The translations under genes were made by a program, and so were the position numbers. Under the pieces are notes generated by a model that searched no databases, had not been told where the DNA came from, and saw only the letters and a list, made by a program, of their open reading frames with translations. From positions 1 through 64,000 of the forward strand of contig JAIKWY010000110.1 in the NCBI GenBank assembly GCA_024684395.1: a DNA stretch of 64,000 nucleotides, written 5' to 3'. Below, one piece after another: positions 1 to 64,000 of this stretch (the first letter of the stretch is position 1; every line of letters begins with the position of its first letter). This DNA comes from Oscillospiraceae bacterium. GTDB lineage: Bacteria > Bacillota > Clostridia > Oscillospirales > Ruminococcaceae.

Positions 1-26
1 GCACAGGCGCGGGGGAGGAATTTTTG

Positions 27-107
27 GCGGTGCTGCGACCGAGGATGAGGCAGGATGTTGCACGAAGACGAGTAGTGTCGGTCATAGATGAAAACCGACC
101 GCACCGC
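27..107 (+). ncRNA. Structured RNA candidate, copy 1 of a tandem pair
   Basis: Outer stem GCGGTGC (27-33)/GCACCGC (101-107), inner stem GTCGGT (77-82)/ACCGAC (94-99), conserved internal text GACCGAGGATGAG-CAGGATG..CGAAGACGAGTAGTGTCGG shared with copy 2. Confidence 0.6.
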
Positions 108-113
108 AGCCGC

Positions 114-199
114 TTTAGGGGCTCCGACCGAGGATGAGACAGGATGCTGATCGAAGACGAGTAGTGTCGGGAGTAGATGTGAACCCGACCGCCCCTAAA
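114..199 (+). ncRNA. Structured RNA candidate, copy 2 of a tandem pair
   Basis: Outer stem TTTAGGGGC (114-122)/GCCCCTAAA (191-199), inner stem GTCGGG/CCCGAC; same core as copy 1 with compensatory changes in both stems. Confidence 0.6.
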
Positions 200-210
200 A
201 ACCCCGTTTT

Positions 211-229
211 GTGCCTTCGGCACTTTTTT
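211..229 (+). terminator. Short hairpin plus T-run
   Basis: GTGCC-ttc-GGCAC followed by TTTTTT. Confidence 0.6.
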
Positions 230-240
230 GACAGACTGAA

Positions 241-273
241 GGCAGCACCGGGGGTTCTGGTGCTGCCTTTTTT
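241..273 (+). terminator. Rho-independent terminator
   Basis: GGCAGCACC..GGTGCTGCC followed by TTTTTTT. Confidence 0.85.
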
Positions 274-279
274 ATGGGG

Positions 280-468
280 TCAGTCATTCAATTCGATGGT
301 GTCGCCTTCGTCGATGCCGTTTTGCAGGAGCCAGAGGTCGGGGAGCTTCTTCCAGACCTCGCTGCCGTTCTCATCACGGAGGAGCACTTCGTCCATCGGC
401 TCTTCACCGGGCTGGATGCCCTCGCAGCCGTGGTCTTCTTCATAGATGCGCAGAACTGTGTATTTCAT
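280..468 (-). CDS. Small hypothetical protein (62 aa)
   Basis: ORF immediately downstream of the 472..1542 CDS, same strand, acidic coherent sequence. Confidence 0.6.
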   Translation of the reverse strand: MKYTVLRIYEEDHGCEGIQPGEEPMDEVLLRDENGSEVWKKLPDLWLLQNGIDEGDTIELND

Positions 469-471
469 GGC

Positions 472-1542
472 TCATTCCTCCGGATAGGGCTTGCCGTCCA
501 GCACACGGGTCGTCACGCCATCGGGTGTCATGTAGACGGTCGTTGCGGCGGCGGGATCGTCCGGGTCGCTCGTGAAGGTGACCTCGTACAGCAAAATCTG
601 TGGGTTTTCGCCGATCGTCATATCAACACGGAAGGTCACGAGGCTGTAGGGCTTGGTGACTTCTGCCTTGGCACGCTCATAGAGCTTGATGCAGCCGTAG
701 AAATTCTCCGGGTCGTCCACGGGCTCGGTGTTGACGAAGCCGTCGGTCTTCTCCTGCCAGTCGTCAAACAGGATCTTGTAGTTGCTGAAATTGCCGATCA
801 CCTGCTCCACAAGGACGGTGCCGTTTTCAAATTCAGCGTAATCATAGGAATAATAGCCGTCCTCCGGCCAGAAATACATCAGGTAGGGCTGACCTTCAAC
901 GTTGGAAGCGTAGATCAGGTCGTCATAGCCGGTATAGCGGACGGTGATGCAATCGTCTGCGGTCTCGGCGACTGGGAGCGTATTGCTGCCCTCGAACCAC
1001 TCGACCTCGCCGTCCTCGGCCAGCAGTGCCCAGTGATAGAGCTCGTGGCCGTTCAGGGAGATGTCCTTCGCGGGAACGTACTTGGAGCCGGTATCGACCG
1101 TCGGGAAGCTCTTGTGGCGGGTGTAGGTCAGCGGATCAAACTGCGGACGCTGTGCGGGTTCTGCGAGCTCGACGGCCGGGTTCTGGGTCAGGTCGTAGGT
1201 GTCTGTCCAGTAATCGAGATGCAGACCCAGACCATGATCGCTGAACATGATCGAAACGGTATCGCCGTCCTCGAAGATATAGGGCTTGTCATCGGTCATG
1301 CCGTGGGTCAGCAGATTGCCGTTCCTGTCCCGGAGGTACCAGACATAGTACTTCTGGCCGCAGAATCTTGTGGCATAGACCTCGCCGAGCTTGGACGAGG
1401 AGCCGACACGGCTGCCGCCGAGGTAGTCGTAAACGCCGTAGCCGATCGCGATCACAAGGAGCGGGATGAGCAGGAACAGCATCTTCCGTGCGGGATGCAT
1501 GGGCTGCTTTTCCTCATACAGCATATATCTCTTATCCGTCAT
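472..1542 (-). CDS. Hypothetical membrane-anchored protein
   Basis: Single N-terminal TM (MLFLLIPLLVIAIGYGVYDYL), start overlapping the radA stop; no family recognised. Confidence 0.7.
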   Translation of the reverse strand: MTDKRYMLYEEKQPMHPARKMLFLLIPLLVIAIGYGVYDYLGGSRVGSSSKLGEVYATRFCGQKYYVWYLRDRNGNLLTHGMTDDKPYIFEDGDTVSIMFSDHGLGLHLDYWTDTYDLTQNPAVELAEPAQRPQFDPLTYTRHKSFPTVDTGSKYVPAKDISLNGHELYHWALLAEDGEVEWFEGSNTLPVAETADDCITVRYTGYDDLIYASNVEGQPYLMYFWPEDGYYSYDYAEFENGTVLVEQVIGNFSNYKILFDDWQEKTDGFVNTEPVDDPENFYGCIKLYERAKAEVTKPYSLVTFRVDMTIGENPQILLYEVTFTSDPDDPAAATTVYMTPDGVTTRVLDGKPYPEE

Positions 1543-2938
1543 TTTGATTCGCCTCACTTTCGAGCTTTGCAAGGACGTTGAATGCCTGCCGCAGGCTGCT
1601 CACGCCGAAAATGCGCAGGCTTCTGGTGCTCTTGGGGAGCGCCGGAAGGGATGGCTTCGGGACGATGCAGACCTCGAAGCCCATGTGTTTGGCCTCCTGC
1701 ACACGCTGGACGATGTGGGAGACATTGCGGATCTCGCCGGCAAGTCCGACCTCGCCGATGGCAAGGAGCTTATCGGGGAGCGCCTTTTCTGTCAGGGAGG
1801 AATAGAGCGCCAGTGCGACCGGGAGATCGCCTGCGGGTTCGTCCAGCTTGAAGCCGCCGACGATGTTCAGGTAGACGTCTAAAACGCCGTAGTTCAGGCC
1901 GAAACGCTTTTCCAGCACGGCCAGCAGGAGGGACATGCGGTTATAGTCGAAGCCGGTCGCCGTCCGTTTCGGAGCGGAGAAGCCGCTCTTGCTGACGAGG
2001 GTCTGGACTTCGGCAAGGATCGGGCGGGAGCCTTCCATGACACAGGCGATGCAGGTGCCGGAGACGCCGAGGGGACGTCCGGCGAGGAGCATCTGGGAGG
2101 GGTTCTCGACCTCACGGAGCCCCTTGTCCTGCATCTCAAAGACGCCGATCTCATTCGTGGAGCCGAAGCGGTTCTTGACCGCCCGCAGGACACGGTAGCT
2201 CATATGGCGCTCGCCCTCGAAGAAGAGGACGGTATCGACGATGTGCTCCATGACCTTCGGGCCGGCGATGGCGCCGTCTTTATTGACATGACCGACGATA
2301 AAGGTCGGGATCTCCAGCCTTTTGGCGGTATGCATCAGCAGGTTGGTACACTCCCGCACCTGCGTCAGGCTGCCGGGGGTGGAGGAGAGCTGGGTGATCT
2401 GCATGGTCTGGATGGAGTCGATGATGACGACATCCGGTTTGCTCGATGCGATGGTATCGCAGACCGCCTGCACGTCCGTTTCGGTGAGGATGAAGAGCCG
2501 GTCGGACTTGACGCCGAGGCGCTCTGCCCGGAGTCCGAGCTGGCGGGCGCTCTCCTCGCCGGAGACGTAGAGGACATTGTGGTTTGTGCCTAAAAACTGG
2601 CAGATCTGGAGCAGCAGCGTGGATTTGCCGATGCCCGGTTCGCCGCCGAGCAGCACGATGGAGCCCTTGACCAGACCGCCGCCGAGCACTCTGTCAAGCT
2701 CGCCGCAGCCGGTGCTGTAGCGGACTTCCTTCTCCATGCTGATGTCGCCGATCTTCCGGATGCGTCCGGAGAGATCGACCGGTTTCCGGCTCCCTCCGCC
2801 GGCGGCTGTGGGGAGCTCTGAGGAGAGTACCTCCTCCATCGTATTCCATTTGCCGCAGCCGGGACAGCAGCCGTTCCATTTGCTGCTGACATGGCCGCAT
2901 TCCGTGCAGATATATTCGATCCGGTCACGCTTGGGCAT
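1532..2938 (-). CDS. radA: DNA repair protein RadA/Sms
   Basis: N-terminal zinc finger CTECGHVSSKWNGCCPGC, Walker A GGEPGIGKST, KNRFGST motif, C-terminal Lon-like domain. Confidence 0.95.
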   Translation of the reverse strand: MPKRDRIEYICTECGHVSSKWNGCCPGCGKWNTMEEVLSSELPTAAGGGSRKPVDLSGRIRKIGDISMEKEVRYSTGCGELDRVLGGGLVKGSIVLLGGEPGIGKSTLLLQICQFLGTNHNVLYVSGEESARQLGLRAERLGVKSDRLFILTETDVQAVCDTIASSKPDVVIIDSIQTMQITQLSSTPGSLTQVRECTNLLMHTAKRLEIPTFIVGHVNKDGAIAGPKVMEHIVDTVLFFEGERHMSYRVLRAVKNRFGSTNEIGVFEMQDKGLREVENPSQMLLAGRPLGVSGTCIACVMEGSRPILAEVQTLVSKSGFSAPKRTATGFDYNRMSLLLAVLEKRFGLNYGVLDVYLNIVGGFKLDEPAGDLPVALALYSSLTEKALPDKLLAIGEVGLAGEIRNVSHIVQRVQEAKHMGFEVCIVPKPSLPALPKSTRSLRIFGVSSLRQAFNVLAKLESEANQNDG

Positions 2939-2954
2939 GGGATCCCTCCTCTTT

Positions 2955-3076
2955 TTAGGGCGTAGCGTTTTTGTCGGCTTGCGCCGACTCAGGGGGCTTT
3001 GCCCCCTAAACCCCTACCAGAGGGCGCTGCCCTCTGGGCTCCCGGCAGGACGGTGACTGCCCTGCACCCGCATCTT
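2955..3076. repeat. Multi-hairpin intergenic repeat
   Basis: Consecutive palindromes gtcggcttgcgccgac, agggggctttgccccct, ccagagggcgctgccctctgg, gcaggacggtgactgccctgc; related text at 12.0 kb and 32.5 kb. Confidence 0.6.
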
Positions 3077-3185
3077 GGGTCATGTTTCGATACTGATATT
3101 ATTATACTACAGGAAAATCAATTTGTCAATAGCATTTACATTTAATTGTGGGAGAAAGCCCCGGCTCTGCCGGGGCTTGTGAGGA

Positions 3186-4286
3186 TCACTGATTCTCAAT
3201 GTTGTCGCTATCGGACTTATCCAGCGATACACGGTTCTCCTGTACGGGTGCAGCGGGATCCGGGAAGCCGTTGTCGCCGAGCGGGTTGCCCATTGCATCC
3301 TGGGTGACGCCGGGCATATCCTCAGCGGGCTTCTCCAGTGATACAGAGCCGGTACCCTGGCTGCCGTAAGGTGTTGCCGGAGTGCTGTTGTAGGGATTGC
3401 TGTTGTACGGATCTGCCGGAGCGGACTTGTAGGGATCAGCCGGTGCGCCGAAGTTGTTGCCGCCGCCGAAGTTATTGCCACCATTGAAGTTGTTGCCGCC
3501 GTTGAAGCCGGGGTTCTCATAGGTGGTGTTGCCGAAGCCGGTGCCGCCGAGCTCTTCCTCGGTTGCAATGCCCATGGAGAGCATCTTAGCACGCATGCAG
3601 GTGTAGAACTCTGCCATGGTTGCCTCATAGTACGGCTGTACGAAATAAATGCCGACAACGCAGGCAAGCAGGCCGAGCAGATACCAGCCGATGAAGCTGA
3701 GCTGCAGTACGAACAGGTTCCACTTCTCGCCGTCCATGGTCTTCTTGGAGATCTCGAAGGCACGGTCCTTGCTGAGGAACGGGTTCTCGGCGAGGAGGTA
3801 CGGGATCAGGAAGTATTCATACGCTTTGATGATGCCCGGGATGTAGAATAGCAAGCTCCACAGCATGATATAGAGCGATCTGAAGAACATGACCTTGACA
3901 GTCGCCATGTATTTGCCGTTGCGGAAGTTGTCGAAGAGCTTGCCGAAAGCCTGGTCGCCGTTGCGGGCGTCGTAGAAGTACTTGCACTCGCCGACACGAA
4001 CGATGTTGCCGAGGAATGCCTGGAGTGCCAGTGCAAATGCCATGGCAAAGACGAAGACAACGAGGCAGATCATGATGATGGCGATGACTGCGCCCGGATC
4101 CATATCGCTGTCAGAGCTGGAACCGGAGCCGGAGTTGGAGTAGCTGCTGGAGCCGCCGCTGTATCCACCACCGCCGCCGCCGTTCGCACCGAGGATACCC
4201 GCTACGAAGGTAACGCCAAGAGCCGGCCAGTAGTAGTTCTTGACCGAGTTCCATGCGTTCTGCTTCAAAAGACTATTTGTCCACAT
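3186..4286 (-). CDS. DUF975-like integral membrane protein with low-complexity Gly/Asn/Pro tail
   Basis: Multiple TM segments, MWTNSLLKQNAWNSVKNYYWPALGVTF N-terminus, repetitive NFNGGNNFGGGNN and DPYKSAPADPYNS region. Confidence 0.65.
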   Translation of the reverse strand: MWTNSLLKQNAWNSVKNYYWPALGVTFVAGILGANGGGGGGYSGGSSSYSNSGSGSSSDSDMDPGAVIAIIMICLVVFVFAMAFALALQAFLGNIVRVGECKYFYDARNGDQAFGKLFDNFRNGKYMATVKVMFFRSLYIMLWSLLFYIPGIIKAYEYFLIPYLLAENPFLSKDRAFEISKKTMDGEKWNLFVLQLSFIGWYLLGLLACVVGIYFVQPYYEATMAEFYTCMRAKMLSMGIATEEELGGTGFGNTTYENPGFNGGNNFNGGNNFGGGNNFGAPADPYKSAPADPYNSNPYNSTPATPYGSQGTGSVSLEKPAEDMPGVTQDAMGNPLGDNGFPDPAAPVQENRVSLDKSDSDNIENQ

Positions 4287-4506
4287 AACATGTGACCCCC
4301 TTATATTTTCTGTCGCAGGATACCCTGCATCCTTATTGTAAATCATATTTACAGAAAAGTCAAGCGTTTACAGGGCGATTTTCTATAAATGACGATTCCG
4401 GATTCCCTGTTCTTTACAGATTTGTACAATACGACCAGAAAGGATGCTGCCATGCTCCGAAAAGACACAGGCTGCGCCGGAAATTTGGATTTTTTTGCGG
4501 AACCTC

Positions 4507-4535
4507 TTGCATTTTCGGCGGAAATGATGTATAAT
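4507..4535 (+). promoter_or_regulatory. Sigma-A-type promoter for fba
   Basis: TTGCAT-N17-TATAAT. Confidence 0.7.
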
Positions 4536-4585
4536 AGAAATGATGGGCATACGCCCACAAGAAAAAAATCAGGAGGTCATTTATT

Positions 4586-5467
4586 ATGGCATTAGTATCT
4601 GCGAAGGAAATGCTGAACAAGGCTCGTGCCGGCAAGTATGCTGTGGGTCAGTTCAACATCAACAACCTCGAGTGGACAAAGGCGATCCTGCTGACGGCTC
4701 AGGAGCTCCAGTCTCCGGTAATCCTCGGCGTATCTGAGGGCGCAGGCAAGTACATGACCGGTTACAAGACTGTTGTCGGCATGGTCAAGGGCATGATCGA
4801 GGAGCTGGGCATCACTGTTCCGGTGGCTCTGCATCTGGATCACGGTTCCTTTGAGGGTGCAAAGGCTTGCATCAACGCTGGTTTCTCTTCCATCATGTTC
4901 GACGGCTCTCATCTACCGTTCGAGGAGAACGTAGCAAAGACCACCGCTCTGAAGAACACCTGCGATGTACTGGGTCTGTCTCTCGAGGCAGAGGTAGGTT
5001 CCATCGGCGGTGAGGAAGACGGCGTTATCGGTCAGGGCGAGTGCGCTGATCCCGAGGAGTGCAAGACCATCGCAGATCTGGGCGTTACCATGCTGGCTGC
5101 CGGTATCGGCAACATCCACGGCAAGTATCCGGACAACTGGGCTGGCCTGAGCTTCGAGACCCTCGAGGCGATCAACAACAGAGTCAACGAGGGCAGAGAG
5201 ACTCCCATGCCGCTCGTTCTGCACGGCGGTACAGGCATCCCGGCTGACCAGATCAAGAAGGCTATCTCCCTCGGCGTTGCCAAGATCAACGTAAACACCG
5301 AGTGCCAGTGGGCTTTCCAGAAGGCTACCCGTGAGTACATCGAGGCCGGCAAGGATCTGCAGGGCAAGGGCTTCGACCCGAGAAAGCTGCTCGCTCCTGG
5401 CTTTGAGGCGATCAAGGCTACTGTCAAGGAGAAGATGGAGCTCTTCGGTTCTGTTGGCAAAGCGTGA
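4586..5467 (+). CDS. fba: Class II fructose-bisphosphate aldolase
   Basis: FNINNLEW, LDHGSFEGAKACINAGFSSIMFDGSH, LHGGTGIP motifs; RBS AGGAGG. Confidence 0.95.
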   Translation: MALVSAKEMLNKARAGKYAVGQFNINNLEWTKAILLTAQELQSPVILGVSEGAGKYMTGYKTVVGMVKGMIEELGITVPVALHLDHGSFEGAKACINAGFSSIMFDGSHLPFEENVAKTTALKNTCDVLGLSLEAEVGSIGGEEDGVIGQGECADPEECKTIADLGVTMLAAGIGNIHGKYPDNWAGLSFETLEAINNRVNEGRETPMPLVLHGGTGIPADQIKKAISLGVAKINVNTECQWAFQKATREYIEAGKDLQGKGFDPRKLLAPGFEAIKATVKEKMELFGSVGKA

Positions 5468-5532
5468 TTTGGCTTTTAAGTAAATGATTGGAAAAGAGGT
5501 CGCTTCGGCGGCCTCTTTATCGTATTCATGAA

Positions 5533-5566
5533 AAGCCCCTGTTCATTTCATCATGAACAGGGGCTT
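5533..5566. terminator. Bidirectional terminator between convergent genes
   Basis: AAGCCCCTGTTCA..TGAACAGGGGCTT. Confidence 0.8.
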
Positions 5567-5598
5567 GTTATATTATAATAGGTAGGATCAGTCAGCCA

Positions 5599-6873
5599 TT
5601 ACTCAGCCAGCAGCTTCTCAGCGGCTGCCATCTTGACGCAGAGCACGAACAGATCCATTGCCTGCTGGAGCTCGGCGACCTCGGGATAGCTCGGAGCGAT
5701 GCGGATGTTGCTGTCCTCCGGATCCTTGCCATACGGGAAGGCGGCACCTGCGCCGGTCAGGACAACGCCTGCCTCCTTGCAGAGCTGGACGATGCGCTTT
5801 GCGGTGCCGGGCATCGCATTGAAGCTGACGAAGTAACCGCCCTGCGGCTCTGTCCACTGACCGATGCCGAGCGGACGGATCTCCTTGTTCAGGGTGTCGA
5901 GGACACATGCGAACTTCGGAGCGAGCTCTGCCTGCTGCTTCTTCATGTGGGCGAGGACGTTCTCATACTTGCCGCCGAAGAACTTCACATGGCGGAGCTG
6001 GTTGACCTTATCAAAGCTGATGGTGAAGCAGCCGAGTGCCTTGGTCATGTCGGCGAGGTTCTCCTTGGAGGCTGCCATCACGGAAACGCCGGCGCCTGCG
6101 AAGGTGATCTTTGCGGTGGAGGCGAACTCATAGACGATGTTCGGGTTGCCTGCCTTCTTTGCCTCGTCGAGGATGGGCAGGATCATCTTGGGATCATCTA
6201 CGAGGTGATGGATGCAGTAGGCGTTATCCCAGAAGATACGGAAGTCCGGAGCGGCGGGCTTCAGGTTCGCAAAGCGCTTCACGGTCTCGTCACTGTAGAC
6301 GATGCCGGACGGGTTGGCGTACTGCGGTACGCACCAGATACCCTTGACGGCGGGATCATTGTTGACATACTGCTCGACCAGATCCATATCCGGGCCTTCC
6401 TCGTTGGTCGGGATGTTGATCATCTCCACGCCGAAGAACTCGGTGATGCGGAAGTGGCGGTCATAGCCCGGAACGGGGCAGAGGAACTTCACCTTGTCGA
6501 GCTTGCTCCACGGGGTATTGCCCAGGATGCCGTGGGTGAAGGCATGGCTGACAGCGAAGTACATTGCCTGGAGGGAAGCATTGCCGAACATGAAGATCTC
6601 ATCCGGCTCTACGCCCAGCATCGGGGCGAACAGGCGCTTTGCCTCCGGGATGCCGTCGAGCATGCCGTAGTTGCGGTAGTCGCCGGACTCGCCGGTCATA
6701 TCCTCATTGGTCAGGCAGGTCAGCAGGTCGGCGGAGAGGTCGAGCTGCTTCGGAGAGGGCTTGCCTCTCGACATATCAAGTTTCAGCCCCTGTGCCTGAT
6801 AATCGGCGTAGGCTGCCTTACAGTCATCATAAAATGCAGTGAGCTCTGCACGGGAAAGCGCTTTCAGTTCCAT
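5599..6873 (-). CDS. PLP-dependent aminotransferase (class I/II fold, putative aspartate aminotransferase)
   Basis: SRGKPSP, PGYDRH, YANPSG and STAKITFAGAGVS (Lys) motifs; start MELKALS. Confidence 0.85.
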   Translation of the reverse strand: MELKALSRAELTAFYDDCKAAYADYQAQGLKLDMSRGKPSPKQLDLSADLLTCLTNEDMTGESGDYRNYGMLDGIPEAKRLFAPMLGVEPDEIFMFGNASLQAMYFAVSHAFTHGILGNTPWSKLDKVKFLCPVPGYDRHFRITEFFGVEMINIPTNEEGPDMDLVEQYVNNDPAVKGIWCVPQYANPSGIVYSDETVKRFANLKPAAPDFRIFWDNAYCIHHLVDDPKMILPILDEAKKAGNPNIVYEFASTAKITFAGAGVSVMAASKENLADMTKALGCFTISFDKVNQLRHVKFFGGKYENVLAHMKKQQAELAPKFACVLDTLNKEIRPLGIGQWTEPQGGYFVSFNAMPGTAKRIVQLCKEAGVVLTGAGAAFPYGKDPEDSNIRIAPSYPEVAELQQAMDLFVLCVKMAAAEKLLAE

Positions 6874-7174
6874 AGGTTTGACTCCTTTGTCAGTGATTTT
6901 GGGCGGGCTGTCCTTCACCCGCATACAACAGTATTTATTATACAACACATTTTCCCGGATTGCAAGCGCTGACCCGGCATTTGGGTGAAATTTTGTAGCA
7001 TTACACGGAAATTTTGCCGGATATTGTTGAGTCCATGTGTATATTGACGTGTGAGATGTCCTCCGGGAGCGTTCATCTGTAGCTGCAACGGCGACAAACG
7101 GGCTTTTTGGAGCCGAAATCTGCTTGTATCAGAAAAAAATATGTTTCCATCAAAAAATAAATTACATTATCCTC

Positions 7175-7203
7175 TTGACAAAATGTAAAAAAACGGTTAC
7201 AAT
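7175..7203 (+). promoter_or_regulatory. Sigma-A-type promoter upstream of rny
   Basis: TTGACA-N17-TACAAT, leaving a leader of roughly 290 nt. Confidence 0.6.
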
Positions 7204-7499
7204 TATAGATGTTGTATGATATTTGAGTGAAGCTATGACGCTGCTCCGGCAGCGTCATGGATTTGCAGCCGGCAGCCCTTGACTGACGGTTTACGCAGCA
7301 GTAATGCAGCTTTGGCTTTATGCCATACTTTATATCATTACACTTCCTTTTGATTCCGTCCGCATCTGCGGCGGTTCTGATATTCCCCGGGCGTTCCGGG
7401 TAGAAGTTTGAAAAATGAATAAAGAAGCAGCATTTACCGCCTGCGTAGAGTTCCATGCAATAGATGAACTTTACACTTACAAAAGGAGGTAATGCAAAC

Positions 7500-9155
7500 A
7501 TGAATCCGATCACGATCGTCATCATCGTCGTTCTTGCGGTGGCACTGATCGCTGCGATCGTTGCTTGTTTTATGATGAGCAAGTCCGCAGAGGATAAGGG
7601 CTTCGAGAAGGGCGTGGCGCACAACAGGCGGGAGACAGAAAAGCAGATCAGTGATGCACGTTCTTCTGCGGATGCAAGAGCGAGAGAAGCTGAGAAGCGG
7701 ATCGCTGAGGCTGACAAGCGGATCTTACAGGCGGACAGCCTGATCGAGAACGCCAGCAAGGAAGCCGAGGCGAAGAAGAAGGAAGCGCTGGTCGAGGCAA
7801 AGGACGAGATCTTCAAGCTCCGTCAGGATGCAGAGAAGGAGATCCGTGACCGCCGCAATGAGGTGACCAAGCAGGAGCGCCGCATCCACCAGAAGGAGGA
7901 GACGCTCGACAAGAAGATCGATGCCCTTGAGAAGAAGGAAGAGACGCTTCAGGAAAAGCTCAAGGAGATCGATGATCTCAAGGCGGAGACGGAAGCCGTC
8001 AAGGCAAGCCAGCTCGAAGCTTTGGAGCGCATCTCAGGACTGACGAGAGAACAGGCGAGGGAGTACATTCTCCAGACCCTGGAAGAGGATCTGACACACG
8101 ACAAGGCCATCAAGGTCGCTGCCTACGAGCAGCAGATCAAGGAGGACTGTGAGGAGAAGGCAAGAAGCTATATCTCCCTGGCGATCGCCAAGTGCGCCGC
8201 CGATCAGGTATCCGAGGCTGCTGTATCTGTCGTAGCACTGCCCAGCGACGAAATGAAGGGCCGCATCATCGGCCGTGAGGGCCGCAACATCCGCACACTC
8301 GAAACGCTCACCGGCGTGGATCTCATCATTGATGATACACCCGAGGCGATCACGCTGTCCTGCTTCGATCAGGTACGCCGTGAGATCGCCCGCATCGCTC
8401 TGGAGCGTCTGATCTCCGATGGCAGAATCCATCCGACCCGCATTGAGGAAATGGTGGATAAGGCAAAGCGTGAGGTCGAGCATAAGATCAAGCAGGAGGG
8501 CGAAAGAGCCATCCTCGAAACCAACGTACACGGCGTCAACCATGAGCTGGTCAAGCTCCTGGGCCGCCTGCATTTCCGTACCAGCTACCGTCAGAACGTG
8601 CTGACCCACTCCATCGAGGTGGCACAGCTCTGCGGCGTGCTTGCAGCTGAGCTGGGCGTGGATGTGAACCTTGCCAAGCGTGCAGGTCTGCTCCACGACA
8701 TCGGTAAGGCACTGACTTCTGAGGTAGAAGGTTCCCACGTTCAGATCGGCGTGGATGTCTGCCGCAAAGCCAATGAGAATCCCGAGGTGCTCCATGCCAT
8801 TGAGGCACATCACAACGATGTGGAGCCCAAGACGGCGATCGCCTGCATCGTACAGGCTGCCGATGCGATCTCTGCCGCAAGACCCGGTGCAAGATCCGAG
8901 AACTACGAGAACTACATCAAGCGCCTTGAAAAGCTTGAGGAGATCTGCAAGTCCTATAAGGGCGTTGAGAAGTGCTATGCCGTACAGGCGGGCCGTGAGA
9001 TCCGTGTCATGGTACAGCCGGAGATCATCAACGATGAGAAGATGGTCCTGGTGGCTCGCCAGATCGCACAGCAGATCGAGGACGAGATGGAGTATCCCGG
9101 TCAGATCAAGGTCAACCTGATCCGTGAGAGCCGGACTGTGGATTATGCAAAGTAA
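7500..9155 (+). CDS. rny: Ribonuclease Y
   Basis: N-terminal TM, coiled coil, KH domain ([15 protein letters not shown]), HD domain (LLHDIGKA); RBS AAAGGAGG. Confidence 0.95.
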
Positions 9156-9174
9156 GAGACTGTGACGGTCTCAG

Positions 9175-9208
9175 AAAAAACAGGACGGCTGCGGCTGTCC
9201 TGTTTTTT
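9175..9208 (+). terminator. Rho-independent terminator
   Basis: AAAAAACAGGACGGC..GCTGTCCTGTTTTTT. Confidence 0.85.
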
Positions 9209-9252
9209 ACATGACAGAGGAACACTGAATGGCATTTTGCAGATAAGGAGAC

Positions 9253-10698
9253 ATGTCTATGCCCAAAACAATACTTGGAACCAGTGAAAAATCCAATTTT
9301 ATCCTGAACATGAAGACGGGGGAGTATTACAAATACAATCTCCGCATTTTACAGCTGTTTCTGGTGCTGATGCCGGTGCTGAGCGTCCCGCTGGAATTTG
9401 CCAAGGTGTACAGCGTGCCGGGTATGGCACTGTCGGTCACGGGCGTGCTGGCGATCGTGTTCATGTTCATCGGCTTCATGAAAAAGGTGACGCCGAAAAC
9501 ACTTTGGCTGCCGGCGATCCTGTTCGGCGGCATGATCGCATGGGGCGGCGTGAGCGTGTACAACTGCTACTTCCGCAACATCGGTCTCCTCGGTGCCGAC
9601 GGACGGAGCGAGGGGCTGCTCTCGATCGTGTTCTATGCGTGCTTCTTCATGCTCGGTGCGCAGCTCGGGACGGATGACAACCGGAAAAAGCTGCTGTATT
9701 CCATGCTCTGGATGGGACTGGCGGAGTGTGTCTGGGCGCTGCTCCAGATGCTGCCGCTCGGATTCCCGAGCTATTACAAGAACCTCGAACCGCTGCTGGT
9801 GTTCCGCACCTTCCTGCCGTCCGGTCTGACGGGCAGTCCCATCTTCCTGGCGACGCTGCTGGTGATGCTGCTCTTCCCGGCGATGCTCGGCGCTGTATTT
9901 GCAGAGGAAAATAAGGCACAGATCCTCTGTCTGGTGAGTGCGGCGGTGTTTGCGCTGACGGCGGTACGGACACAGTGCCTGATCGGTCTTGCGGGGACGG
10001 GCCTGGCAGTTGCAGCCGGTGTGGTCACGCTGCTGCTCCGGAAAGGCGGCAAGCGGGCGCTGCTGACGGGCGGCATCGTGCTGGCGGCATTTGCGGTCGG
10101 ATTTGCATGGAGCTGGTTCGCTCCGGCGGTGAACGGCACCTATGACCGTGCCGGCGGTGAGAACGTGGCTGTGGAGAACGGCTATGTGTTCTATGACGGG
10201 GCGATCATGTGGGAGGACAGCGCTTACCGGCTCAATGTGAGCGGCTACTACATGCCGAACGGTACCAAGAACCCATACGGGCATTTTGATGCGGAGAGCA
10301 TCCCGGAGACCTATGGCTTTATCTGGCGTGTGGCGGGCGATATTGCAAAGAAGTACCCGCTTGCCGGAAGCGGTCCGGACAATCTGGTCTATCCGCAGAT
10401 GTTCCAGTCTCTGGTGATCTCGGGCAACCCGAACACCTTCGACAGGGCGTATGATTTTTATCTGCATACGGCGGCTTCGATGGGCTTCCCGATGCTGGCA
10501 CTGCTGATCGCCGTGCTGGTCATCACGGTGAAGCGGGGCGCCGGACAGGTGAAGGGCAGCTGGATCGGAACGGCGGTATTCGGCGCTGCGGCGCTGTATT
10601 TAGCCGTCATGGTGATCGGATCGAGCTGCATCACGGTGGCGCCGCTGTTCTGGATGCTGGCGGGGTGCTGCTGTCATGGCAAGGAAGAGACGGCATAA
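9253..10698 (+). CDS. Polytopic membrane protein, O-antigen ligase/polymerase-like
   Basis: About 10 TM segments with a large extracytoplasmic loop containing Y/G-rich text (ENGYVFYDGAIMWEDSAYRLNVSGYYMPNG). Confidence 0.5.
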   Translation: MSMPKTILGTSEKSNFILNMKTGEYYKYNLRILQLFLVLMPVLSVPLEFAKVYSVPGMALSVTGVLAIVFMFIGFMKKVTPKTLWLPAILFGGMIAWGGVSVYNCYFRNIGLLGADGRSEGLLSIVFYACFFMLGAQLGTDDNRKKLLYSMLWMGLAECVWALLQMLPLGFPSYYKNLEPLLVFRTFLPSGLTGSPIFLATLLVMLLFPAMLGAVFAEENKAQILCLVSAAVFALTAVRTQCLIGLAGTGLAVAAGVVTLLLRKGGKRALLTGGIVLAAFAVGFAWSWFAPAVNGTYDRAGGENVAVENGYVFYDGAIMWEDSAYRLNVSGYYMPNGTKNPYGHFDAESIPETYGFIWRVAGDIAKKYPLAGSGPDNLVYPQMFQSLVISGNPNTFDRAYDFYLHTAASMGFPMLALLIAVLVITVKRGAGQVKGSWIGTAVFGAAALYLAVMVIGSSCITVAPLFWMLAGCCCHGKEETA

Positions 10699-10719
10699 GT
10701 GCGGCTTCTGAACAAAACA

Positions 10720-10750
10720 GACCTGCCCGGAGACGGGCAGGTCATTTCTG
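10720..10750 (+). terminator. Hairpin downstream of membrane protein gene
   Basis: GACCTGCCC..GGGCAGGTC then ATTTCT. Confidence 0.6.
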
Positions 10751-10917
10751 TGAGAAAATACTCGTTTTCCTGTATTGTGTTCCCGCCGAAGGCGGGAACA
10801 CAATACACCTGATGTCAGAAGTGAGATAAAACAGTTTATTTCTAATGCAGGGCATCTCTAAAAACCGCCTCTAAAACATAGTTTTTAGAGGTACCCTTGA
10901 GAGAAAGAGGCGTATGT

Positions 10918-11844
10918 ATGGAAGATATGGCGATCGTTGTATTAAGGCAGGCATTTATCATGCTCATGCTGATCTTGGTCGGGGCGGGATGCTTCAAGCT
11001 GAAGCTCCTGACAAAGCAGACAGTCACGGAGCTGTCCGGGCTGGTGCTCAAAGTTGTGAACCCGATCGTGATCCTGATGGCATACCAGCGGGAGAACAAG
11101 CCGGAGCTGGTACACAATCTCGGGTGGACGTTTCTGCTCACGGTGATCGCCTATCTGGTCGCCTGTGCGGTGGCATACCTCGGCATCCGGGACAAGGAGG
11201 GGCGGGAGACCGTCATCGAGCGCTTTTCGAGCATCTATTCCAACTGCGGGTTCATGGGGATCCCGCTTGTCATGGCGATGTTCGGGTATGAGGGCGTGTT
11301 CTATCTCACGGCGTTCCTGACGGGCTTCAATGCGCTGGTATGGTCGCACGGTGTCATGATGATGAGCGGGGAGCGCTCGTTGAGATCGCTCGTGAAGGTG
11401 CTGACCTCGCCGGCGATCATTGCCATCGTGGTGGGGATGATCCTGTTCTTCTTCAATATCACGCTGCCGTCGCTGCTGTCGGAGACATTCGAGATGGTCG
11501 GCAACCTGAACACGCCGCTGGCAATGATCGTTGCCGGTGCGACAATCGCACAGACTGACCTCATCAAGGTGCTCAGAAAGCCGAGGGTCTTCTATGTGGC
11601 GGCGCTCAAGCTGCTGGTGATCCCGCTTCTGTGCATCGTGATCTTCCGGTTCTTGCCGCTTGATCAGACGGTGGAGATGACCGTGCTGGCGGCTTCTGCT
11701 GCCCCGAGTGCTGCCATCTGCACGATGATGAGCCTGACCTACGACCGCAATGCGGCGTATGCTTCGGAGATCTTCGGGATGACGACGCTGCTGTCTGTTG
11801 CGACGATGCCGGTGATGATGATGGCTTATGGATGGATAGGCTAA
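10918..11844 (+). CDS. AEC family transporter (auxin efflux carrier fold)
   Basis: 10-TM pattern, VVNPIVILMAY, NCGFMGIPL motifs. Confidence 0.85.
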   Translation: MEDMAIVVLRQAFIMLMLILVGAGCFKLKLLTKQTVTELSGLVLKVVNPIVILMAYQRENKPELVHNLGWTFLLTVIAYLVACAVAYLGIRDKEGRETVIERFSSIYSNCGFMGIPLVMAMFGYEGVFYLTAFLTGFNALVWSHGVMMMSGERSLRSLVKVLTSPAIIAIVVGMILFFFNITLPSLLSETFEMVGNLNTPLAMIVAGATIAQTDLIKVLRKPRVFYVAALKLLVIPLLCIVIFRFLPLDQTVEMTVLAASAAPSAAICTMMSLTYDRNAAYASEIFGMTTLLSVATMPVMMMAYGWIG

Positions 11845-11864
11845 GCGCATATAGATAAAATGAT

Positions 11865-11897
11865 GCCCTGCATTCCTTGGGGAATGCAGGGCAGTTT
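11865..11897 (+). terminator. Terminator hairpin
   Basis: GCCCTGCATTCC..GGAATGCAGGGC then AGTTTTGG. Confidence 0.7.
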
Positions 11898-11899
11898 TG

Positions 11900-12095
11900 G
11901 CATTGTCGGGGGCGCTGATGCCGCCGCTGAGCGGCGGGGAAAGGCTTGCTCGGAGGGAAATTCTCCCCTTGCAGAGTGCCTTCGGTTTCAGGAGATTTCG
12001 CCGTCTGCGGACGGCGACCAGAGGGCTTTGCCCTCTGGACTCCCACAAACTTTTTTTACGGAAAAAAAGTTTGATCAAAAAACGATCTTGGGTCT
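11900..12095. repeat. Multi-hairpin intergenic repeat, second copy
   Basis: ccagagggctttgccctctggactccca and aactttttttacggaaaaaaagtt palindromes; shares ccagaggg..ccctctgg..ctccc with 2955-3076. Confidence 0.55.
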
Positions 12096-12104
12096 CTCTG
12101 TAAC

Positions 12105-13676
12105 TTACTTCACAAAATCCGTGATCTTCACATCTTCCCTGCCTGCGCCTACAGCGGCGGCATAGACGAGGATGACTGCGGCATCGGAGGCGTTGACGTT
12201 CTCGTCGCCGTTGACATTGGCGGCAAGCATCTGGTTCTCCGTCAGGGCGGCTTCCTTGCCTGCGCCGATGCTGGCGGCGGCGATGAGCACCTGTGCGGCA
12301 TCCGAGGCGTTGATCGTCCCGTCTTCATTCACATCGCCGAGGGTGTAGGTCGGGAACTTGCCGAGGGAGATGAACGGGATGTCGTTCTCATCGGCATAGG
12401 TCTTGGCGGTGGAGGGCTCATAGCCCGTGATGGTGCAGCCCTCCGGGAGCGTGAGCTTGGCGGCGGCGACATCCATATCCGGGTTCAGGATCGTGATGTT
12501 TTTCAGGGCATCGGTGGGCTCGAGCGCACTCATACCGAACTTCGCCACATGCTCGCCGAGGACGATCTCCTCCACATTCGGGCAGCTCTTGAAGGCGTTG
12601 TAGGGCAGTTCCTCCAGACCGTCACCGGTCTCGATGCGTTCGAGTGCGATACAGCCGTTGGCGAGCTCAACGCCGAGCTTGGTCAGGCTGTCCGGGAGGA
12701 TCAGTTCTTTCAGGGAGATGCATCTGCGGAAGGTGTAGGATCCGATCTCCTTCACGCCCTCCTCGATGGTGATATGTTCGAGCTTGTCGCAGTTGTTGAA
12801 GGCGTTGTCGGAGATGACCTCCACGCTGCCGGGGATGGTGATCTCGGTCAGACCGCTGCCGAGGAATGCCGCCGAGCCAATGATCGTCAGGCTGTCCGGC
12901 AGCGTGAGCGTCTGGAGGGTGGTGCAGTTCTTGAAGGTGTAGTTGCCGATCTTCTTCAAGCCGCTGCCGAGCTTCACGGTCTTGAGGTTTTCACATTCTG
13001 CAAATGCTTCAAAGTCCAGCTCCTCCACGCCGTTGCCGACAGTGATGCTTTTGAGCGCAGAGCAGCGCAGGACGAACTGCGCACCCACGGACTTGACGCT
13101 GTCCGGGACGGTGATGGCGGGCAGCGAATAGCAGTCGATGAAGCAGTAATTGCCCAGATCCTCCACGCCGTCCTCAATGGTGACGCTTTCGAGCGCCGCA
13201 CACTCGCCGAATGCGCCGTCACCCATCTTCTTAACAGAGCCGGGGAGCGTCAGCGTTGTCAGACCGCTTTCCCGGAATGCTTCCTGTCCGATGCTTTCGA
13301 GCCCCTCCGGCAGGGTGACAGTTTTCAGCTTGGTGCAGCCGTAGAAGGCGTTCGTGCCGATGCTCTTCACATACTTGCCGAGCTTGACGGAGGTGACGCC
13401 CTCCTGTCCACGGAATGCCTCGAAGCCGATCTCCGTGACCGCTGTGCCGTCAAGCTCATCCGGGATCTCTACGGCGCCTGTGATGTTGGCTTCGCAGCTC
13501 TGGATGATGGCGTGGTAGCCCTCGTCATCGGCAACGACGCTGTAGTGCAGACCGGCATATGTGCCGTCCGTGCCAGCCTGTGCGATGATGGCGGCTGTCT
13601 CCGGGATGACTGCCATCGGAGCGGCAGTGCAGAGCATGGAGAGAGCGGCGATGCCGGCTAAAACTCTGTGTTTCAT
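12105..13676 (-). CDS. Secreted BspA-type leucine-rich repeat protein with C-terminal type I dockerin
   Basis: Signal peptide; repeated L(T/E)xVTIPxxVxxIGxxAFxxCxxL units; dockerin duplet GDVNEDGTINASDAAQVLIAAASIGAG / ANVNGDENVNASDAAVILVYAAAVGAG. Confidence 0.9.
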   Translation of the reverse strand: MKHRVLAGIAALSMLCTAAPMAVIPETAAIIAQAGTDGTYAGLHYSVVADDEGYHAIIQSCEANITGAVEIPDELDGTAVTEIGFEAFRGQEGVTSVKLGKYVKSIGTNAFYGCTKLKTVTLPEGLESIGQEAFRESGLTTLTLPGSVKKMGDGAFGECAALESVTIEDGVEDLGNYCFIDCYSLPAITVPDSVKSVGAQFVLRCSALKSITVGNGVEELDFEAFAECENLKTVKLGSGLKKIGNYTFKNCTTLQTLTLPDSLTIIGSAAFLGSGLTEITIPGSVEVISDNAFNNCDKLEHITIEEGVKEIGSYTFRRCISLKELILPDSLTKLGVELANGCIALERIETGDGLEELPYNAFKSCPNVEEIVLGEHVAKFGMSALEPTDALKNITILNPDMDVAAAKLTLPEGCTITGYEPSTAKTYADENDIPFISLGKFPTYTLGDVNEDGTINASDAAQVLIAAASIGAGKEAALTENQMLAANVNGDENVNASDAAVILVYAAAVGAGREDVKITDFVK

Positions 13677-13745
13677 ATTCTTTTCCTCTTTACATGTTTT
13701 TTATTCCGTTTGACGGGAATAGATAGCTCCTGCTTGGAACAGGGC

Positions 13746-13808
13746 TTACTTGACGAAATCGGTGATGCTGCACATGGCGAGTGCGGTCGCTGCGAATTGT
13801 CTTTTTAT
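13746..13808 (-). pseudogene. Remnant of a dockerin gene: signal-peptide start fused to dockerin C-terminal tail
   Basis: Minus-strand AAAGGAG (13818-13824), 9 nt, then ATA-AAA-AGA.. = (I/M)KRQFAATALAMCSITDFVK*; ITDFVK* matches the end of the adjacent LRR-dockerin protein. Confidence 0.5.
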
Positions 13809-14001
13809 GTCAGGTTTCTCCTTTTGGAACAATATGGCGGACTTGCGTCTGTATGAACGCCCGATCCGGAGCGCATCGCCAAAAATACACGGAGATCGGA
13901 CAGATCCCCTTTATAATAAGTAGGCAGGAATGGAGCTGCTGCGGCTTTTTTGTATATTCCTACAAAATTGATATGCAAAGCGGATATTTCGTCAGAACCG
14001 C

Positions 14002-14030
14002 TTGAAAACGGCAGGAAAGTATGCTATAAT
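14002..14030 (+). promoter_or_regulatory. Sigma-A-type promoter for luxS
   Basis: TTGAAA-N17-TATAAT. Confidence 0.7.
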
Positions 14031-14077
14031 AGAACTGTTCAACAAACTTTGAACGGAATACCGAAGGAGGAACTATC

Positions 14078-14602
14078 ATGGAACTGATCGCAAGCTTTTC
14101 CGTAGACCATACCGCCATCATCCCCGGCATTTTTGTCAGCCGTGTGGATCAGCTCGGCGATGGTCTCATCACGACCTATGACATCAGAGTCACCAGACCC
14201 AACCGGGAGCCCGCAATCGACGTGTCTGCGATGCATTCGCTGGAGCACATCATTGCGACCTATCTCCGGAACGATCCCGACTGGAAGGACGAGGTCATCT
14301 ACTGGGGTCCGATGGGATGTCTGACCGGCTTCTACCTCATCCTGAAGGGCAACCGCAAGCCGCAGGAGATCCACGGGCTGCTCCTCAATGCCTTCCGCTC
14401 TGTGGAGAAGGCGGACATCGTGCCCGGTGCGCAGGAGAAGAACTGCGGCAACTATCTGCTGCACAATCTGCCGATGGCAAAGTGGTATGCAGCCAAATTT
14501 GCCGACTATCTCGCTGCCAACGCCGACAAGCCGGAGATTTTCGAGTATCCGAAGACCGAGCGCCTTGTGACGGATGACGGACAGCAGTTCTTTGATTCCT
14601 GA
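14078..14602 (+). CDS. luxS: S-ribosylhomocysteine lyase LuxS
   Basis: SMHSLEHIIAT-type zinc motif (AMHSLEHIIATYLRN), GPMGCLTGFYL. Confidence 0.95.
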   Translation: MELIASFSVDHTAIIPGIFVSRVDQLGDGLITTYDIRVTRPNREPAIDVSAMHSLEHIIATYLRNDPDWKDEVIYWGPMGCLTGFYLILKGNRKPQEIHGLLLNAFRSVEKADIVPGAQEKNCGNYLLHNLPMAKWYAAKFADYLAANADKPEIFEYPKTERLVTDDGQQFFDS

Positions 14603-14613
14603 TGCTTTACAGC

Positions 14614-14648
14614 AGCCCCTCCCCGGCTCGGGGAGGGGCTGTTTTGTG
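14614..14648 (+). terminator. Rho-independent terminator
   Basis: AGCCCCTCCCCG..CGGGGAGGGGCT then GTTTTG. Confidence 0.8.
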
Positions 14649-14707
14649 ATCAGCGGAGATGGTATATTGAAGCCTCCGTATGGCGGCGGTCTCCAAAACA
14701 GAGAGCG

Positions 14708-14795
14708 TTGCAGCCTTTGCGAAGCATTGGCTGCAAGCGGGAAAATAGGCAAGCCCTGTCCTTCTGAGGATCATCTGCCCGTGCGGGCTCCGCAC
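14708..14795. repeat. Dispersed two-hairpin element, copy A
   Basis: TTGCAGCC-TTTGCGAAGCATT-GGCTGCAA then, about 44 nt later, GTGCGG-GCT-CCGCAC. Confidence 0.5.
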
Positions 14796-16024
14796 CCACC
14801 GTTCATGTAGAAATTCTTCATGAGGATGAGGGAACAGCCTGCCAGGAAGTCGGTCTTGTCCTCTACGGTGCTCAGGACGATGCGCTCGGCGATGTCATCA
14901 CCGGCGTACTCCTTGATATAAGAACGGAACTGCGAGAAGCCACGCTCGGAGAGCCCGAAGTGATGCAGCACCACACGCTGTGACTGGAAGCAGCAGACCA
15001 AGTTATGCAGTAGCACGCTCCAGTCCTGCATGATCCCACGCACGACCGCTTCGCAGCGGGAATCACCGGCGGAGACTGCCTGGTACATCTGTTCGAGGGT
15101 CACATGCTCGATATAGCCGTCCGTTGCCGAATACAGGAACGGCGTGCGCTCCTTGGAATAGACCTCGGCGATCCGTGCCTGCATCGCCTGCACGGAGAGC
15201 TGCGCACGCACGGAGCCTGCCGGATAGCCGTCCTGCTGCCTGCCGCCGGGGCGGATGATGCAGCGCTCGGTCATATAGCTGTAGGTGAGATAGTCGGTCT
15301 CGCTTTTCTCCGGACGGAGCACGGAAATGTGGATGTGTCCGCCGAGATGGATGTAGACCTGGTTCGTGCTCGGCACGCCGCTGCGCTGGAGGTCGGCATT
15401 GGCGAGGGACAGCAGCCATACTGCATTGCCGCAGAAAACCTGGGGCATCTGGGGGACGGACAGTGCCTTGGTCAGTTCGCTGAAATCGAGCTGACCGTCT
15501 TTATAGAACACACGCATCCTGCCGATCATGATGGGCATGACGCCCACGCCGAGCCCGAGCACGTCATCCCGCTTGAGACAGGCGTTGCTCATCATGCGCT
15601 CGGCGGCGCTGATGATGAACTGCTGGATCTCCTTGCGGCTGGTGTGGTCGGTGCAGGGCATGGAGAGCTTGTCGAGGATCTCCATGTGCATGGTACACAG
15701 CCCGACTGTGATCTCCTGTTCGCTGATGACGGCGCCGAGGATGAATTTATAGTTGGCATTGATGTCAAGCAAGATCTTACGTCTGCCCTTGGGGAGCTTG
15801 TTGTCCTGCTCCTTCTGCTGATAGGGCGCTTCGCCGATCTCCACGAGGATGCCCTCGGCGATCATGGCGTTGGTGATCTGTGTGATGGAAGCCCGGGTGA
15901 TCTGGAGCATGGCGGAAAGATCCACACGGGAGATCGGTCCTGCCTCCCAGACTGTCCGGAGCACCTGCATCCGGTTGATGCGTTTCAGATCGAGCTTGCT
16001 GATACCGCTGAGCATAGCGGACAC
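14771..16024 (-). CDS. ROK family transcriptional regulator (NagC/XylR-like)
   Basis: N-terminal wHTH (NRMQVLRTVWEAGPISRVDLSAMLQITRASITQITNAMIAEGILVE) plus ROK-fold C-terminal region. Confidence 0.8.
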   Translation of the reverse strand: MSAMLSGISKLDLKRINRMQVLRTVWEAGPISRVDLSAMLQITRASITQITNAMIAEGILVEIGEAPYQQKEQDNKLPKGRRKILLDINANYKFILGAVISEQEITVGLCTMHMEILDKLSMPCTDHTSRKEIQQFIISAAERMMSNACLKRDDVLGLGVGVMPIMIGRMRVFYKDGQLDFSELTKALSVPQMPQVFCGNAVWLLSLANADLQRSGVPSTNQVYIHLGGHIHISVLRPEKSETDYLTYSYMTERCIIRPGGRQQDGYPAGSVRAQLSVQAMQARIAEVYSKERTPFLYSATDGYIEHVTLEQMYQAVSAGDSRCEAVVRGIMQDWSVLLHNLVCCFQSQRVVLHHFGLSERGFSQFRSYIKEYAGDDIAERIVLSTVEDKTDFLAGCSLILMKNFYMNGGCGARTGR

Positions 16025-16040
16025 TCCTTTGTTAATTGAT

Positions 16041-16117
16041 TTACTTAATTATAGCATACTTCCCCCAAAAAGGCAAGTGCGCATCCTGCACAAGATGCGG
16101 AGGGTAATTAAGTTAAA
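16041..16117. promoter_or_regulatory. Putative ROK operator pair
   Basis: TTTACTTAATTA (16041-16052) and inverted TAATTAAGTTAAA (16105-16117) immediately upstream of the ROK gene. Confidence 0.35.
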
Positions 16118-16285
16118 TATGTGTACTTTATACTTTGCATCGCATGCCGGATGCACAAAATGCATATCAGCGTTTTGTGCAGATAGTAGAAAGTTGATGG
16201 GGATTTTACAAAAGGCTTGTATTTTTTTAGCATTTTTGTATAATGAAAATAGAGCCATAAACCACTTGCACAGGAGGGGTGCTGT

Positions 16286-16999
16286 ATGAAAAAGAGAATG
16301 GCTGCCGGGGTGGCGGCGCTGGTGATGGGGCTGTCTGTGGCATCGCTCCCGGTGCAGGCGCTGAGCCTGGGTAATGTCAACGGCGACGGTGCCGTGAATG
16401 CGTCCGATGCGGCGGTCGTGCTGATCGCATCGGCGGCGATGGGCGCAGGGCGCAGCAGCGGGCTTTCCGGTGCGCAGCTACAGGCTGCTGATGTCAACGG
16501 CGACAGCGTGGTCAATGCATCCGATGCGGCGGTCATCCTCATCTATGCCGCAGCGGCGGGGGCTGGCAGCACGCAGACGCTCGAAGAATACCTCCGGTCG
16601 CAGGGGCAGAGCGGGATGCAGAGCTATGCGGATGCGGTGGTCTATTATGTCAATGTCGAGCGGCAGAAGGCGGGGCTGAGACCCGTTTCGGTGATGCCTT
16701 CCCTGCAAAATGCGGCGCAGACCCGTGCCAACGAGCTGTGTACCTCCTATTCCCACACCCGCCCCGACGGACGTGATCCGCTTACGGCGCTGGACGATGC
16801 GGGGATCCGGTGGGGACATGCCGGGGAGAATATCGCCTATGGCAATCTGTCGGCGGAGGAGATGGTGAACGCCTGGATGGCTTCCAAGCCGCACAAAGCC
16901 AATATCTTGCAGGAGGATTTCGAGTACATCGGCGTCGGCGTGGCGGAGAAGAACGGGATGCGCTACTGGGCACAGCTCTTTGCAGGGCTGCTGTACTGA
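16286..16999 (+). CDS. Secreted protein with N-terminal dockerin and C-terminal CAP (SCP/PR-1) domain
   Basis: Signal peptide; GNVNGDGAVNASDAAVVLIASAAMGAG / ADVNGDSVVNASDAAVILIYAAAAGAG; CAP motifs YVNVERQKAGLRPV, GHAGENIAYG, HKANILQEDFEYIGVGV. Confidence 0.88.
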   Translation: MKKRMAAGVAALVMGLSVASLPVQALSLGNVNGDGAVNASDAAVVLIASAAMGAGRSSGLSGAQLQAADVNGDSVVNASDAAVILIYAAAAGAGSTQTLEEYLRSQGQSGMQSYADAVVYYVNVERQKAGLRPVSVMPSLQNAAQTRANELCTSYSHTRPDGRDPLTALDDAGIRWGHAGENIAYGNLSAEEMVNAWMASKPHKANILQEDFEYIGVGVAEKNGMRYWAQLFAGLLY

Positions 17000-17041
17000 G
17001 CGCATGGCGGGGATCTGCCGGAATAAACAGAATAGCGCCAA

Positions 17042-17075
17042 AATGCCTCCCGGGGTGAACCGGGAGGCATTTTTA
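17042..17075 (+). terminator. Rho-independent terminator
   Basis: ATGCCTCCCGG..CCGGGAGGCAT then TTTTA. Confidence 0.85.
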
Positions 17076-17159
17076 CAGAAAAAAGATGACAAGGACTATT
17101 GTCTGAGACGCAATGAACTGCATCAGAGCGGCTTGTGTGACGGATGAAAATGCACAACG

Positions 17160-17248
17160 ATGCCCCCTTGCGAAGCATTGGGGGCATGTGGTCATATAAA
17201 CAATACGCTTCCGGATCGCAGAGCGACCTGCCGGCACGGGCTTCGTGC
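17160..17248. repeat. Dispersed two-hairpin element, copy B
   Basis: ATGCCCCC-TTGCGAAGCATT-GGGGGCAT then, about 46 nt later, GCACG-GGCTT-CGTGC. Confidence 0.5.
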
Positions 17249-17437
17249 AGATACACAAATGCCCTCCGGTGGGAGGGTACTTGTGCATGATATAGGGATT
17301 ATTGGGGATTTATCATAATAACGCTGGGGTAGAAACGTTATTACCGTAAATCAGGTAGCTATACTTGCTACGCCATCAATTATAACGGACTTATATGTGA
17401 ATTTGGTGATAGCTATGTGATAGAATTGTGAAAATTG

Positions 17438-18877
17438 TCATTTTCTCATCAAAAACCAGAAAACGGAGCCCTCGCCGAGCTTCGACTGCACGCCGAAGGT
17501 ATAATTATGCAGCTTCAAGATCGCCTTGACGATCGACAAGCCGAGACCGGTGCCGACAACTTCCCGCTTGTGGTTCTCGCTGCGGTAGTACTTGTCGAAG
17601 ATCTTGCGGATCTTGTCCTCCTCGATGCCGTCGCCGGTGTCACGCACCTCGATGCGCACGCCCTCGTCTGTGTTCACCTGGCGGACAAAGACGTTCTTGT
17701 CCTCGCCGGTGTAGTTGATGGCGTTGTTGATGAGGTTGCAGACCACACGCTCCATCTTGCCGGGGTCGCAGGTGATCTCGCAGGATTCGTCCGGGGTGAA
17801 GTGGATGTTGTAGCCCATCTGCTCGGAGACGCCCTTGTAGCGGGTGATGATGTCGGAGAGCCAGGCCGCTGCGTCGATGGTCTGCAATTCGAGCTTCTGG
17901 GAGCCGTTCTCGAGCTTGGACAGGTCGAGGATGTCGTTGACCAGTGCGGTCAGGCGGTCGGTCTCGTCAATGATGACTTGCAGATGCATGTTGCGCTTCA
18001 CGGGGTTGTCGCCGGAGAGGTCACGGATCATCTCGGCATAGGCTTTGAGCATCGTCAGCGGCGTGCGCAGATCGTGGGAGACATTCGCCACGAGGTCACG
18101 CTGCATGGAATCCGCCTTGGAGATCTCCCGCTCCGCATCGGTCAGCGCCCGTGCCAGCTCATCCACCTCCCGGCAGCTGCCGCCCTCAAAGCGGGTCTGG
18201 TAGTCGCCGTGTGCCATGCGCTTGGCGGATTCGGTGATCTTGGTGATCGGCACGGAGAGACGGTTGGAGAGCCCCACTGCCATGAGAAAGCCCACTGCCA
18301 GGATCACAAGGCTGAGGATGAGGATGAAGTGCTTCTGGATGTGCAAGGTCGTGCCGACGGGTTCGAGGATCGTGTTCAGGAAGATGCAGCCCTGTATGTC
18401 GTCCTTGGTGCCGATGATGCGGCCGACCACGAGCGTCTGCATACCGATCTTCTCGTTGAAGACTTTCAGCCGGATGGTGCCGTCCTCGCTCTGGTCGAGG
18501 GCTTCGACAAATTGCAGGATCATCGTGTCATGGCCGTGGAGAAGGCAGTTGTTGCCCATCACGTCACGGTAATAGGGCGCACGGTTGCGGCTGTCGAACA
18601 GCGAGATGCAGACCTGGTTGCTGACAGCGGCATTGGTGAGCTTCTGGCGGAAGGTCTCACGGTCTTCGTTCGCAAACGAATCGAGCAGCATGTCTGCGAT
18701 CTCCTCGGTCTCCCGGATGCGGGTGTTGTAGTAGACACGCTCGAGCAGCACGACTTCGAGCAGCCAGAGGAGACCTGCCATGATGATCGTGAGCAGCACG
18801 AAGCACAGGGCGATCTTGACCTGTAACGGCGTGCGGCTGCTCAGACGTCTGTGGAGTGCCTTAATTCGCCTCAGCAT
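17438..18877 (-). CDS. Sensor histidine kinase (TM-HAMP-HisKA-HATPase)
   Basis: Two TM segments, VSHDLRTPLTMLKAYAEMI H-box, NLINNAINYTG N-box, DTGDGIEEDK, GTGLGLSIVK. Confidence 0.92.
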   Translation of the reverse strand: MLRRIKALHRRLSSRTPLQVKIALCFVLLTIIMAGLLWLLEVVLLERVYYNTRIRETEEIADMLLDSFANEDRETFRQKLTNAAVSNQVCISLFDSRNRAPYYRDVMGNNCLLHGHDTMILQFVEALDQSEDGTIRLKVFNEKIGMQTLVVGRIIGTKDDIQGCIFLNTILEPVGTTLHIQKHFILILSLVILAVGFLMAVGLSNRLSVPITKITESAKRMAHGDYQTRFEGGSCREVDELARALTDAEREISKADSMQRDLVANVSHDLRTPLTMLKAYAEMIRDLSGDNPVKRNMHLQVIIDETDRLTALVNDILDLSKLENGSQKLELQTIDAAAWLSDIITRYKGVSEQMGYNIHFTPDESCEITCDPGKMERVVCNLINNAINYTGEDKNVFVRQVNTDEGVRIEVRDTGDGIEEDKIRKIFDKYYRSENHKREVVGTGLGLSIVKAILKLHNYTFGVQSKLGEGSVFWFLMRK

Positions 18878-19550
18878 CGAATTTATAGCCGATGCTGCGC
18901 AGCGTTACGATGTGGTTCCGGTAGTTGCCGAGACTGCTGCGGAGCATCTTGATGTGCGTATCGACCGTTCTGTCATCGCCGAAGAAATCATAGCCCCAGA
19001 CGGCTTCGAGGAGCTGCTCTCTCGACAGGGCACGACCCTTGTTGCGCACGAGGTAGAACAGCAGGTCGTATTCCTTGGGGGTCATGGACGCCTTGACGCC
19101 GTCTACATAGACCTCACGCCCGGAGAGGTCGATCTCGAGACCGCCGAATTTCAGGCGCTCTTCGCCGTTGTCTGCCGGTGCGGCGGATGCCTTGCTGCGC
19201 AGGAGCACTGCCTTGACACGAGCCATCAGCTCCTTGGGGGAGAAGGGCTTCACGACATAGTCATCGACACCGATCTCGAAGCCGAACAGCTTGTCATACT
19301 CCTCGCCGCGGGCGGAGAGCATGATGATCGGGATGGACTTGGTCTTGCGGATCTCCTTGCTGGCGGAATAGCCGTCGAGCTTGGGCATCATGACATCCAT
19401 GATGACAAGGTCATAATCATTCTGGCGGCATTTTTCAACAGCCTCCATGCCGTTGGCGGCTTCGTCTACTTCATAGCCCTCAAATTCTGCATATTCTCTG
19501 ACGACGGCACGGATGTTGACTTCGTCGTCTACAATTAACAGTCTGCTCAT
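18861..19550 (-). CDS. OmpR/PhoB family response regulator
   Basis: LLIVDDEVNIR, DLVIMDVMMPKLDG, C-terminal wHTH; overlaps the kinase start by 17 nt. Confidence 0.93.
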   Translation of the reverse strand: MSRLLIVDDEVNIRAVVREYAEFEGYEVDEAANGMEAVEKCRQNDYDLVIMDVMMPKLDGYSASKEIRKTKSIPIIMLSARGEEYDKLFGFEIGVDDYVVKPFSPKELMARVKAVLLRSKASAAPADNGEERLKFGGLEIDLSGREVYVDGVKASMTPKEYDLLFYLVRNKGRALSREQLLEAVWGYDFFGDDRTVDTHIKMLRSSLGNYRNHIVTLRSIGYKFDAEAN

Positions 19551-19707
19551 GGTGATAACGTCCTTTCTCTTTGAAATGGAGCGCAATGCTCTGCTATTAT
19601 TATAACAGATTATAACTTATTTTACAAGAGCGAAGTGTGAGTTTTGTGATAATCCGGGCAAAATGCGATGATATTTCGGTCGAATTGCGAAAAATCAGAA
19701 AAAAGCA

Positions 19708-19736
19708 TTGCGTTTTCGGGAAATTTGTGGTATACT
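19708..19736 (+). promoter_or_regulatory. Sigma-A-type promoter for CapA-like gene
   Basis: TTGCGT-N17-TATACT. Confidence 0.55.
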
Positions 19737-19795
19737 GGACTTTTGTAGGAAAAGATCCGAAGGACGTTTTGTCAAACAGAAAGGAAGCAGATACT

Positions 19796-21073
19796 ATGAA
19801 GATACGCAAGATGCTCGCATGTCTTGCTGCATGTATGATGCTCACGGCTGCCGGCTGCGGCAGTGCGAGCAGGAACGACCCGAACCGGGCTGTCAATTCC
19901 GGCGAGGGGATCGTGGACGAGCGCTCCGGCGGCAAGACCGCTACGGAGGCAGGTCAGGAGGAGGAGACCACCGAGGCGGAAACAGAGGCGCCTTCCGGAA
20001 AGAGCGGCAAGGTCAGCTTCCTGGCAGTCGGTGACAACCTCATCCACTCTGCCGTGTACCGGACGGCTGCGGAGCATGCCGGGGACGGGGAAGCGTACAA
20101 TTTCCGCTATTGCTATCAGTATGTGGCGGATAAGATCGGTGCTGCCGATCTGGCGTTCATCAACCAGGAGACGGTCATCTGCGGCGGCGAGTATGAGATC
20201 TCGGGCTCGAACCTGAATTTCTGCTCCCCGGATGAGCTTGGCGACGAGCTGATCGATCTGGGCTTTGACATCATCAACCTTTCCAATAACCATATCCTCG
20301 ACAAGGGCTCTGACGGTATGCGTGCCTGCCTGGATTACTGGGATTCGCAGGTGGACAAGCATCCGGGGCTGATCGTGGAGGGCGTTTACCGGGATTATCA
20401 GGATATGTTCAACTACCGCACGGTCGAGGTCAACGGCATCACCATCGGCGTGCTGGGCTATACCGATCATACCAACGGCTATTCGCTGCCGTCGGATTCC
20501 GAGATGCGCATCCCCTACACGAACGAGGAGAAGCTGATCCAGCAGCAGGTGAGCGAGCTCAAGGAGCAGGTGGACTGCGTGGTCGTTTCCACCCACTGGG
20601 GTGTGGAGGATACGCATACCATCCCGGAGGAGTCAAAGGATCTGGCGCAGAAGCTCATCAACTGGGGTGCTGATGTCGTCATCGGAACGGGTCCGCATAC
20701 CCTGCAGTCGATGGAGTACCTGAGTCGCCCGGACGGGTCGCAGGGATTTGTGTACTATTCGCTCGGCAACTTTATCTCCGGGCAGACGGATAATTTCAAC
20801 ATGGTCGGTGGTATGGCACTGTTTGATATTGTCATGACGGACGGCGAGCTGACGATCGAGGAGCCGAAGCTGACACCGGTCATCACGCAGTATGAGACCG
20901 GCGGTCTGAAGGATGTGCGTGTCGTGCCGTATTATGACTATACGGACGAGATGGCGGCAAACCACGGCATCCCGTACTCTCCGATGGGTACTGCCAAGAA
21001 CTGGGGCTGGGATGTTGTCAACCGCATTGTCGAGAACAACGTGCCGGAGGAGTATCAGAAGCTCGATAAGTAA
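19796..21073 (+). CDS. CapA-family (poly-gamma-glutamate capsule enzyme fold) lipoprotein
   Basis: Lipobox LTAAGC; AVGDNLIH, INQETVICGG, NLSNNHILDKG, STHWGVE, GTGPHTLQSME, YSLGNFISGQ. Confidence 0.88.
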   Translation: MKIRKMLACLAACMMLTAAGCGSASRNDPNRAVNSGEGIVDERSGGKTATEAGQEEETTEAETEAPSGKSGKVSFLAVGDNLIHSAVYRTAAEHAGDGEAYNFRYCYQYVADKIGAADLAFINQETVICGGEYEISGSNLNFCSPDELGDELIDLGFDIINLSNNHILDKGSDGMRACLDYWDSQVDKHPGLIVEGVYRDYQDMFNYRTVEVNGITIGVLGYTDHTNGYSLPSDSEMRIPYTNEEKLIQQQVSELKEQVDCVVVSTHWGVEDTHTIPEESKDLAQKLINWGADVVIGTGPHTLQSMEYLSRPDGSQGFVYYSLGNFISGQTDNFNMVGGMALFDIVMTDGELTIEEPKLTPVITQYETGGLKDVRVVPYYDYTDEMAANHGIPYSPMGTAKNWGWDVVNRIVENNVPEEYQKLDK

Positions 21074-21128
21074 GCACAGAGCCAGTGTGGGCATCCTGCT
21101 TTGAGGATCACGGTATTTTATGAACTTT

Positions 21129-21161
21129 CGCCTCTCTGCTGTTGCAGAGGGGCGTTTTTTT
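21129..21161 (+). terminator. Rho-independent terminator
   Basis: CGCCTCTCTG..CAGAGGGGCG then TTTTTTT. Confidence 0.8.
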
Positions 21162-21204
21162 ATCAGGTTGAATTGAGATGCGGAGTGGAATGGCGCAAAT
21201 GTGC

Positions 21205-21455
21205 CACCGGGATGGGGCGGAGCGCAAAGCTGGAAATGGAACGCAGGGTACAGGCGTATCTCTCTGCATAGGACGGTGACTGTGCGGGCGTGATGGAATG
21301 GGGGAATGGGTGCGGAGTAGAAAGGGGAACGCAGGGTACAGGCGTGTCACTCTCCACAAAGGGCGGTGACTGTGCGGGCGTGATGGAATGGGTGCGGAGT
21401 TGAAAGGGGAATGCAGGGTACAGGCGTATCTCTCTCCACACAGGTGCGGGAGCTG
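21205..21455. repeat. Imperfect direct tandem repeat, about 82-88 bp unit, 3 copies
   Basis: a(c/t)gcagggtacaggcgt recurs at 21241, 21329 and 21411 with conserved flanks (gacggtgactgtgcgggcgtgatggaatggg). Confidence 0.75.
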
Positions 21456-21755
21456 CACGGGCGGAGCAAAGACGCACCGGAGAAAGAGAAAAAACGGGGT
21501 GTGGGGCGGAGCCCCACAAAAGGGGTCGCAGGGCGCAGCCCCGTCCCCCCATGAGCGCCCGGAGCGAAGCGATCGGGCGCTCTTTCAGGCGGAAAAAGGA
21601 AATATGTAAAAGCTGTTTATCGCAGAAATTCAGGAACAAATTCATTTTCACTTCATAAAAGCAGTGCCAGAAATGCGACACCGCTTTTTGCTTTGTGAGA
21701 AGCATAAAAAACGGGACGCCTGCTTTGGCTATAATGATGATTTTTCAAAAAAGTG

Positions 21756-21784
21756 TTTACTTTTTTTAGGGTCTGATATATAAT
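21756..21784 (+). promoter_or_regulatory. Distal promoter of the scaffoldin cluster
   Basis: TTTACT-N17-TATAAT. Confidence 0.5.
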
Positions 21785-21927
21785 AACTTGTAAGGACAAC
21801 TGACCGAACTGTAATAAAATCGTAACCGACTTTGTGCATTCTGGATAAAATATTTTCAACCTTTGTGTAGGGTGCACAAATCGGGATATGCTTTTTTTAC
21901 ATCCCACACAAAATGTTATAATTTCTA

Positions 21928-21956
21928 TTGACTTATGTGATATTTTGTCCTATAAT
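21928..21956 (+). promoter_or_regulatory. Proximal promoter of the scaffoldin cluster
   Basis: TTGACT-N17-TATAAT, about 140 nt upstream of the ATG. Confidence 0.75.
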
Positions 21957-22101
21957 AACAATAAGTAGATATGCGGTGAATTGTCGGCCATCGCATTGAC
22001 GCTTAATGATATGAGGATATAATTTGAGGAAGTGCGGCTTCCTTTGGTTATATGGCTTTGTATTACTTCAAAAACCAATTACAATGAAGGAGGAACGACT
22101 A

Positions 22102-22926
22102 ATGAAGGTAAGCAAAATTGTTGCCGGTCTGGCTGCTGCTGCAATGCTCGCAGCTATGTCTTCTCAGACTGTACTGGCAGCAGACACAATTACTATCAAG
22201 GCTGACGAGGTGGCTGCAGCAGCAGGTGAGAACTTCACGCTGAATATTTCGCTGGATGGGGTTCCGGCACAGGGTATTTCCGTGATGGAGTTCGCAGTTA
22301 AGTACGATACGAAGGCTGTGGAGAACGTTAAGGTATCCGCAGGCGCGATCGCAAAGAACGGGGTAGACGATGTTGAGAAATTTGAAGGGGCAACTGCGTT
22401 TGTAGCCGACACAAGCACAGCGGGTCTCATCACGATTACGTATTCTACATCTCAGACAGATGCTAAGTACTGCGTTTCCGCAGACGGCGTTTACGCTACG
22501 ATCACAGGTACTGTAAAGGCAGGAACAGCTGACGGCTCCTATCCGGTAGAGATCGTTGCCATCGACCGTGAGACGAAGGAAGGCTCCGGTACGAAGAACA
22601 AGGATATCAAGGCGGGCTATATCGATGCTGACCAGAAGGGCACTCTGTATGCGACCACGGTCGTAAACGGTGCTGTGGTCGTTGGCGGCGATGTGGTCGA
22701 TCCTACATCTGATCCCGGCAAGGTAGTCTATGGTGACGTTGACGAAAGCGGCAAGGTCGATATCATTGATGTTATCACGCTGAACAAGAACCTCATGGTA
22801 GGTGAAGCCCTCACAGCTCAGGGCAAGATCAATGCCGATGTTGACAAGAACGGTTCCGTAGACGAGGTTGATTCTCTGAACATCCTGAAGTACGTTGTAG
22901 AGATCGTAACTGAACTGCCCGTTTGA
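22102..22926 (+). CDS. ScaC-like adaptor scaffoldin: one cohesin plus one dockerin
   Basis: Signal peptide; cohesin ISLDGVPAQGISVMEFAVKYDTKAVE..; dockerin GDVDESGKVDIIDVITLNKNLMVGEALTAQGKINADVDKNGSVDEVDSLNILKYVVEIV. Confidence 0.85.
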   Translation: MKVSKIVAGLAAAAMLAAMSSQTVLAADTITIKADEVAAAAGENFTLNISLDGVPAQGISVMEFAVKYDTKAVENVKVSAGAIAKNGVDDVEKFEGATAFVADTSTAGLITITYSTSQTDAKYCVSADGVYATITGTVKAGTADGSYPVEIVAIDRETKEGSGTKNKDIKAGYIDADQKGTLYATTVVNGAVVVGGDVVDPTSDPGKVVYGDVDESGKVDIIDVITLNKNLMVGEALTAQGKINADVDKNGSVDEVDSLNILKYVVEIVTELPV

Positions 22927-23030
22927 TCACTTGAAACAAAATGACAACTCATGATGTGACGTAATCCGACCTTTGCGGACACTGACGGAACGTCCGCAAA
23001 AAACCCACACAAGAAAGGAAAATAATAGTT

Positions 23031-24782
23031 ATGAAGAAGGTAATTTCTGCACTGACTGTCGCTGCAATGTGCGCTTCCATGGCAGCGAGCGCAATTCCTG
23101 CATTCGCCGTTTACAAGACCGGCGATGTAAGTTCCTATCTGAAGGTAATCTCCGCCAGCAAGGGTACCATCTCTGCTGACGGTACAACTGTTACCTTCGA
23201 TTCCGCTGCTGATGCTGCAAGTGCAAAGCTCACCGTTGCACAGTATCTCGTAGCTGACACTGCCAATCCGTCTATCCAGCAGATCGGCGGTCTGTACACC
23301 ACCAACTCTACCAGCATCAAGCTCGGTAACAATGGTCAGGGTGTAGACTACGGCGCTACATTCGCAGAGCAGCAAGTAACTGCTGACGCAGCTCCGTATG
23401 ATGCTGCTCCGGTCACCTTCACGACCACCTCTTATGTAAACTGCTTCGGTTACTACACTGACCTGCTTGAGACCTACACCGTTGGTAACGGTAACGTTTC
23501 CTGGGCTCACAGCAGCAAGTGGCAGGGCGACGGCTGGGTAGGTAACGGCAAGAACGACGTTCTGCTCCTCCAGTGGGCAAGTGACTTCGGCGACAACATC
23601 GGTCACGATGAGGATTATACGACGACTCATCACTTCCTGACCAAGAAGTCCGATCAGTATCCGTTCACTCAGTTCGATGTGAACCTCGATGCTTCTATCG
23701 CTGACGGTACTTACACTGTAGACTTCCTCGAGAGCTATACTCATCCGGAGTATGGTGTAAAGAAGGGCAACTGGATCAACGTTGATGGTAAGAACGTGAT
23801 CGATATCACTGATCTCAAGGGTATCACCATCAAGGTCGGCGGCGGCGAGACCCCGACTGAGACTACTGAGAAGCCTACCGATAAGCCCACTGAGGCTACC
23901 GATAAGCCCACTGAGGCTACTGAGAAGCCCACCGAGAATACTCCTGAGGGCAAGGACATCTCCTCCATCAAGGACTGGACTTGGGTAGTAGATGATTCCG
24001 TTTATGATCCGGCTACCGACAAGGTCGCTACCATCACCGTTCTGAGTGCTGGTACCGATCCTGGTATCTTCGGTTATGACTTCAACATCACCGCAAACGG
24101 TGAGACCCTTGACAAGGCTGGCTTCACCATCGTTCAGATCACCCAGGGCGATGCATACAAGTTCACCACCTTCCAGCCGAACAAGCAGAACGGTCACGTT
24201 GGCGCAACCGAGACCAATGACCAGGTAACCGCAGACTACAAGGCAACTGCCGGCACTACGGTCGTTAAGTACGTGGTACAGGTTCCGAAGACTGCAAAGG
24301 CAGGCGATAAGTTCAAGATCGAGATCATTGATCCTTCTTGCGGTAACTACAACAAGGAGAGCCTGGCTCCGAAGACTCTGGGCGGTACTCTGACCATCGC
24401 TGGCGGTGAGGATACCACTGATCCGACTGAGGAGACCAAGGCTCCGACTGAGGCTACCGAGGAGACCAAGGCTCCGACTGAGGAGACCAAGGCTCCGACT
24501 GAGGAGACCAAGACTCCTCCGGCTCCTGGTTCTTACCTCTATGGTGACGTGAACGAGGACGGCAAGGTTGAGCTGGTTGACGTTGTTAAGCTGAACAGAT
24601 ACCTGACTGGTCTGGATGCTACCATCACCGCTACTGCGACTGTAAATGCAAACTGCTTCCGTGCAGCTGGCGAGTCTGATGCAGATACCACCGCTAACAA
24701 CCTCGATGGTAAGGACTCCATGGAGATCCTGAAGGCTCTGATCGGTCTCGTAAAGACCGCAGATCTGCCGACCAAGGCATAA
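23031..24782 (+). CDS. ScaA-like scaffoldin: N-terminal unknown domain, one canonical cohesin, Thr/Pro/Glu linkers, dockerin
   Basis: Cohesin (about 23968-24413) nearly identical to ScaB cohesins; dockerin GDVNEDGKVELVDVVKLNRYLTGL..DGKDSMEILKALIGLV. Confidence 0.85.
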   Translation: MKKVISALTVAAMCASMAASAIPAFAVYKTGDVSSYLKVISASKGTISADGTTVTFDSAADAASAKLTVAQYLVADTANPSIQQIGGLYTTNSTSIKLGNNGQGVDYGATFAEQQVTADAAPYDAAPVTFTTTSYVNCFGYYTDLLETYTVGNGNVSWAHSSKWQGDGWVGNGKNDVLLLQWASDFGDNIGHDEDYTTTHHFLTKKSDQYPFTQFDVNLDASIADGTYTVDFLESYTHPEYGVKKGNWINVDGKNVIDITDLKGITIKVGGGETPTETTEKPTDKPTEATDKPTEATEKPTENTPEGKDISSIKDWTWVVDDSVYDPATDKVATITVLSAGTDPGIFGYDFNITANGETLDKAGFTIVQITQGDAYKFTTFQPNKQNGHVGATETNDQVTADYKATAGTTVVKYVVQVPKTAKAGDKFKIEIIDPSCGNYNKESLAPKTLGGTLTIAGGEDTTDPTEETKAPTEATEETKAPTEETKAPTEETKTPPAPGSYLYGDVNEDGKVELVDVVKLNRYLTGLDATITATATVNANCFRAAGESDADTTANNLDGKDSMEILKALIGLVKTADLPTKA

Positions 24783-24809
24783 TCTTTGCAAATTGACCTG
24801 AAAAATCGT

Positions 24810-24832
24810 GTTCAGCCGGTCTCCGGCTGAAC
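24810..24832 (+). other. Intercistronic hairpin between ScaA-like and ScaB-like genes
   Basis: GTTCAGCCGG-tct-CCGGCTGAAC without a U-tract. Confidence 0.5.
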
Positions 24833-24878
24833 ATGGTTTTACAAGCATAAAATCCATTTCAGAAAGGAAATATGCACA

Positions 24879-27800
24879 ATGAAGAGATTTATTTCTGCAT
24901 TGACTGCGTTCTGCATGGTTGCTTCCATGACCGTTGCTGCCCTCCCGGCAAGTGCGATTACGGTAAGAGACTATACCGCAGTGAATGCACAGGCCGGCTC
25001 TGCGACCTGGTCATTGAGCAAGACAGAGTATGATCCCGCAGTGGACAAGACTGCAACGATCAGCGTCATTGCAGATAGTGACCCGGGTATTTACGGTTAT
25101 GACTTCAACATCGAGGTCAATGACGGATCCGGTTATAAGACTCTGGATCAGGCTGGCTTCACCATTGCGTCGATCGCGCAGGGTAATGCCTACAACTTCG
25201 ACATGTTCCAGCCGAACAAGAAGAATGGTCACGTTGGTGCTGCGCACAATTCCGGTTCTGCCGATCAGGTAGCTGCTGCCGGTTCTACGATCGTAAACTA
25301 CGTCGTACAGGTTCCGTCTTCTGCTGCTGCCGGTACTGTATATAAGATCCGCCTCAAGGATGTTGTTGCAGGTAACTATAATAAGGAAGCTGTGACAGTC
25401 ACCGCTTCTGAAGGCTCCCTGACCATCAAGGGCGGCAGCTCTGAGGATCCGACGCAGGCTCCTACGCAGGCACCTACCGTTGATCCGAGCAAGATCAGCG
25501 ACTGGACCTGGTATGCAGACAACTCCACTTACAAGGTAGGCGTTGACAAGACTGCTACCATCAACATCATGAGCGCTGGTACCGATCCTGGTATCTTCGG
25601 TTATGACTTCAACATCACCGTAAACGGTGAGACCCTTGACAAGGCTGGCTTTACCATCGTACAGGTAACGCAGGGTGATGCATACAACTTCACCACCTTC
25701 CAGCCGAACAAGAAGAATGGTCACGTTGGTGCGACTGAGACCAATGACCAGGTCACCGCTGACTACACGGCAGCTTCCGGTTCCACCATCGTCAAGTACG
25801 TGGTACAGGTTCCGAAGACTGCAAAGGCTGGCGATGTTTACAAGATCGAGATCATCGATCCTGCTTGCGGTAACTACAACAAGCAGAGCCTGACTCCTAA
25901 GGTACAGTCCGGTACGCTGACCATCGTTGGCGATGAGGACGTGACTGACGAGCCGACACAGAAGCCTACCGACCAGACACCTACCGAGACCACGCCGGAT
26001 GTAGATCCTGGCAAGATCACGGATTGGACCTGGTATGCTGACAAGTCCACCTATAAGATCGGTGTTGACAAGACCGCTACCATCAGCATCATGAGCGCTG
26101 GTACCGATCCTGGTATCTTCGGTTATGACTTCAACATCACCGCAAACGGTGAGACCCTTGACAAGGCTGGCTTTACCATCGTACAGGTAACGCAGGGTGA
26201 TGCCTATAACTTCACCACCTTCCAGCCGAACAAGAAGAACGGTCACGTTGGTGCAACCGAGACCAATGACCAGATCACCGCAGATTACAAGGCAGCTTCC
26301 GGTTCCACCATCGTCAAGTATGTGGTACAGGTTCCGAAGACTGCAAAGGCCGGCGATGTTTACAAGATCGAGATCGTTGATCCTGCTTGCGGTAACTACA
26401 ACAAGCAGAGCCTCTCTCCGAAGACGCTGGCAGGTTCTCTGACCATCGTTGGTGAAGAGGGTACCGAAGCTACTGAGGCGACTCAGAAGCCTACCGACGA
26501 GACACCTACCGAGACCACGCCGGATGTAGATCCTGGCACGATCAAGGATTGGACATGGTACGCTGACAAGTCCACCTATAAGATCGGTGTTGACAAGACC
26601 GCTACCATCAGCATCCTGAGTGCTGGTACCGATCCTGGCATCTTCGGTTATGACTTCAACATCACCGCAAACGGTGAGACCCTCGACAAGGCTGGCTTTA
26701 CCATCGTACAGGTAACGCAGGGTGATGCCTACAACTTCACCACCTTCCAGCCGAACAAGAAGAATGGTCACGTTGGTGCAACTGAGACCAATGACCAGAT
26801 CACCGCAGATTACACGGCAGCTCCTGGTTCCACCATCGTCAAGTACGTGGTACAGGTTCCGAAGACTGCACAGGCCGGCGATGTCTACAAGATCGAGATC
26901 GTTGATCCTTCCTGCGGTAACTACAACAAGGAGAGCCTCTCTCCGAAGACGCTGGCAGGTTCCCTGACCATCGTTGGTGAGCAGGATCCGACCGAGGCTC
27001 CCAAGCCGACCGATGAGACTTCTGCTCCTTACGAGGAGAAGACCTCTGAGGTAACCGCTAAGTGGGATATCGCAGATGTAACTGCTAAGCCCGGCGAGAC
27101 CGTTCCGGTCGCTATCACTGTTACCGGCAATGGCGGCTTCAACAGCGTGATCGCAAGTCTGTCTGTTGACGCAGGCCCGACCATGAAGGATGCTGAGACC
27201 GGTTCCGCATTTGCGACCCTGAACTCTGCCTTCAATAAGGACAACTTCTCCGTAGGCGGTACTGACTTCCAGTCCAAGGAGGACATCACTGCTGACGGCG
27301 ATGTATTCATCGTAAACTTCACTGTTCCGACCACTGCGAAGAACGGCGATGTTTACAAGATCGACTTCAAGGATCTCACGATCTTCAACTATGACATGAT
27401 CAAGCTCATCCCGACTCAGGAAGCTGGTTCCATCACCATCGTTGAGGAGACTGAGGCTACTGAAGAGCCCACCAAGTGGGAAGACACCTCTGAGAAGGTT
27501 GCCGGCACTTGGGATATCGGCGAGAAGACCGTTAAGAAGGGCACTACTTCCGTTGATCTGCCGGTTTCCGTAACTGGTATGACCGCTGGCATCAACAGCT
27601 ACATTGCTAAGATCACCTCTGAGCTGAAGGCAACTGGCGCTCAGGCTGGCGATACTTATGCAGCACTGAACTTCCTGGGCAACCCGGATAATCTGACCTT
27701 CGCTGGTACCAACTACCAGAGCAAGTCTGACATCACTGGTGAGGGCGATGTATTCTACGTAACCTTCGAGATCCCGGCTGATGCAGCACCTGGCACGAAG

Positions 27801-30170
27801 TATGAAGTAAACTGGGATAGCCTGGAGATCCGCAACATCGACATGACCAGACTCGTTGTTGACATGGAAGACGGCTGGATCATGATCGAGCCTGAGGAGA
27901 CCGAGGAATCCACTGAGGAGCCCACTGAGGAGTCTACTGAGGAGACCGACGCTACTGAGGAAACCAAGGATACTGACGCAACCGAGCCGACTGAGGCAAC
28001 TGACGAGACGCAGGATACTGATGCTCCGACTGAGGCAACTGACGAGACACAGGATACTGATGCTCCGACCGAGGCAACTGACGAGACTGCTCCGACGGAG
28101 GCTCCGACCGAGGCAACTGACGAGACCGTTCCTGGTCCGACCGGCGAGGTTAAGCCTCCTGTAGAGGGCGACGCTGGTAAGTGGATCATCGGCGACGTAG
28201 AGTGCTACGCTGGTGATACCGTAACTGTTCCTGTAACCATCACTGATGTGACCCGTGGTCTTGACAGCTACATCCTGAAGATGGGTGTTCCGGCTGGCCC
28301 GACGATCGAGGGTGCTGAGAACGGCAATGCATATCCGAACATCGGCTTTGCATTCAACCCGGATAACGCTTCCTTCGGCGGTACCGCTTATGCTGACAAG
28401 CAGAATCTGGTAGCAGCTGACAATGCAACTGTATTCACCGTAACCTTCAAGGTTCCGGACAACGCAACTCCTGGCATGGTATACAAGCTGACCTTCGAGG
28501 ATCTGAGCGTATACGATGTTGACATGGTCAAGCTCCTGCCGCTGACCGATGATGGTTCTATCACGATCATTCCGAGACCTACTGAGGCAACTGAGGTAAC
28601 TGAGGATACTGATGTAACTGAGGATACTCAGGAAACTGAAGTTACCGAGGATACACAGGCAACTGAGGTAACTGAGGATACGCAGGCAACTGACGAGACT
28701 CAGGCAACTGACGAGACTCAGGAGACCGACGCAACCGAGCCGACTCAGGCAACTGACGAGACTCAGGCAACTGATGCAACCGAGCCGACTCAGGCAACTG
28801 ACGAGACTCAGGCAACTGACGCAACCGAGCCGACTCAGGCAACTGACGAGACTCAGGCAACCGACGCAACCGAGCCGACGCAGGCAACTGATGAGACTCA
28901 GCCGACCGAGGAAACTCAGCCGACCGAGGAGACTCAGCCGACCGAGGAGACTCAGCCGACCGAGCCTGCAACCTATGCAGTTCTGTGGGATATCCAGGAT
29001 GGCGTTATCGCTAAGCCGGGTGACACCAAGGTAGCTGTTAAGGTATTCGTAGAAGGCGACACAATGCTCAACTCCTTCAAGGCTGGCGTGAAGCCGGATG
29101 CAAATCTGACTTACAATAGCTTTGAGCCGAGCACTGCTTATGGCAGCTGGATCAACATCATCGGCGGTGCTGTTGATGGTCAGGTGAACTTCGCTGGTTC
29201 CCTGTCTGACGGCGCACTGGCTGGCGGCTACCATGATGTAGCTGGTTCCAACGGCGTTGTATTCACCATGTACTTCGACGTACCTGCCACTAAGGCAGAC
29301 GGTACTGCTTTCGAGAACGGCGACAAGCTCCCGATCACTTGGGATTCCAGCCTGTTCGAGATCGGCAGATCCGACGGCGCAACTGTAGTTCCGACTCTGG
29401 CTGATGGTTACATCATCCTTGAGTTCGACGATGTTGTAAACTATGAGTACACATTCGTTCCGAATGGTACTGGTTCCGACAAGTTCTTCTTCGCACACGA
29501 TCCGAGACCGTTTATGCTCGGCGACTTCGACGGCAAGCTGTATCGTCAGGGTGTTCGTGGTGACGGCACCAAGATCGGTGAGCCGGTTGAGATCATGCTG
29601 TCTACGGTTGACATCGTAATGTCCGCAGTTGGTACTGACCTGACAAATCCGAAGGCGATCTACGAGAGCAAGGGCGAGACCTATTGCTGGCTCCCGCTCC
29701 AGGCTAAGATCACTGAGGTAATGCCTGACGGTACCAAGATCGAGGGTCTCCTGACACCTGAGACTGGCTTCAACGCAAATGTCTACATCGGTGTCAAGGG
29801 TGATACCAACCTCGATGGTGTCTGCAACGCATCTGACGCAGCTAAGGTCCTGATCTACGCTGCAGCAGTAGGCGCAAGCGCTGATCCGGCATCTGTAAAG
29901 ATCGCTGATGATGAGAAGCTTGAGAACTTCGTATACTTCCTGTCCGATGTAAACGGCGAGTCCGAGGATCACGGCGCTACAAGCAACACTTCTAACGCTG
30001 ATGATGCTGCCCTGAACGCTTCCGACGCTGCAATCCAGCTGATCTATGCAGCTGCTGTCGGCGCAAGCTCCACGGGTACTGCAAACTGGGCTACCGATGC
30101 ATTCGCAGCTGGCAAGGAACTGCCGAAGTACACGAATGCGATCCACGAGTGGGAAGTAGCTCACTCCTAA
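24879..30170 (+). CDS. ScaB-like large scaffoldin: 8 cohesins in two classes (4+4), Thr-rich linkers, X-like module, C-terminal dockerin
   Basis: Cohesins 1-4 (about 24990-26982) of the SIMSAGTDPGIFGYDFNI class; cohesins 5-8 (about 27046-29430) of the KWxIgdv class; dockerin GDTNLDGVCNASDAAKVLIYAAAVGAS..LNASDAAIQLIYAAAVGAS. Confidence 0.9.
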   Translation: MKRFISALTAFCMVASMTVAALPASAITVRDYTAVNAQAGSATWSLSKTEYDPAVDKTATISVIADSDPGIYGYDFNIEVNDGSGYKTLDQAGFTIASIAQGNAYNFDMFQPNKKNGHVGAAHNSGSADQVAAAGSTIVNYVVQVPSSAAAGTVYKIRLKDVVAGNYNKEAVTVTASEGSLTIKGGSSEDPTQAPTQAPTVDPSKISDWTWYADNSTYKVGVDKTATINIMSAGTDPGIFGYDFNITVNGETLDKAGFTIVQVTQGDAYNFTTFQPNKKNGHVGATETNDQVTADYTAASGSTIVKYVVQVPKTAKAGDVYKIEIIDPACGNYNKQSLTPKVQSGTLTIVGDEDVTDEPTQKPTDQTPTETTPDVDPGKITDWTWYADKSTYKIGVDKTATISIMSAGTDPGIFGYDFNITANGETLDKAGFTIVQVTQGDAYNFTTFQPNKKNGHVGATETNDQITADYKAASGSTIVKYVVQVPKTAKAGDVYKIEIVDPACGNYNKQSLSPKTLAGSLTIVGEEGTEATEATQKPTDETPTETTPDVDPGTIKDWTWYADKSTYKIGVDKTATISILSAGTDPGIFGYDFNITANGETLDKAGFTIVQVTQGDAYNFTTFQPNKKNGHVGATETNDQITADYTAAPGSTIVKYVVQVPKTAQAGDVYKIEIVDPSCGNYNKESLSPKTLAGSLTIVGEQDPTEAPKPTDETSAPYEEKTSEVTAKWDIADVTAKPGETVPVAITVTGNGGFNSVIASLSVDAGPTMKDAETGSAFATLNSAFNKDNFSVGGTDFQSKEDITADGDVFIVNFTVPTTAKNGDVYKIDFKDLTIFNYDMIKLIPTQEAGSITIVEETEATEEPTKWEDTSEKVAGTWDIGEKTVKKGTTSVDLPVSVTGMTAGINSYIAKITSELKATGAQAGDTYAALNFLGNPDNLTFAGTNYQSKSDITGEGDVFYVTFEIPADAAPGTKYEVNWDSLEIRNIDMTRLVVDMEDGWIMIEPEETEESTEEPTEESTEETDATEETKDTDATEPTEATDETQDTDAPTEATDETQDTDAPTEATDETAPTEAPTEATDETVPGPTGEVKPPVEGDAGKWIIGDVECYAGDTVTVPVTITDVTRGLDSYILKMGVPAGPTIEGAENGNAYPNIGFAFNPDNASFGGTAYADKQNLVAADNATVFTVTFKVPDNATPGMVYKLTFEDLSVYDVDMVKLLPLTDDGSITIIPRPTEATEVTEDTDVTEDTQETEVTEDTQATEVTEDTQATDETQATDETQETDATEPTQATDETQATDATEPTQATDETQATDATEPTQATDETQATDATEPTQATDETQPTEETQPTEETQPTEETQPTEPATYAVLWDIQDGVIAKPGDTKVAVKVFVEGDTMLNSFKAGVKPDANLTYNSFEPSTAYGSWINIIGGAVDGQVNFAGSLSDGALAGGYHDVAGSNGVVFTMYFDVPATKADGTAFENGDKLPITWDSSLFEIGRSDGATVVPTLADGYIILEFDDVVNYEYTFVPNGTGSDKFFFAHDPRPFMLGDFDGKLYRQGVRGDGTKIGEPVEIMLSTVDIVMSAVGTDLTNPKAIYESKGETYCWLPLQAKITEVMPDGTKIEGLLTPETGFNANVYIGVKGDTNLDGVCNASDAAKVLIYAAAVGASADPASVKIADDEKLENFVYFLSDVNGESEDHGATSNTSNADDAALNASDAAIQLIYAAAVGASSTGTANWATDAFAAGKELPKYTNAIHEWEVAHS
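28570..28968 (+). repeat. In-frame tandem repeat in the linker (45-bp unit encoding ATDETQATDATEPTQ)
   Basis: At least four consecutive near-identical units, then PTEETQ units. Confidence 0.85.
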
Positions 30171-30185
30171 GCACAACCCTACAAA

Positions 30186-30216
30186 AGAACCTCCCGAAAG
30201 GGAGGTTCTTTTTTTG
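30186..30216 (+). terminator. Rho-independent terminator after ScaB-like gene
   Basis: AGAACCTCCC-gaaa-GGGAGGTTCT then TTTTTT. Confidence 0.9.
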
Positions 30217-30340
30217 TGGTGTGTGGCTTAGAAAACGATTTCGGAGGACGATGAAGAAGTGAAGACGGAGACTTTGAACGTAGCATCGTAGAATTTTTGA
30301 TACACGATTCACAGCGGCGATAGTCATTTGTATAAAACTA

Positions 30341-30369
30341 TTGACAAACTGTGAAGTTTGTGTTAGAAT
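30341..30369 (+). promoter_or_regulatory. Promoter for the GH10 gene
   Basis: TTGACA-N17-TAGAAT. Confidence 0.65.
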
Positions 30370-30495
30370 AGAACTGTGAAAATGAATATAATGCTGAAAA
30401 TGGATCGTTATGAAAATGGAAGATGGTATTACGGAAACGTCCTCACAGGTTTTGGTTCCTGTGAGGACGATCCAAAGAAACAGGGGGGCTTTTCA

Positions 30496-32448
30496 ATGAG
30501 AAAGCAAACAATCCGCCGCATCCTGGCAGCCGTGACGGCGCTGGGCACTGTGGCAGCCGCAATGCCTGCGGCAACTGTCAACGCCGAGCTCGTGGAGGAC
30601 GCAAAGGTCGTCTATGAGACGGACTTTGAGGACGGCGATACGTCGCATTTCGCACCGAGAGGCGAGGACGACACGTCTGTGCTCAAAGTGGAGGAGGACG
30701 CCGATGCCGGCTCCAAGGTCATGACCATCACCGAGCGCTCCGAGGGCTGGAACGGTCCGGCGATGCAGCTCGATGACATCTGCGAACCGGGTGTCAAGTA
30801 CATGGTCTCCGTCAAGGCGAAGGCAAAGTGGTACAACTCGATCAAGGTTAGCCTGCAATACACCGCAGACGGCTCCGATCAGCCGAGCTACGGCAACCTG
30901 AAAGCCATCCAGAGCCAGGGCGAGTGGGTCAGCTTTGAGGACGTCAAGTTCAGCATCCCGGCGGGCGTTCACGATGTGTTCGTCTATGTTGAGGGCGATG
31001 ATAAGGCAGATCTGGCGATCGACGACTTTTCGCTGAAAACTGCGCCGGTCTATGGCATCGAGGAAGACATCCCGGGGCTGAAAAATGTCTATGCAGATTA
31101 TTTCAAGATCGGTACGGCGGTCACGGAGGGTGAGCTGGCGCCGAAATCCACGCAGCAGCTCATTCTGAAGCATTTCAACAGCCTTACGCCCGGCAACGAG
31201 CTGAAACCTGAGAACATGCTCGACCAGAAGGCTTGTCAGGCATATGCTGCGGATGGCGATAACACAAAGGTCGCAGTTTCGCTGAAAAGCAATGCCCGTT
31301 CGATCCTGAATTTTGCCCGTGACAACAACATTCCTGTCCGTGGTCATACCCTTGTATGGCACTCCCAGACACCGGGCTGGTTCTTCAAGGAGGACTACAC
31401 CCTCGAGGGCGACTGGGTCGATGAGGATACCATGCGGCAGCGTATGGAGAACTATATCAAGGGCGTGATGGAGGTCATCGCGGAGGAGTATCCGGATGTC
31501 GAGTTCTATGCCTGGGACGTTGTGAACGAGGCATGGACAGACGGCGGTTCCCCCAGAGACGGCGGTACCTACGACGAGGACCGTGAATCCTCCGGCTGGG
31601 TCAAGGTTTACGGCGACAACTCCTTCATTAAGGATGCATTTACTTTTGCCAGAAAGTATGCACCGCAGGGCTGCAAGCTCTATTACAACGACTTTAACGA
31701 GTACATCCAGGGCAAGACCGAGGCTGTCATCAAGATGGCGACTGAGCTCAAGGAGGAAGGCCTGATCGACGGCATCGGCCTGCAGTCGCACCTGAATGTC
31801 ATGAACTATGGCTCCGAGGAGCCGTTCCCGATGGCTGTCCATTATGGTTCTGCACTGGACAAGTACTGCCAGACCGGTCTGGATATCCAGATCACTGAGC
31901 TGGATGCGACGCTGGCACAGGATGTGGAGGTGACCGATGCACTGCTCGAACTCCAGGCGAAGTACTATTCCGACATCATGGATGCCATCGTCCGCAATAA
32001 GGACAGCATCTCTGCCGTGGTATTCTGGGGCACGACCGATGACCAGAGCTGGCGTGCATGGGGCAGCCCGCTGCTGTTTGACGAGCAGTATGTGGCAAAG
32101 CCGTGCTTCCATTCCATCATCGACGGCATCGAGTACACCGAGCCGGAGCCGACCGAGCCGAAGCCCACGGATCCCAAGCCGACTGACCCGAAGCCGACCG
32201 ATCCGGAGCCTTCCGAGACCGACCCGCTGCCCGGTACGATGTACGGCGACGTGGACGAGAACGGCAAGGTGGACATTGTCGATGTCATCACGCTGAACAA
32301 GAGCCTGATGGTCGGCGAGAAGCTTACCATGCAGGGCAAGATCAACGCCAATGTGGACTGCAAGGGCGACAACCCGGACGAGACGGATGCGCTCAACATC
32401 CTGAAATATGTGGTGGAGATCATCACGGATTTCGCTGAGGTGCAGTAA
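30496..32448 (+). CDS. Secreted endo-1,4-beta-xylanase: CBM22-like, GH10, PKPTD linker, dockerin
   Basis: GH10 acid/base WDVVNEAW and nucleophile ITELDA; VRGHTLVWHSQTPGWFF; dockerin GDVDENGKVDIVDVITLNKSLMVGEKLTMQ. Confidence 0.92.
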   Translation: MRKQTIRRILAAVTALGTVAAAMPAATVNAELVEDAKVVYETDFEDGDTSHFAPRGEDDTSVLKVEEDADAGSKVMTITERSEGWNGPAMQLDDICEPGVKYMVSVKAKAKWYNSIKVSLQYTADGSDQPSYGNLKAIQSQGEWVSFEDVKFSIPAGVHDVFVYVEGDDKADLAIDDFSLKTAPVYGIEEDIPGLKNVYADYFKIGTAVTEGELAPKSTQQLILKHFNSLTPGNELKPENMLDQKACQAYAADGDNTKVAVSLKSNARSILNFARDNNIPVRGHTLVWHSQTPGWFFKEDYTLEGDWVDEDTMRQRMENYIKGVMEVIAEEYPDVEFYAWDVVNEAWTDGGSPRDGGTYDEDRESSGWVKVYGDNSFIKDAFTFARKYAPQGCKLYYNDFNEYIQGKTEAVIKMATELKEEGLIDGIGLQSHLNVMNYGSEEPFPMAVHYGSALDKYCQTGLDIQITELDATLAQDVEVTDALLELQAKYYSDIMDAIVRNKDSISAVVFWGTTDDQSWRAWGSPLLFDEQYVAKPCFHSIIDGIEYTEPEPTEPKPTDPKPTDPKPTDPEPSETDPLPGTMYGDVDENGKVDIVDVITLNKSLMVGEKLTMQGKINANVDCKGDNPDETDALNILKYVVEIITDFAEVQ

Positions 32449-32572
32449 GGAATCGTCTCAATAACCTGCGGGTGCAGGGCGGTCACCGCCCTCCCTAAGT
32501 CGGCGTTAGCCGACTGACAACAGAAAACTATGGTCAAAAAATGTCAGATGCCGTAGAAATGCGGCATCTGAT

Positions 32573-32601
32573 TTGACTTTTTTCGCAATGTATGGTATAA
32601 T
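32573..32601 (+). promoter_or_regulatory. Promoter for the GH25-GH3 gene
   Basis: TTGACT-N17-TATAAT. Confidence 0.65.
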
Positions 32602-32651
32602 AGTTACATTATCAATGTCTGCATGGGCGGACAGTTTATGAGGTGTAATAT

Positions 32652-35054
32652 ATGATATTGAAAAAAAGGATACTGCCGCTGCTGCTGAGTCTGGTGCTGC
32701 TGCTGCCGCTGTGCGTTGCGGGTTGGCAGCCGGTGAAGGCAAAGGCTGTTGATAAAAACGGACTCATGCACGGCGTGGATGTCTCTGCCTATAACGGGAT
32801 CGTAGACTGGCAGCTCTTGGCAGGAAACGGCATCGACTTCGTCATCCTGCGAGGCGGCAAGCTGCCCTCCGAGAAGGAGGAATACTTCGAGGATGACCAG
32901 TTTGACCACAACTACGAAGAAGCCCGCAAGGTCGGGCTGAAGGTCGGCGTCTACATGCGCTGCGGCGCTACGAGCTGGGAGAAGTTCGAGGAGGCTGTCA
33001 ACCTCTATATCGAGACGATCAAGGACAAGGAGTATGACTTCCCGGTGTTCCTCGATGTCGAGGAGGATGCACAGCAGAAGCTCGGCAAGGAGGTCATGAC
33101 GCAGTACACGCTCGACGGACTTGCCATGATCGAGGAGGCAGGCTATAAGGCGGGCGTTTATGCCAATCTGAACTGGTTCACCAACTTCATCGACCGTGAT
33201 CTGCTCGAAGAGAAGGGCTATCCGCTCTGGCTGGCACGGTATACGCATGATTATACCAGCAACGATTTCAGCGACCACTATTTCATGTGGCAGTATTCCA
33301 ACAAGGGACAGCTTCCCGGCAACGGCAAGGGTGCAACTGCCATCGACCTGGACATCTGCTATGTGGATCCGAACTATGCGCCGGAGCGCTTCATGGAGAA
33401 GGACAACTGCCTGGACGGCTATCTGCCGCTGCATGTGTTCCCGTCCTCCGATGAGGAGCAGACTGCCTGCTATATGGACTGCAAGACGCCCATCAGCGGC
33501 GCTACCATCACGCCGACAACGGAGTGCGTCATCCAGGAGGTCTATACCAACGGGTGGTGCCGGTTCTTCTATATCACATCTGAGGGGCGCAGGGTCGGCT
33601 ATCTGCCGCTGAACAAGCTGCTCGGCGAGATGCTGCCCGATGCGACCGAGGAGATCACCGCTCCCGGCATCGTGCCGACCTATACCCGGAGCGGGATGAT
33701 GCTCCGTGCGGGAAGTCTTGCACGGCGTGACGTCTGCCGTGTGACGAAGCGGAACGAGAACGTGGTGCAGCTTGTGTACCCGGTATCGGACGGCTTCAAG
33801 CTCGGCTGGGTGAGCAAGGACGAGTGGGAGCTCTCCTATCTGCTGCTGCTCCAGGATGCGCTGCACAAGCGTGTGACGCTGACGGAGAACGAGCTCTACT
33901 GCGTGGACTGCAACAATGACGGCATCGCCGATGTGTTCGATCTCGGGCTGATGCGGCGCAATCTGCTGAGCGGTGCAGTCGCCAATCCGGATTCCAAGGA
34001 GTCGAAGGTGGCGAATCATCTGGCAAATATGACATTACAGGAGAAGGTCTATCAGCTGTTCATCGTCACGCCGGAGGGGCTGAACGGCACGACTTCCGCC
34101 GTGACCAAGAGCGATGCCGCGACGCAGGCAGCGCTCCAGGAGAAACCGGTCGGCGGTATCATCTATTTTGCGCAGAATCTGAAAAGCGAGTCGCAGGTCA
34201 AGGGCATGATCAACAATGCACAGACCTATGCGAAGGATTCTCACGGCACCGGGCTTTTCATCGCCGTGGATGAGGAGGGCGGCAGAGTTGCCCGCGTGGC
34301 ACAGACGCTCGGCACGACGGCATATGACCCGATGGCGACCTACGGTGCCAAGGGCGATACAGCGGCGGTACAGGCGATCGGCGAGGACATTGCGGCGGAT
34401 ATTGCACAGTTCGGCTTCAATGTGGACTTTGCGCCGGTGGCGGATGTGGACATCGACCCGAACAACGAGCTGGGCGACCGCATTTTCAGCGACGATCCGG
34501 CGGTCGTATCGCAGATGACAGCGGCAATGGTGACGGGCCTGCAAAAGAGCGGTCAGGTCAGCGCAACGCTCAAGCATTTCCCGGGTCTTGGCGCCGAGAA
34601 CGGCAATACCCACAACGACAAGGTATGCCTCATCACGCGCTCACTCGATGAGCTGCGGGAGACGGAGTTCAAGGCCTTCCAGGGCGGTATCCGCGCGGGC
34701 TCGGACTTCGTGATGGTCGGCCATCAGACGATGAGCTGCGCCGGGGACGATCTGCCGTCCGACCTGTCCTACACGGTCATGACCAAGTGGCTCCGGAACG
34801 AGCTTGCCTATAACGGCATCATCGTGACGGATTCGCATATGATGAACACCATCACTGCCAATTATACACCGGGTGAAGCGGCAAAGGCTTCCTTTGCGGC
34901 GGGTGCGGACGTCATCCTCATGCCGAAGGATCTCGATGCGGCATTCACGGAGATCTACAAGGCTGTCCGCAGCGGTGAGATCCCGGAAAGCCGCCTGAAT
35001 GACAGCGTGCGGCGCATCCTCCGGGTCAAGGAAAAGTACGGATTGCTGGAATGA
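32652..35054 (+). CDS. Secreted GH25 (lysozyme)-SH3b-like-half dockerin-GH3 (NagZ-like) chimera
   Basis: GH25 HGVDVSAYNGIVDWQ; SH3b-like blocks; single EF repeat VDCNNDGIADVFDLGLMRRNLLSG; GH3 AVDEEGGRVAR, KHFPGLGAENGNTH, IIVTDSHMM. Confidence 0.85.
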   Translation: MILKKRILPLLLSLVLLLPLCVAGWQPVKAKAVDKNGLMHGVDVSAYNGIVDWQLLAGNGIDFVILRGGKLPSEKEEYFEDDQFDHNYEEARKVGLKVGVYMRCGATSWEKFEEAVNLYIETIKDKEYDFPVFLDVEEDAQQKLGKEVMTQYTLDGLAMIEEAGYKAGVYANLNWFTNFIDRDLLEEKGYPLWLARYTHDYTSNDFSDHYFMWQYSNKGQLPGNGKGATAIDLDICYVDPNYAPERFMEKDNCLDGYLPLHVFPSSDEEQTACYMDCKTPISGATITPTTECVIQEVYTNGWCRFFYITSEGRRVGYLPLNKLLGEMLPDATEEITAPGIVPTYTRSGMMLRAGSLARRDVCRVTKRNENVVQLVYPVSDGFKLGWVSKDEWELSYLLLLQDALHKRVTLTENELYCVDCNNDGIADVFDLGLMRRNLLSGAVANPDSKESKVANHLANMTLQEKVYQLFIVTPEGLNGTTSAVTKSDAATQAALQEKPVGGIIYFAQNLKSESQVKGMINNAQTYAKDSHGTGLFIAVDEEGGRVARVAQTLGTTAYDPMATYGAKGDTAAVQAIGEDIAADIAQFGFNVDFAPVADVDIDPNNELGDRIFSDDPAVVSQMTAAMVTGLQKSGQVSATLKHFPGLGAENGNTHNDKVCLITRSLDELRETEFKAFQGGIRAGSDFVMVGHQTMSCAGDDLPSDLSYTVMTKWLRNELAYNGIIVTDSHMMNTITANYTPGEAAKASFAAGADVILMPKDLDAAFTEIYKAVRSGEIPESRLNDSVRRILRVKEKYGLLE

Positions 35055-35227
35055 TCGACAAAAAGAGCAGGCTCTGCACGGTGCGGAGCCTGCTCTGTGC
35101 ATTCTGAAAACAAAGATTTCGGAGCCCTCTCCAAAGAATGTACCTGTCTGGCAGGATATTTGTGCGTGATGCATAAAATTCTGGGCGCATTCTTGTATGC
35201 CAATGCACTTGAAAGCGAAAAATTCAC

Positions 35228-35256
35228 TTGACATTTGCAATAAAGTATGCTAAAAT
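35228..35256 (+). promoter_or_regulatory. Promoter for the Ser-rich surface protein gene
   Basis: TTGACA-N17-TAAAAT. Confidence 0.65.
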
Positions 35257-35389
35257 AAAGAATGTAGTATAGCGACCCAGCTATACGCTTCTGTTGTGCA
35301 TGGGGCACGGCAGACGGGGTGTAGGATATGCCGGAAAAAAGAGGTTCCGGTGCCCCAAAAGCTCGAACTAAGAGAAGGAGTGTTTGGTT

Positions 35390-36136
35390 ATGAATAAGAG
35401 AATGAGAAGAACAATTATGACCGCTGCGATCAGCGCTTCGCTGGCAATTTTCGGCTGCGGTTCCGCACTGGCTGCAAATGCGGCTGAGACCGGTACGGCT
35501 TACATCTACCTGGTGGATGAGGCTGAGAACGGCGCCTGCTACATGGGCAGCGGCAACAGCGCAAATACGATCACTTCCGGCGTGACAGAAGCGACCATCG
35601 ACAAGGACGGCGAGTACACCGTTACCATCGACGGCGCTACCATCAGCGAGTTCAAGAAGCTCAAGCTGTATGTTGTCGGCACCGAGAATACCAAGAATGC
35701 GACTGTGACTGTCAAGGAGCTCACGGTCAATGACAAGGCGGTTGCCCTGGACGGGACACCTGAAGTGAAGGTTTCTGACAATGACTTCTATGCAGACCTC
35801 TGGGATATCGACGGCGCAAAGCTCTTCGATCGTCAGGCGGATGATGTGATGAACGTCAGCAAGGTGTCCATCTCCTTCACCGTAGCGAACTGGCCGGTAG
35901 AGGAGGAGTCTTCTGAGGTTTCCTCCGAGGCTTCTTCTGAAGCATCCTCCGAGGCATCTTCGGCAGCTTCTTCTGAGGCATCTTCCGCAGCTTCTTCCAC
36001 AGCATCTTCCTCCACCGCTGCGAGCGAGTCCAACACCCCCACCGGTGATGCCGGTGTCAACGGCATGGCTGCGATCGCACTGGCAGCAGCTGCTGTCGCT
36101 TGTGTAGGCGCAGTTGCAGCAAAGAAGAAGGACTAA
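35390..36136 (+). CDS. Secreted protein with Ser/Glu/Ala linker and C-terminal hydrophobic anchor
   Basis: Signal peptide, SSEVSSEASSEASSEASSAASSEASS linker, TPTGDAGVNG..AAIALAAAAVACVGAVAAKKKD tail. Confidence 0.75.
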   Translation: MNKRMRRTIMTAAISASLAIFGCGSALAANAAETGTAYIYLVDEAENGACYMGSGNSANTITSGVTEATIDKDGEYTVTIDGATISEFKKLKLYVVGTENTKNATVTVKELTVNDKAVALDGTPEVKVSDNDFYADLWDIDGAKLFDRQADDVMNVSKVSISFTVANWPVEEESSEVSSEASSEASSEASSAASSEASSAASSTASSSTAASESNTPTGDAGVNGMAAIALAAAAVACVGAVAAKKKD

Positions 36137-36309
36137 GTTCAGAAACTGGAAGGCAATTGGTAATGTGCCGCTGCTTGTCCTTCGTGATCGTTGACGGATG
36201 AGCAGTTGAAAGATGTTCATAAATGAAATAAGCACGGCTCTTTGCTCAGTTATACAAGGTGTTGTAGAACGGACGGGGCTGTGCTTATTGTTATAAGGAG
36301 GGGCTGACG

Positions 36310-38049
36310 TTGAGAATAACGTGGATGAAGAGGGCGCTGGCGTTTGTACTGGGCGGCGCCACACTGATGCTGACAGCCTGCGGCAGGCTGCCGGAGGCAT
36401 TCCCGGGTATCAGTGAGGATACGACCATCGTGGATATGAAGGACCGCTATGAGGTGAACGTATTCTTCCAGAACAACGAGAATACGTATGCGCTTTCCAA
36501 GGGCGGCACGGCGTTCGGCTTCATCGAGGACTGGACAGCGGCTGTCAACGGCATGATGTACATGGATACCTCGAGGACCTATATCACGAAGTACGACCCG
36601 GCTTCTCAGCAGTTCAGCCTTGCAGAATACAAGCGTTCGGATTTTGGCGATATGGCATGGGAGGAAGCCCGCAAGCAGTATGCTTTGGGCGGCAGCCTTG
36701 CGGACGGCGACCAGAGCTTCTATGTCATGGAGGGCAAGAACGGCATCCCTGCCGATACGGGCAAGGGGGATGCCTATGATGCGATCCGGCAGAACGGCGG
36801 CATCCTCAGACTCTTTGTGGATGAGGTGAAAAAGGTCGATGTGATGCGGGATACCCGCCTGCGTTTCCCCGACAGTGAGGAGGCACAGGAAGCGGTGAAC
36901 GAGATCATCCCCGAGGAAGAACGCACCAGCGATATCTTCGATCCCGATGCGATCAACGTGATCTTCACGGATCTGAGCGAGAACAAGATCATTGATCTCG
37001 GTGATGATCTGTTCAACTACTATACGGCGGATAACCGCTACAGCGCCTGCGTCATGGCGGTCAAGCTCGAAATGAATGCGGGCGAGCCGATCTACTACAC
37101 TGCCAGAGGCGATGACAATACGGTCATCCGGAACCAGGCGGGCAACAGCCGCTGGTTCTATCTGCTGATGCTCGGACCGTCCACGCATCTTTCGACCTTC
37201 GTAGACAATATGAAGAACAAGATCGAGAATGGACAGTCCAAGCTGAGCGAGGGCGGCAGCGAAGGCGGCTACCAGTGCAGCAAGATCTATACCACGGATG
37301 CGGTCTTCAACCGTGACGAGGATATCCAGATCCATATGACGGATCCCACGGATCCGGATCAGCAGGCGCTGATCCAGAGCGGCGGACCGGATGCGATCTT
37401 TGAGAACGAGTCCGTCCGTCTGGAGCCGCTGTATGACAGAGATTCGGCGTTCCCGGTGGGCATCTACCGTGACAGCATCCTGGAATACCGCTATACCGCA
37501 AGGGATAAGGCATTCAACCTGAAGGGCTATCAGGGCGCCGGCACCAAGGACTTCTCGCTGAACATCGACCTGACAAAGGAAGCGGAGCGAGAGGGTCTCG
37601 ATTATGTGTTCGGTGAGCCGGTGGCATATCTCGAAGGCAAGAAGGGCTGGGAGGAGATGGATCCTGACCATAAGGAGCGCTTCTTCAAGACCATCACAGC
37701 CGCAGAGAAGGACGGCAGAAAGCTGTCGGTCATTTCCGATAATTCCGATGAATGCGACCACCATAATGTCTACATCACCGTACCGGTGCTGCAGCGTGCG
37801 ACCGTCAGCCAGGTCGTTGGTGAGGAGCAGAAGAACGACGCATTCTGGGTAACACAGTATTGCAGCTACACCAGCTCCGACCCGGGCGATGAGGTGAAGA
37901 AGACGCTGTTCTTCAATGTCTTCTATGCGAACCTGTTCGATATGAAGCTCGAAGGCGAAAAGGATGCAGCGATGCTGTACTATGACGATACCAAGTACCT
38001 CTATGCACAGGTCGATGAGCTGAAGATCCTGGTCGAGGGCGTCCATTAA
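36310..38049 (+). CDS. Hypothetical lipoprotein (579 aa)
   Basis: Lipobox LMLTAC; RBS AGGAGG before TTG (36310) or ATG (36325) start; no family recognised. Confidence 0.7.
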   Translation: MRITWMKRALAFVLGGATLMLTACGRLPEAFPGISEDTTIVDMKDRYEVNVFFQNNENTYALSKGGTAFGFIEDWTAAVNGMMYMDTSRTYITKYDPASQQFSLAEYKRSDFGDMAWEEARKQYALGGSLADGDQSFYVMEGKNGIPADTGKGDAYDAIRQNGGILRLFVDEVKKVDVMRDTRLRFPDSEEAQEAVNEIIPEEERTSDIFDPDAINVIFTDLSENKIIDLGDDLFNYYTADNRYSACVMAVKLEMNAGEPIYYTARGDDNTVIRNQAGNSRWFYLLMLGPSTHLSTFVDNMKNKIENGQSKLSEGGSEGGYQCSKIYTTDAVFNRDEDIQIHMTDPTDPDQQALIQSGGPDAIFENESVRLEPLYDRDSAFPVGIYRDSILEYRYTARDKAFNLKGYQGAGTKDFSLNIDLTKEAEREGLDYVFGEPVAYLEGKKGWEEMDPDHKERFFKTITAAEKDGRKLSVISDNSDECDHHNVYITVPVLQRATVSQVVGEEQKNDAFWVTQYCSYTSSDPGDEVKKTLFFNVFYANLFDMKLEGEKDAAMLYYDDTKYLYAQVDELKILVEGVH

Positions 38050-38055
38050 GCGGCT

Positions 38056-39405
38056 ATGGGATCGCTGAAGGAGAAACTCGCAGGGCTGATGCGGCGCACC
38101 GGCATGAAAACGGGCGATCTGGTCATCATGGCGGCGGTGCTGCTGCTGACTGTGTATGTCCTGGTGCTCACGCTGAGCGTGCGGTATGTCAGCCGGTCGA
38201 TCGACCCGCTTCCGGGAACGGCAGCAGCTGTGCCGGCGGATCAGGGATCCGTCATTGCAGAGCAGCCCTCGGAGGAGGTCACTGAGACCGAAACGGCTGC
38301 GGCGGAGGAGACAATGGAGGCAACAGAGGAAACTGTGGCTTCCGGTGATCCGGCGGTCGAGAAAGTGCTTGCGGATATGACGCTCGAAGAGAAGATCTAT
38401 CAGCTCTTCATCGTGTCACCGGAGGGGCTTGTGGGGAATGCCGTGGACTGCGTGACGGAGTCCGGCAACATGACCAAGGCTGCGCTGCAAAGTAAGCCGG
38501 TCGGCGGCATCATCTACTTTTCCAGAAACCTGCAAAGCCGGCAGCAGACCACCGACATGATCACGAATGCCCAGTACTATGCCAAGGATTCTCACGGCAT
38601 CGGGCTCTGGATCGCTGTGGACGAAGAGGGCGGCAAGGTCGCGCGAGTGGCGGACACTCTCGGAACGACCTCCTACAGCCCGATGGCGACCTACGGCAAG
38701 GAAGGCGACACCGCCAAGGTGCGTGAGATCGGTGCCGACATTGCGTCGGATATTGCAGAATACGGATTTAACCTTGACTTTGCGCCTGTGGCGGATGTTG
38801 ACCTGAACAGCGGCAACGAGCTGGGCGACCGGATCTTCAGTGACGATCCGGAAGTCGTGTCAAAGATGTGCGCTGCGATGGTCGGCGGCTTGCAGGAGAG
38901 CGGTCAGGTGAGCGCAACGCTCAAGCATTTCCCCGGTCTTGGCGCCGAGGGAGGCAATACGCATTATGATACGACAGCTCGTATCGACCGCACGAAGGAA
39001 CAGCTTGAAGCTGAGGAATTTGCCGCTTTCAAGGGCGGCATCGAGGCTGGCGCAGACTTTGTGATGGTCGGGCATCAGATCATGAGCTGTGCAGGCGATG
39101 ACCTGCCGTCGGATCTGTCACCGGTCGTGGTCGATGGGTGGCTGCGTCAGGATCTGGGCTATCAGGGCATCGTTGTCACGGATTCCCAGAGCATGAATAC
39201 TGTCAGCAAAACGTATTCCGCCGGTGAGGCTGCCAAAAAGTCGATCCTGGCGGGTGTGGATATCGTTCTCATCCCGACGGATCTGGAGGCTGCTTACCAG
39301 GCAGTCTATGATGCCGTGAAGAGCGGCGAGATCCCGGAGAGCCGCATTGACGAGAGTCTGCGGAGAATACTGTCAGCCAAGGCAAAGCATGGGCTGATCG
39401 GATAG
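38056..39405 (+). CDS. Membrane-anchored GH3 beta-N-acetylhexosaminidase (NagZ-like)
   Basis: N-terminal TM; AVDEEGGKVAR, KHFPGLGAEGGNTH, GIVVTDSQSMN; paralogous to the C-terminal half of 32652..35054. Confidence 0.85.
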   Translation: MGSLKEKLAGLMRRTGMKTGDLVIMAAVLLLTVYVLVLTLSVRYVSRSIDPLPGTAAAVPADQGSVIAEQPSEEVTETETAAAEETMEATEETVASGDPAVEKVLADMTLEEKIYQLFIVSPEGLVGNAVDCVTESGNMTKAALQSKPVGGIIYFSRNLQSRQQTTDMITNAQYYAKDSHGIGLWIAVDEEGGKVARVADTLGTTSYSPMATYGKEGDTAKVREIGADIASDIAEYGFNLDFAPVADVDLNSGNELGDRIFSDDPEVVSKMCAAMVGGLQESGQVSATLKHFPGLGAEGGNTHYDTTARIDRTKEQLEAEEFAAFKGGIEAGADFVMVGHQIMSCAGDDLPSDLSPVVVDGWLRQDLGYQGIVVTDSQSMNTVSKTYSAGEAAKKSILAGVDIVLIPTDLEAAYQAVYDAVKSGEIPESRIDESLRRILSAKAKHGLIG

Positions 39406-39416
39406 GAGGAGTTTTA

Positions 39417-39992
39417 ATGGCACAAAAACCTGCACCAAGAAAACCTGCACCCAAGAAACCCAAAGCGGGTGCTTCACAAGTGAAGAAACCTCTGTCTCCG
39501 ATCGAGGAAAAGCGCAGAGAGCAGAGAAACGGCATCATTGTGACGATCACTGCTGGCGTTGTCGGGGCAGCCGCCGTGGCTGCGATCCTGACGTTCCTCT
39601 GTCAGAACGGTCTGAATGTCATTAACCGCTGCAATTGCTCGTGGGAAAAGGTCATCCTGTACAGCATACTGACGTTTGTGGCTTGTATCCTGCATGTGGT
39701 CCCGTATCTGCAATACCGGGAGCAGAAGAGACAGTTCAATTTGGCAAGAACGGAGCAGGTCAGAAAGCCGATCAAGCGCAGAATGGATTTCTGGCTGATC
39801 GCTGTGACAGCCATCATCATGCTGGTATCGCTGCTGATCATCTTCATACTGATCCCGCTGTTCCAGGATCAGAACGGGAACTTCCTCTGGTTCTTTACAA
39901 GAGGCGGCGGTATCCTGTCTGTGGTGGTCATGCTGCTCGCTTCGGTGTTTGCCGGGGTTTTCGGAAAGCTGTTTCTGACTGAGCATGTTTAA
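39417..39992 (+). CDS. Small membrane protein, Lys/Pro/Ala-rich N-terminus, four predicted TMs
   Basis: KPAPRKPAPKKPKAG then hydrophobic segments; tightly spaced in the + strand run. Confidence 0.65.
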   Translation: MAQKPAPRKPAPKKPKAGASQVKKPLSPIEEKRREQRNGIIVTITAGVVGAAAVAAILTFLCQNGLNVINRCNCSWEKVILYSILTFVACILHVVPYLQYREQKRQFNLARTEQVRKPIKRRMDFWLIAVTAIIMLVSLLIIFILIPLFQDQNGNFLWFFTRGGGILSVVVMLLASVFAGVFGKLFLTEHV

Positions 39993-40009
39993 GTAAGGAG
40001 GGAGTAGTT

Positions 40010-40603
40010 ATGCCGCCTACAAGAAGAGGCAGAGGAGGCACCGGCAGAGTCCGGCCGGGCAGGGAAGGCACGATCGGCGGAACACCTGCCGGACGTCAGA
40101 AGGGCGTTACGGCGACGGTCATCGCTCTGGTGCTCTGGATCGTTTCCTGCGTGGGGATCTGGCTGATCACCAAGTATCAGCTGGAACACAATGTCTATAA
40201 GCTGCTGCGTGTGGTCGAACTGATGGGGCGTGACGTGGTGTATAAAACGGGCAAGGAACTGATGAACGTGTCCAGTATCACACCGGAAGCCCTCAGCGGA
40301 GCGACCAAGGACATCGTCAACAGGCTTTGCCTGTACCGGACGCTGATCCTCGGGATCCTGGAACTGCTGCTGATGATCTGGCCGATGCTGGAATACTGGT
40401 TCAAGTTCCATAATCCGAGAGGACTGCGTGACCGCTACAAGTGGTATGTGCCGGTCGTGATCATGTGCATCGTCAGCCTCATTGCGATCGTTATCGCGGA
40501 TGCGATCCTCGTGGCTTTCGGATGGATCACGCTGCTGACATTTGCAGTGATCCTTGCGGTGATCTTTATTCCCCGCCTTGCTCCGGGGCTCCAGCCGAGA
40601 TGA
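40010..40603 (+). CDS. Membrane protein with basic Arg/Gly-rich N-terminus
   Basis: PPTRRGRGGTGRVRPGREG then TM segments; RBS GGAGGG. Confidence 0.65.
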   Translation: MPPTRRGRGGTGRVRPGREGTIGGTPAGRQKGVTATVIALVLWIVSCVGIWLITKYQLEHNVYKLLRVVELMGRDVVYKTGKELMNVSSITPEALSGATKDIVNRLCLYRTLILGILELLLMIWPMLEYWFKFHNPRGLRDRYKWYVPVVIMCIVSLIAIVIADAILVAFGWITLLTFAVILAVIFIPRLAPGLQPR

Positions 40604-40755
40604 TCCTGCGGGATCTTTGAGGATCTGTATCAATTTGTCCGATGGACATGGATAACTGACTGACCGGTTCGTCGGAGCGTCGGGCTTTCCTGATGGGAAG
40701 CGCAGCTTCATGAAAAGGATGGTCGAAATTTTAAAAAGAAGGGTTGCGTGATACT

Positions 40756-42543
40756 GTGAGAATCGAATTTAAAGCCTATGGCGGAACAGGCTCTCTGGTC
40801 GGCAGATGCTTTCTGGCATTGCTGGCACTCAATGCCTGCGATAAGGTGTATTCGCCGGATGACAAGTGCGTCATCTACCAGATGGACTACGATGACGAGC
40901 CGCCGGGAGCTTCCGGGCAGAACGATGCCTACTACTTCAAGGATGTCTGCTTTGAGAACTACAAGAAGCTGCACGAGCGTGGGCTGCATTTTCTGGCTCC
41001 GATCGAAGTGGAACTCTCTCGTGTCACGCTCAAATCCGTCCGGGATTATGCCTACCCGAACGAGACGGAATACAGCCTGAACTCCCTGTTCTGCCGTGGC
41101 AAGAACAGCGGCGCGGTGCAGGAACTGCTCTCCGCTGCGTTCACAGCCGGTTCCGGCAGCAGCGAGCTGCGGCTCTCCAATGCGCACGGCTGCTATGGCG
41201 ACCTGGCAGTCAACGGCTTCATCAGCGAGCGCATCATCGAGACCAATGCCTTCAAGGAAATGCATGTGTATGATGATCTGAGAGCGAATCCGCAGGGGGC
41301 GATCGTGTTCTATGCCGGCTCTACCGACGGCGGTACAGCCAACACCATGATCGACAAGGATGTCCGCTCGCTCCTGCACTGCCTGAAGGGCGGCAATATC
41401 GCCGTGGATCATTCCCGTCCGTTCAAGCTCTACGGACTGCGTACAACGCCGTACAGCAAGTTTGAGCTTGTCGGTTCCGAGTCGCAGCTTGCCGTGGTAA
41501 GCTCGATCCTGCGGGATAAGTTCGAGATGTCCAAGGGCGTACTGGAAAATATCAATACGCAGAACGAACTTGCAGCCGGGAAACAAAATGCTGGTATCGA
41601 CGACTACAGCTATTACAACCTGAACGACGGTACTACGGATTACTGGCTCGACGGCCTGTTCATTGCGGGCAGCGATTCTCTTGATGTGACAGCATGGGAG
41701 GCGAAGAAGGACAACCAGTTCCATCCGACCCACTTTACCGAGCTGGCGCTTGCGATGCAGGCGATGGATGCGATCGCCAACCGTCTGCCGAATCTGCCGC
41801 AGAATGTGCCGTGCATCTATGGCTACAATGACGGCGGCAATGTGGACGGCAACCGTAATCCTGTTACGCTGCAGTCCTTCTTTGGTGACAGATCTGTTTC
41901 CTATGAATATGAGATCTATGACAGCCAGGCAGGCGGTGAAGGTGCATTTGATCTGGCAAAGTATGTCAGAGCCATCCTGCTGACGCTGGTCGCTGTCAAG
42001 AGCAGAATGGTCTCCGATTTCAGATACCCGAACAGTGCACCGGAATATGTCAGGGACATCTTCCGACACGCTGAAAACGACATGGATACAGTCTGCCCGC
42101 TGATCGCTGATGAACTGGAGAAGTTCCTGGAGGAGGCGAAGTTCATCGTCATGGCACTGTATGATGCGATGACCTATTCGACATTCGGCGCAGGTTCTTC
42201 CCCCATCGCACTGATGGAGGAGGAGATCAAGTACCTCTATTCCACCGATACGCTCAACAACACGATCAGCATGTCGGCGAATGATTCGCTGTCCATTGAT
42301 GACCAGGTACCCTTCTGCAAGGTCGAGCTGCGTGCCAAGACGGCTAATCCGCAGTTTTATGTGCTGGATATGATGCATACGTTCAACTATCACGATGGCG
42401 GTATGTTTAGCGGTAAGAAGAAAAAGCTCATAGGCGAGGAGCTGTATCTGAACTTTGGCGGCGGTGCTGATCCTCGTACAGCAGCGCTGATCGCCAATAA
42501 TATGATCCAGCGTACCTTTGAGACCTACCTCTATCTGATGTAA
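40756..42543 (+). CDS. Tubulin/FtsZ-superfamily-like protein (putative)
   Basis: N-terminal beta strand plus Gly loop FKAYGGTGSLVGRCFLALLAL, VIYQMDYDDE strand end, second Gly loop IVFYAGSTDGGTANTMIDKDVRSLL in tubulin-signature position. Confidence 0.5.
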   Translation: MRIEFKAYGGTGSLVGRCFLALLALNACDKVYSPDDKCVIYQMDYDDEPPGASGQNDAYYFKDVCFENYKKLHERGLHFLAPIEVELSRVTLKSVRDYAYPNETEYSLNSLFCRGKNSGAVQELLSAAFTAGSGSSELRLSNAHGCYGDLAVNGFISERIIETNAFKEMHVYDDLRANPQGAIVFYAGSTDGGTANTMIDKDVRSLLHCLKGGNIAVDHSRPFKLYGLRTTPYSKFELVGSESQLAVVSSILRDKFEMSKGVLENINTQNELAAGKQNAGIDDYSYYNLNDGTTDYWLDGLFIAGSDSLDVTAWEAKKDNQFHPTHFTELALAMQAMDAIANRLPNLPQNVPCIYGYNDGGNVDGNRNPVTLQSFFGDRSVSYEYEIYDSQAGGEGAFDLAKYVRAILLTLVAVKSRMVSDFRYPNSAPEYVRDIFRHAENDMDTVCPLIADELEKFLEEAKFIVMALYDAMTYSTFGAGSSPIALMEEEIKYLYSTDTLNNTISMSANDSLSIDDQVPFCKVELRAKTANPQFYVLDMMHTFNYHDGGMFSGKKKKLIGEELYLNFGGGADPRTAALIANNMIQRTFETYLYLM

Positions 42544-42609
42544 TTTGCATGACATCAGATAATACTTGTCATTCTAAATCAAGCTTCGGATGAAAGGAGT
42601 ACCTGAACT

Positions 42610-45600
42610 ATGAGCTTTACATTACCCGGCGCTGCAATGGCGCACCTCGGTACACAGCCCATCAAAATGGCTGACCTGAAGAGCAAAGTCGATGCTTGGG
42701 GCAAGGCTTACCGTGACGGTAAAAATGGAGCACCGACTTACAAATCCTGCAATAAGTCTGCGGCGTATTTCTATTTCCTCAAGATGAATATGTCCATGTT
42801 CAGTGCCGATGAGCAGACGGCGTTTTTATCGGATCCCGATGATCCGAAATTCAAGGACCACAGAAAGATCATGATCCTGCTTGCCAATATCCTGCTGCGG
42901 GATTACTGTGACCTGAAGATCGGCGCACGGCTCATTGACTACAGAACGGTCTGCGCTTATGACGGCGTACACAATGACCTGATCAATCTGGTCGAGGGCT
43001 GGGCAAAGGAGATCGACGATCAGGATTATGAGAAGCTGACCGAGATCTATATGCAGATCGATGGGGAGAAGTATCCCATCGCCTTCTATTCCACACAGCA
43101 TTTCGTGATCTTCCCGTTCAATACGATCAATTCCATCGTGCAGGATCGGATGATCGGCTGGGACGGCGCAAAAAAGGACTATACGATGGCTGCGCTCTTC
43201 AGAGATATTGCGGAGAGACCGATGAGCGACCGTGCGCTGTATGCGGCGCTCGTGCATCCGGATGCCGGACTGGGACATCCTGTTCTCGATACACTGGCTG
43301 ACTGGCTCCGGAACAACCGCAGTGTCACCCGTGCGGGCGGTGCTGCCTATCCGACAAGATTTGAATACATCCCGATCGACGATACGACCGCCACGCTGAC
43401 CAAGCTGCCGATCGCAAAGCTGCCCCCGATCCCCAAGGACAAATTCTCTGAGCAGCTCCTCATCATCCAGGCAAATACCAATGTCAAGAACGGCGAGTTC
43501 GGTCTTTGCCAGGTAGCGAACAACAGCATCGGCGTGATGGAGGCAGGTGCTCCGATGCACGCTGTGGTCGCTCCGCTCAGCAAGGAGCTCATCGAGAGCT
43601 TTTATGCACCGCAGGACGGCGCGAATATCAGCTTCATGGGCTGCACTGTCCTGAAAAACGGTCCGGACTACCATGTAACGATCACTCTGGATATCGACGG
43701 ATGCCCGACAGCGTTCAAAAAGGTCTATCTTCCGTCCGATGTCAAGAAGTGCAATAACTTCCCGCTGATCTCGCTCCTGACCAAGGGAAAGGACGAATCT
43801 ACGCCGGTTCGTCTGTACAGAACGGATTATGAAAAATCAGGCAGCTCGACTTCGCCGGTCTTCCTGGACGGTAAGAGCATCAAGCTCGGCGAAAGCGGTG
43901 ACAGCCGTGAGCTTTCTTTTAAGAATGGTGAGGGCGTCAGACAGGATCAGTTCTATTATTCCAGTGTCGGCTATCATGATCCGATCGCCGGAAAGAGCTA
44001 CTACTGCGGTTATCTGCTGTTTGAAAAGAGCGGTCCGCAGTCGCTGTACAGCAAGGCGCTGGCATCTATCGATACGGCTGTTATCATCGACGAGGAGAAC
44101 GAGATCGCTCAGATCGCCAAGGTCAACCGCCTCGATATGTCGGACGTGACTGCATACAATGTTTACAATGACCGCATCCTGTTCTTCAGCACCAACGGCC
44201 GTGATGATCTGGATAAGGCTATCCTCAACAGATGCTGGGGTACGCTCGGCAGCACGATCTTCTCGACCAACGACGGCAAATATGCACTGGCACCGTTCAG
44301 CAAGGAGTTTGCTGAGATGGTCGCAAACGGTGACGTAACGATCTCCTCCGCTCCGGCTCCGGTGCTCCAGAGCAGCGGTGTGGACTGGATCTTCTCGGTC
44401 GCATTTGATTTCAACGGCAAGCTGATGAAGACGGCACCCCATGTATACCATCAGGATGAGCAGTTCACGATGCCGAATCCGCCGTTCTTCTATGTTGTCA
44501 AGACCGTGGGCGGACAGTCTCTCACTGCCGGCTATGAGGTCATCAAGGTCGCCAACATGGGCACGAATGCGGTCAATAACACCGTGGATTCCAATGACCT
44601 GACCTTCAAGCTCGAGAACAAGGTCATCCAGACGAGCCTCTTCGTAACCCCCGGCGCCAATGCGTCGAATGTCTTCATCCACGCATACAACGGCAATGAC
44701 TATCTCGGTCAGATCACGCTGAATCTGAGCGATTATGCTCTGCCGAGCGGCTTCCATGCGCTCCTGGATGACCAGATGAGCTGCGCCGTTATCATCCTGA
44801 TCAAGGATAAGGGCATGAACCAGCCCAAGGAGATCATCACAGGTACGGTATTTGATGATAATCTGTTCCTGATCGTCAAGGAGCCGAACCGTGCGATCTA
44901 CACAGAGTACCAGGCATGGAGAAGAGATGACCTTGTTGTGGATATCGGCGGCATGACCTCCGAACAGGCAGAGGGCAAGGAGTACCAGGCTGTCTTCCCG
45001 TTCAGCCTCCGGATGCTCCAGAACATCAACAACGGCAGTATCCAGATGGTGCCTGACTCCACGAAGATCACCTTCAATGAGCTGGAAAAGCGCTATGAAG
45101 TATCAGTCTCCATCATGAACCCGAATGCGGCGAATACCTGCGTCGTTTTCAACATGAATTATAATCTGGGGCAGGGCAAGGTCGTGAAGTGCGACAATCT
45201 GCCGTTCGTGATCGCTGTGGAGGGCGGCCAGCAAAGAGGTCTTGCCCGCTTCAATAACGATATCCCTAATGTGATGCTGAACCACATCGACGGCTCGCAG
45301 CTGAACATTGAGGTCGTTGAGAACGGCGAGACAAAGCTCGAGGACGGCGGCAATATCGTTCCGATCAATGCAGATCAGGTCGTGCTGCGCCTTTCCACCA
45401 CCTCTTCGGCATTCGGCAATTCCCGTGTGAGCTGTCATATCCTCTACCAGGCAACGGCTCCCATCACGGACGGCGTGTTCTCGCTCCAGTCCGAGGAGAC
45501 CGGCGAGCAGCTCGTAATTGATTACGATGCCGACAAGCAGACCGTTACCAAGCTCGATGTCTTCACCGATTATGTGATCTTTACGATCCCGATGCTGAGA

Positions 45601-48384
45601 AACGGTGAGCCGCAGGTATTTGCAGGTGGTACACAGTGTACGCCCGCAACACCGCTTGGTGCCAATAAGGAGCCGGAGTCCCGTATCTATTCGATCCCTG
45701 TGACGATGAAATTCACAGATCTGATGGAGCGCCGCTATCGTGAGAACCGCGGCGATGTGCGGATCTCGGCTTACAGCAATGTCAAGTTCCAGAGCCGGAA
45801 GCCTGACGGCACGCTGTGCCAGTATGTGGTGAATGATTCGTATGATCTCTATGTAGAGATCAACATCCAGGGTCTCAATACCACATGCGGTCCTGCCAAG
45901 ATCAGCAAGATCTATCCGCGCGACAAGGTCATCGACTTTGTGGGCTATGAGCTGCCGACGCTGACGGTATTCCCGTATGTCAACTTTGTGGCAGATGATT
46001 CGTTCGGCGCCAACATGGCTGGCAAGCCCCTGTGGCAGAAGTATAATTACGCCAAGTTCACCAGCATGACCTTGACACCGGAAAAGGCAATGGAACCCCG
46101 TGAGCATGAAGCACTCGGTTCTCGTGTGGACTTCTGGGTGAACGGCAAGAAGATCATCTTCAAGAAGCGCAAGAGCAAGCTGCCGCAGCTGAGCACCGAA
46201 GAGAAGGAAATGAAGGTCGGTACTGTCAACGGCTGGGGACGCTATATCCATATGACCTATGACGGCTCGGCAGATGTCGCACCGGCACAGGCGATCGACA
46301 CCATCCTCGACAAGAAGGAATTTGGCTGTATCATCATGGATCTGCCGACTCCGGTCCCGGTTTCCGCCAATATGACCGCAACGGTCGGCGTGGACTTCGG
46401 TACCAGAAACTCCATCATCGCGCTGCAGTCCAACGGTATGGTCAGGACGATCTTCCCGTATCACGGCAACCGCGAGCTGCAGCAGGTCATCATCCCGAAC
46501 ATGTTCCATGACGAGTTCAATGAGCTGTCCAACTACTGCTATATCCCGCATTTCCCGGCTATCCCCGGTGTTCCGGGCGGTTCCGGCTGCGGCAAGTTCG
46601 CATCCTCTATCATGGTCTATGCCGGTGTGAGAGATCCGAATGAACGGATCCTGCCGTATGACCTGGGCTTTGTACCGAATGTACAGGGCAGCGTCCTGCG
46701 GAAGATCATGGACGGTATGGGCGGAGCAGGTACTGGCTGCATGGGCGATGATCTGGGCTTCTATACGGACCTTAAGGTCTCTACAGACGCCAGGGACAAG
46801 GATAAGGTCGATCTGATGCGCCGCAATGTCCGCACCTTCATCAAGAGCATCATGTTCCATACGGTGCTCAACAGCTTCCAGGCAGGCTGCGGCAACATCA
46901 ACATCCGCTTCTCCACGCCTTCCGACAGCTATGCCCGTGAACTGGGCAAGGTCTGGGAAGAGGCGCGGGAGTATATCATGGATTTCATCCCGGAGTGCGC
47001 ACACGGCAATATCCATGTCGGCGACTATGCGACCGAGGCAGCGGCGCTCTTTGAGGACCTCACGGTAAATATGCCCGGCGGTCTCGGCGGTATGCCCAAG
47101 TATTCGGCGATCGCTGACGGCGGTGACGGTACCTATGACTTCACCATCAACAAGTATGAGGGCGGCAAGCTCTCGACCCCGGCAGGCGGCGAGTTCTCGC
47201 TGCGGTATGCCGGTCAGCAGATCATGACAGATAGTGTCAATGCCTTCTATGATCATCTTGTTGCCAGAAACAACGGCTTCCACAATGCGAATGTCAGAAC
47301 GCAGTTCCGCAACATGTGGGACGTTGATCCGAGCGACAAGGATGCGGTGGCGACACTGACGGAAATGGTCGAGAACCTCTCCAGCTTCCGTGAAAAGAAG
47401 GGCACTGACCGTGAGATGGAAAAGACACTTGCACTGATGCTCGTGGAGCAGTTCGGTATCGACTACAGCAAGATCATTTCTTCGAATCCTACGTCGCTGG
47501 ATGATTATGTGAACCCTGAGTATCTGAACTTCGTCCGCATGATCCAGTACAAGTTCCTGTTCCTGTTCAATGTCCTCGGTGAGCAGATCCGCAAGACGAT
47601 CCGGCTCGACCAGGAAAACCAGAACAGCTTCAATGTATACCTCTTCGGCGGTACCTCGCAGGCGCTCCTGATCGCGGAGCCGCTGTGCCAGGGCAATATC
47701 AATGTGTTCAGCGGCAACGTTTCCAATATCCCGATGGCGATGTTCATTGATGCGATGCTGGATCTGCCCCGCAATGTACACGGTGAAAAGTATGGCATCA
47801 AGTTCCTTCCTGCACCGAACAATCTGAAGCTGGAGATCGCAAGAGGTCTGATCCAGATGCCGGCTGCTTCTCTTAAGAGCTCTCGCCATGCAAACAGCGG
47901 TGTGATGCCGAACCTGATGGCAGGCGCTGCTCCTGCTGCCGGCGCAGCAACGGATCCCTTTGGTGCAGCAGGCGGTCTTGCAGGCTTCGGCGTAGCGGGC
48001 GGTCTTGCAGGCTTTGGTGCCGGAACGGCGGCAACGGCAGATAACAATGCTGATCCGAGAGATGCCGTACAGCCGCAGACGATCGATGCTTTCATTAAGG
48101 ATCTCAAGGACATCCTGAACCAGCGTACTGTCAAGCTCGCACAGGGCGAGGTCTGCATCGACTACTTCCTGAAATTCCTGGATGAGAAGAATCAGCAGAT
48201 CACGCTCTCCAAGATCCTCGATGATAAGTATGTCAGAGCCGAGCTCTCCCAGAGCCTTACCACCATGTGGAACAGGGTCAAGGAGGAGAATCCGAATATT
48301 GATGACTCCAAGCTGCTGTACCATATCTATACGCTGAAGATGGTAAGTGCGGCGATCGAGGTCTTCCTCAGAAGCGGTAATTAA
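42610..48384 (+). CDS. Giant protein (1924 aa): three internal beta-domain repeats plus Hsp70/actin-type ATPase domain plus helical C-tail
   Basis: Phosphate-1 ATVGVDFGTRNSIIAL, phosphate-2 SAIADGGDGTYDFTI, adenosine motif NVYLFGGTSQALL; repeats around APLSKEL, APFSKEF, FPFSLRM. Confidence 0.75.
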   Translation: MSFTLPGAAMAHLGTQPIKMADLKSKVDAWGKAYRDGKNGAPTYKSCNKSAAYFYFLKMNMSMFSADEQTAFLSDPDDPKFKDHRKIMILLANILLRDYCDLKIGARLIDYRTVCAYDGVHNDLINLVEGWAKEIDDQDYEKLTEIYMQIDGEKYPIAFYSTQHFVIFPFNTINSIVQDRMIGWDGAKKDYTMAALFRDIAERPMSDRALYAALVHPDAGLGHPVLDTLADWLRNNRSVTRAGGAAYPTRFEYIPIDDTTATLTKLPIAKLPPIPKDKFSEQLLIIQANTNVKNGEFGLCQVANNSIGVMEAGAPMHAVVAPLSKELIESFYAPQDGANISFMGCTVLKNGPDYHVTITLDIDGCPTAFKKVYLPSDVKKCNNFPLISLLTKGKDESTPVRLYRTDYEKSGSSTSPVFLDGKSIKLGESGDSRELSFKNGEGVRQDQFYYSSVGYHDPIAGKSYYCGYLLFEKSGPQSLYSKALASIDTAVIIDEENEIAQIAKVNRLDMSDVTAYNVYNDRILFFSTNGRDDLDKAILNRCWGTLGSTIFSTNDGKYALAPFSKEFAEMVANGDVTISSAPAPVLQSSGVDWIFSVAFDFNGKLMKTAPHVYHQDEQFTMPNPPFFYVVKTVGGQSLTAGYEVIKVANMGTNAVNNTVDSNDLTFKLENKVIQTSLFVTPGANASNVFIHAYNGNDYLGQITLNLSDYALPSGFHALLDDQMSCAVIILIKDKGMNQPKEIITGTVFDDNLFLIVKEPNRAIYTEYQAWRRDDLVVDIGGMTSEQAEGKEYQAVFPFSLRMLQNINNGSIQMVPDSTKITFNELEKRYEVSVSIMNPNAANTCVVFNMNYNLGQGKVVKCDNLPFVIAVEGGQQRGLARFNNDIPNVMLNHIDGSQLNIEVVENGETKLEDGGNIVPINADQVVLRLSTTSSAFGNSRVSCHILYQATAPITDGVFSLQSEETGEQLVIDYDADKQTVTKLDVFTDYVIFTIPMLRNGEPQVFAGGTQCTPATPLGANKEPESRIYSIPVTMKFTDLMERRYRENRGDVRISAYSNVKFQSRKPDGTLCQYVVNDSYDLYVEINIQGLNTTCGPAKISKIYPRDKVIDFVGYELPTLTVFPYVNFVADDSFGANMAGKPLWQKYNYAKFTSMTLTPEKAMEPREHEALGSRVDFWVNGKKIIFKKRKSKLPQLSTEEKEMKVGTVNGWGRYIHMTYDGSADVAPAQAIDTILDKKEFGCIIMDLPTPVPVSANMTATVGVDFGTRNSIIALQSNGMVRTIFPYHGNRELQQVIIPNMFHDEFNELSNYCYIPHFPAIPGVPGGSGCGKFASSIMVYAGVRDPNERILPYDLGFVPNVQGSVLRKIMDGMGGAGTGCMGDDLGFYTDLKVSTDARDKDKVDLMRRNVRTFIKSIMFHTVLNSFQAGCGNINIRFSTPSDSYARELGKVWEEAREYIMDFIPECAHGNIHVGDYATEAAALFEDLTVNMPGGLGGMPKYSAIADGGDGTYDFTINKYEGGKLSTPAGGEFSLRYAGQQIMTDSVNAFYDHLVARNNGFHNANVRTQFRNMWDVDPSDKDAVATLTEMVENLSSFREKKGTDREMEKTLALMLVEQFGIDYSKIISSNPTSLDDYVNPEYLNFVRMIQYKFLFLFNVLGEQIRKTIRLDQENQNSFNVYLFGGTSQALLIAEPLCQGNINVFSGNVSNIPMAMFIDAMLDLPRNVHGEKYGIKFLPAPNNLKLEIARGLIQMPAASLKSSRHANSGVMPNLMAGAAPAAGAATDPFGAAGGLAGFGVAGGLAGFGAGTAATADNNADPRDAVQPQTIDAFIKDLKDILNQRTVKLAQGEVCIDYFLKFLDEKNQQITLSKILDDKYVRAELSQSLTTMWNRVKEENPNIDDSKLLYHIYTLKMVSAAIEVFLRSGN

Positions 48385-48386
48385 AA

Positions 48387-51300
48387 ATGATGAATGATAT
48401 CCTTGAAAACGGCGGGCTGTTCAGTGACTATCTGTTCCTGATCGCAAAAGAGCCGTCCCGTGAGAACTACAGCGAATACAAAGCGTGGCAGACAGCGGGT
48501 CTGTTGACGGATATCGCAGATGAAACAGCTTCGCAGGCAAAAGCCGGGGGATACAGAGCTGTATTCCCCAGCAGCCTGGAGCTGCTGCAAGGCGAAGACG
48601 GCGTGCAGCTGCTGACGGACTCGATCCGTATCACGTATGCGGCGAATGAGGACTGCTATTATGCGGCAGCAAGGATCCGTCTTGAGAATGGCGATGTACA
48701 GCGCTGTGAGAAGAAGTATGATCGGGACAAGGTCGTCAGGTGCGATGCTTTGCCGTTTGTCGTAGCTGTAGAAGATGCAGGGCGGCAGTGTGGACTTGTC
48801 CGTTTCGACAATACAGGCAGTGCGCCGGCGCCGGAGCATGTCAGCTGCCGCGAGATGCACATGGATGTCGTAGAGGATATGACAGCCGCACTCGAAAGCG
48901 GCGGCGGGATCATCCCGATCCGAAAAAAAACGGCGCTCCTCCGGCTGACGGTGCCGTTCGGTGCGGCAACAGCAAGCTGCTGTCTGCTGTATCAGGCGGA
49001 AAAGCCGGTCAAAGCCGGTCTGTTCACAGTCGGTTCCGGCGAAACGGGCGTGCAGTATATCCTGCACTACGACGAAGCGTCCCGCACGGTGACGGAAGTC
49101 GATGCCTTTACAGAGTACCTGTGCTACACGATCCCGATGCTGACTTTAAACGAGCCACCGACATTTGCAGGCGGTGCCAGGTGTACGGAAGCAAGACCGC
49201 TCGGCATGGACAATGATCCGGAGCTCCGCATCTATTCGATCCCTGTGACGATGCAGTTTACCGGGCTGATGAAGGACGGTGGTGCGTCGATCCCTTACTA
49301 TGCTGCTGTGAATTACCAGAACGTCAGCGAGGACGGGAGGCTCCTGCCGTGCGTCGTGGATGATCTGCTGGATGTCCGCGTGACGATCACTCTTCAGTTC
49401 TCCCGGAATCCGGGCGTTGGACCGATGAAGATCAGCAAAAACTATCCGACGGAAAAGATCATTGAATTTGTCGCCTATGAGCTGCCGACGCTGACGATGT
49501 TCCCCTATGTCAACTTTGTGGCGGATGAGTCGTTCGGCAAGGAGCTGGAAGGCAGACCGCTGTGGAAGCATTACCAGCTTGCAAGGATCATAAACAGTTA
49601 CCAGGCGCCGGAACGTGTGCAGGAGTTTCGTGAGCGGGAAGCACTCGGCTCCCGTGTGGACTTCTGGATGAACGGCGGGAAGATCCCCTTCCGGAAGCGC
49701 AGCAGCAGGATGCAGGCTCACAGCAACGAAAGCGTGGAATTGCAGATCGGCACGGTCAATGCGTGGGATCGGTATATCCATATGGTGTATGACGGTTCTG
49801 ATGAACTGGCAGTGCCGCAGGAGATAGACACCAGCCTTGACGGGAAGGAACTCGGCTGTATCATCATGGATCTGCCGAAGCCTGTGAAGGTCAGTGCCAG
49901 AATGACGGCATCCTTCGGCGTGGACATCGGGGCAAGAACGACCATGATCGCCATGCAGTCGAGTGCGGCGATAACGACGGTCTATCCGTACTGCGGCAGT
50001 CAGAAGCTGCACGAGACGATCATCCCGAACATGTTCCCGGACATACTGGCAGAAATATCCGATATCGCCTATATCCCGCATTTTTCCGGGAGACCCGGCG
50101 TGCCGGGAGGTGCAGGCTGCGGGAAGTTCCTTTCCACGGTCATGGTCTATGACGGAATGTCGGATCAGAATATGCTGCTTGCGCCGTATACAGATGCATT
50201 CGTACCGGATGTAGAGGGCTGCTTCCTCTATGCGCTTATGGAGAACGGAGCAGCGGATACGGCGGGGTATCAGAGTGCGGCAATGCCGAAGCAGGCTGCG
50301 CCGCAATTGAAAAAAACCATACAGACACGGGATCATCTCGTTCTGCTCAGGAGCATTCTGTTCCATTCGATCCTCAACAGCTACCAGGCGGGCTGCGGTG
50401 ATCTGCTCATCCGCTTCACAGCGCCTTCTGTGGATACAGCGATGCGTGCGGGGAAGCTGTGGCAGGAAGCGGCTGCCTATCTGGATGAACTGGTCATCCC
50501 GCAGGCGAAGGCGCATATCCAAGCCGGGGAGTATGCTGCTCTGACGAGTGACGTGCTTCTGGAGTGGATCAAAAACGACAGAGCGAGCGCCGTCGGAGGA
50601 CTTCCGAAGTATTCCGTCATCACGGACGGCGGCGACCGGTCGTATGACATCTCCGTCTGCAAGTATGAACGAGGCGAGCTCAGAAAAGTCCCGGGCGGCA
50701 CGTTCTCCGTGCAGTATGCCGGACAGCAGATCGTGGTGGAAAGTATCCTTGCTTTCTATCGGCATCTTGTGGCGAAAAACCACGGCTTTCACAATGGGAA
50801 CGTCATCGGGCAGTTCCGGAAATTGTGGAAGACCGATGCAAACGATCAGAATGCTGAGGCGCTTCTGGAAAAGATGCTCTCCTGGTTCAGAGACTGTATG
50901 GAGCGGGAGCCCGGAGGCGGCGAGAGGGCTAAGGAGCTCGTGCTGCTGCTCATCGGGCAGTTCGGCATCGACTACGATGCGCTCCTTGATCCGAATGCCA
51001 GAACACTCGACGATTATATCGTAAAGGATTATTTATATCTGGTGCGCATGATCCAGTGCAAGTTCCTCTTCCTGTTCTACAGCATCGGCGGGCTGCTCCG
51101 CAGAACGGCAAGTCTGAAGCAGGAGATCGAAACCTGCATCAACATCTATCTCTTCGGCGGGGCTGCACAGGCACTGCTTATGGCAGAGCCGCTGTGCAAG
51201 GGCGATCTCCGGACGTTGGCGGAGCATTACGATCAGCTTCCCATGGGGTTGTTCATAGATGCGATGATGGCACTGCCGGACAATGTGAACGGCAGCAGAT

Positions 51301-51749
51301 ACCGTATCCACCTCCAGCCTGTATCGGATAACGAAAAGCGGGAAGCGGCAGGCGGACTTGTCAGGATGGAGCACGGCATCGCCGATATACATGTTGCCGG
51401 AGGGCAGATGCCGGAACCGCACGAGGCGGGAGATCAGACGCTCCCTGCCACAGCCGATGCGCTTGTGGATGAGATCAGAACGATCTTGCATGAGCATTGT
51501 GTCAGGCTCGATGTGGGCGATGTTCGGCTCGATTACTTCCTGCATTTCCAGGATAAGGAAAGCAACAGGATCACGCTTGATCAGATCTTAGCGGACCCGG
51601 ATGTCCGGGAAAGGCTTGCAGAACGGCTCGTGACGATGTGGCGTGAGGTACAGAGCGAAAATCCGTCTGTGGAGGATGCGGCGCTGCTGCATGATCTGTA
51701 TCTGACGAAGATGGTCGGCGAGGCGATCGAGACCTATCTGACAAAATAA
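48387..51749 (+). CDS. Hsp70/actin-like paralog (1120 aa) with degenerate nucleotide motifs
   Basis: Co-linear with the C-terminal ~1150 aa of 42610..48384; SFGVDIGARTTMIAM, SVITDGGDRSYDISV, NIYLFGGAAQALL. Confidence 0.75.
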   Translation: MMNDILENGGLFSDYLFLIAKEPSRENYSEYKAWQTAGLLTDIADETASQAKAGGYRAVFPSSLELLQGEDGVQLLTDSIRITYAANEDCYYAAARIRLENGDVQRCEKKYDRDKVVRCDALPFVVAVEDAGRQCGLVRFDNTGSAPAPEHVSCREMHMDVVEDMTAALESGGGIIPIRKKTALLRLTVPFGAATASCCLLYQAEKPVKAGLFTVGSGETGVQYILHYDEASRTVTEVDAFTEYLCYTIPMLTLNEPPTFAGGARCTEARPLGMDNDPELRIYSIPVTMQFTGLMKDGGASIPYYAAVNYQNVSEDGRLLPCVVDDLLDVRVTITLQFSRNPGVGPMKISKNYPTEKIIEFVAYELPTLTMFPYVNFVADESFGKELEGRPLWKHYQLARIINSYQAPERVQEFREREALGSRVDFWMNGGKIPFRKRSSRMQAHSNESVELQIGTVNAWDRYIHMVYDGSDELAVPQEIDTSLDGKELGCIIMDLPKPVKVSARMTASFGVDIGARTTMIAMQSSAAITTVYPYCGSQKLHETIIPNMFPDILAEISDIAYIPHFSGRPGVPGGAGCGKFLSTVMVYDGMSDQNMLLAPYTDAFVPDVEGCFLYALMENGAADTAGYQSAAMPKQAAPQLKKTIQTRDHLVLLRSILFHSILNSYQAGCGDLLIRFTAPSVDTAMRAGKLWQEAAAYLDELVIPQAKAHIQAGEYAALTSDVLLEWIKNDRASAVGGLPKYSVITDGGDRSYDISVCKYERGELRKVPGGTFSVQYAGQQIVVESILAFYRHLVAKNHGFHNGNVIGQFRKLWKTDANDQNAEALLEKMLSWFRDCMEREPGGGERAKELVLLLIGQFGIDYDALLDPNARTLDDYIVKDYLYLVRMIQCKFLFLFYSIGGLLRRTASLKQEIETCINIYLFGGAAQALLMAEPLCKGDLRTLAEHYDQLPMGLFIDAMMALPDNVNGSRYRIHLQPVSDNEKREAAGGLVRMEHGIADIHVAGGQMPEPHEAGDQTLPATADALVDEIRTILHEHCVRLDVGDVRLDYFLHFQDKESNRITLDQILADPDVRERLAERLVTMWREVQSENPSVEDAALLHDLYLTKMVGEAIETYLTK

Positions 51750-51922
51750 TTTCAAGTGATCTCCCTCCCCGGAACGCTCCGGGGAGGCAGGGATCCTCAG
51801 AATACGGCTTTATGGGAAAAGATCCGTTTTCCTATAAAGGCGGATTTTGATAAAACAGCGGACTGTGCTCCGGGATAGACCGGACGGAGACAGGACGAAA
51901 TTTACAGCAAAGTGGTGATAAC

Positions 51923-53335
51923 ATGGCGACAAATGAAAAAATGCTCTGCATCGGGAACGAAGAGATCCCGGCAAGCTGGGCGGCACCTGCCAGCTTTGCG
52001 CTGACAAAGGCAAATATGCCGTATCTGCTGATCGTAGCTGACCGCAAGGACGGGATGCTCGATATGATCCTTTACCGTAAGACCGGTCAGAATGCGGAGC
52101 TGGTGTCGCAGCGGCGGCTGCCGTTTTCGGTCAACCGGATGATCGCCGGAAAGATGACCGGTGCGCTGATCCAGCAGATCCAGCTGCGCCGTAAGATGGG
52201 GACCGGAACGGTGCAGAGCGTTCTGAAAGATTTTGAGAGCATTTTCCGCAGCAGCGATGCAAGACTGATGCATTTCAGAAAGCTGTCGGAGCTGCTGCTC
52301 CAGGAGAATAAGATCAGCTTTGCGGCGGTGACGGAGACGATTGAAAAGATCGTGGATTCCTGCGTATTTGATTTTGCATCGTATGCGCCGTTTTTCAGAA
52401 GACCGGCTGCTCAGAACACGATGCTGCATCTGTTCAACGGCATATTCATGGAATGGAACGGCATTATGCAGCTGATCCAGGACTATCTGACGGAGCAGAC
52501 GGTGTGGATGGAGGATGCGCATTGTGACCTCCATCTCGTGATGTGCGGTTCGCTGCTGAAGATGGCGTGTCTGGCGGAGCCGAACCTCGGGAATGTGACC
52601 AATCTGCAATTCTCGTCGTCCAGCGGACAGCTTCTGTATAAGATGAGCTATGAGATGATGAAAAATGAGAAGCACAAGTGCTTTAAGTTTTACATAACGG
52701 TGAACGCCGGACAGTATTCTGCTGTCATGCTGGATGCCTATGCCAAACGGGCAGCGCAGAACCATGCCGTGAAGGTCTCCGAGGTCTCGACGATACCTGT
52801 CTTTACCGACAGGATGCTTGCTTTGCCGGGAGATGCGGGCGTATATGCCGGCTATGTCGGCGGCAAGCTGCTGCCGCTCAACGGCATTCTGCTGCACCGG
52901 GATGAAGCGGGCAACAGACTGCTGACGGCACCGTTCTCGGAGGCATTCTCTCTGCTGATTGCCGGGGGCGCTGTCAAGTTCCAGATGCTGGAATGGACAA
53001 AGACGGACGACGGCTGGAGCATCGCTGTGAAGTATACCTACGGCGGCAGACAGTACAGCCTCCGCCCGAGGACCTACCGGGAGGATCAGATCACTGTGAT
53101 CGGGCGGTTCCCGGATCTGGTCATGTACAAGGTCTCCGGACACTCTGACATGTATCTGAGCTGTTGCAGCAACACGATCCGTGCGGAGCTGTACGGCGGC
53201 AAGAAGCAGGACGGACGGATCCTGCTCGATAGTGCAGAGGAGAGCACGTATCTCAGACTGTATCAGGGACAGAACGGGTTCCTGGGTCAGGTAGATTATC
53301 GGATCAAGAAGAAGGGAGGCGGACAGAATGGCTGA
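51923..53335 (+). CDS. Hypothetical protein sharing the beta repeat of the 1924-aa protein
   Basis: LTAPFSEAFSLLIAGGAVKFQ..YREDQITVIGRFPDLVMYKVSG..STYLRLYQGQNGFLGQVDY matches the second repeat of 42610..48384. Confidence 0.7.
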   Translation: MATNEKMLCIGNEEIPASWAAPASFALTKANMPYLLIVADRKDGMLDMILYRKTGQNAELVSQRRLPFSVNRMIAGKMTGALIQQIQLRRKMGTGTVQSVLKDFESIFRSSDARLMHFRKLSELLLQENKISFAAVTETIEKIVDSCVFDFASYAPFFRRPAAQNTMLHLFNGIFMEWNGIMQLIQDYLTEQTVWMEDAHCDLHLVMCGSLLKMACLAEPNLGNVTNLQFSSSSGQLLYKMSYEMMKNEKHKCFKFYITVNAGQYSAVMLDAYAKRAAQNHAVKVSEVSTIPVFTDRMLALPGDAGVYAGYVGGKLLPLNGILLHRDEAGNRLLTAPFSEAFSLLIAGGAVKFQMLEWTKTDDGWSIAVKYTYGGRQYSLRPRTYREDQITVIGRFPDLVMYKVSGHSDMYLSCCSNTIRAELYGGKKQDGRILLDSAEESTYLRLYQGQNGFLGQVDYRIKKKGGGQNG

Positions 53336-54419
53336 TTTCTTCTCACTGGGCGGATTCAACATCCCGCCGGAAATGATCCGACCATCCGAAGCTCCGCAGC
53401 CGGCGCCAGCCGATCCGGAGCCTGCTCCGGCATCCGCAGATCCTGTAGCAGAAGCGCCCGCAGAACCGGCGCCTGCACCGGCAGAGCCTGCATTCACGGG
53501 TCTCGGCGGCTTTTCCATCCCTGCGGATGCGATCAAGCAGCCGGAGCCAGTCGCAGAAGCGCCCGCAGAACCGGCACCTGTACCGGCAGAGCCTGCATTC
53601 ACGGGTCTCGGCGGCTTTTCCATCCCTGCGGATGCGATCAAGCAGCCGGAGCCTGTGGCGGAAGAACCCGCAGAACCGGCGCCTGCACCGGCAGAGCCGG
53701 CGCCTGCTCCGACGATCCTGAAAAAGGAAAAACCGGAGCCTGAGCCTGTACTGCCTGATCTTACGCCGGAAGAACCGGAGGAGCTGGATGACGATCTGTT
53801 TGCGGCACCGGAGGATGCGGAGCAGCACAGCATGTTTGACGATATGCAGATCAGCTTTGCCGATGCGGAGCAGCCGTTCCAGGCACCTGAACCTGCGGAG
53901 AGCATCCAGTCCGAAGCAGAAACGGTGGACGAGGACGAATTTACCGCCCCGGCTGCGGCATCGAAAGCGGTATTTGATCCGTGGTACGGTGCGGAGGAGA
54001 AGAGCATTGAGATCTATGATCCGGATATGCTCGAAGCGCAGCTCCCGGCGCAGCTGAGTTACTGTACCGTGCTGAGAAATCCCGATGACAAGAGCCGTGA
54101 TGCGTCGTGGGTCGAAGCCTGTGAGAAGCTGTATCCTGCTTCTGAGGAAGAGATGCTGAAGGCGGTCAGGGCATGTGTTGCCGTGAAGGAAAGCGTATTC
54201 AGCGGTCCGAAGGTCATTCTGATGAACAAGAGCTGGACGGCGGCAGAGATCCTTGAAGTGCCTGATATCCAGAGCTATCTCCGGCATAGTGCAAAGAAGC
54301 TCTGGGACGAGATGCTGACGATGTGCGAAGGAACAGAACCGGCAGAATGGGTCAGAGATGTCTGGCTGATGCGGCTGGTGGAGCGTGCGGTGGATTATTT
54401 CACGATCAGCTCAAACTGA
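53328..54419 (+). CDS. Pro/Ala/Glu-rich adaptor-like protein with 3 LGGFxIP motifs and a C-terminal helical tail shared with the giant proteins
   Basis: FFSLGGFNIPPEMI, FTGLGGFSIPADAIKQPEP x2; tail ILEVPDIQSYLRHSAKKLWDEM..VWLMRLVERAVDYF; overlaps the previous gene by 8 nt. Confidence 0.75.
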   Translation: MADFFSLGGFNIPPEMIRPSEAPQPAPADPEPAPASADPVAEAPAEPAPAPAEPAFTGLGGFSIPADAIKQPEPVAEAPAEPAPVPAEPAFTGLGGFSIPADAIKQPEPVAEEPAEPAPAPAEPAPAPTILKKEKPEPEPVLPDLTPEEPEELDDDLFAAPEDAEQHSMFDDMQISFADAEQPFQAPEPAESIQSEAETVDEDEFTAPAAASKAVFDPWYGAEEKSIEIYDPDMLEAQLPAQLSYCTVLRNPDDKSRDASWVEACEKLYPASEEEMLKAVRACVAVKESVFSGPKVILMNKSWTAAEILEVPDIQSYLRHSAKKLWDEMLTMCEGTEPAEWVRDVWLMRLVERAVDYFTISSN

Positions 54420-54450
54420 ATGAATATGCTTGGCAGGAGGATCGATAACA

Positions 54451-56019
54451 ATGATCATATCAAATGAAATGGACGGATTGCTGCTGTTGGAAGGATCGGA
54501 GGATGCCGGTCAGTCTTCCACAGCTGCCGGGAATACGAGCGTTTCTGTTGCTGATCTGGATAACATGACGGCGATCGCCGATCTGAAAGGCAGTGAAGGC
54601 GGCGCACGGCTGTTCTATGACGGGAAGGGCAATATCTACGGTGTCAGGCTCGATGCGGAACAGAACGTGATCGAACAGGGCGGCAAGATCGACCTGATCA
54701 CGCTCAAAAGCGGTCTGGATCAGGTGGATGAAAATACGGAGCTCAGCGTGAAAATGGAAGGCAATACCATTGTCGTGAGCAGATGGACGGACGACCGTGA
54801 AACGCTCATCAGCGGCGACCAGCTCGGTCTCAACGGCAACATCACCGTTGCCGAGGCACCGGCATCTTCCCAGACATCTGCTGCCGACGAGGCTTCGCAG
54901 GAGGATGGCGAGACTGCACCGGAAGAGACCGATGAAGTCACAGAAGCTGAACCTGCCGAGACGAAGCCGGAGACTGAGGCAGCCGAGGAAGAGGAGCAAG
55001 GTGCGGTGCTGACGATCGGCGCAGAGTCCGCCGAGGAGGAGACCGATGCTGCGATCATTGCGACATGGGCAACGGTCACCACAGAGCCGGCTGTGAAGCC
55101 TTCGGGCGGGAACGGCGTTATGATCTGGGCGATCGGTGCGACCGTCGCAGCTGCGATCGCCATTGCGGGCTGTGTGCTGCTCTTCAAGAAGTCAGCCGAC
55201 AATGAGAAGACCAAGAAGCTGAAGGATACCGAGCTGAAGGCGCTGCAGCGCAGTGTGGACGACAAGACCACCGCATTCAGCAAGGGACAGGAGCGCATCC
55301 GTGAGCTGGAGACACAGCTTGCAGAGGCGAACGAGAAGATCAATGCGCTGCGGGATGAGGCGAATACGTCTGCACAGGTGATCGCAGACGAGCGTCAGAA
55401 GCTGGAACAGCTGCCGACCGAGGAGGATCTGCATACAGCCAGATCCAAGGCGGAGGAGCTCCAGCAGCGCTATGACGAGCTCTATATCCGAGCCCGTGAG
55501 CTGCACCGTGAGAACGAGCAGTATGCTGCCCGGATCCGGGAACTGGAGCAGGGCGGAGCGGCTGCGGCAGGCATTGCAAAGGCTGCGGCACCGGCGGCGG
55601 AGCCTGCACCGGCTGAGACGCCTGAGTCATCCGTGGCATCTTCGGGTGCTGATGCGATACTGATCAGCACATCTGTGGCAGAGCTGGAGAAGTATCCGGA
55701 TCCTGTCTTTGCGGCACCGACAAGCTCGATGGTATCCGATACGAAGACGCTGAACAAGGCGCCCTTCCGCAGAGCACAGCTCGTCATCATCGGCGGCAAG
55801 GCGTACCTGAACCCGCACTTCTTCCGTGGGCTGGGCAGCGGCATGGAGAGCTATGCCAACCTCTCCGGGCTCGACAGCGTCTTTGAGACGGACGGTCTCA
55901 CCAGCAATGCGATGAAGTACCGGCTGAGTGCGCTTACACCGGCAGAAGTCAGCTATGATGCGGCTTCCGATACCTACCATGTGGATAAGCCGGGCAAAAT
56001 GGTACTCCACATCGGCTGA
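54451..56019 (+). CDS. Membrane coiled-coil protein with NPxxFR C-terminal domain
   Basis: Acidic N-region, TM MIWAIGATVAAAIAIAGCVLLF, coiled coil, C-domain GGKAYLNPHFFRGLG..YRLSALTPAEV. Confidence 0.75.
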   Translation: MIISNEMDGLLLLEGSEDAGQSSTAAGNTSVSVADLDNMTAIADLKGSEGGARLFYDGKGNIYGVRLDAEQNVIEQGGKIDLITLKSGLDQVDENTELSVKMEGNTIVVSRWTDDRETLISGDQLGLNGNITVAEAPASSQTSAADEASQEDGETAPEETDEVTEAEPAETKPETEAAEEEEQGAVLTIGAESAEEETDAAIIATWATVTTEPAVKPSGGNGVMIWAIGATVAAAIAIAGCVLLFKKSADNEKTKKLKDTELKALQRSVDDKTTAFSKGQERIRELETQLAEANEKINALRDEANTSAQVIADERQKLEQLPTEEDLHTARSKAEELQQRYDELYIRARELHRENEQYAARIRELEQGGAAAAGIAKAAAPAAEPAPAETPESSVASSGADAILISTSVAELEKYPDPVFAAPTSSMVSDTKTLNKAPFRRAQLVIIGGKAYLNPHFFRGLGSGMESYANLSGLDSVFETDGLTSNAMKYRLSALTPAEVSYDAASDTYHVDKPGKMVLHIG

Positions 56020-56322
56020 CGGCGATCTATACTGTATCAGACAACAGCATTTGCTTCGGACGGGCGTGAGAGCCTGTCCGGGGCGGATGCAGAGGGACGT
56101 GAACGTTTGGAGACATGGCAGACAAAGCGCTGCCGGATGTGAATATCTGCCTTTGAAAGGCAGCAGAACGGACAACAAGCGAGAAAATGAACAGGAAAAT
56201 GACAGGACGCGCCTGCGTTCTGTGTATATAGCAAACATCGTCTGCGAGGAGCAGACACATCACTGACAAAGCATTGAAACTGAATGAGCAGCAGGACATT
56301 ACTGCTGCAGGAGGAGGAAATT

Positions 56323-58257
56323 ATGGCTATGATGGCTCCAAAGGAATTTCTGGAAAGGTTGAATGCTCACACCGAGGAAGAGCAGATCCAGATCATGACA
56401 AATATCCTGAAATGGGCGGATGAGACCCAGATCGCACGGCAGGAGGCAGAGATGTACAAGCGTACTGCCGACAAGCTCTCCGATCAGATCGTACAGCTCA
56501 AGGTCGAGGCACAGGTGGCTGCAAGAATGCAGCAGCCTGCCGGTGCTGCATCCGATCCTGCGCTGAAGGAGGAGAACGAGAAGCTCCGTCAGGAGATCGA
56601 GCGTCTCAAGACGGATACCGGCGATGCTGCCGGCTGGGCTGTTCAGAAGCAGCAGTATGAGGATCGGATCAAGATTCTGGAAAGCCAGCTCGAGTTCCAG
56701 ACGAACCGTGCGAACGGTCTTGCTGACAACGTTCAGGCTGAGCATGAGAAGTACGAGGCAGAACATGCAACATGCGAGGGTCTGGCTGCACAGCTCCGCA
56801 AGCTGAACGACGAGATCGCACAGCCCAATGATCTCCAGGTCGAGAACGATCAGCTGAAAAAGAAGATCGATGCCCATATCCTTGCCAACCGTGAGCTGCA
56901 GGAGAAGATCAAGGGCTATGAGAAGGAGATCAAGAATGCACAGGGTGCAGAAAAGAAGATCTCTAATCTACAGGAAGAGCTCCTGAAAAGGGAAAATGAG
57001 CTGAAAAAGCAGGTCGCTGCGACTGCCAAGGAAACAAAGCGTGTGGCTGAGTGGGAGGAGGAGTGCAAGCGCCTCCAGGGCATCATCGACCTCGAGCATG
57101 AGGTGAGCGCACAGAAGCGTGCGATCCGTGAGGCAAAGACAACCGGTGCCGGCATGAGACTCCCGGGCGAGTCCGTTTCCATGCAGGGTGTCGGCGGCAC
57201 GAAGGAGCTGCCCAAGCAGTCCAAGAGCGCTGTACCGCATATGTTCTCTATGCCTCCGAAGGGCGGCGCCGCACGTTCGGCTGCACCCGCAGCAGCTTCC
57301 GGCACGCCGACTGAGCTTGAAAAGGCAAAGAAGCAGATCACTGAGCTCCAGGAGAAGCTGATCGAGACGATCGAGGAGAAGGAGACTCTTGCAGAGAAGC
57401 TCCAGAATCTCGCCGGTACCGCAGCAGCAGCGGACAATGCCGCAGCTGCGCCTGCTGCCGATACTACTGCGCTCGCAGACGAGAATGCCGTACTGAAACA
57501 GCAGCTCGAAGAACTGCGCAAGAAGTCCGGCGGTCTGGAAGAGCTCGATTCGCTCAAGACGGTCAATGCGACCCAGAAGATGCAGCTCGAGAAGCTCACC
57601 AAGGAGAAGGAAGCACTTGACGAAAAGGTCAAGGCACTCACCAACGAAGTAAATCAGTTCAAGAGTGACAGCGCCGATGCCAAGACGCTTGCCGAGGAGA
57701 AGACCAAGCTCCTCGAAGAGAACGAGAAGCTGAAAAAGCAGGTCGAGACGCTGGGCAACGAGATCACAGAGCTCAAAAAGCAGCTCGCCGAGAAGGACAA
57801 GCAGCTCGCAGGCTTCCTGAAGGAAGAAGAGGCTAAGAAGAAAGCAGAAGAGGCTGAGAGAGCCGCAGCAAACGATACCTATGAGATGCGCATGTCCACA
57901 CTGACCTCCGAGGTAGAGAAGCATCAGGCAAAGTATCTGTCCACCAACAGCGGCTTTGAAGGCAGGATCCGCATCAAGGCAAATGCGCCCAGAAAGAAGT
58001 CCTATTTCGTACTCGTAGACGGTCAGGTGTTCCCGAATCCGTATCTGTTCCGTGAGATGACCACCGGCAAGCAGAGCTTCCATACGCTCCAGCAGCTCAA
58101 GACGCTGTTCGACATGGAGGGTCTGGACAATGAGAATATGACCTATCGTCTGGTCTCTGTAAAGCCGGCAGTGGTATTCGTACCGGACGGCGCTGCAACA
58201 GATGATACCTTCGAGCTCAAGGAAAAGGGCAAGCTCAAGGTCGAGAAGCAGGTATAA
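56323..58257 (+). CDS. Soluble coiled-coil protein with NPxxFR C-terminal domain
   Basis: Long heptad-rich K/E/L sequence; C-domain DGQVFPNPYLFREMTTG..YRLVSVKPAVV. Confidence 0.75.
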   Translation: MAMMAPKEFLERLNAHTEEEQIQIMTNILKWADETQIARQEAEMYKRTADKLSDQIVQLKVEAQVAARMQQPAGAASDPALKEENEKLRQEIERLKTDTGDAAGWAVQKQQYEDRIKILESQLEFQTNRANGLADNVQAEHEKYEAEHATCEGLAAQLRKLNDEIAQPNDLQVENDQLKKKIDAHILANRELQEKIKGYEKEIKNAQGAEKKISNLQEELLKRENELKKQVAATAKETKRVAEWEEECKRLQGIIDLEHEVSAQKRAIREAKTTGAGMRLPGESVSMQGVGGTKELPKQSKSAVPHMFSMPPKGGAARSAAPAAASGTPTELEKAKKQITELQEKLIETIEEKETLAEKLQNLAGTAAAADNAAAAPAADTTALADENAVLKQQLEELRKKSGGLEELDSLKTVNATQKMQLEKLTKEKEALDEKVKALTNEVNQFKSDSADAKTLAEEKTKLLEENEKLKKQVETLGNEITELKKQLAEKDKQLAGFLKEEEAKKKAEEAERAAANDTYEMRMSTLTSEVEKHQAKYLSTNSGFEGRIRIKANAPRKKSYFVLVDGQVFPNPYLFREMTTGKQSFHTLQQLKTLFDMEGLDNENMTYRLVSVKPAVVFVPDGAATDDTFELKEKGKLKVEKQV

Positions 58258-58308
58258 CAGAATGCCTGCCGGCGGCAGGCGGAAAACTGATGGAATGAGG
58301 GTGTGTGC

Positions 58309-59607
58309 ATGAATACGGTCACGATCATAGCGATCATTCTTCTGGTATTGGCATTTCTGGCTTGTATCCTGATGGTTTACAGCATCAGAGGCTACCATGA
58401 AAAATTCAAGGAAATGAGCAAACGGAACCAGATGCTCGCAAAGAAGTGTTCTCTTGTGGAGCAGCAGCTGGAGGTGGAGCGGCAGCGGAAAAGCCCGATT
58501 ACGGGCCGCTCCGATTCCGCCGAGCTGCAGGAGCTGCGCCGCCAGATCGCCACGCTGACCCGCAAGGGCGAAGAGGCGGAGCGGATCCAGCTTGAATACA
58601 ACAAGTGCAGGGAACGCTGCCGCCGTCTTGAAGCACAGCTCGAGGCGCAGCAGGATGCCGAGACGGCACCGAGCCAGGCAATGCAGGCACTGGAGGAAGA
58701 GCTTGACCAGGTCAAGTCCCAGTACGGACAGCTCCTGGAGGAGTATGAGCAGCTCCAGCAGACGATCGGCAACGAAAAGGCTGTCGTGGTGGATCAGGCA
58801 TCCCTCTCGAATGAGCTGGAGCGTGTCAAGGCGGCATATGCACGGCTCCGTGAGGAGCACGAGCAGCTCCAGCAGACGATCGGCGACGACAAGGCTGCCG
58901 TATTGGAAAATGCAGCACTTTCGGACGAACTGACCCGCATCAAGGAAGCTTACGCCGAGCTGCTTCGTGAGAAGAATGAGCTGGAGGAATCGCTCGCCGG
59001 CGGTGACGGCGAGGGCAGCGAAGAGCTGACGGCGGAGCTGAACCGTGTGAAACATGCCTATGCGGAGCAGCTCCAGGAGCAGAACCGCCTGAGAGAACTC
59101 CTCGAACGTGCAAGAGTCGAGCTCGTTGCGCTGCGCGGTAAGCTGCAGGAGAGCGAGAGCGCCAACGAGGAGCTCACCGCCAGACTCCAGGCTGCTGAAC
59201 AGGCATCCGCCGGCGCAGCATCCAGACAGAGCGGGAGCGTCGCACAGGACAAGTATCTTGCCCTGACGCTCGATCCCGAGCAGCTCGAAACAGCCGGAAG
59301 GATCCGCTTCCTGAACGTGCTATCGATGCTGGACGGCAGCATCAAGCTGTCCGCTTCGACCAACATCCGTCTTTCCGAGCTTGCGATGCTGCAGGACGGC
59401 AAGGTGATCCCGAATCCGTATTTCTACAGACGTTTCGGCACAGACGGTGAACTTGGCAGGGACATCCAGAAGATCCGTCAGGTGATGGAGTTCGCAGAGC
59501 CGGACGCATCCCGCAGATACCGGCTGACAGCGCTGCTGCCTGCTGAGGTAGAAGAGACAAACGGTACCTACAGACTGGTACAGAAGGGCGAACTGAAGCT
59601 CGGTTAA
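58309..59607 (+). CDS. N-terminally membrane-anchored coiled-coil protein with NPxxFR-type C-terminal domain
   Basis: TM TIIAIILLVLAFLACILMVYSI, coiled coil with internal EEYEQLQQTIGNEKA / EEHEQLQQTIGDDKA repeats, C-domain DGKVIPNPYFYRRFG..YRLTALLPAEV. Confidence 0.75.
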   Translation: MNTVTIIAIILLVLAFLACILMVYSIRGYHEKFKEMSKRNQMLAKKCSLVEQQLEVERQRKSPITGRSDSAELQELRRQIATLTRKGEEAERIQLEYNKCRERCRRLEAQLEAQQDAETAPSQAMQALEEELDQVKSQYGQLLEEYEQLQQTIGNEKAVVVDQASLSNELERVKAAYARLREEHEQLQQTIGDDKAAVLENAALSDELTRIKEAYAELLREKNELEESLAGGDGEGSEELTAELNRVKHAYAEQLQEQNRLRELLERARVELVALRGKLQESESANEELTARLQAAEQASAGAASRQSGSVAQDKYLALTLDPEQLETAGRIRFLNVLSMLDGSIKLSASTNIRLSELAMLQDGKVIPNPYFYRRFGTDGELGRDIQKIRQVMEFAEPDASRRYRLTALLPAEVEETNGTYRLVQKGELKLG

Positions 59608-59634
59608 GCTGGCAAAAGGAAAGGAAGAAGCAGA

Positions 59635-61338
59635 ATGGAAGACCTGTATGAACGGGTATACAGATATGCATCAGAGGACGCTGAAGGCGCATGGGGCTAT
59701 GACTGGCGCCCGAAGACCTACGAACCGACAGATTTTGGCGGCATCGCTGTTTCGACGAATGATATGGACGAGCGCCGGGTCTATGTGTTTGAGTGCATCT
59801 ACCGGAAAAAGGGAGATGTCCCCGGTGAGGCAGAGGAGGCAAAGATGCTTGCCGAGAAGGAAGCGCTTGCCGACTGCATCCGTTCACTGCATAAGGAACT
59901 TTCGGAATACACCTATCCCGTGGATTACTGCGCAGTCAAGCGTATCGTGAGTGGCGATGAACGTCTCGGCTATGATTTCGTGCTGCGTCAGAAGCCGTAT
60001 ATCACGCTGACAGAGTATCTGAACCAGCCGGAGATGGCAGCGTTCCGTGACCAGCTGCTGAACGGCACCGATGAGGAAGCCGAGAAGGTTCGCCATGATT
60101 TCACGACCCGTCTGCTCCGGCATATGGTGCTCGGTCTGAAAGACATCTACCGGGTCGGCAGTGTGCATGGACATATTGATCCGGATGCCGTGTGGCTCGA
60201 AAAGGCGGAGCAGAAGAAAGAGGGCTTCCGTCTCAGCCCGCCCGGGTATGGATTTTTCCTCGTCTCCCGCGAGGAAAACCGTGAGACGATCGACGAATAT
60301 GCAGCCCCGGAGCTGTGTCTGGATCCGGAGCAGGCATTCGATCTGCAAACAGATCTGTATGCCGTCGGGCTGGTGATCTACCGCTATCTGAACAGCGGAA
60401 AAGCGCCGTTCGCACTGCCACAGATCACTGCGGCGGACGAGCACAAGCGCCGCCGTGCCGGTGATACCGAGATCCCGGCGCCGAGATTCGGCACGAGCAT
60501 CATGAAGTACATCGTCCGCAAGCTCCTTGCCTATGAGCGGGATGTGCGCTACAGCGATTTTGCAGAGCTGGAGAGCGATATCCGGAAGCTGGGCAACAAG
60601 GTGGCGGACTATGATCCGATGTCCGTGGAGACCATCAGCCATGATAGAGCCAAGGCGCTCCAGCGTACCAAGGAGGACAATATCGCCCGCAGCAAGCAGT
60701 TCATCCAGGAGCTGGAAGGCATCCTGAAGGAGCTGGATATCGACGAAGAGGTCATCAAGGAGGAGCTCGGCAAGAAGGGCGCACAGCGCCACAAGCTCCA
60801 GGATCAGCTGACACGCATCGAGGAGGGCAGAAAGCTCATCCATGAGGACATCGCCAAGGCGCAGGCGGATATCGAGAACCCGCCGAGCGTACCGCTTCCC
60901 CAGATCCGTTCCCGTGTCAAGACCAACTATGTGCAGCCGATGTCTGCCACGAAGGATGAACGGGACATTGCGGAGGCAGAGGAAGAACAGCGCCGCCTGA
61001 AAGAGAAGGAGGAGCGTGACCAGCTCGCTGCGCAGCAGCAGGAAGCGCAGGCAGCCCGTGACCAGGCTGCGGCGGAACAGAAACAGCGTGCCGAGGAGCA
61101 GGCGGAAAGAGATGCACAGGCGAAAAAAGAGAAAGAGGAAGAGCTCAGACAAAAGATCGCACAGGGGCGTGAGAACCGCAAGGGCGCCATCTGGTGGACG
61201 GTCGTGGGCGTTCTTTCGGCGGCTGCACTGGTGCTGACCTTTGTGGTGCTGCATATGCTGGAGGATATCTCAGCCTATTCGGACAAGCTCAGCGCTCATG
61301 CTGCCGCAGAGATCAGCATCACAGAGACTGAACTATAA
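59635..61338 (+). CDS. Ser/Thr-kinase-fold pseudokinase with coiled coil and C-terminal TM
   Basis: VGSVHGHIDPDAVWL in place of HRDLKPxN, GYGF in place of DFG, EYAAPE and DLYAVGLVIYRYL retained; TM GAIWWTVVGVLSAAALVLTFVVL. Confidence 0.7.
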   Translation: MEDLYERVYRYASEDAEGAWGYDWRPKTYEPTDFGGIAVSTNDMDERRVYVFECIYRKKGDVPGEAEEAKMLAEKEALADCIRSLHKELSEYTYPVDYCAVKRIVSGDERLGYDFVLRQKPYITLTEYLNQPEMAAFRDQLLNGTDEEAEKVRHDFTTRLLRHMVLGLKDIYRVGSVHGHIDPDAVWLEKAEQKKEGFRLSPPGYGFFLVSREENRETIDEYAAPELCLDPEQAFDLQTDLYAVGLVIYRYLNSGKAPFALPQITAADEHKRRRAGDTEIPAPRFGTSIMKYIVRKLLAYERDVRYSDFAELESDIRKLGNKVADYDPMSVETISHDRAKALQRTKEDNIARSKQFIQELEGILKELDIDEEVIKEELGKKGAQRHKLQDQLTRIEEGRKLIHEDIAKAQADIENPPSVPLPQIRSRVKTNYVQPMSATKDERDIAEAEEEQRRLKEKEERDQLAAQQQEAQAARDQAAAEQKQRAEEQAERDAQAKKEKEEELRQKIAQGRENRKGAIWWTVVGVLSAAALVLTFVVLHMLEDISAYSDKLSAHAAAEISITETEL

Positions 61339-61410
61339 TAATCGGAAAACAGAGGGGTGCATCAGCCGCACCCCGTTTCCATATACCGGCTCACCGGAAT
61401 GGAGGGATGT

Positions 61411-62667
61411 ATGATGAAAAGCTGTAAAAAACTGGCTGCGCTGGCGGCTGTTCTGGCATTGCTGCTGACCGGCTGCGGTGCCGAACGTGTCACGGATGAG
61501 GAGTGGCTGGGGATCATGGAACAGGAGATCATCCGGCGTGACGGAAAGCTCCCCACGCCGAAGCCTGTTACGGAGACCCCCGTCACAACGGAGCCTTACC
61601 TGGTACAGACAGAACCGGAAGTGACCGAGACCGAGCCGGAACTGCCTGTCATGACAGAGGCACCGCCTGCAACGGAGCTGCATGTGACGGCGCCGGACGG
61701 ATCCGACGTCTACACGCAGCTCTGCACGGCACTGGAGCAGTTTGACAACACCATCACCGTCACCGGCAATTCTGTCGGCGATGAGATCGACCCCGCCTAT
61801 AACCGGGTCGCCTGGGAGCGCCCGGATCTGTTCTGGGTCGCAGGGTATTCTTCCACGTATCTGCCAAAGCAGGGCACGGTGGAGATCACGACGATCGACG
61901 ATCTGTCCCCGGATCAGCTTTCTGTCATGTACAACGAGCTGATGAACAAGGCGAAGGACATCGCTGCACAGGCACAGGCGTATCCGACCGATTACGAGAA
62001 GATCCTTTTTGTGCATGATTATATCATCGACCATGCGCAGTATGATTTCGAGGGGATGGCGTCCGATGAGTATGGTCTGTGGCAGACGGCATACGGTGCC
62101 CTGGTGCAGGGCGATGCGGTCTGCGAGGGCTATGCAGACGGCTTCCAGCTCGTGATGCAGCAGCTCGGCATCCCATGCGGTGTGTGCTCCGGACAAACAG
62201 AGGACAGCTCGCACGCATGGAACTGGGTCAGCCTGGGCGGCACCTATTACTGGATCGACGTGACATGGGACGATCCTTCTTCGGAGGATTCCGATGAGCA
62301 ATGCCTGTCGCACAAGTATTTCCTCTTCAATGACGAGCTCCTGCGCCGTTCGAGAACGATCGACGACGAGGGCTATTTCATCCCGACATGCACGGCAATG
62401 ACAGATAATTACTACATCCGGAACAACAGCTATCTTGAACACTATGCCTTTGAGGAGATCGACGGCAGACTGACCTTGGCATCTGCCAAGGATCGTTCGA
62501 TCGAGGTCATGTTCAGCACGGCAGAGGAGCTACAGGCTGCCATGACGGATCTGATCGACAACGGACGAATCTGGGATGCTTCCGTTTTCAAGGGCGGCGG
62601 AGGCAGCTATGTTTATTCCTATGATGATAATATGTATACGCTGATGCTGGTGTATACACTTTCCTGA
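61411..62667 (+). CDS. Lipoprotein with transglutaminase-like (papain-fold) domain
   Basis: Lipobox LLLTGC; Cys-His-Asp context DAVCEGYADGFQLVMQQLGI..SSHAWNWV..YYWIDVTWDD. Confidence 0.85.
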   Translation: MMKSCKKLAALAAVLALLLTGCGAERVTDEEWLGIMEQEIIRRDGKLPTPKPVTETPVTTEPYLVQTEPEVTETEPELPVMTEAPPATELHVTAPDGSDVYTQLCTALEQFDNTITVTGNSVGDEIDPAYNRVAWERPDLFWVAGYSSTYLPKQGTVEITTIDDLSPDQLSVMYNELMNKAKDIAAQAQAYPTDYEKILFVHDYIIDHAQYDFEGMASDEYGLWQTAYGALVQGDAVCEGYADGFQLVMQQLGIPCGVCSGQTEDSSHAWNWVSLGGTYYWIDVTWDDPSSEDSDEQCLSHKYFLFNDELLRRSRTIDDEGYFIPTCTAMTDNYYIRNNSYLEHYAFEEIDGRLTLASAKDRSIEVMFSTAEELQAAMTDLIDNGRIWDASVFKGGGGSYVYSYDDNMYTLMLVYTLS

Positions 62668-62701
62668 GCAAACTCTATCCCACCCCACGAGGAGGATCAC
62701 T

Positions 62702-64000
62702 ATGGATAAGAACCTGATCTTTACACTGGAAGCAGATTCCGGCTGGATCCTGAAGCACCGCAGCGACGAAGAGCTGCCGGTCAAGCGCATCGCTGCGCTG
62801 CTGCAATCCAAGCTGGAAGCAAGCATCCAGGACATCACTCTGACGCACTGTCGTGGCACCATCCAGACAGATGACGAGGAAGCAGCGGCAAAGGCGATCT
62901 TCGAGATCGTATCGAGCCTGTTCCCCGAGGAAGAGGGGAAGGGCACCTTCACGCTGACGGTCAACGAATCCGAGACGACCGAGGAAGCCGATGACGAGGA
63001 CGAGGAGCCGGTGTCCGGCAAGGAGCTGCCCGTCATGGAGCGGATCGAAGCGCTGGTCGGCGTGCCGGAGTTCCAGGATCTGGCAGAGGAATGCCGCCGG
63101 GTTGCGCCGGTGCTGCGCAAGAACAACGCCGTGGATACCTTCACGAGCCGCAGCTATCTGCTCGCTGTGAATGACGGCTACGGGCTCAGCACTCTGCTGG
63201 TGCTGTTTGCCGATCTCATCGAGGAGCTGGAGCTCTACAGCTTTGCTGCCAACGGACGCATCGTCGAGGTGCGCATCCCGGCGCCCAATCCCAAGGGCGA
63301 TGACCCGTTCTCACAGGCGCTCACGCTGCTGGACAGAGGCGCCGGCAGGGGACGGCTCATCTGCATCGACATCTCCGAATGGATGGGCAAGACGGCGGAG
63401 AAGGAGTTCCGGGATTTCCTGCGGGAGCTGGAATTTCACACGGGCGAGAACATCCTGTTCTTCCGGGTGCCTTTTGTCGAAAATAACGTTTTGGAGGGGC
63501 TGTACCGTGATCTGAACGACCAGCTCTATATCCGGAAGCTCTCGATCATCCCGTTCGGCAATGCGGAGCTGGAGACCGTGGCGGACAGAATGATCCGCAA
63601 GAAGGGCTTCACCATGCAGGCGGATGCCTGGGAGGTATTCCGGGAGCGCCTTGCCGAGGAGAAGAACGACGGCAGATTCTACGGCATCAACACCGTCCGC
63701 AAGGTCGTGTGCGAGATGCTGTACCGGAAGCAGCTCAAGAACGCCATCGACGGCGTGGATGACACGCTCGTCAAGGGCGAGGAGATCCTTTCGCTCATTG
63801 CCAATCCGGATACGATGGAGCGCACCGGCATGGAGATGCTCGATGCACTGGTCGGCATGGACGAGGTGAGAAAGCAGCTGCTTGCCATCATCGCCCAGAT
63901 CGAAGCCGCACTCGAGGACAAGGAGCTCCAGACGCCCTGCATCCACATGCGCTTCGTCGGGAATCCCGGCACCGGCAAGACGACCGTTGCCCGCATCCTC
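62702..64000 (+). CDS. AAA+ ATPase (CbxX/CfqX-like), truncated by window end, preceded by a degenerate P-loop region
   Basis: Open frame to the window end; MRFVGNPGTGKTTVARIL Walker A; earlier SYLLAVNDGYGLSTLLVLFADL. Confidence 0.8.
   Translation, partial: MDKNLIFTLEADSGWILKHRSDEELPVKRIAALLQSKLEASIQDITLTHCRGTIQTDDEEAAAKAIFEIVSSLFPEEEGKGTFTLTVNESETTEEADDEDEEPVSGKELPVMERIEALVGVPEFQDLAEECRRVAPVLRKNNAVDTFTSRSYLLAVNDGYGLSTLLVLFADLIEELELYSFAANGRIVEVRIPAPNPKGDDPFSQALTLLDRGAGRGRLICIDISEWMGKTAEKEFRDFLRELEFHTGENILFFRVPFVENNVLEGLYRDLNDQLYIRKLSIIPFGNAELETVADRMIRKKGFTMQADAWEVFRERLAEEKNDGRFYGINTVRKVVCEMLYRKQLKNAIDGVDDTLVKGEEILSLIANPDTMERTGMEMLDALVGMDEVRKQLLAIIAQIEAALEDKELQTPCIHMRFVGNPGTGKTTVARIL

Follow-up and report, generated by a model that had tools for sequence, protein, structure and literature searches.

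To our knowledge, few cases are known in which a tubulin fold and an actin fold work as a pair outside cell division, and we know of no experimental test of the two predicted groups of operons that come closest to the locus described here, namely the FtsZ-like/vWA remodelling systems and the tubulin/HSP70 conflict systems. The former were predicted as membrane-remodelling operons that encode FtsZl1 (Tubulin_2) together with vWA proteins and kinases (Makarova & Koonin 2010, PMC2875224), in a paper whose main text does not mention Hsp70. The latter were predicted as conflict systems in which tubulin or HSP70 components accompany a DO-GTPase; in that survey cyanobacteria almost lack such systems, and tubulin and HSP70 form themes that do not overlap (Kaur et al. 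2020, PMC7159879).

The Ruminococcus operon analysed here is an elaborated, DO-GTPase-free relative of these two computationally predicted classes. Since related operons had been predicted earlier (PMC2875224, PMC7159879), the statement in the preliminary description that the locus was unrecognised as a named system was too strong. Similar to the FtsZl1/vWA operons, a tubulin-superfamily protein is encoded next to vWA-like, kinase-like, membrane and coiled-coil proteins, the distribution is patchy and the set is distinct from cell division. However, a coiled coil and a helical C-terminal domain are part of FtsZl1 itself, which usually has a GTPase partner, whereas here the coiled coils reside in separate genes and the tubulin-like gene is always followed by that of an Hsp70/actin-like protein. 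With the DO-GTPase systems the locus shares components of the tubulin and HSP70 families, the presence of vWA proteins, a place at the membrane and mobile neighbourhoods; unlike in those systems, the tubulin and Hsp70-like components are adjacent rather than alternative, cyanobacterial members exist, and the Hsp70-like protein is large and non-canonical, with no Pfam HSP70 match. The way the system may work also resembles FtsZ-FtsA, in that a tubulin fold and an actin-superfamily ATPase meet at the membrane. Indeed, the second phosphate motif of the cyanobacterial Hsp70-like proteins is matched best by the Pfam FtsA profile, but FtsA-type proteins are relatives at the superfamily level only, sequence membership is lacking, and a sensor lipoprotein and coiled coils come in addition. 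A search of the literature on SrfB-type, pseudokinase-tubulin and Zorya-tubulin systems turned up no relevant work.

Organization of the locus

The window, that is the whole analysed stretch of 64,000 nucleotides, comes from a host described as a cellulose-degrading bacterium of the rumen. Eleven plus-strand ORFs extend from 40744 to 64672, the last one crossing the window end, nearly as in the preliminary description, which had listed at least ten plus-strand genes with short gaps. The operon starts upstream of position 40756, where that description began, at 36310 and perhaps at 35384, and the added upstream genes encode a lipoprotein, a membrane GH3 enzyme and two small membrane proteins (Table 1). 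From 36310 onward, the genes are spaced by 6, 11, 17, 140, 66, 2, 173, -8, 10, 264, 45, 27, 18 and 34 bases. We do not regard the long antisense ORFs as genes, since the plus-strand reading is more conserved wherever both strands align.

Table 1. Genes of the operon and of the linked surface protein, with window positions
Position	Strand	Product	Basis
35384..36136	+	Secreted surface protein, C-terminal membrane segment, KKKD tail	
36310..38049	+	Lipoprotein, 579 aa, vWA-like homologue, MIDAS motif lost	Lipobox, profile, hhalign
38056..39405	+	Membrane-anchored GH3 (NagZ-like) glycosidase	Pfam Glyco_hydro_3 E=3e-73
39417..39992	+	Small protein, ~4 membrane segments	
40010..40603	+	Small protein, ~3 membrane segments	
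40744..42543	+	P0001, tubulin-like, 599 aa, GGTGS and GSTDGGTA loops	hhalign 93.7%
42610..48384	+	P0002, giant; N-terminal beta modules, C-terminal Hsp70/actin-type ATPase	Motifs, profile, hhalign
48387..51749	+	P0003, duplicate of the C-terminal 60% of P0002	47% identity, motifs
51923..53335	+	P0004, beta-module protein	Match to P0002
53328..54419	+	P0005, Pro-rich adaptor, conserved C-terminal domain	
54430..56019	+	P0006, membrane protein, coiled coil, common C-terminal domain	
56284..58257	+	P0007, coiled coil, common C-terminal domain, no membrane segment	
58303..59607	+	P0008, N-terminal membrane anchor, coiled coil, common C-terminal domain	
59635..61338	+	P0009, pseudokinase, charged linker, C-terminal membrane segment	
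61357..62667	+	P0010, transglutaminase-like lipoprotein	Transglut_core E=4e-10
62702..64000, on to contig position 64672	+	CbbX/SpoVK-type AAA+	AAA E=4e-19, AAA_lid_6

Five other genomes also contain the operon, which is present in 4 of 38 members of the genus, its own genome included. Synteny, which the preliminary description had named as a point to check, holds, with gene order conserved in five window-clade loci; the flanks of the window lineage are conserved in three genomes. In all five of these loci the GH3 gene lies inside the operon and the surface protein gene is linked to it, the part of the latter in the machine being uncertain.

The second half of the operon encodes proteins of several types. 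P0006, P0007 and P0008 share a single C-terminal domain. The membrane-linked coiled coils and the transmembrane pseudokinase proposed earlier are real; in particular, P0009 has HGHIDP in place of HRD, no DFG and a membrane segment at residues 523-541, and three paralogues in G204 likewise have neither HRD nor DFG. The transglutaminase-like lipoprotein was also correctly named. The identity of the CbxX-like AAA+ stood as well, the closest NCBIfam models of the full-length protein being SpoVK/CbbX, with EccA among the weaker matches, but its place as a remodeller in the conserved set was not supported. Indeed, neither P0010 nor the AAA+ has a counterpart in G204, the one other locus read well beyond the pseudokinases, and their membership in the conserved set is therefore unproven.

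Core cassettes in distant genomes

The vWA-tubulin-Hsp70 core cassette, as the set is defined here from nine distant loci, has a near-fixed order: a vWA-like lipoprotein, a small membrane protein, a tubulin-like protein (465-599 aa across the system, coiled coils being encoded in separate genes), an Hsp70/actin-like protein (1044-1158 aa in the core cassettes) and then membrane/coiled-coil proteins that mostly share one C-terminal domain. This order is kept in all nine, with the lipoprotein gene inverted in Gloeothece. Cassettes are found in other Bacillota, two of them adjoining a DO-GTPase gene, on cyanobacterial plasmids (four from the Picosynechococcus group, one from Gloeothece) and, next to McrBC, in a Prevotella. 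The cassette of L079 adjoins phage tail and baseplate genes, while in L076 weakly ZorA-/ZorB-like genes follow the core in place of the coiled-coil proteins with the common C-terminal domain; likeness to Zorya lies in these neighbours, and such genes are absent from the window operon. The distribution of the system is sparse, and a search of a phage genome collection gave no match. That the genes lie together by chance is rejected, since other phyla show the same components in the same order.

In the window, too, the Hsp70/actin-like gene comes directly after the tubulin-like gene, each of them having its homologue in the distant pair, with a homologous lipoprotein upstream and coiled-coil proteins with a common C-terminal domain downstream. 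When proteins at the same position were compared, hhalign gave 99.1% for the Hsp70-like protein, 96.4% for the lipoprotein, 93.7% for the tubulin-like protein (E=1.8e-7) and 59.6% for the C-terminal domain (E=9e-5, moderate support), and at most 4.9% for all mismatched pairs; one-sided profiles gave the same picture. At the sequence level, homology to the distant cassettes is thus shown for four of the five core components. The place of the fifth, between the lipoprotein and the tubulin-like gene, is taken in the window by two small membrane proteins plus the inserted GH3, and homology of the two to their distant counterparts was not significant by profile or hhalign.

P0001 is assigned to the Tubulin/FtsZ superfamily by two correctly ordered glycine-rich loops, YGGTGS close to the N-terminus and YAGSTDGGTANT mid-protein, both (nearly) invariant in five orthologues, and by homology to members. 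The tubulin-like protein claimed in the preliminary description is thus backed by hhalign to the family and by one member, the distant relative from Gloeothece, that passes the Pfam Tubulin_2 cut-off (40.8 bits against 27). P0001 itself has no Pfam match and hence stays below the Tubulin_2/FtsZl1 cut-off; alone it matches the distant profile weakly (E=0.005 to 0.09), and hhalign of the window protein alone against four Tubulin_2 proteins was not significant, significance being reached only once the distant cassettes were included. Moreover, members of the window clade have an altered central loop, and GTP binding and assembly by P0001 are not assured, owing to the loss of a conserved glycine there and to the weak match of the protein alone. 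A search of a viral collection for the window-type tubulin gave no match.

P0002 carries both phosphate motifs (VGVDFGTRNS and DGGDGTYDFT) and is homologous to members of the Actin/Hsp70 ATPase superfamily, to which these features assign it. Indeed, it matches the distant Hsp70-like profile at E=3.9e-19, and the family profile matches DnaK, MreB and FtsA-like proteins at both motifs. Neither P0002 nor P0003 was recovered by PF00012 in a search of their own genome or by Pfam, which sets them apart from canonical HSP70. In P0003, conserved positions of both motifs are changed (FGVDIGARTT, DGGDRSYDIS), making it a probable pseudo-ATPase; no counterpart is present in the G204 locus. The earlier claim of Hsp70/actin motifs therefore stands for the two large proteins, whereas P0004, described there as a smaller relative, shares a beta module with P0002 (residues 552-637, E=2.6e-7), has orthologues in G204 and G215 and contains no demonstrable Hsp70 domain. 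Of the sequence modules said to be shared between neighbours, those of P0002 with P0003, of P0004 with P0002 and of P0006-P0008 were borne out, while the resemblance of the P0005 tail to those of P0002 and P0003 is weak (E=0.06); the C-terminus of P0005 is kept in G204 (E=2e-20).

Pfam and NCBIfam recognised no family for any of P0001-P0005, and searches of PDB sequences with the tubulin-like and Hsp70-like window profiles returned nothing. Both AlphaFold models are of low confidence (pLDDT ~50): Foldseek found nothing usable with the tubulin-like AlphaFold2 model (five aligned sequences, pLDDT 50), and with the Hsp70-like one its ranking was topped by Hsp70 ATPase domains, at no E-value below 0.001.

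The lipoprotein matches a profile of eight distant loci at E=2.3e-8. The MIDAS motif DxSxS is canonical in the lipoproteins of Gloeothece and NIES-970, whereas it is lost in the window; as Pfam vWA matched no cassette lipoprotein tested, the family is called vWA-like on a reading of this motif. The C-terminal domains of P0006 and P0007 match the distant ones at E=0.019 and E=0.00096, respectively.

A proposed membrane-anchored assembly switch

We favour, with a probability of roughly 60%, the reading that the operon is an elaborated form of a membrane system with sparse distribution and that it works as a nucleotide-driven, membrane-anchored assembly switch. In the layout predicted for the core, the vWA-like lipoprotein would lie outside the membrane and the tubulin-like and Hsp70/actin-like proteins in the cytoplasm. 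Something in the envelope may be bound or sensed by the lipoprotein, whose state could be relayed via the small membrane proteins; nucleotide-dependent assembly of the tubulin-like protein would then follow at the inner membrane face. The Hsp70/actin-like ATPase would load, stabilise or take apart this assembly, and the coiled-coil proteins, mostly membrane-anchored, would tether the assembly to the membrane via their common C-terminal domain. P0003, P0004, P0005 and the pseudokinase, which are additions of the window lineage, are likely docking or sensing subunits.

Alternative functions

Compatible with this mechanism, and different from it in purpose, is a role in defence, whereby phage damage or entry sensed at the membrane would lead the tubulin/Hsp70 assembly to trigger an effector. 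The small cassettes on plasmids, or beside phage tail and baseplate genes, McrBC, ZorA/ZorB-like genes and DO-GTPase2, suggest such a role, as do the sparse distribution and the conflict predicted for related systems (PMC7159879). However, no effector, nuclease or defence model was recognised in the window operon, whose proteins gave only coiled-coil and kinase-type matches in a defence-model search, and the conserved flanks and the internal glycosidase look like a vertically inherited envelope function, so that we regard defence as a serious candidate that falls somewhat short of an even chance.

An envelope function of this kind, in which a Ruminococcus machine organises the surface by placing wall enzymes or surface proteins and possibly aids cellulosome display, is rather unlikely. 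It is consistent with the GH3 and the surface protein kept in all five loci, with a GH3-like ORF also found downstream of the G1370 cassette, with the scaffoldin and GH25-GH3 genes that adjoin the locus and with the vWA-like and transglutaminase lipoproteins. Cohesins, on the other hand, are present in 37 of 38 genus members against 4 with the locus, and in G204 the matches to the two lie on separate contigs, which excludes a strict tie to the cellulosome.

It is more doubtful still that the operon simply belongs to the DO-GTPase/GAP1 class (Kaur et al. 2020), its GTPase module having been lost or lying elsewhere. The class does include tubulin and HSP70 components (PMC7159879), the core adjoins DO-GTPase2 in G151 and, as judged from a nearly identical sequence, in G1264, and the protein after the GTPase gene in G1264 has a weak GAP1-M match. 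Yet scans of seventeen window proteins and of cassette genes from Prevotella and cyanobacteria gave no DO-GTPase or GAP1 match, and both the near absence from cyanobacteria and the separation of tubulin from HSP70 in that survey (PMC7159879) argue against it.

Finally, a type VII-like secretion system, for which the preliminary description had noted partial analogies only, of the membrane-spanning pseudokinase P0009 with EssB and of the AAA+ with EccA, is rejected as hardly credible, since Pfam/NCBIfam scans and ORF reading recognised no FtsK/EssC-type ATPase or WXG100 protein in the operon, where that description had likewise seen none, or directly downstream, and since G204 does not conserve the AAA+.

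Implications

Going beyond the assembly switch, it can be put forward, tentatively and at slightly less than even odds, that these loci form a distinct, unnamed, mobile system in which tubulin and actin/Hsp70 NTPases are combined with a vWA-like lipoprotein sensor, and that this system has spread over Bacillota, Cyanobacteriota and Bacteroidota via plasmids and prophages, expanding in Ruminococcus to a complex encoded by about fifteen genes, a pseudokinase and a pseudo-ATPase among its parts. The predictions of 2010 and 2020 would gain an experimental handle, as there are cultured strains with the cyanobacterial plasmid cassettes. If the proposal is true, the compact five-gene cassette would represent a tractable nucleotide-driven membrane assembly coupled to an outward-facing sensor, and its Ruminococcus version would show how such an assembly can be elaborated with inactive enzymes as building parts.

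The operon and its close relatives

The source genome (4.2 Mb in 225 contigs; the window's contig extends to 122,891) contains at least 149 dockerin matches, on account of which the organism is, judged by its sequence, cellulosome-bearing and Ruminococcus-like. Fifteen consecutive genes occupy the + strand between 36310 and 64672, with short gaps between them. Five successive proteins, from the tubulin-like P0001 and the giant Hsp70/actin-like P0002 to the Pro-rich adaptor P0005, have no Pfam or NCBIfam model above cut-off, while family matches in the same databases agree with the kinase-like, transglutaminase and AAA+ calls of the preliminary description. Both phosphate motifs are intact in P0002, and conserved positions are altered in both motifs of its duplicate P0003; in the pseudokinases HGHI(D/S/N)P replaces HRD and DFG is absent; and the central loop of the tubulin-like protein reads DGGTAN in the window clade, whereas FGGTGA is found in distant members. 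Therefore, the window system apparently combines a probable ATPase with a possible GTPase and two or more inactive enzyme folds.

The tubulin-like gene is rare, being found in 4/38 genus members, 2/198 of the family and 1/394 of the order (own genome included each time; one genome per species, with most searches run on samples of collections). A genome-collection scan retrieved at least four public contigs with the gene, three of them identical to contigs of the genus matches. Gene order in the window clade is kept to the contig ends: surface protein, lipoprotein (36310), membrane GH3 (38056), small membrane proteins, tubulin-like and giant Hsp70-like. Sequence extends further in the own genome, in G204 and in G027, where the copy is frameshifted, and in these the beta-module protein P0004, the coiled coils and the pseudokinases come next; the loci of G215, G214 and L016 stop before this downstream half, and the downstream comparison covers the three former. 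G204 also has a clear Pro-rich adaptor; it lacks P0003 and carries three pseudokinases in tandem; no counterpart of the transglutaminase-like lipoprotein P0010 or of the AAA+ protein was found in its locus. In the third of these pseudokinases (G204:C24:88549-90699, at the ends of L021/L022), a membrane segment precedes an extracytoplasmic portion whose sequence reads like that of a C-type lectin domain (WEEAQAECKARGGHLATVHS). The G027 copy (locus L025, contig C50; a different genus of the same family) is split into many ORFs by frame changes, through assembly error or decay.

Among the proteins of the cohesin/dockerin cluster upstream of the operon are a multi-cohesin scaffoldin of 1763 residues and a xylanase-like protein that bears a dockerin, and the GH3 domain of the neighbouring lysozyme-like protein is a close relative of the operon GH3.

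Features in and around the operon and the distant cassettes
Feature	Location	Remark
Cohesin-/dockerin-bearing protein cluster	window 22024-32448	upstream of operon
Single protein: GH25 lysozyme-like domain, dockerin-like segment, GH3 domain	window 32652-35054	
1207-residue secreted protein, ~ten repeats	L009:3200-6823 (contig 67200-70823)	downstream of operon
Five-gene cassette: lipoprotein, small membrane protein, tubulin-like, Hsp70-like, membrane coiled-coil protein	L079:815-8116	complete
Weakly ZorA- and ZorB-like genes	L076:12532-14902	in place of coiled-coil genes
McrBC-type restriction genes	L053:2192-5000	strand opposite to, and upstream of, Prevotella cassette

Distant cassettes

With the Hsp70-like profile (A2), a distant relative was found at E=3.2e-5 in G151, which belongs to a different genus of the family. 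There the Hsp70-like gene lies immediately 3' of a tubulin-like one, and genes for a membrane protein and a DO-GTPase2 come after it. The G151 tubulin-like query then matched a tubulin-like protein of a Gloeothece plasmid (E=4e-19), with more such proteins encoded by Picosynechococcus plasmids and by Prevotella sp. oral taxon 299, the record on which membership of Bacteroidota is based. Later searches added the genomes G1264 and G1370 and, from a viral-contig collection, the near-identical pair L076/L077 and L079. In all distant cassettes an Hsp70-like gene of 1044-1158 codons lies directly 3' of the tubulin-like gene, with a small membrane protein and a lipoprotein-like gene 5' of it, the latter adjacent but inverted in Gloeothece. 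The L079 cassette adjoins a DNA methyltransferase and phage tail and baseplate genes and looks like prophage cargo; among the viral-collection contigs, tail genes are confirmed for L079. The gene content of L076 suggests that the tubulin/Hsp70 core may be linked to a MotAB-type motor.

About 1,100 ORFs were searched with profiles whose sequences all came from the distant loci. The lipoprotein profile found the window lipoprotein at E=2.3e-8 (best unrelated ORF, 0.18), and the Hsp70-like profile found P0002 at 3.9e-19 and P0003 at 6.5e-9, with MreB, FtsA-like and DnaK proteins at 4e-9 to 3e-6. The top 18 matches of the tubulin GTPase-part profile were nine distant members, five of the window clade and four Pfam Tubulin_2 proteins, with no others; the window's own protein is weak alone (E=0.005 to 0.09) and its G204 orthologue reaches 2e-5. 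The profile of the C-terminal domain common to the coiled-coil proteins matched P0007 (0.00096) and P0006 (0.019), with noise starting at 0.39. In profile-profile comparison the diagonal was clean (Hsp70 99.1%, lipoprotein 96.4%, tubulin 93.7%, C-terminal domain 59.6%), all other pairs scoring at most 4.9%. Homology of the small membrane proteins between window and distant cassettes did not reach significance.

Superfamily assignment

Matches of the combined Hsp70-like profile in many genomes were confined to the two phosphate motifs, at about positions 556-594 and 771-845, and the eight ORFs of this kind that were read have DnaK-, MreB- or FtsA-type starts. Foldseek with a low-confidence AlphaFold model of P0002 (pLDDT 49.8) ranked Hsp70 ATPase domains at the top, with probabilities mostly >0.9 and no E-value <0.001. 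The Gloeothece tubulin-like protein exceeds the Pfam Tubulin_2 cut-off (40.8 vs 27 bits), and the G151, Prevotella and L076 members have Tubulin or Tubulin_2 matches below threshold. MIDAS-like motifs of vWA type were read in the lipoproteins of Gloeothece (DGSGS) and NIES-970 (DASGS), with variants in others and no such motif in the window lipoprotein; the Pfam search of the lipoproteins tested gave no vWA match, and the vWA call is one of motif reading.

Relation to predicted systems and possible roles

Makarova and Koonin (2010; PMC2875224) predicted that FtsZl1 is the centre of a membrane-remodelling machine that also includes vWA proteins, kinases and a GTPase; their main text leaves Hsp70 unmentioned. 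DO-GTPase conflict systems, of which some include tubulin and some HSP70, were predicted by Kaur et al. (2020; PMC7159879); the two components are called combined in one passage and non-overlapping themes in another, and the systems are described as almost missing from cyanobacteria. In contrast to these, the window system has no detectable DO-GTPase or GAP1, and its tubulin-like and Hsp70-like genes are adjacent. Thus, set against these main texts, it is a variant form of a kind known from predictions alone, and a description elsewhere is possible.

The system would combine a lipoprotein outside the cytoplasm, relays in the membrane, a tubulin-like and an Hsp70-like protein paired in the cytoplasm, and coiled coils that share a tail domain. 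The simplest working model is a sensor-controlled, nucleotide-driven assembly on the inner face of the membrane. FtsZ and FtsA are the best-known pairing of tubulin and actin-type folds.

As to function, the apparent mobility of the small cassettes and their settings (plasmids, phage genes, McrBC, DO-GTPase and ZorAB-like genes) favour a role in defence. In Ruminococcus, the operon-internal GH3, the linked surface protein and the flanks common to three genomes favour a role at the envelope. Both the defensive and the envelope role may be true, in different branches.
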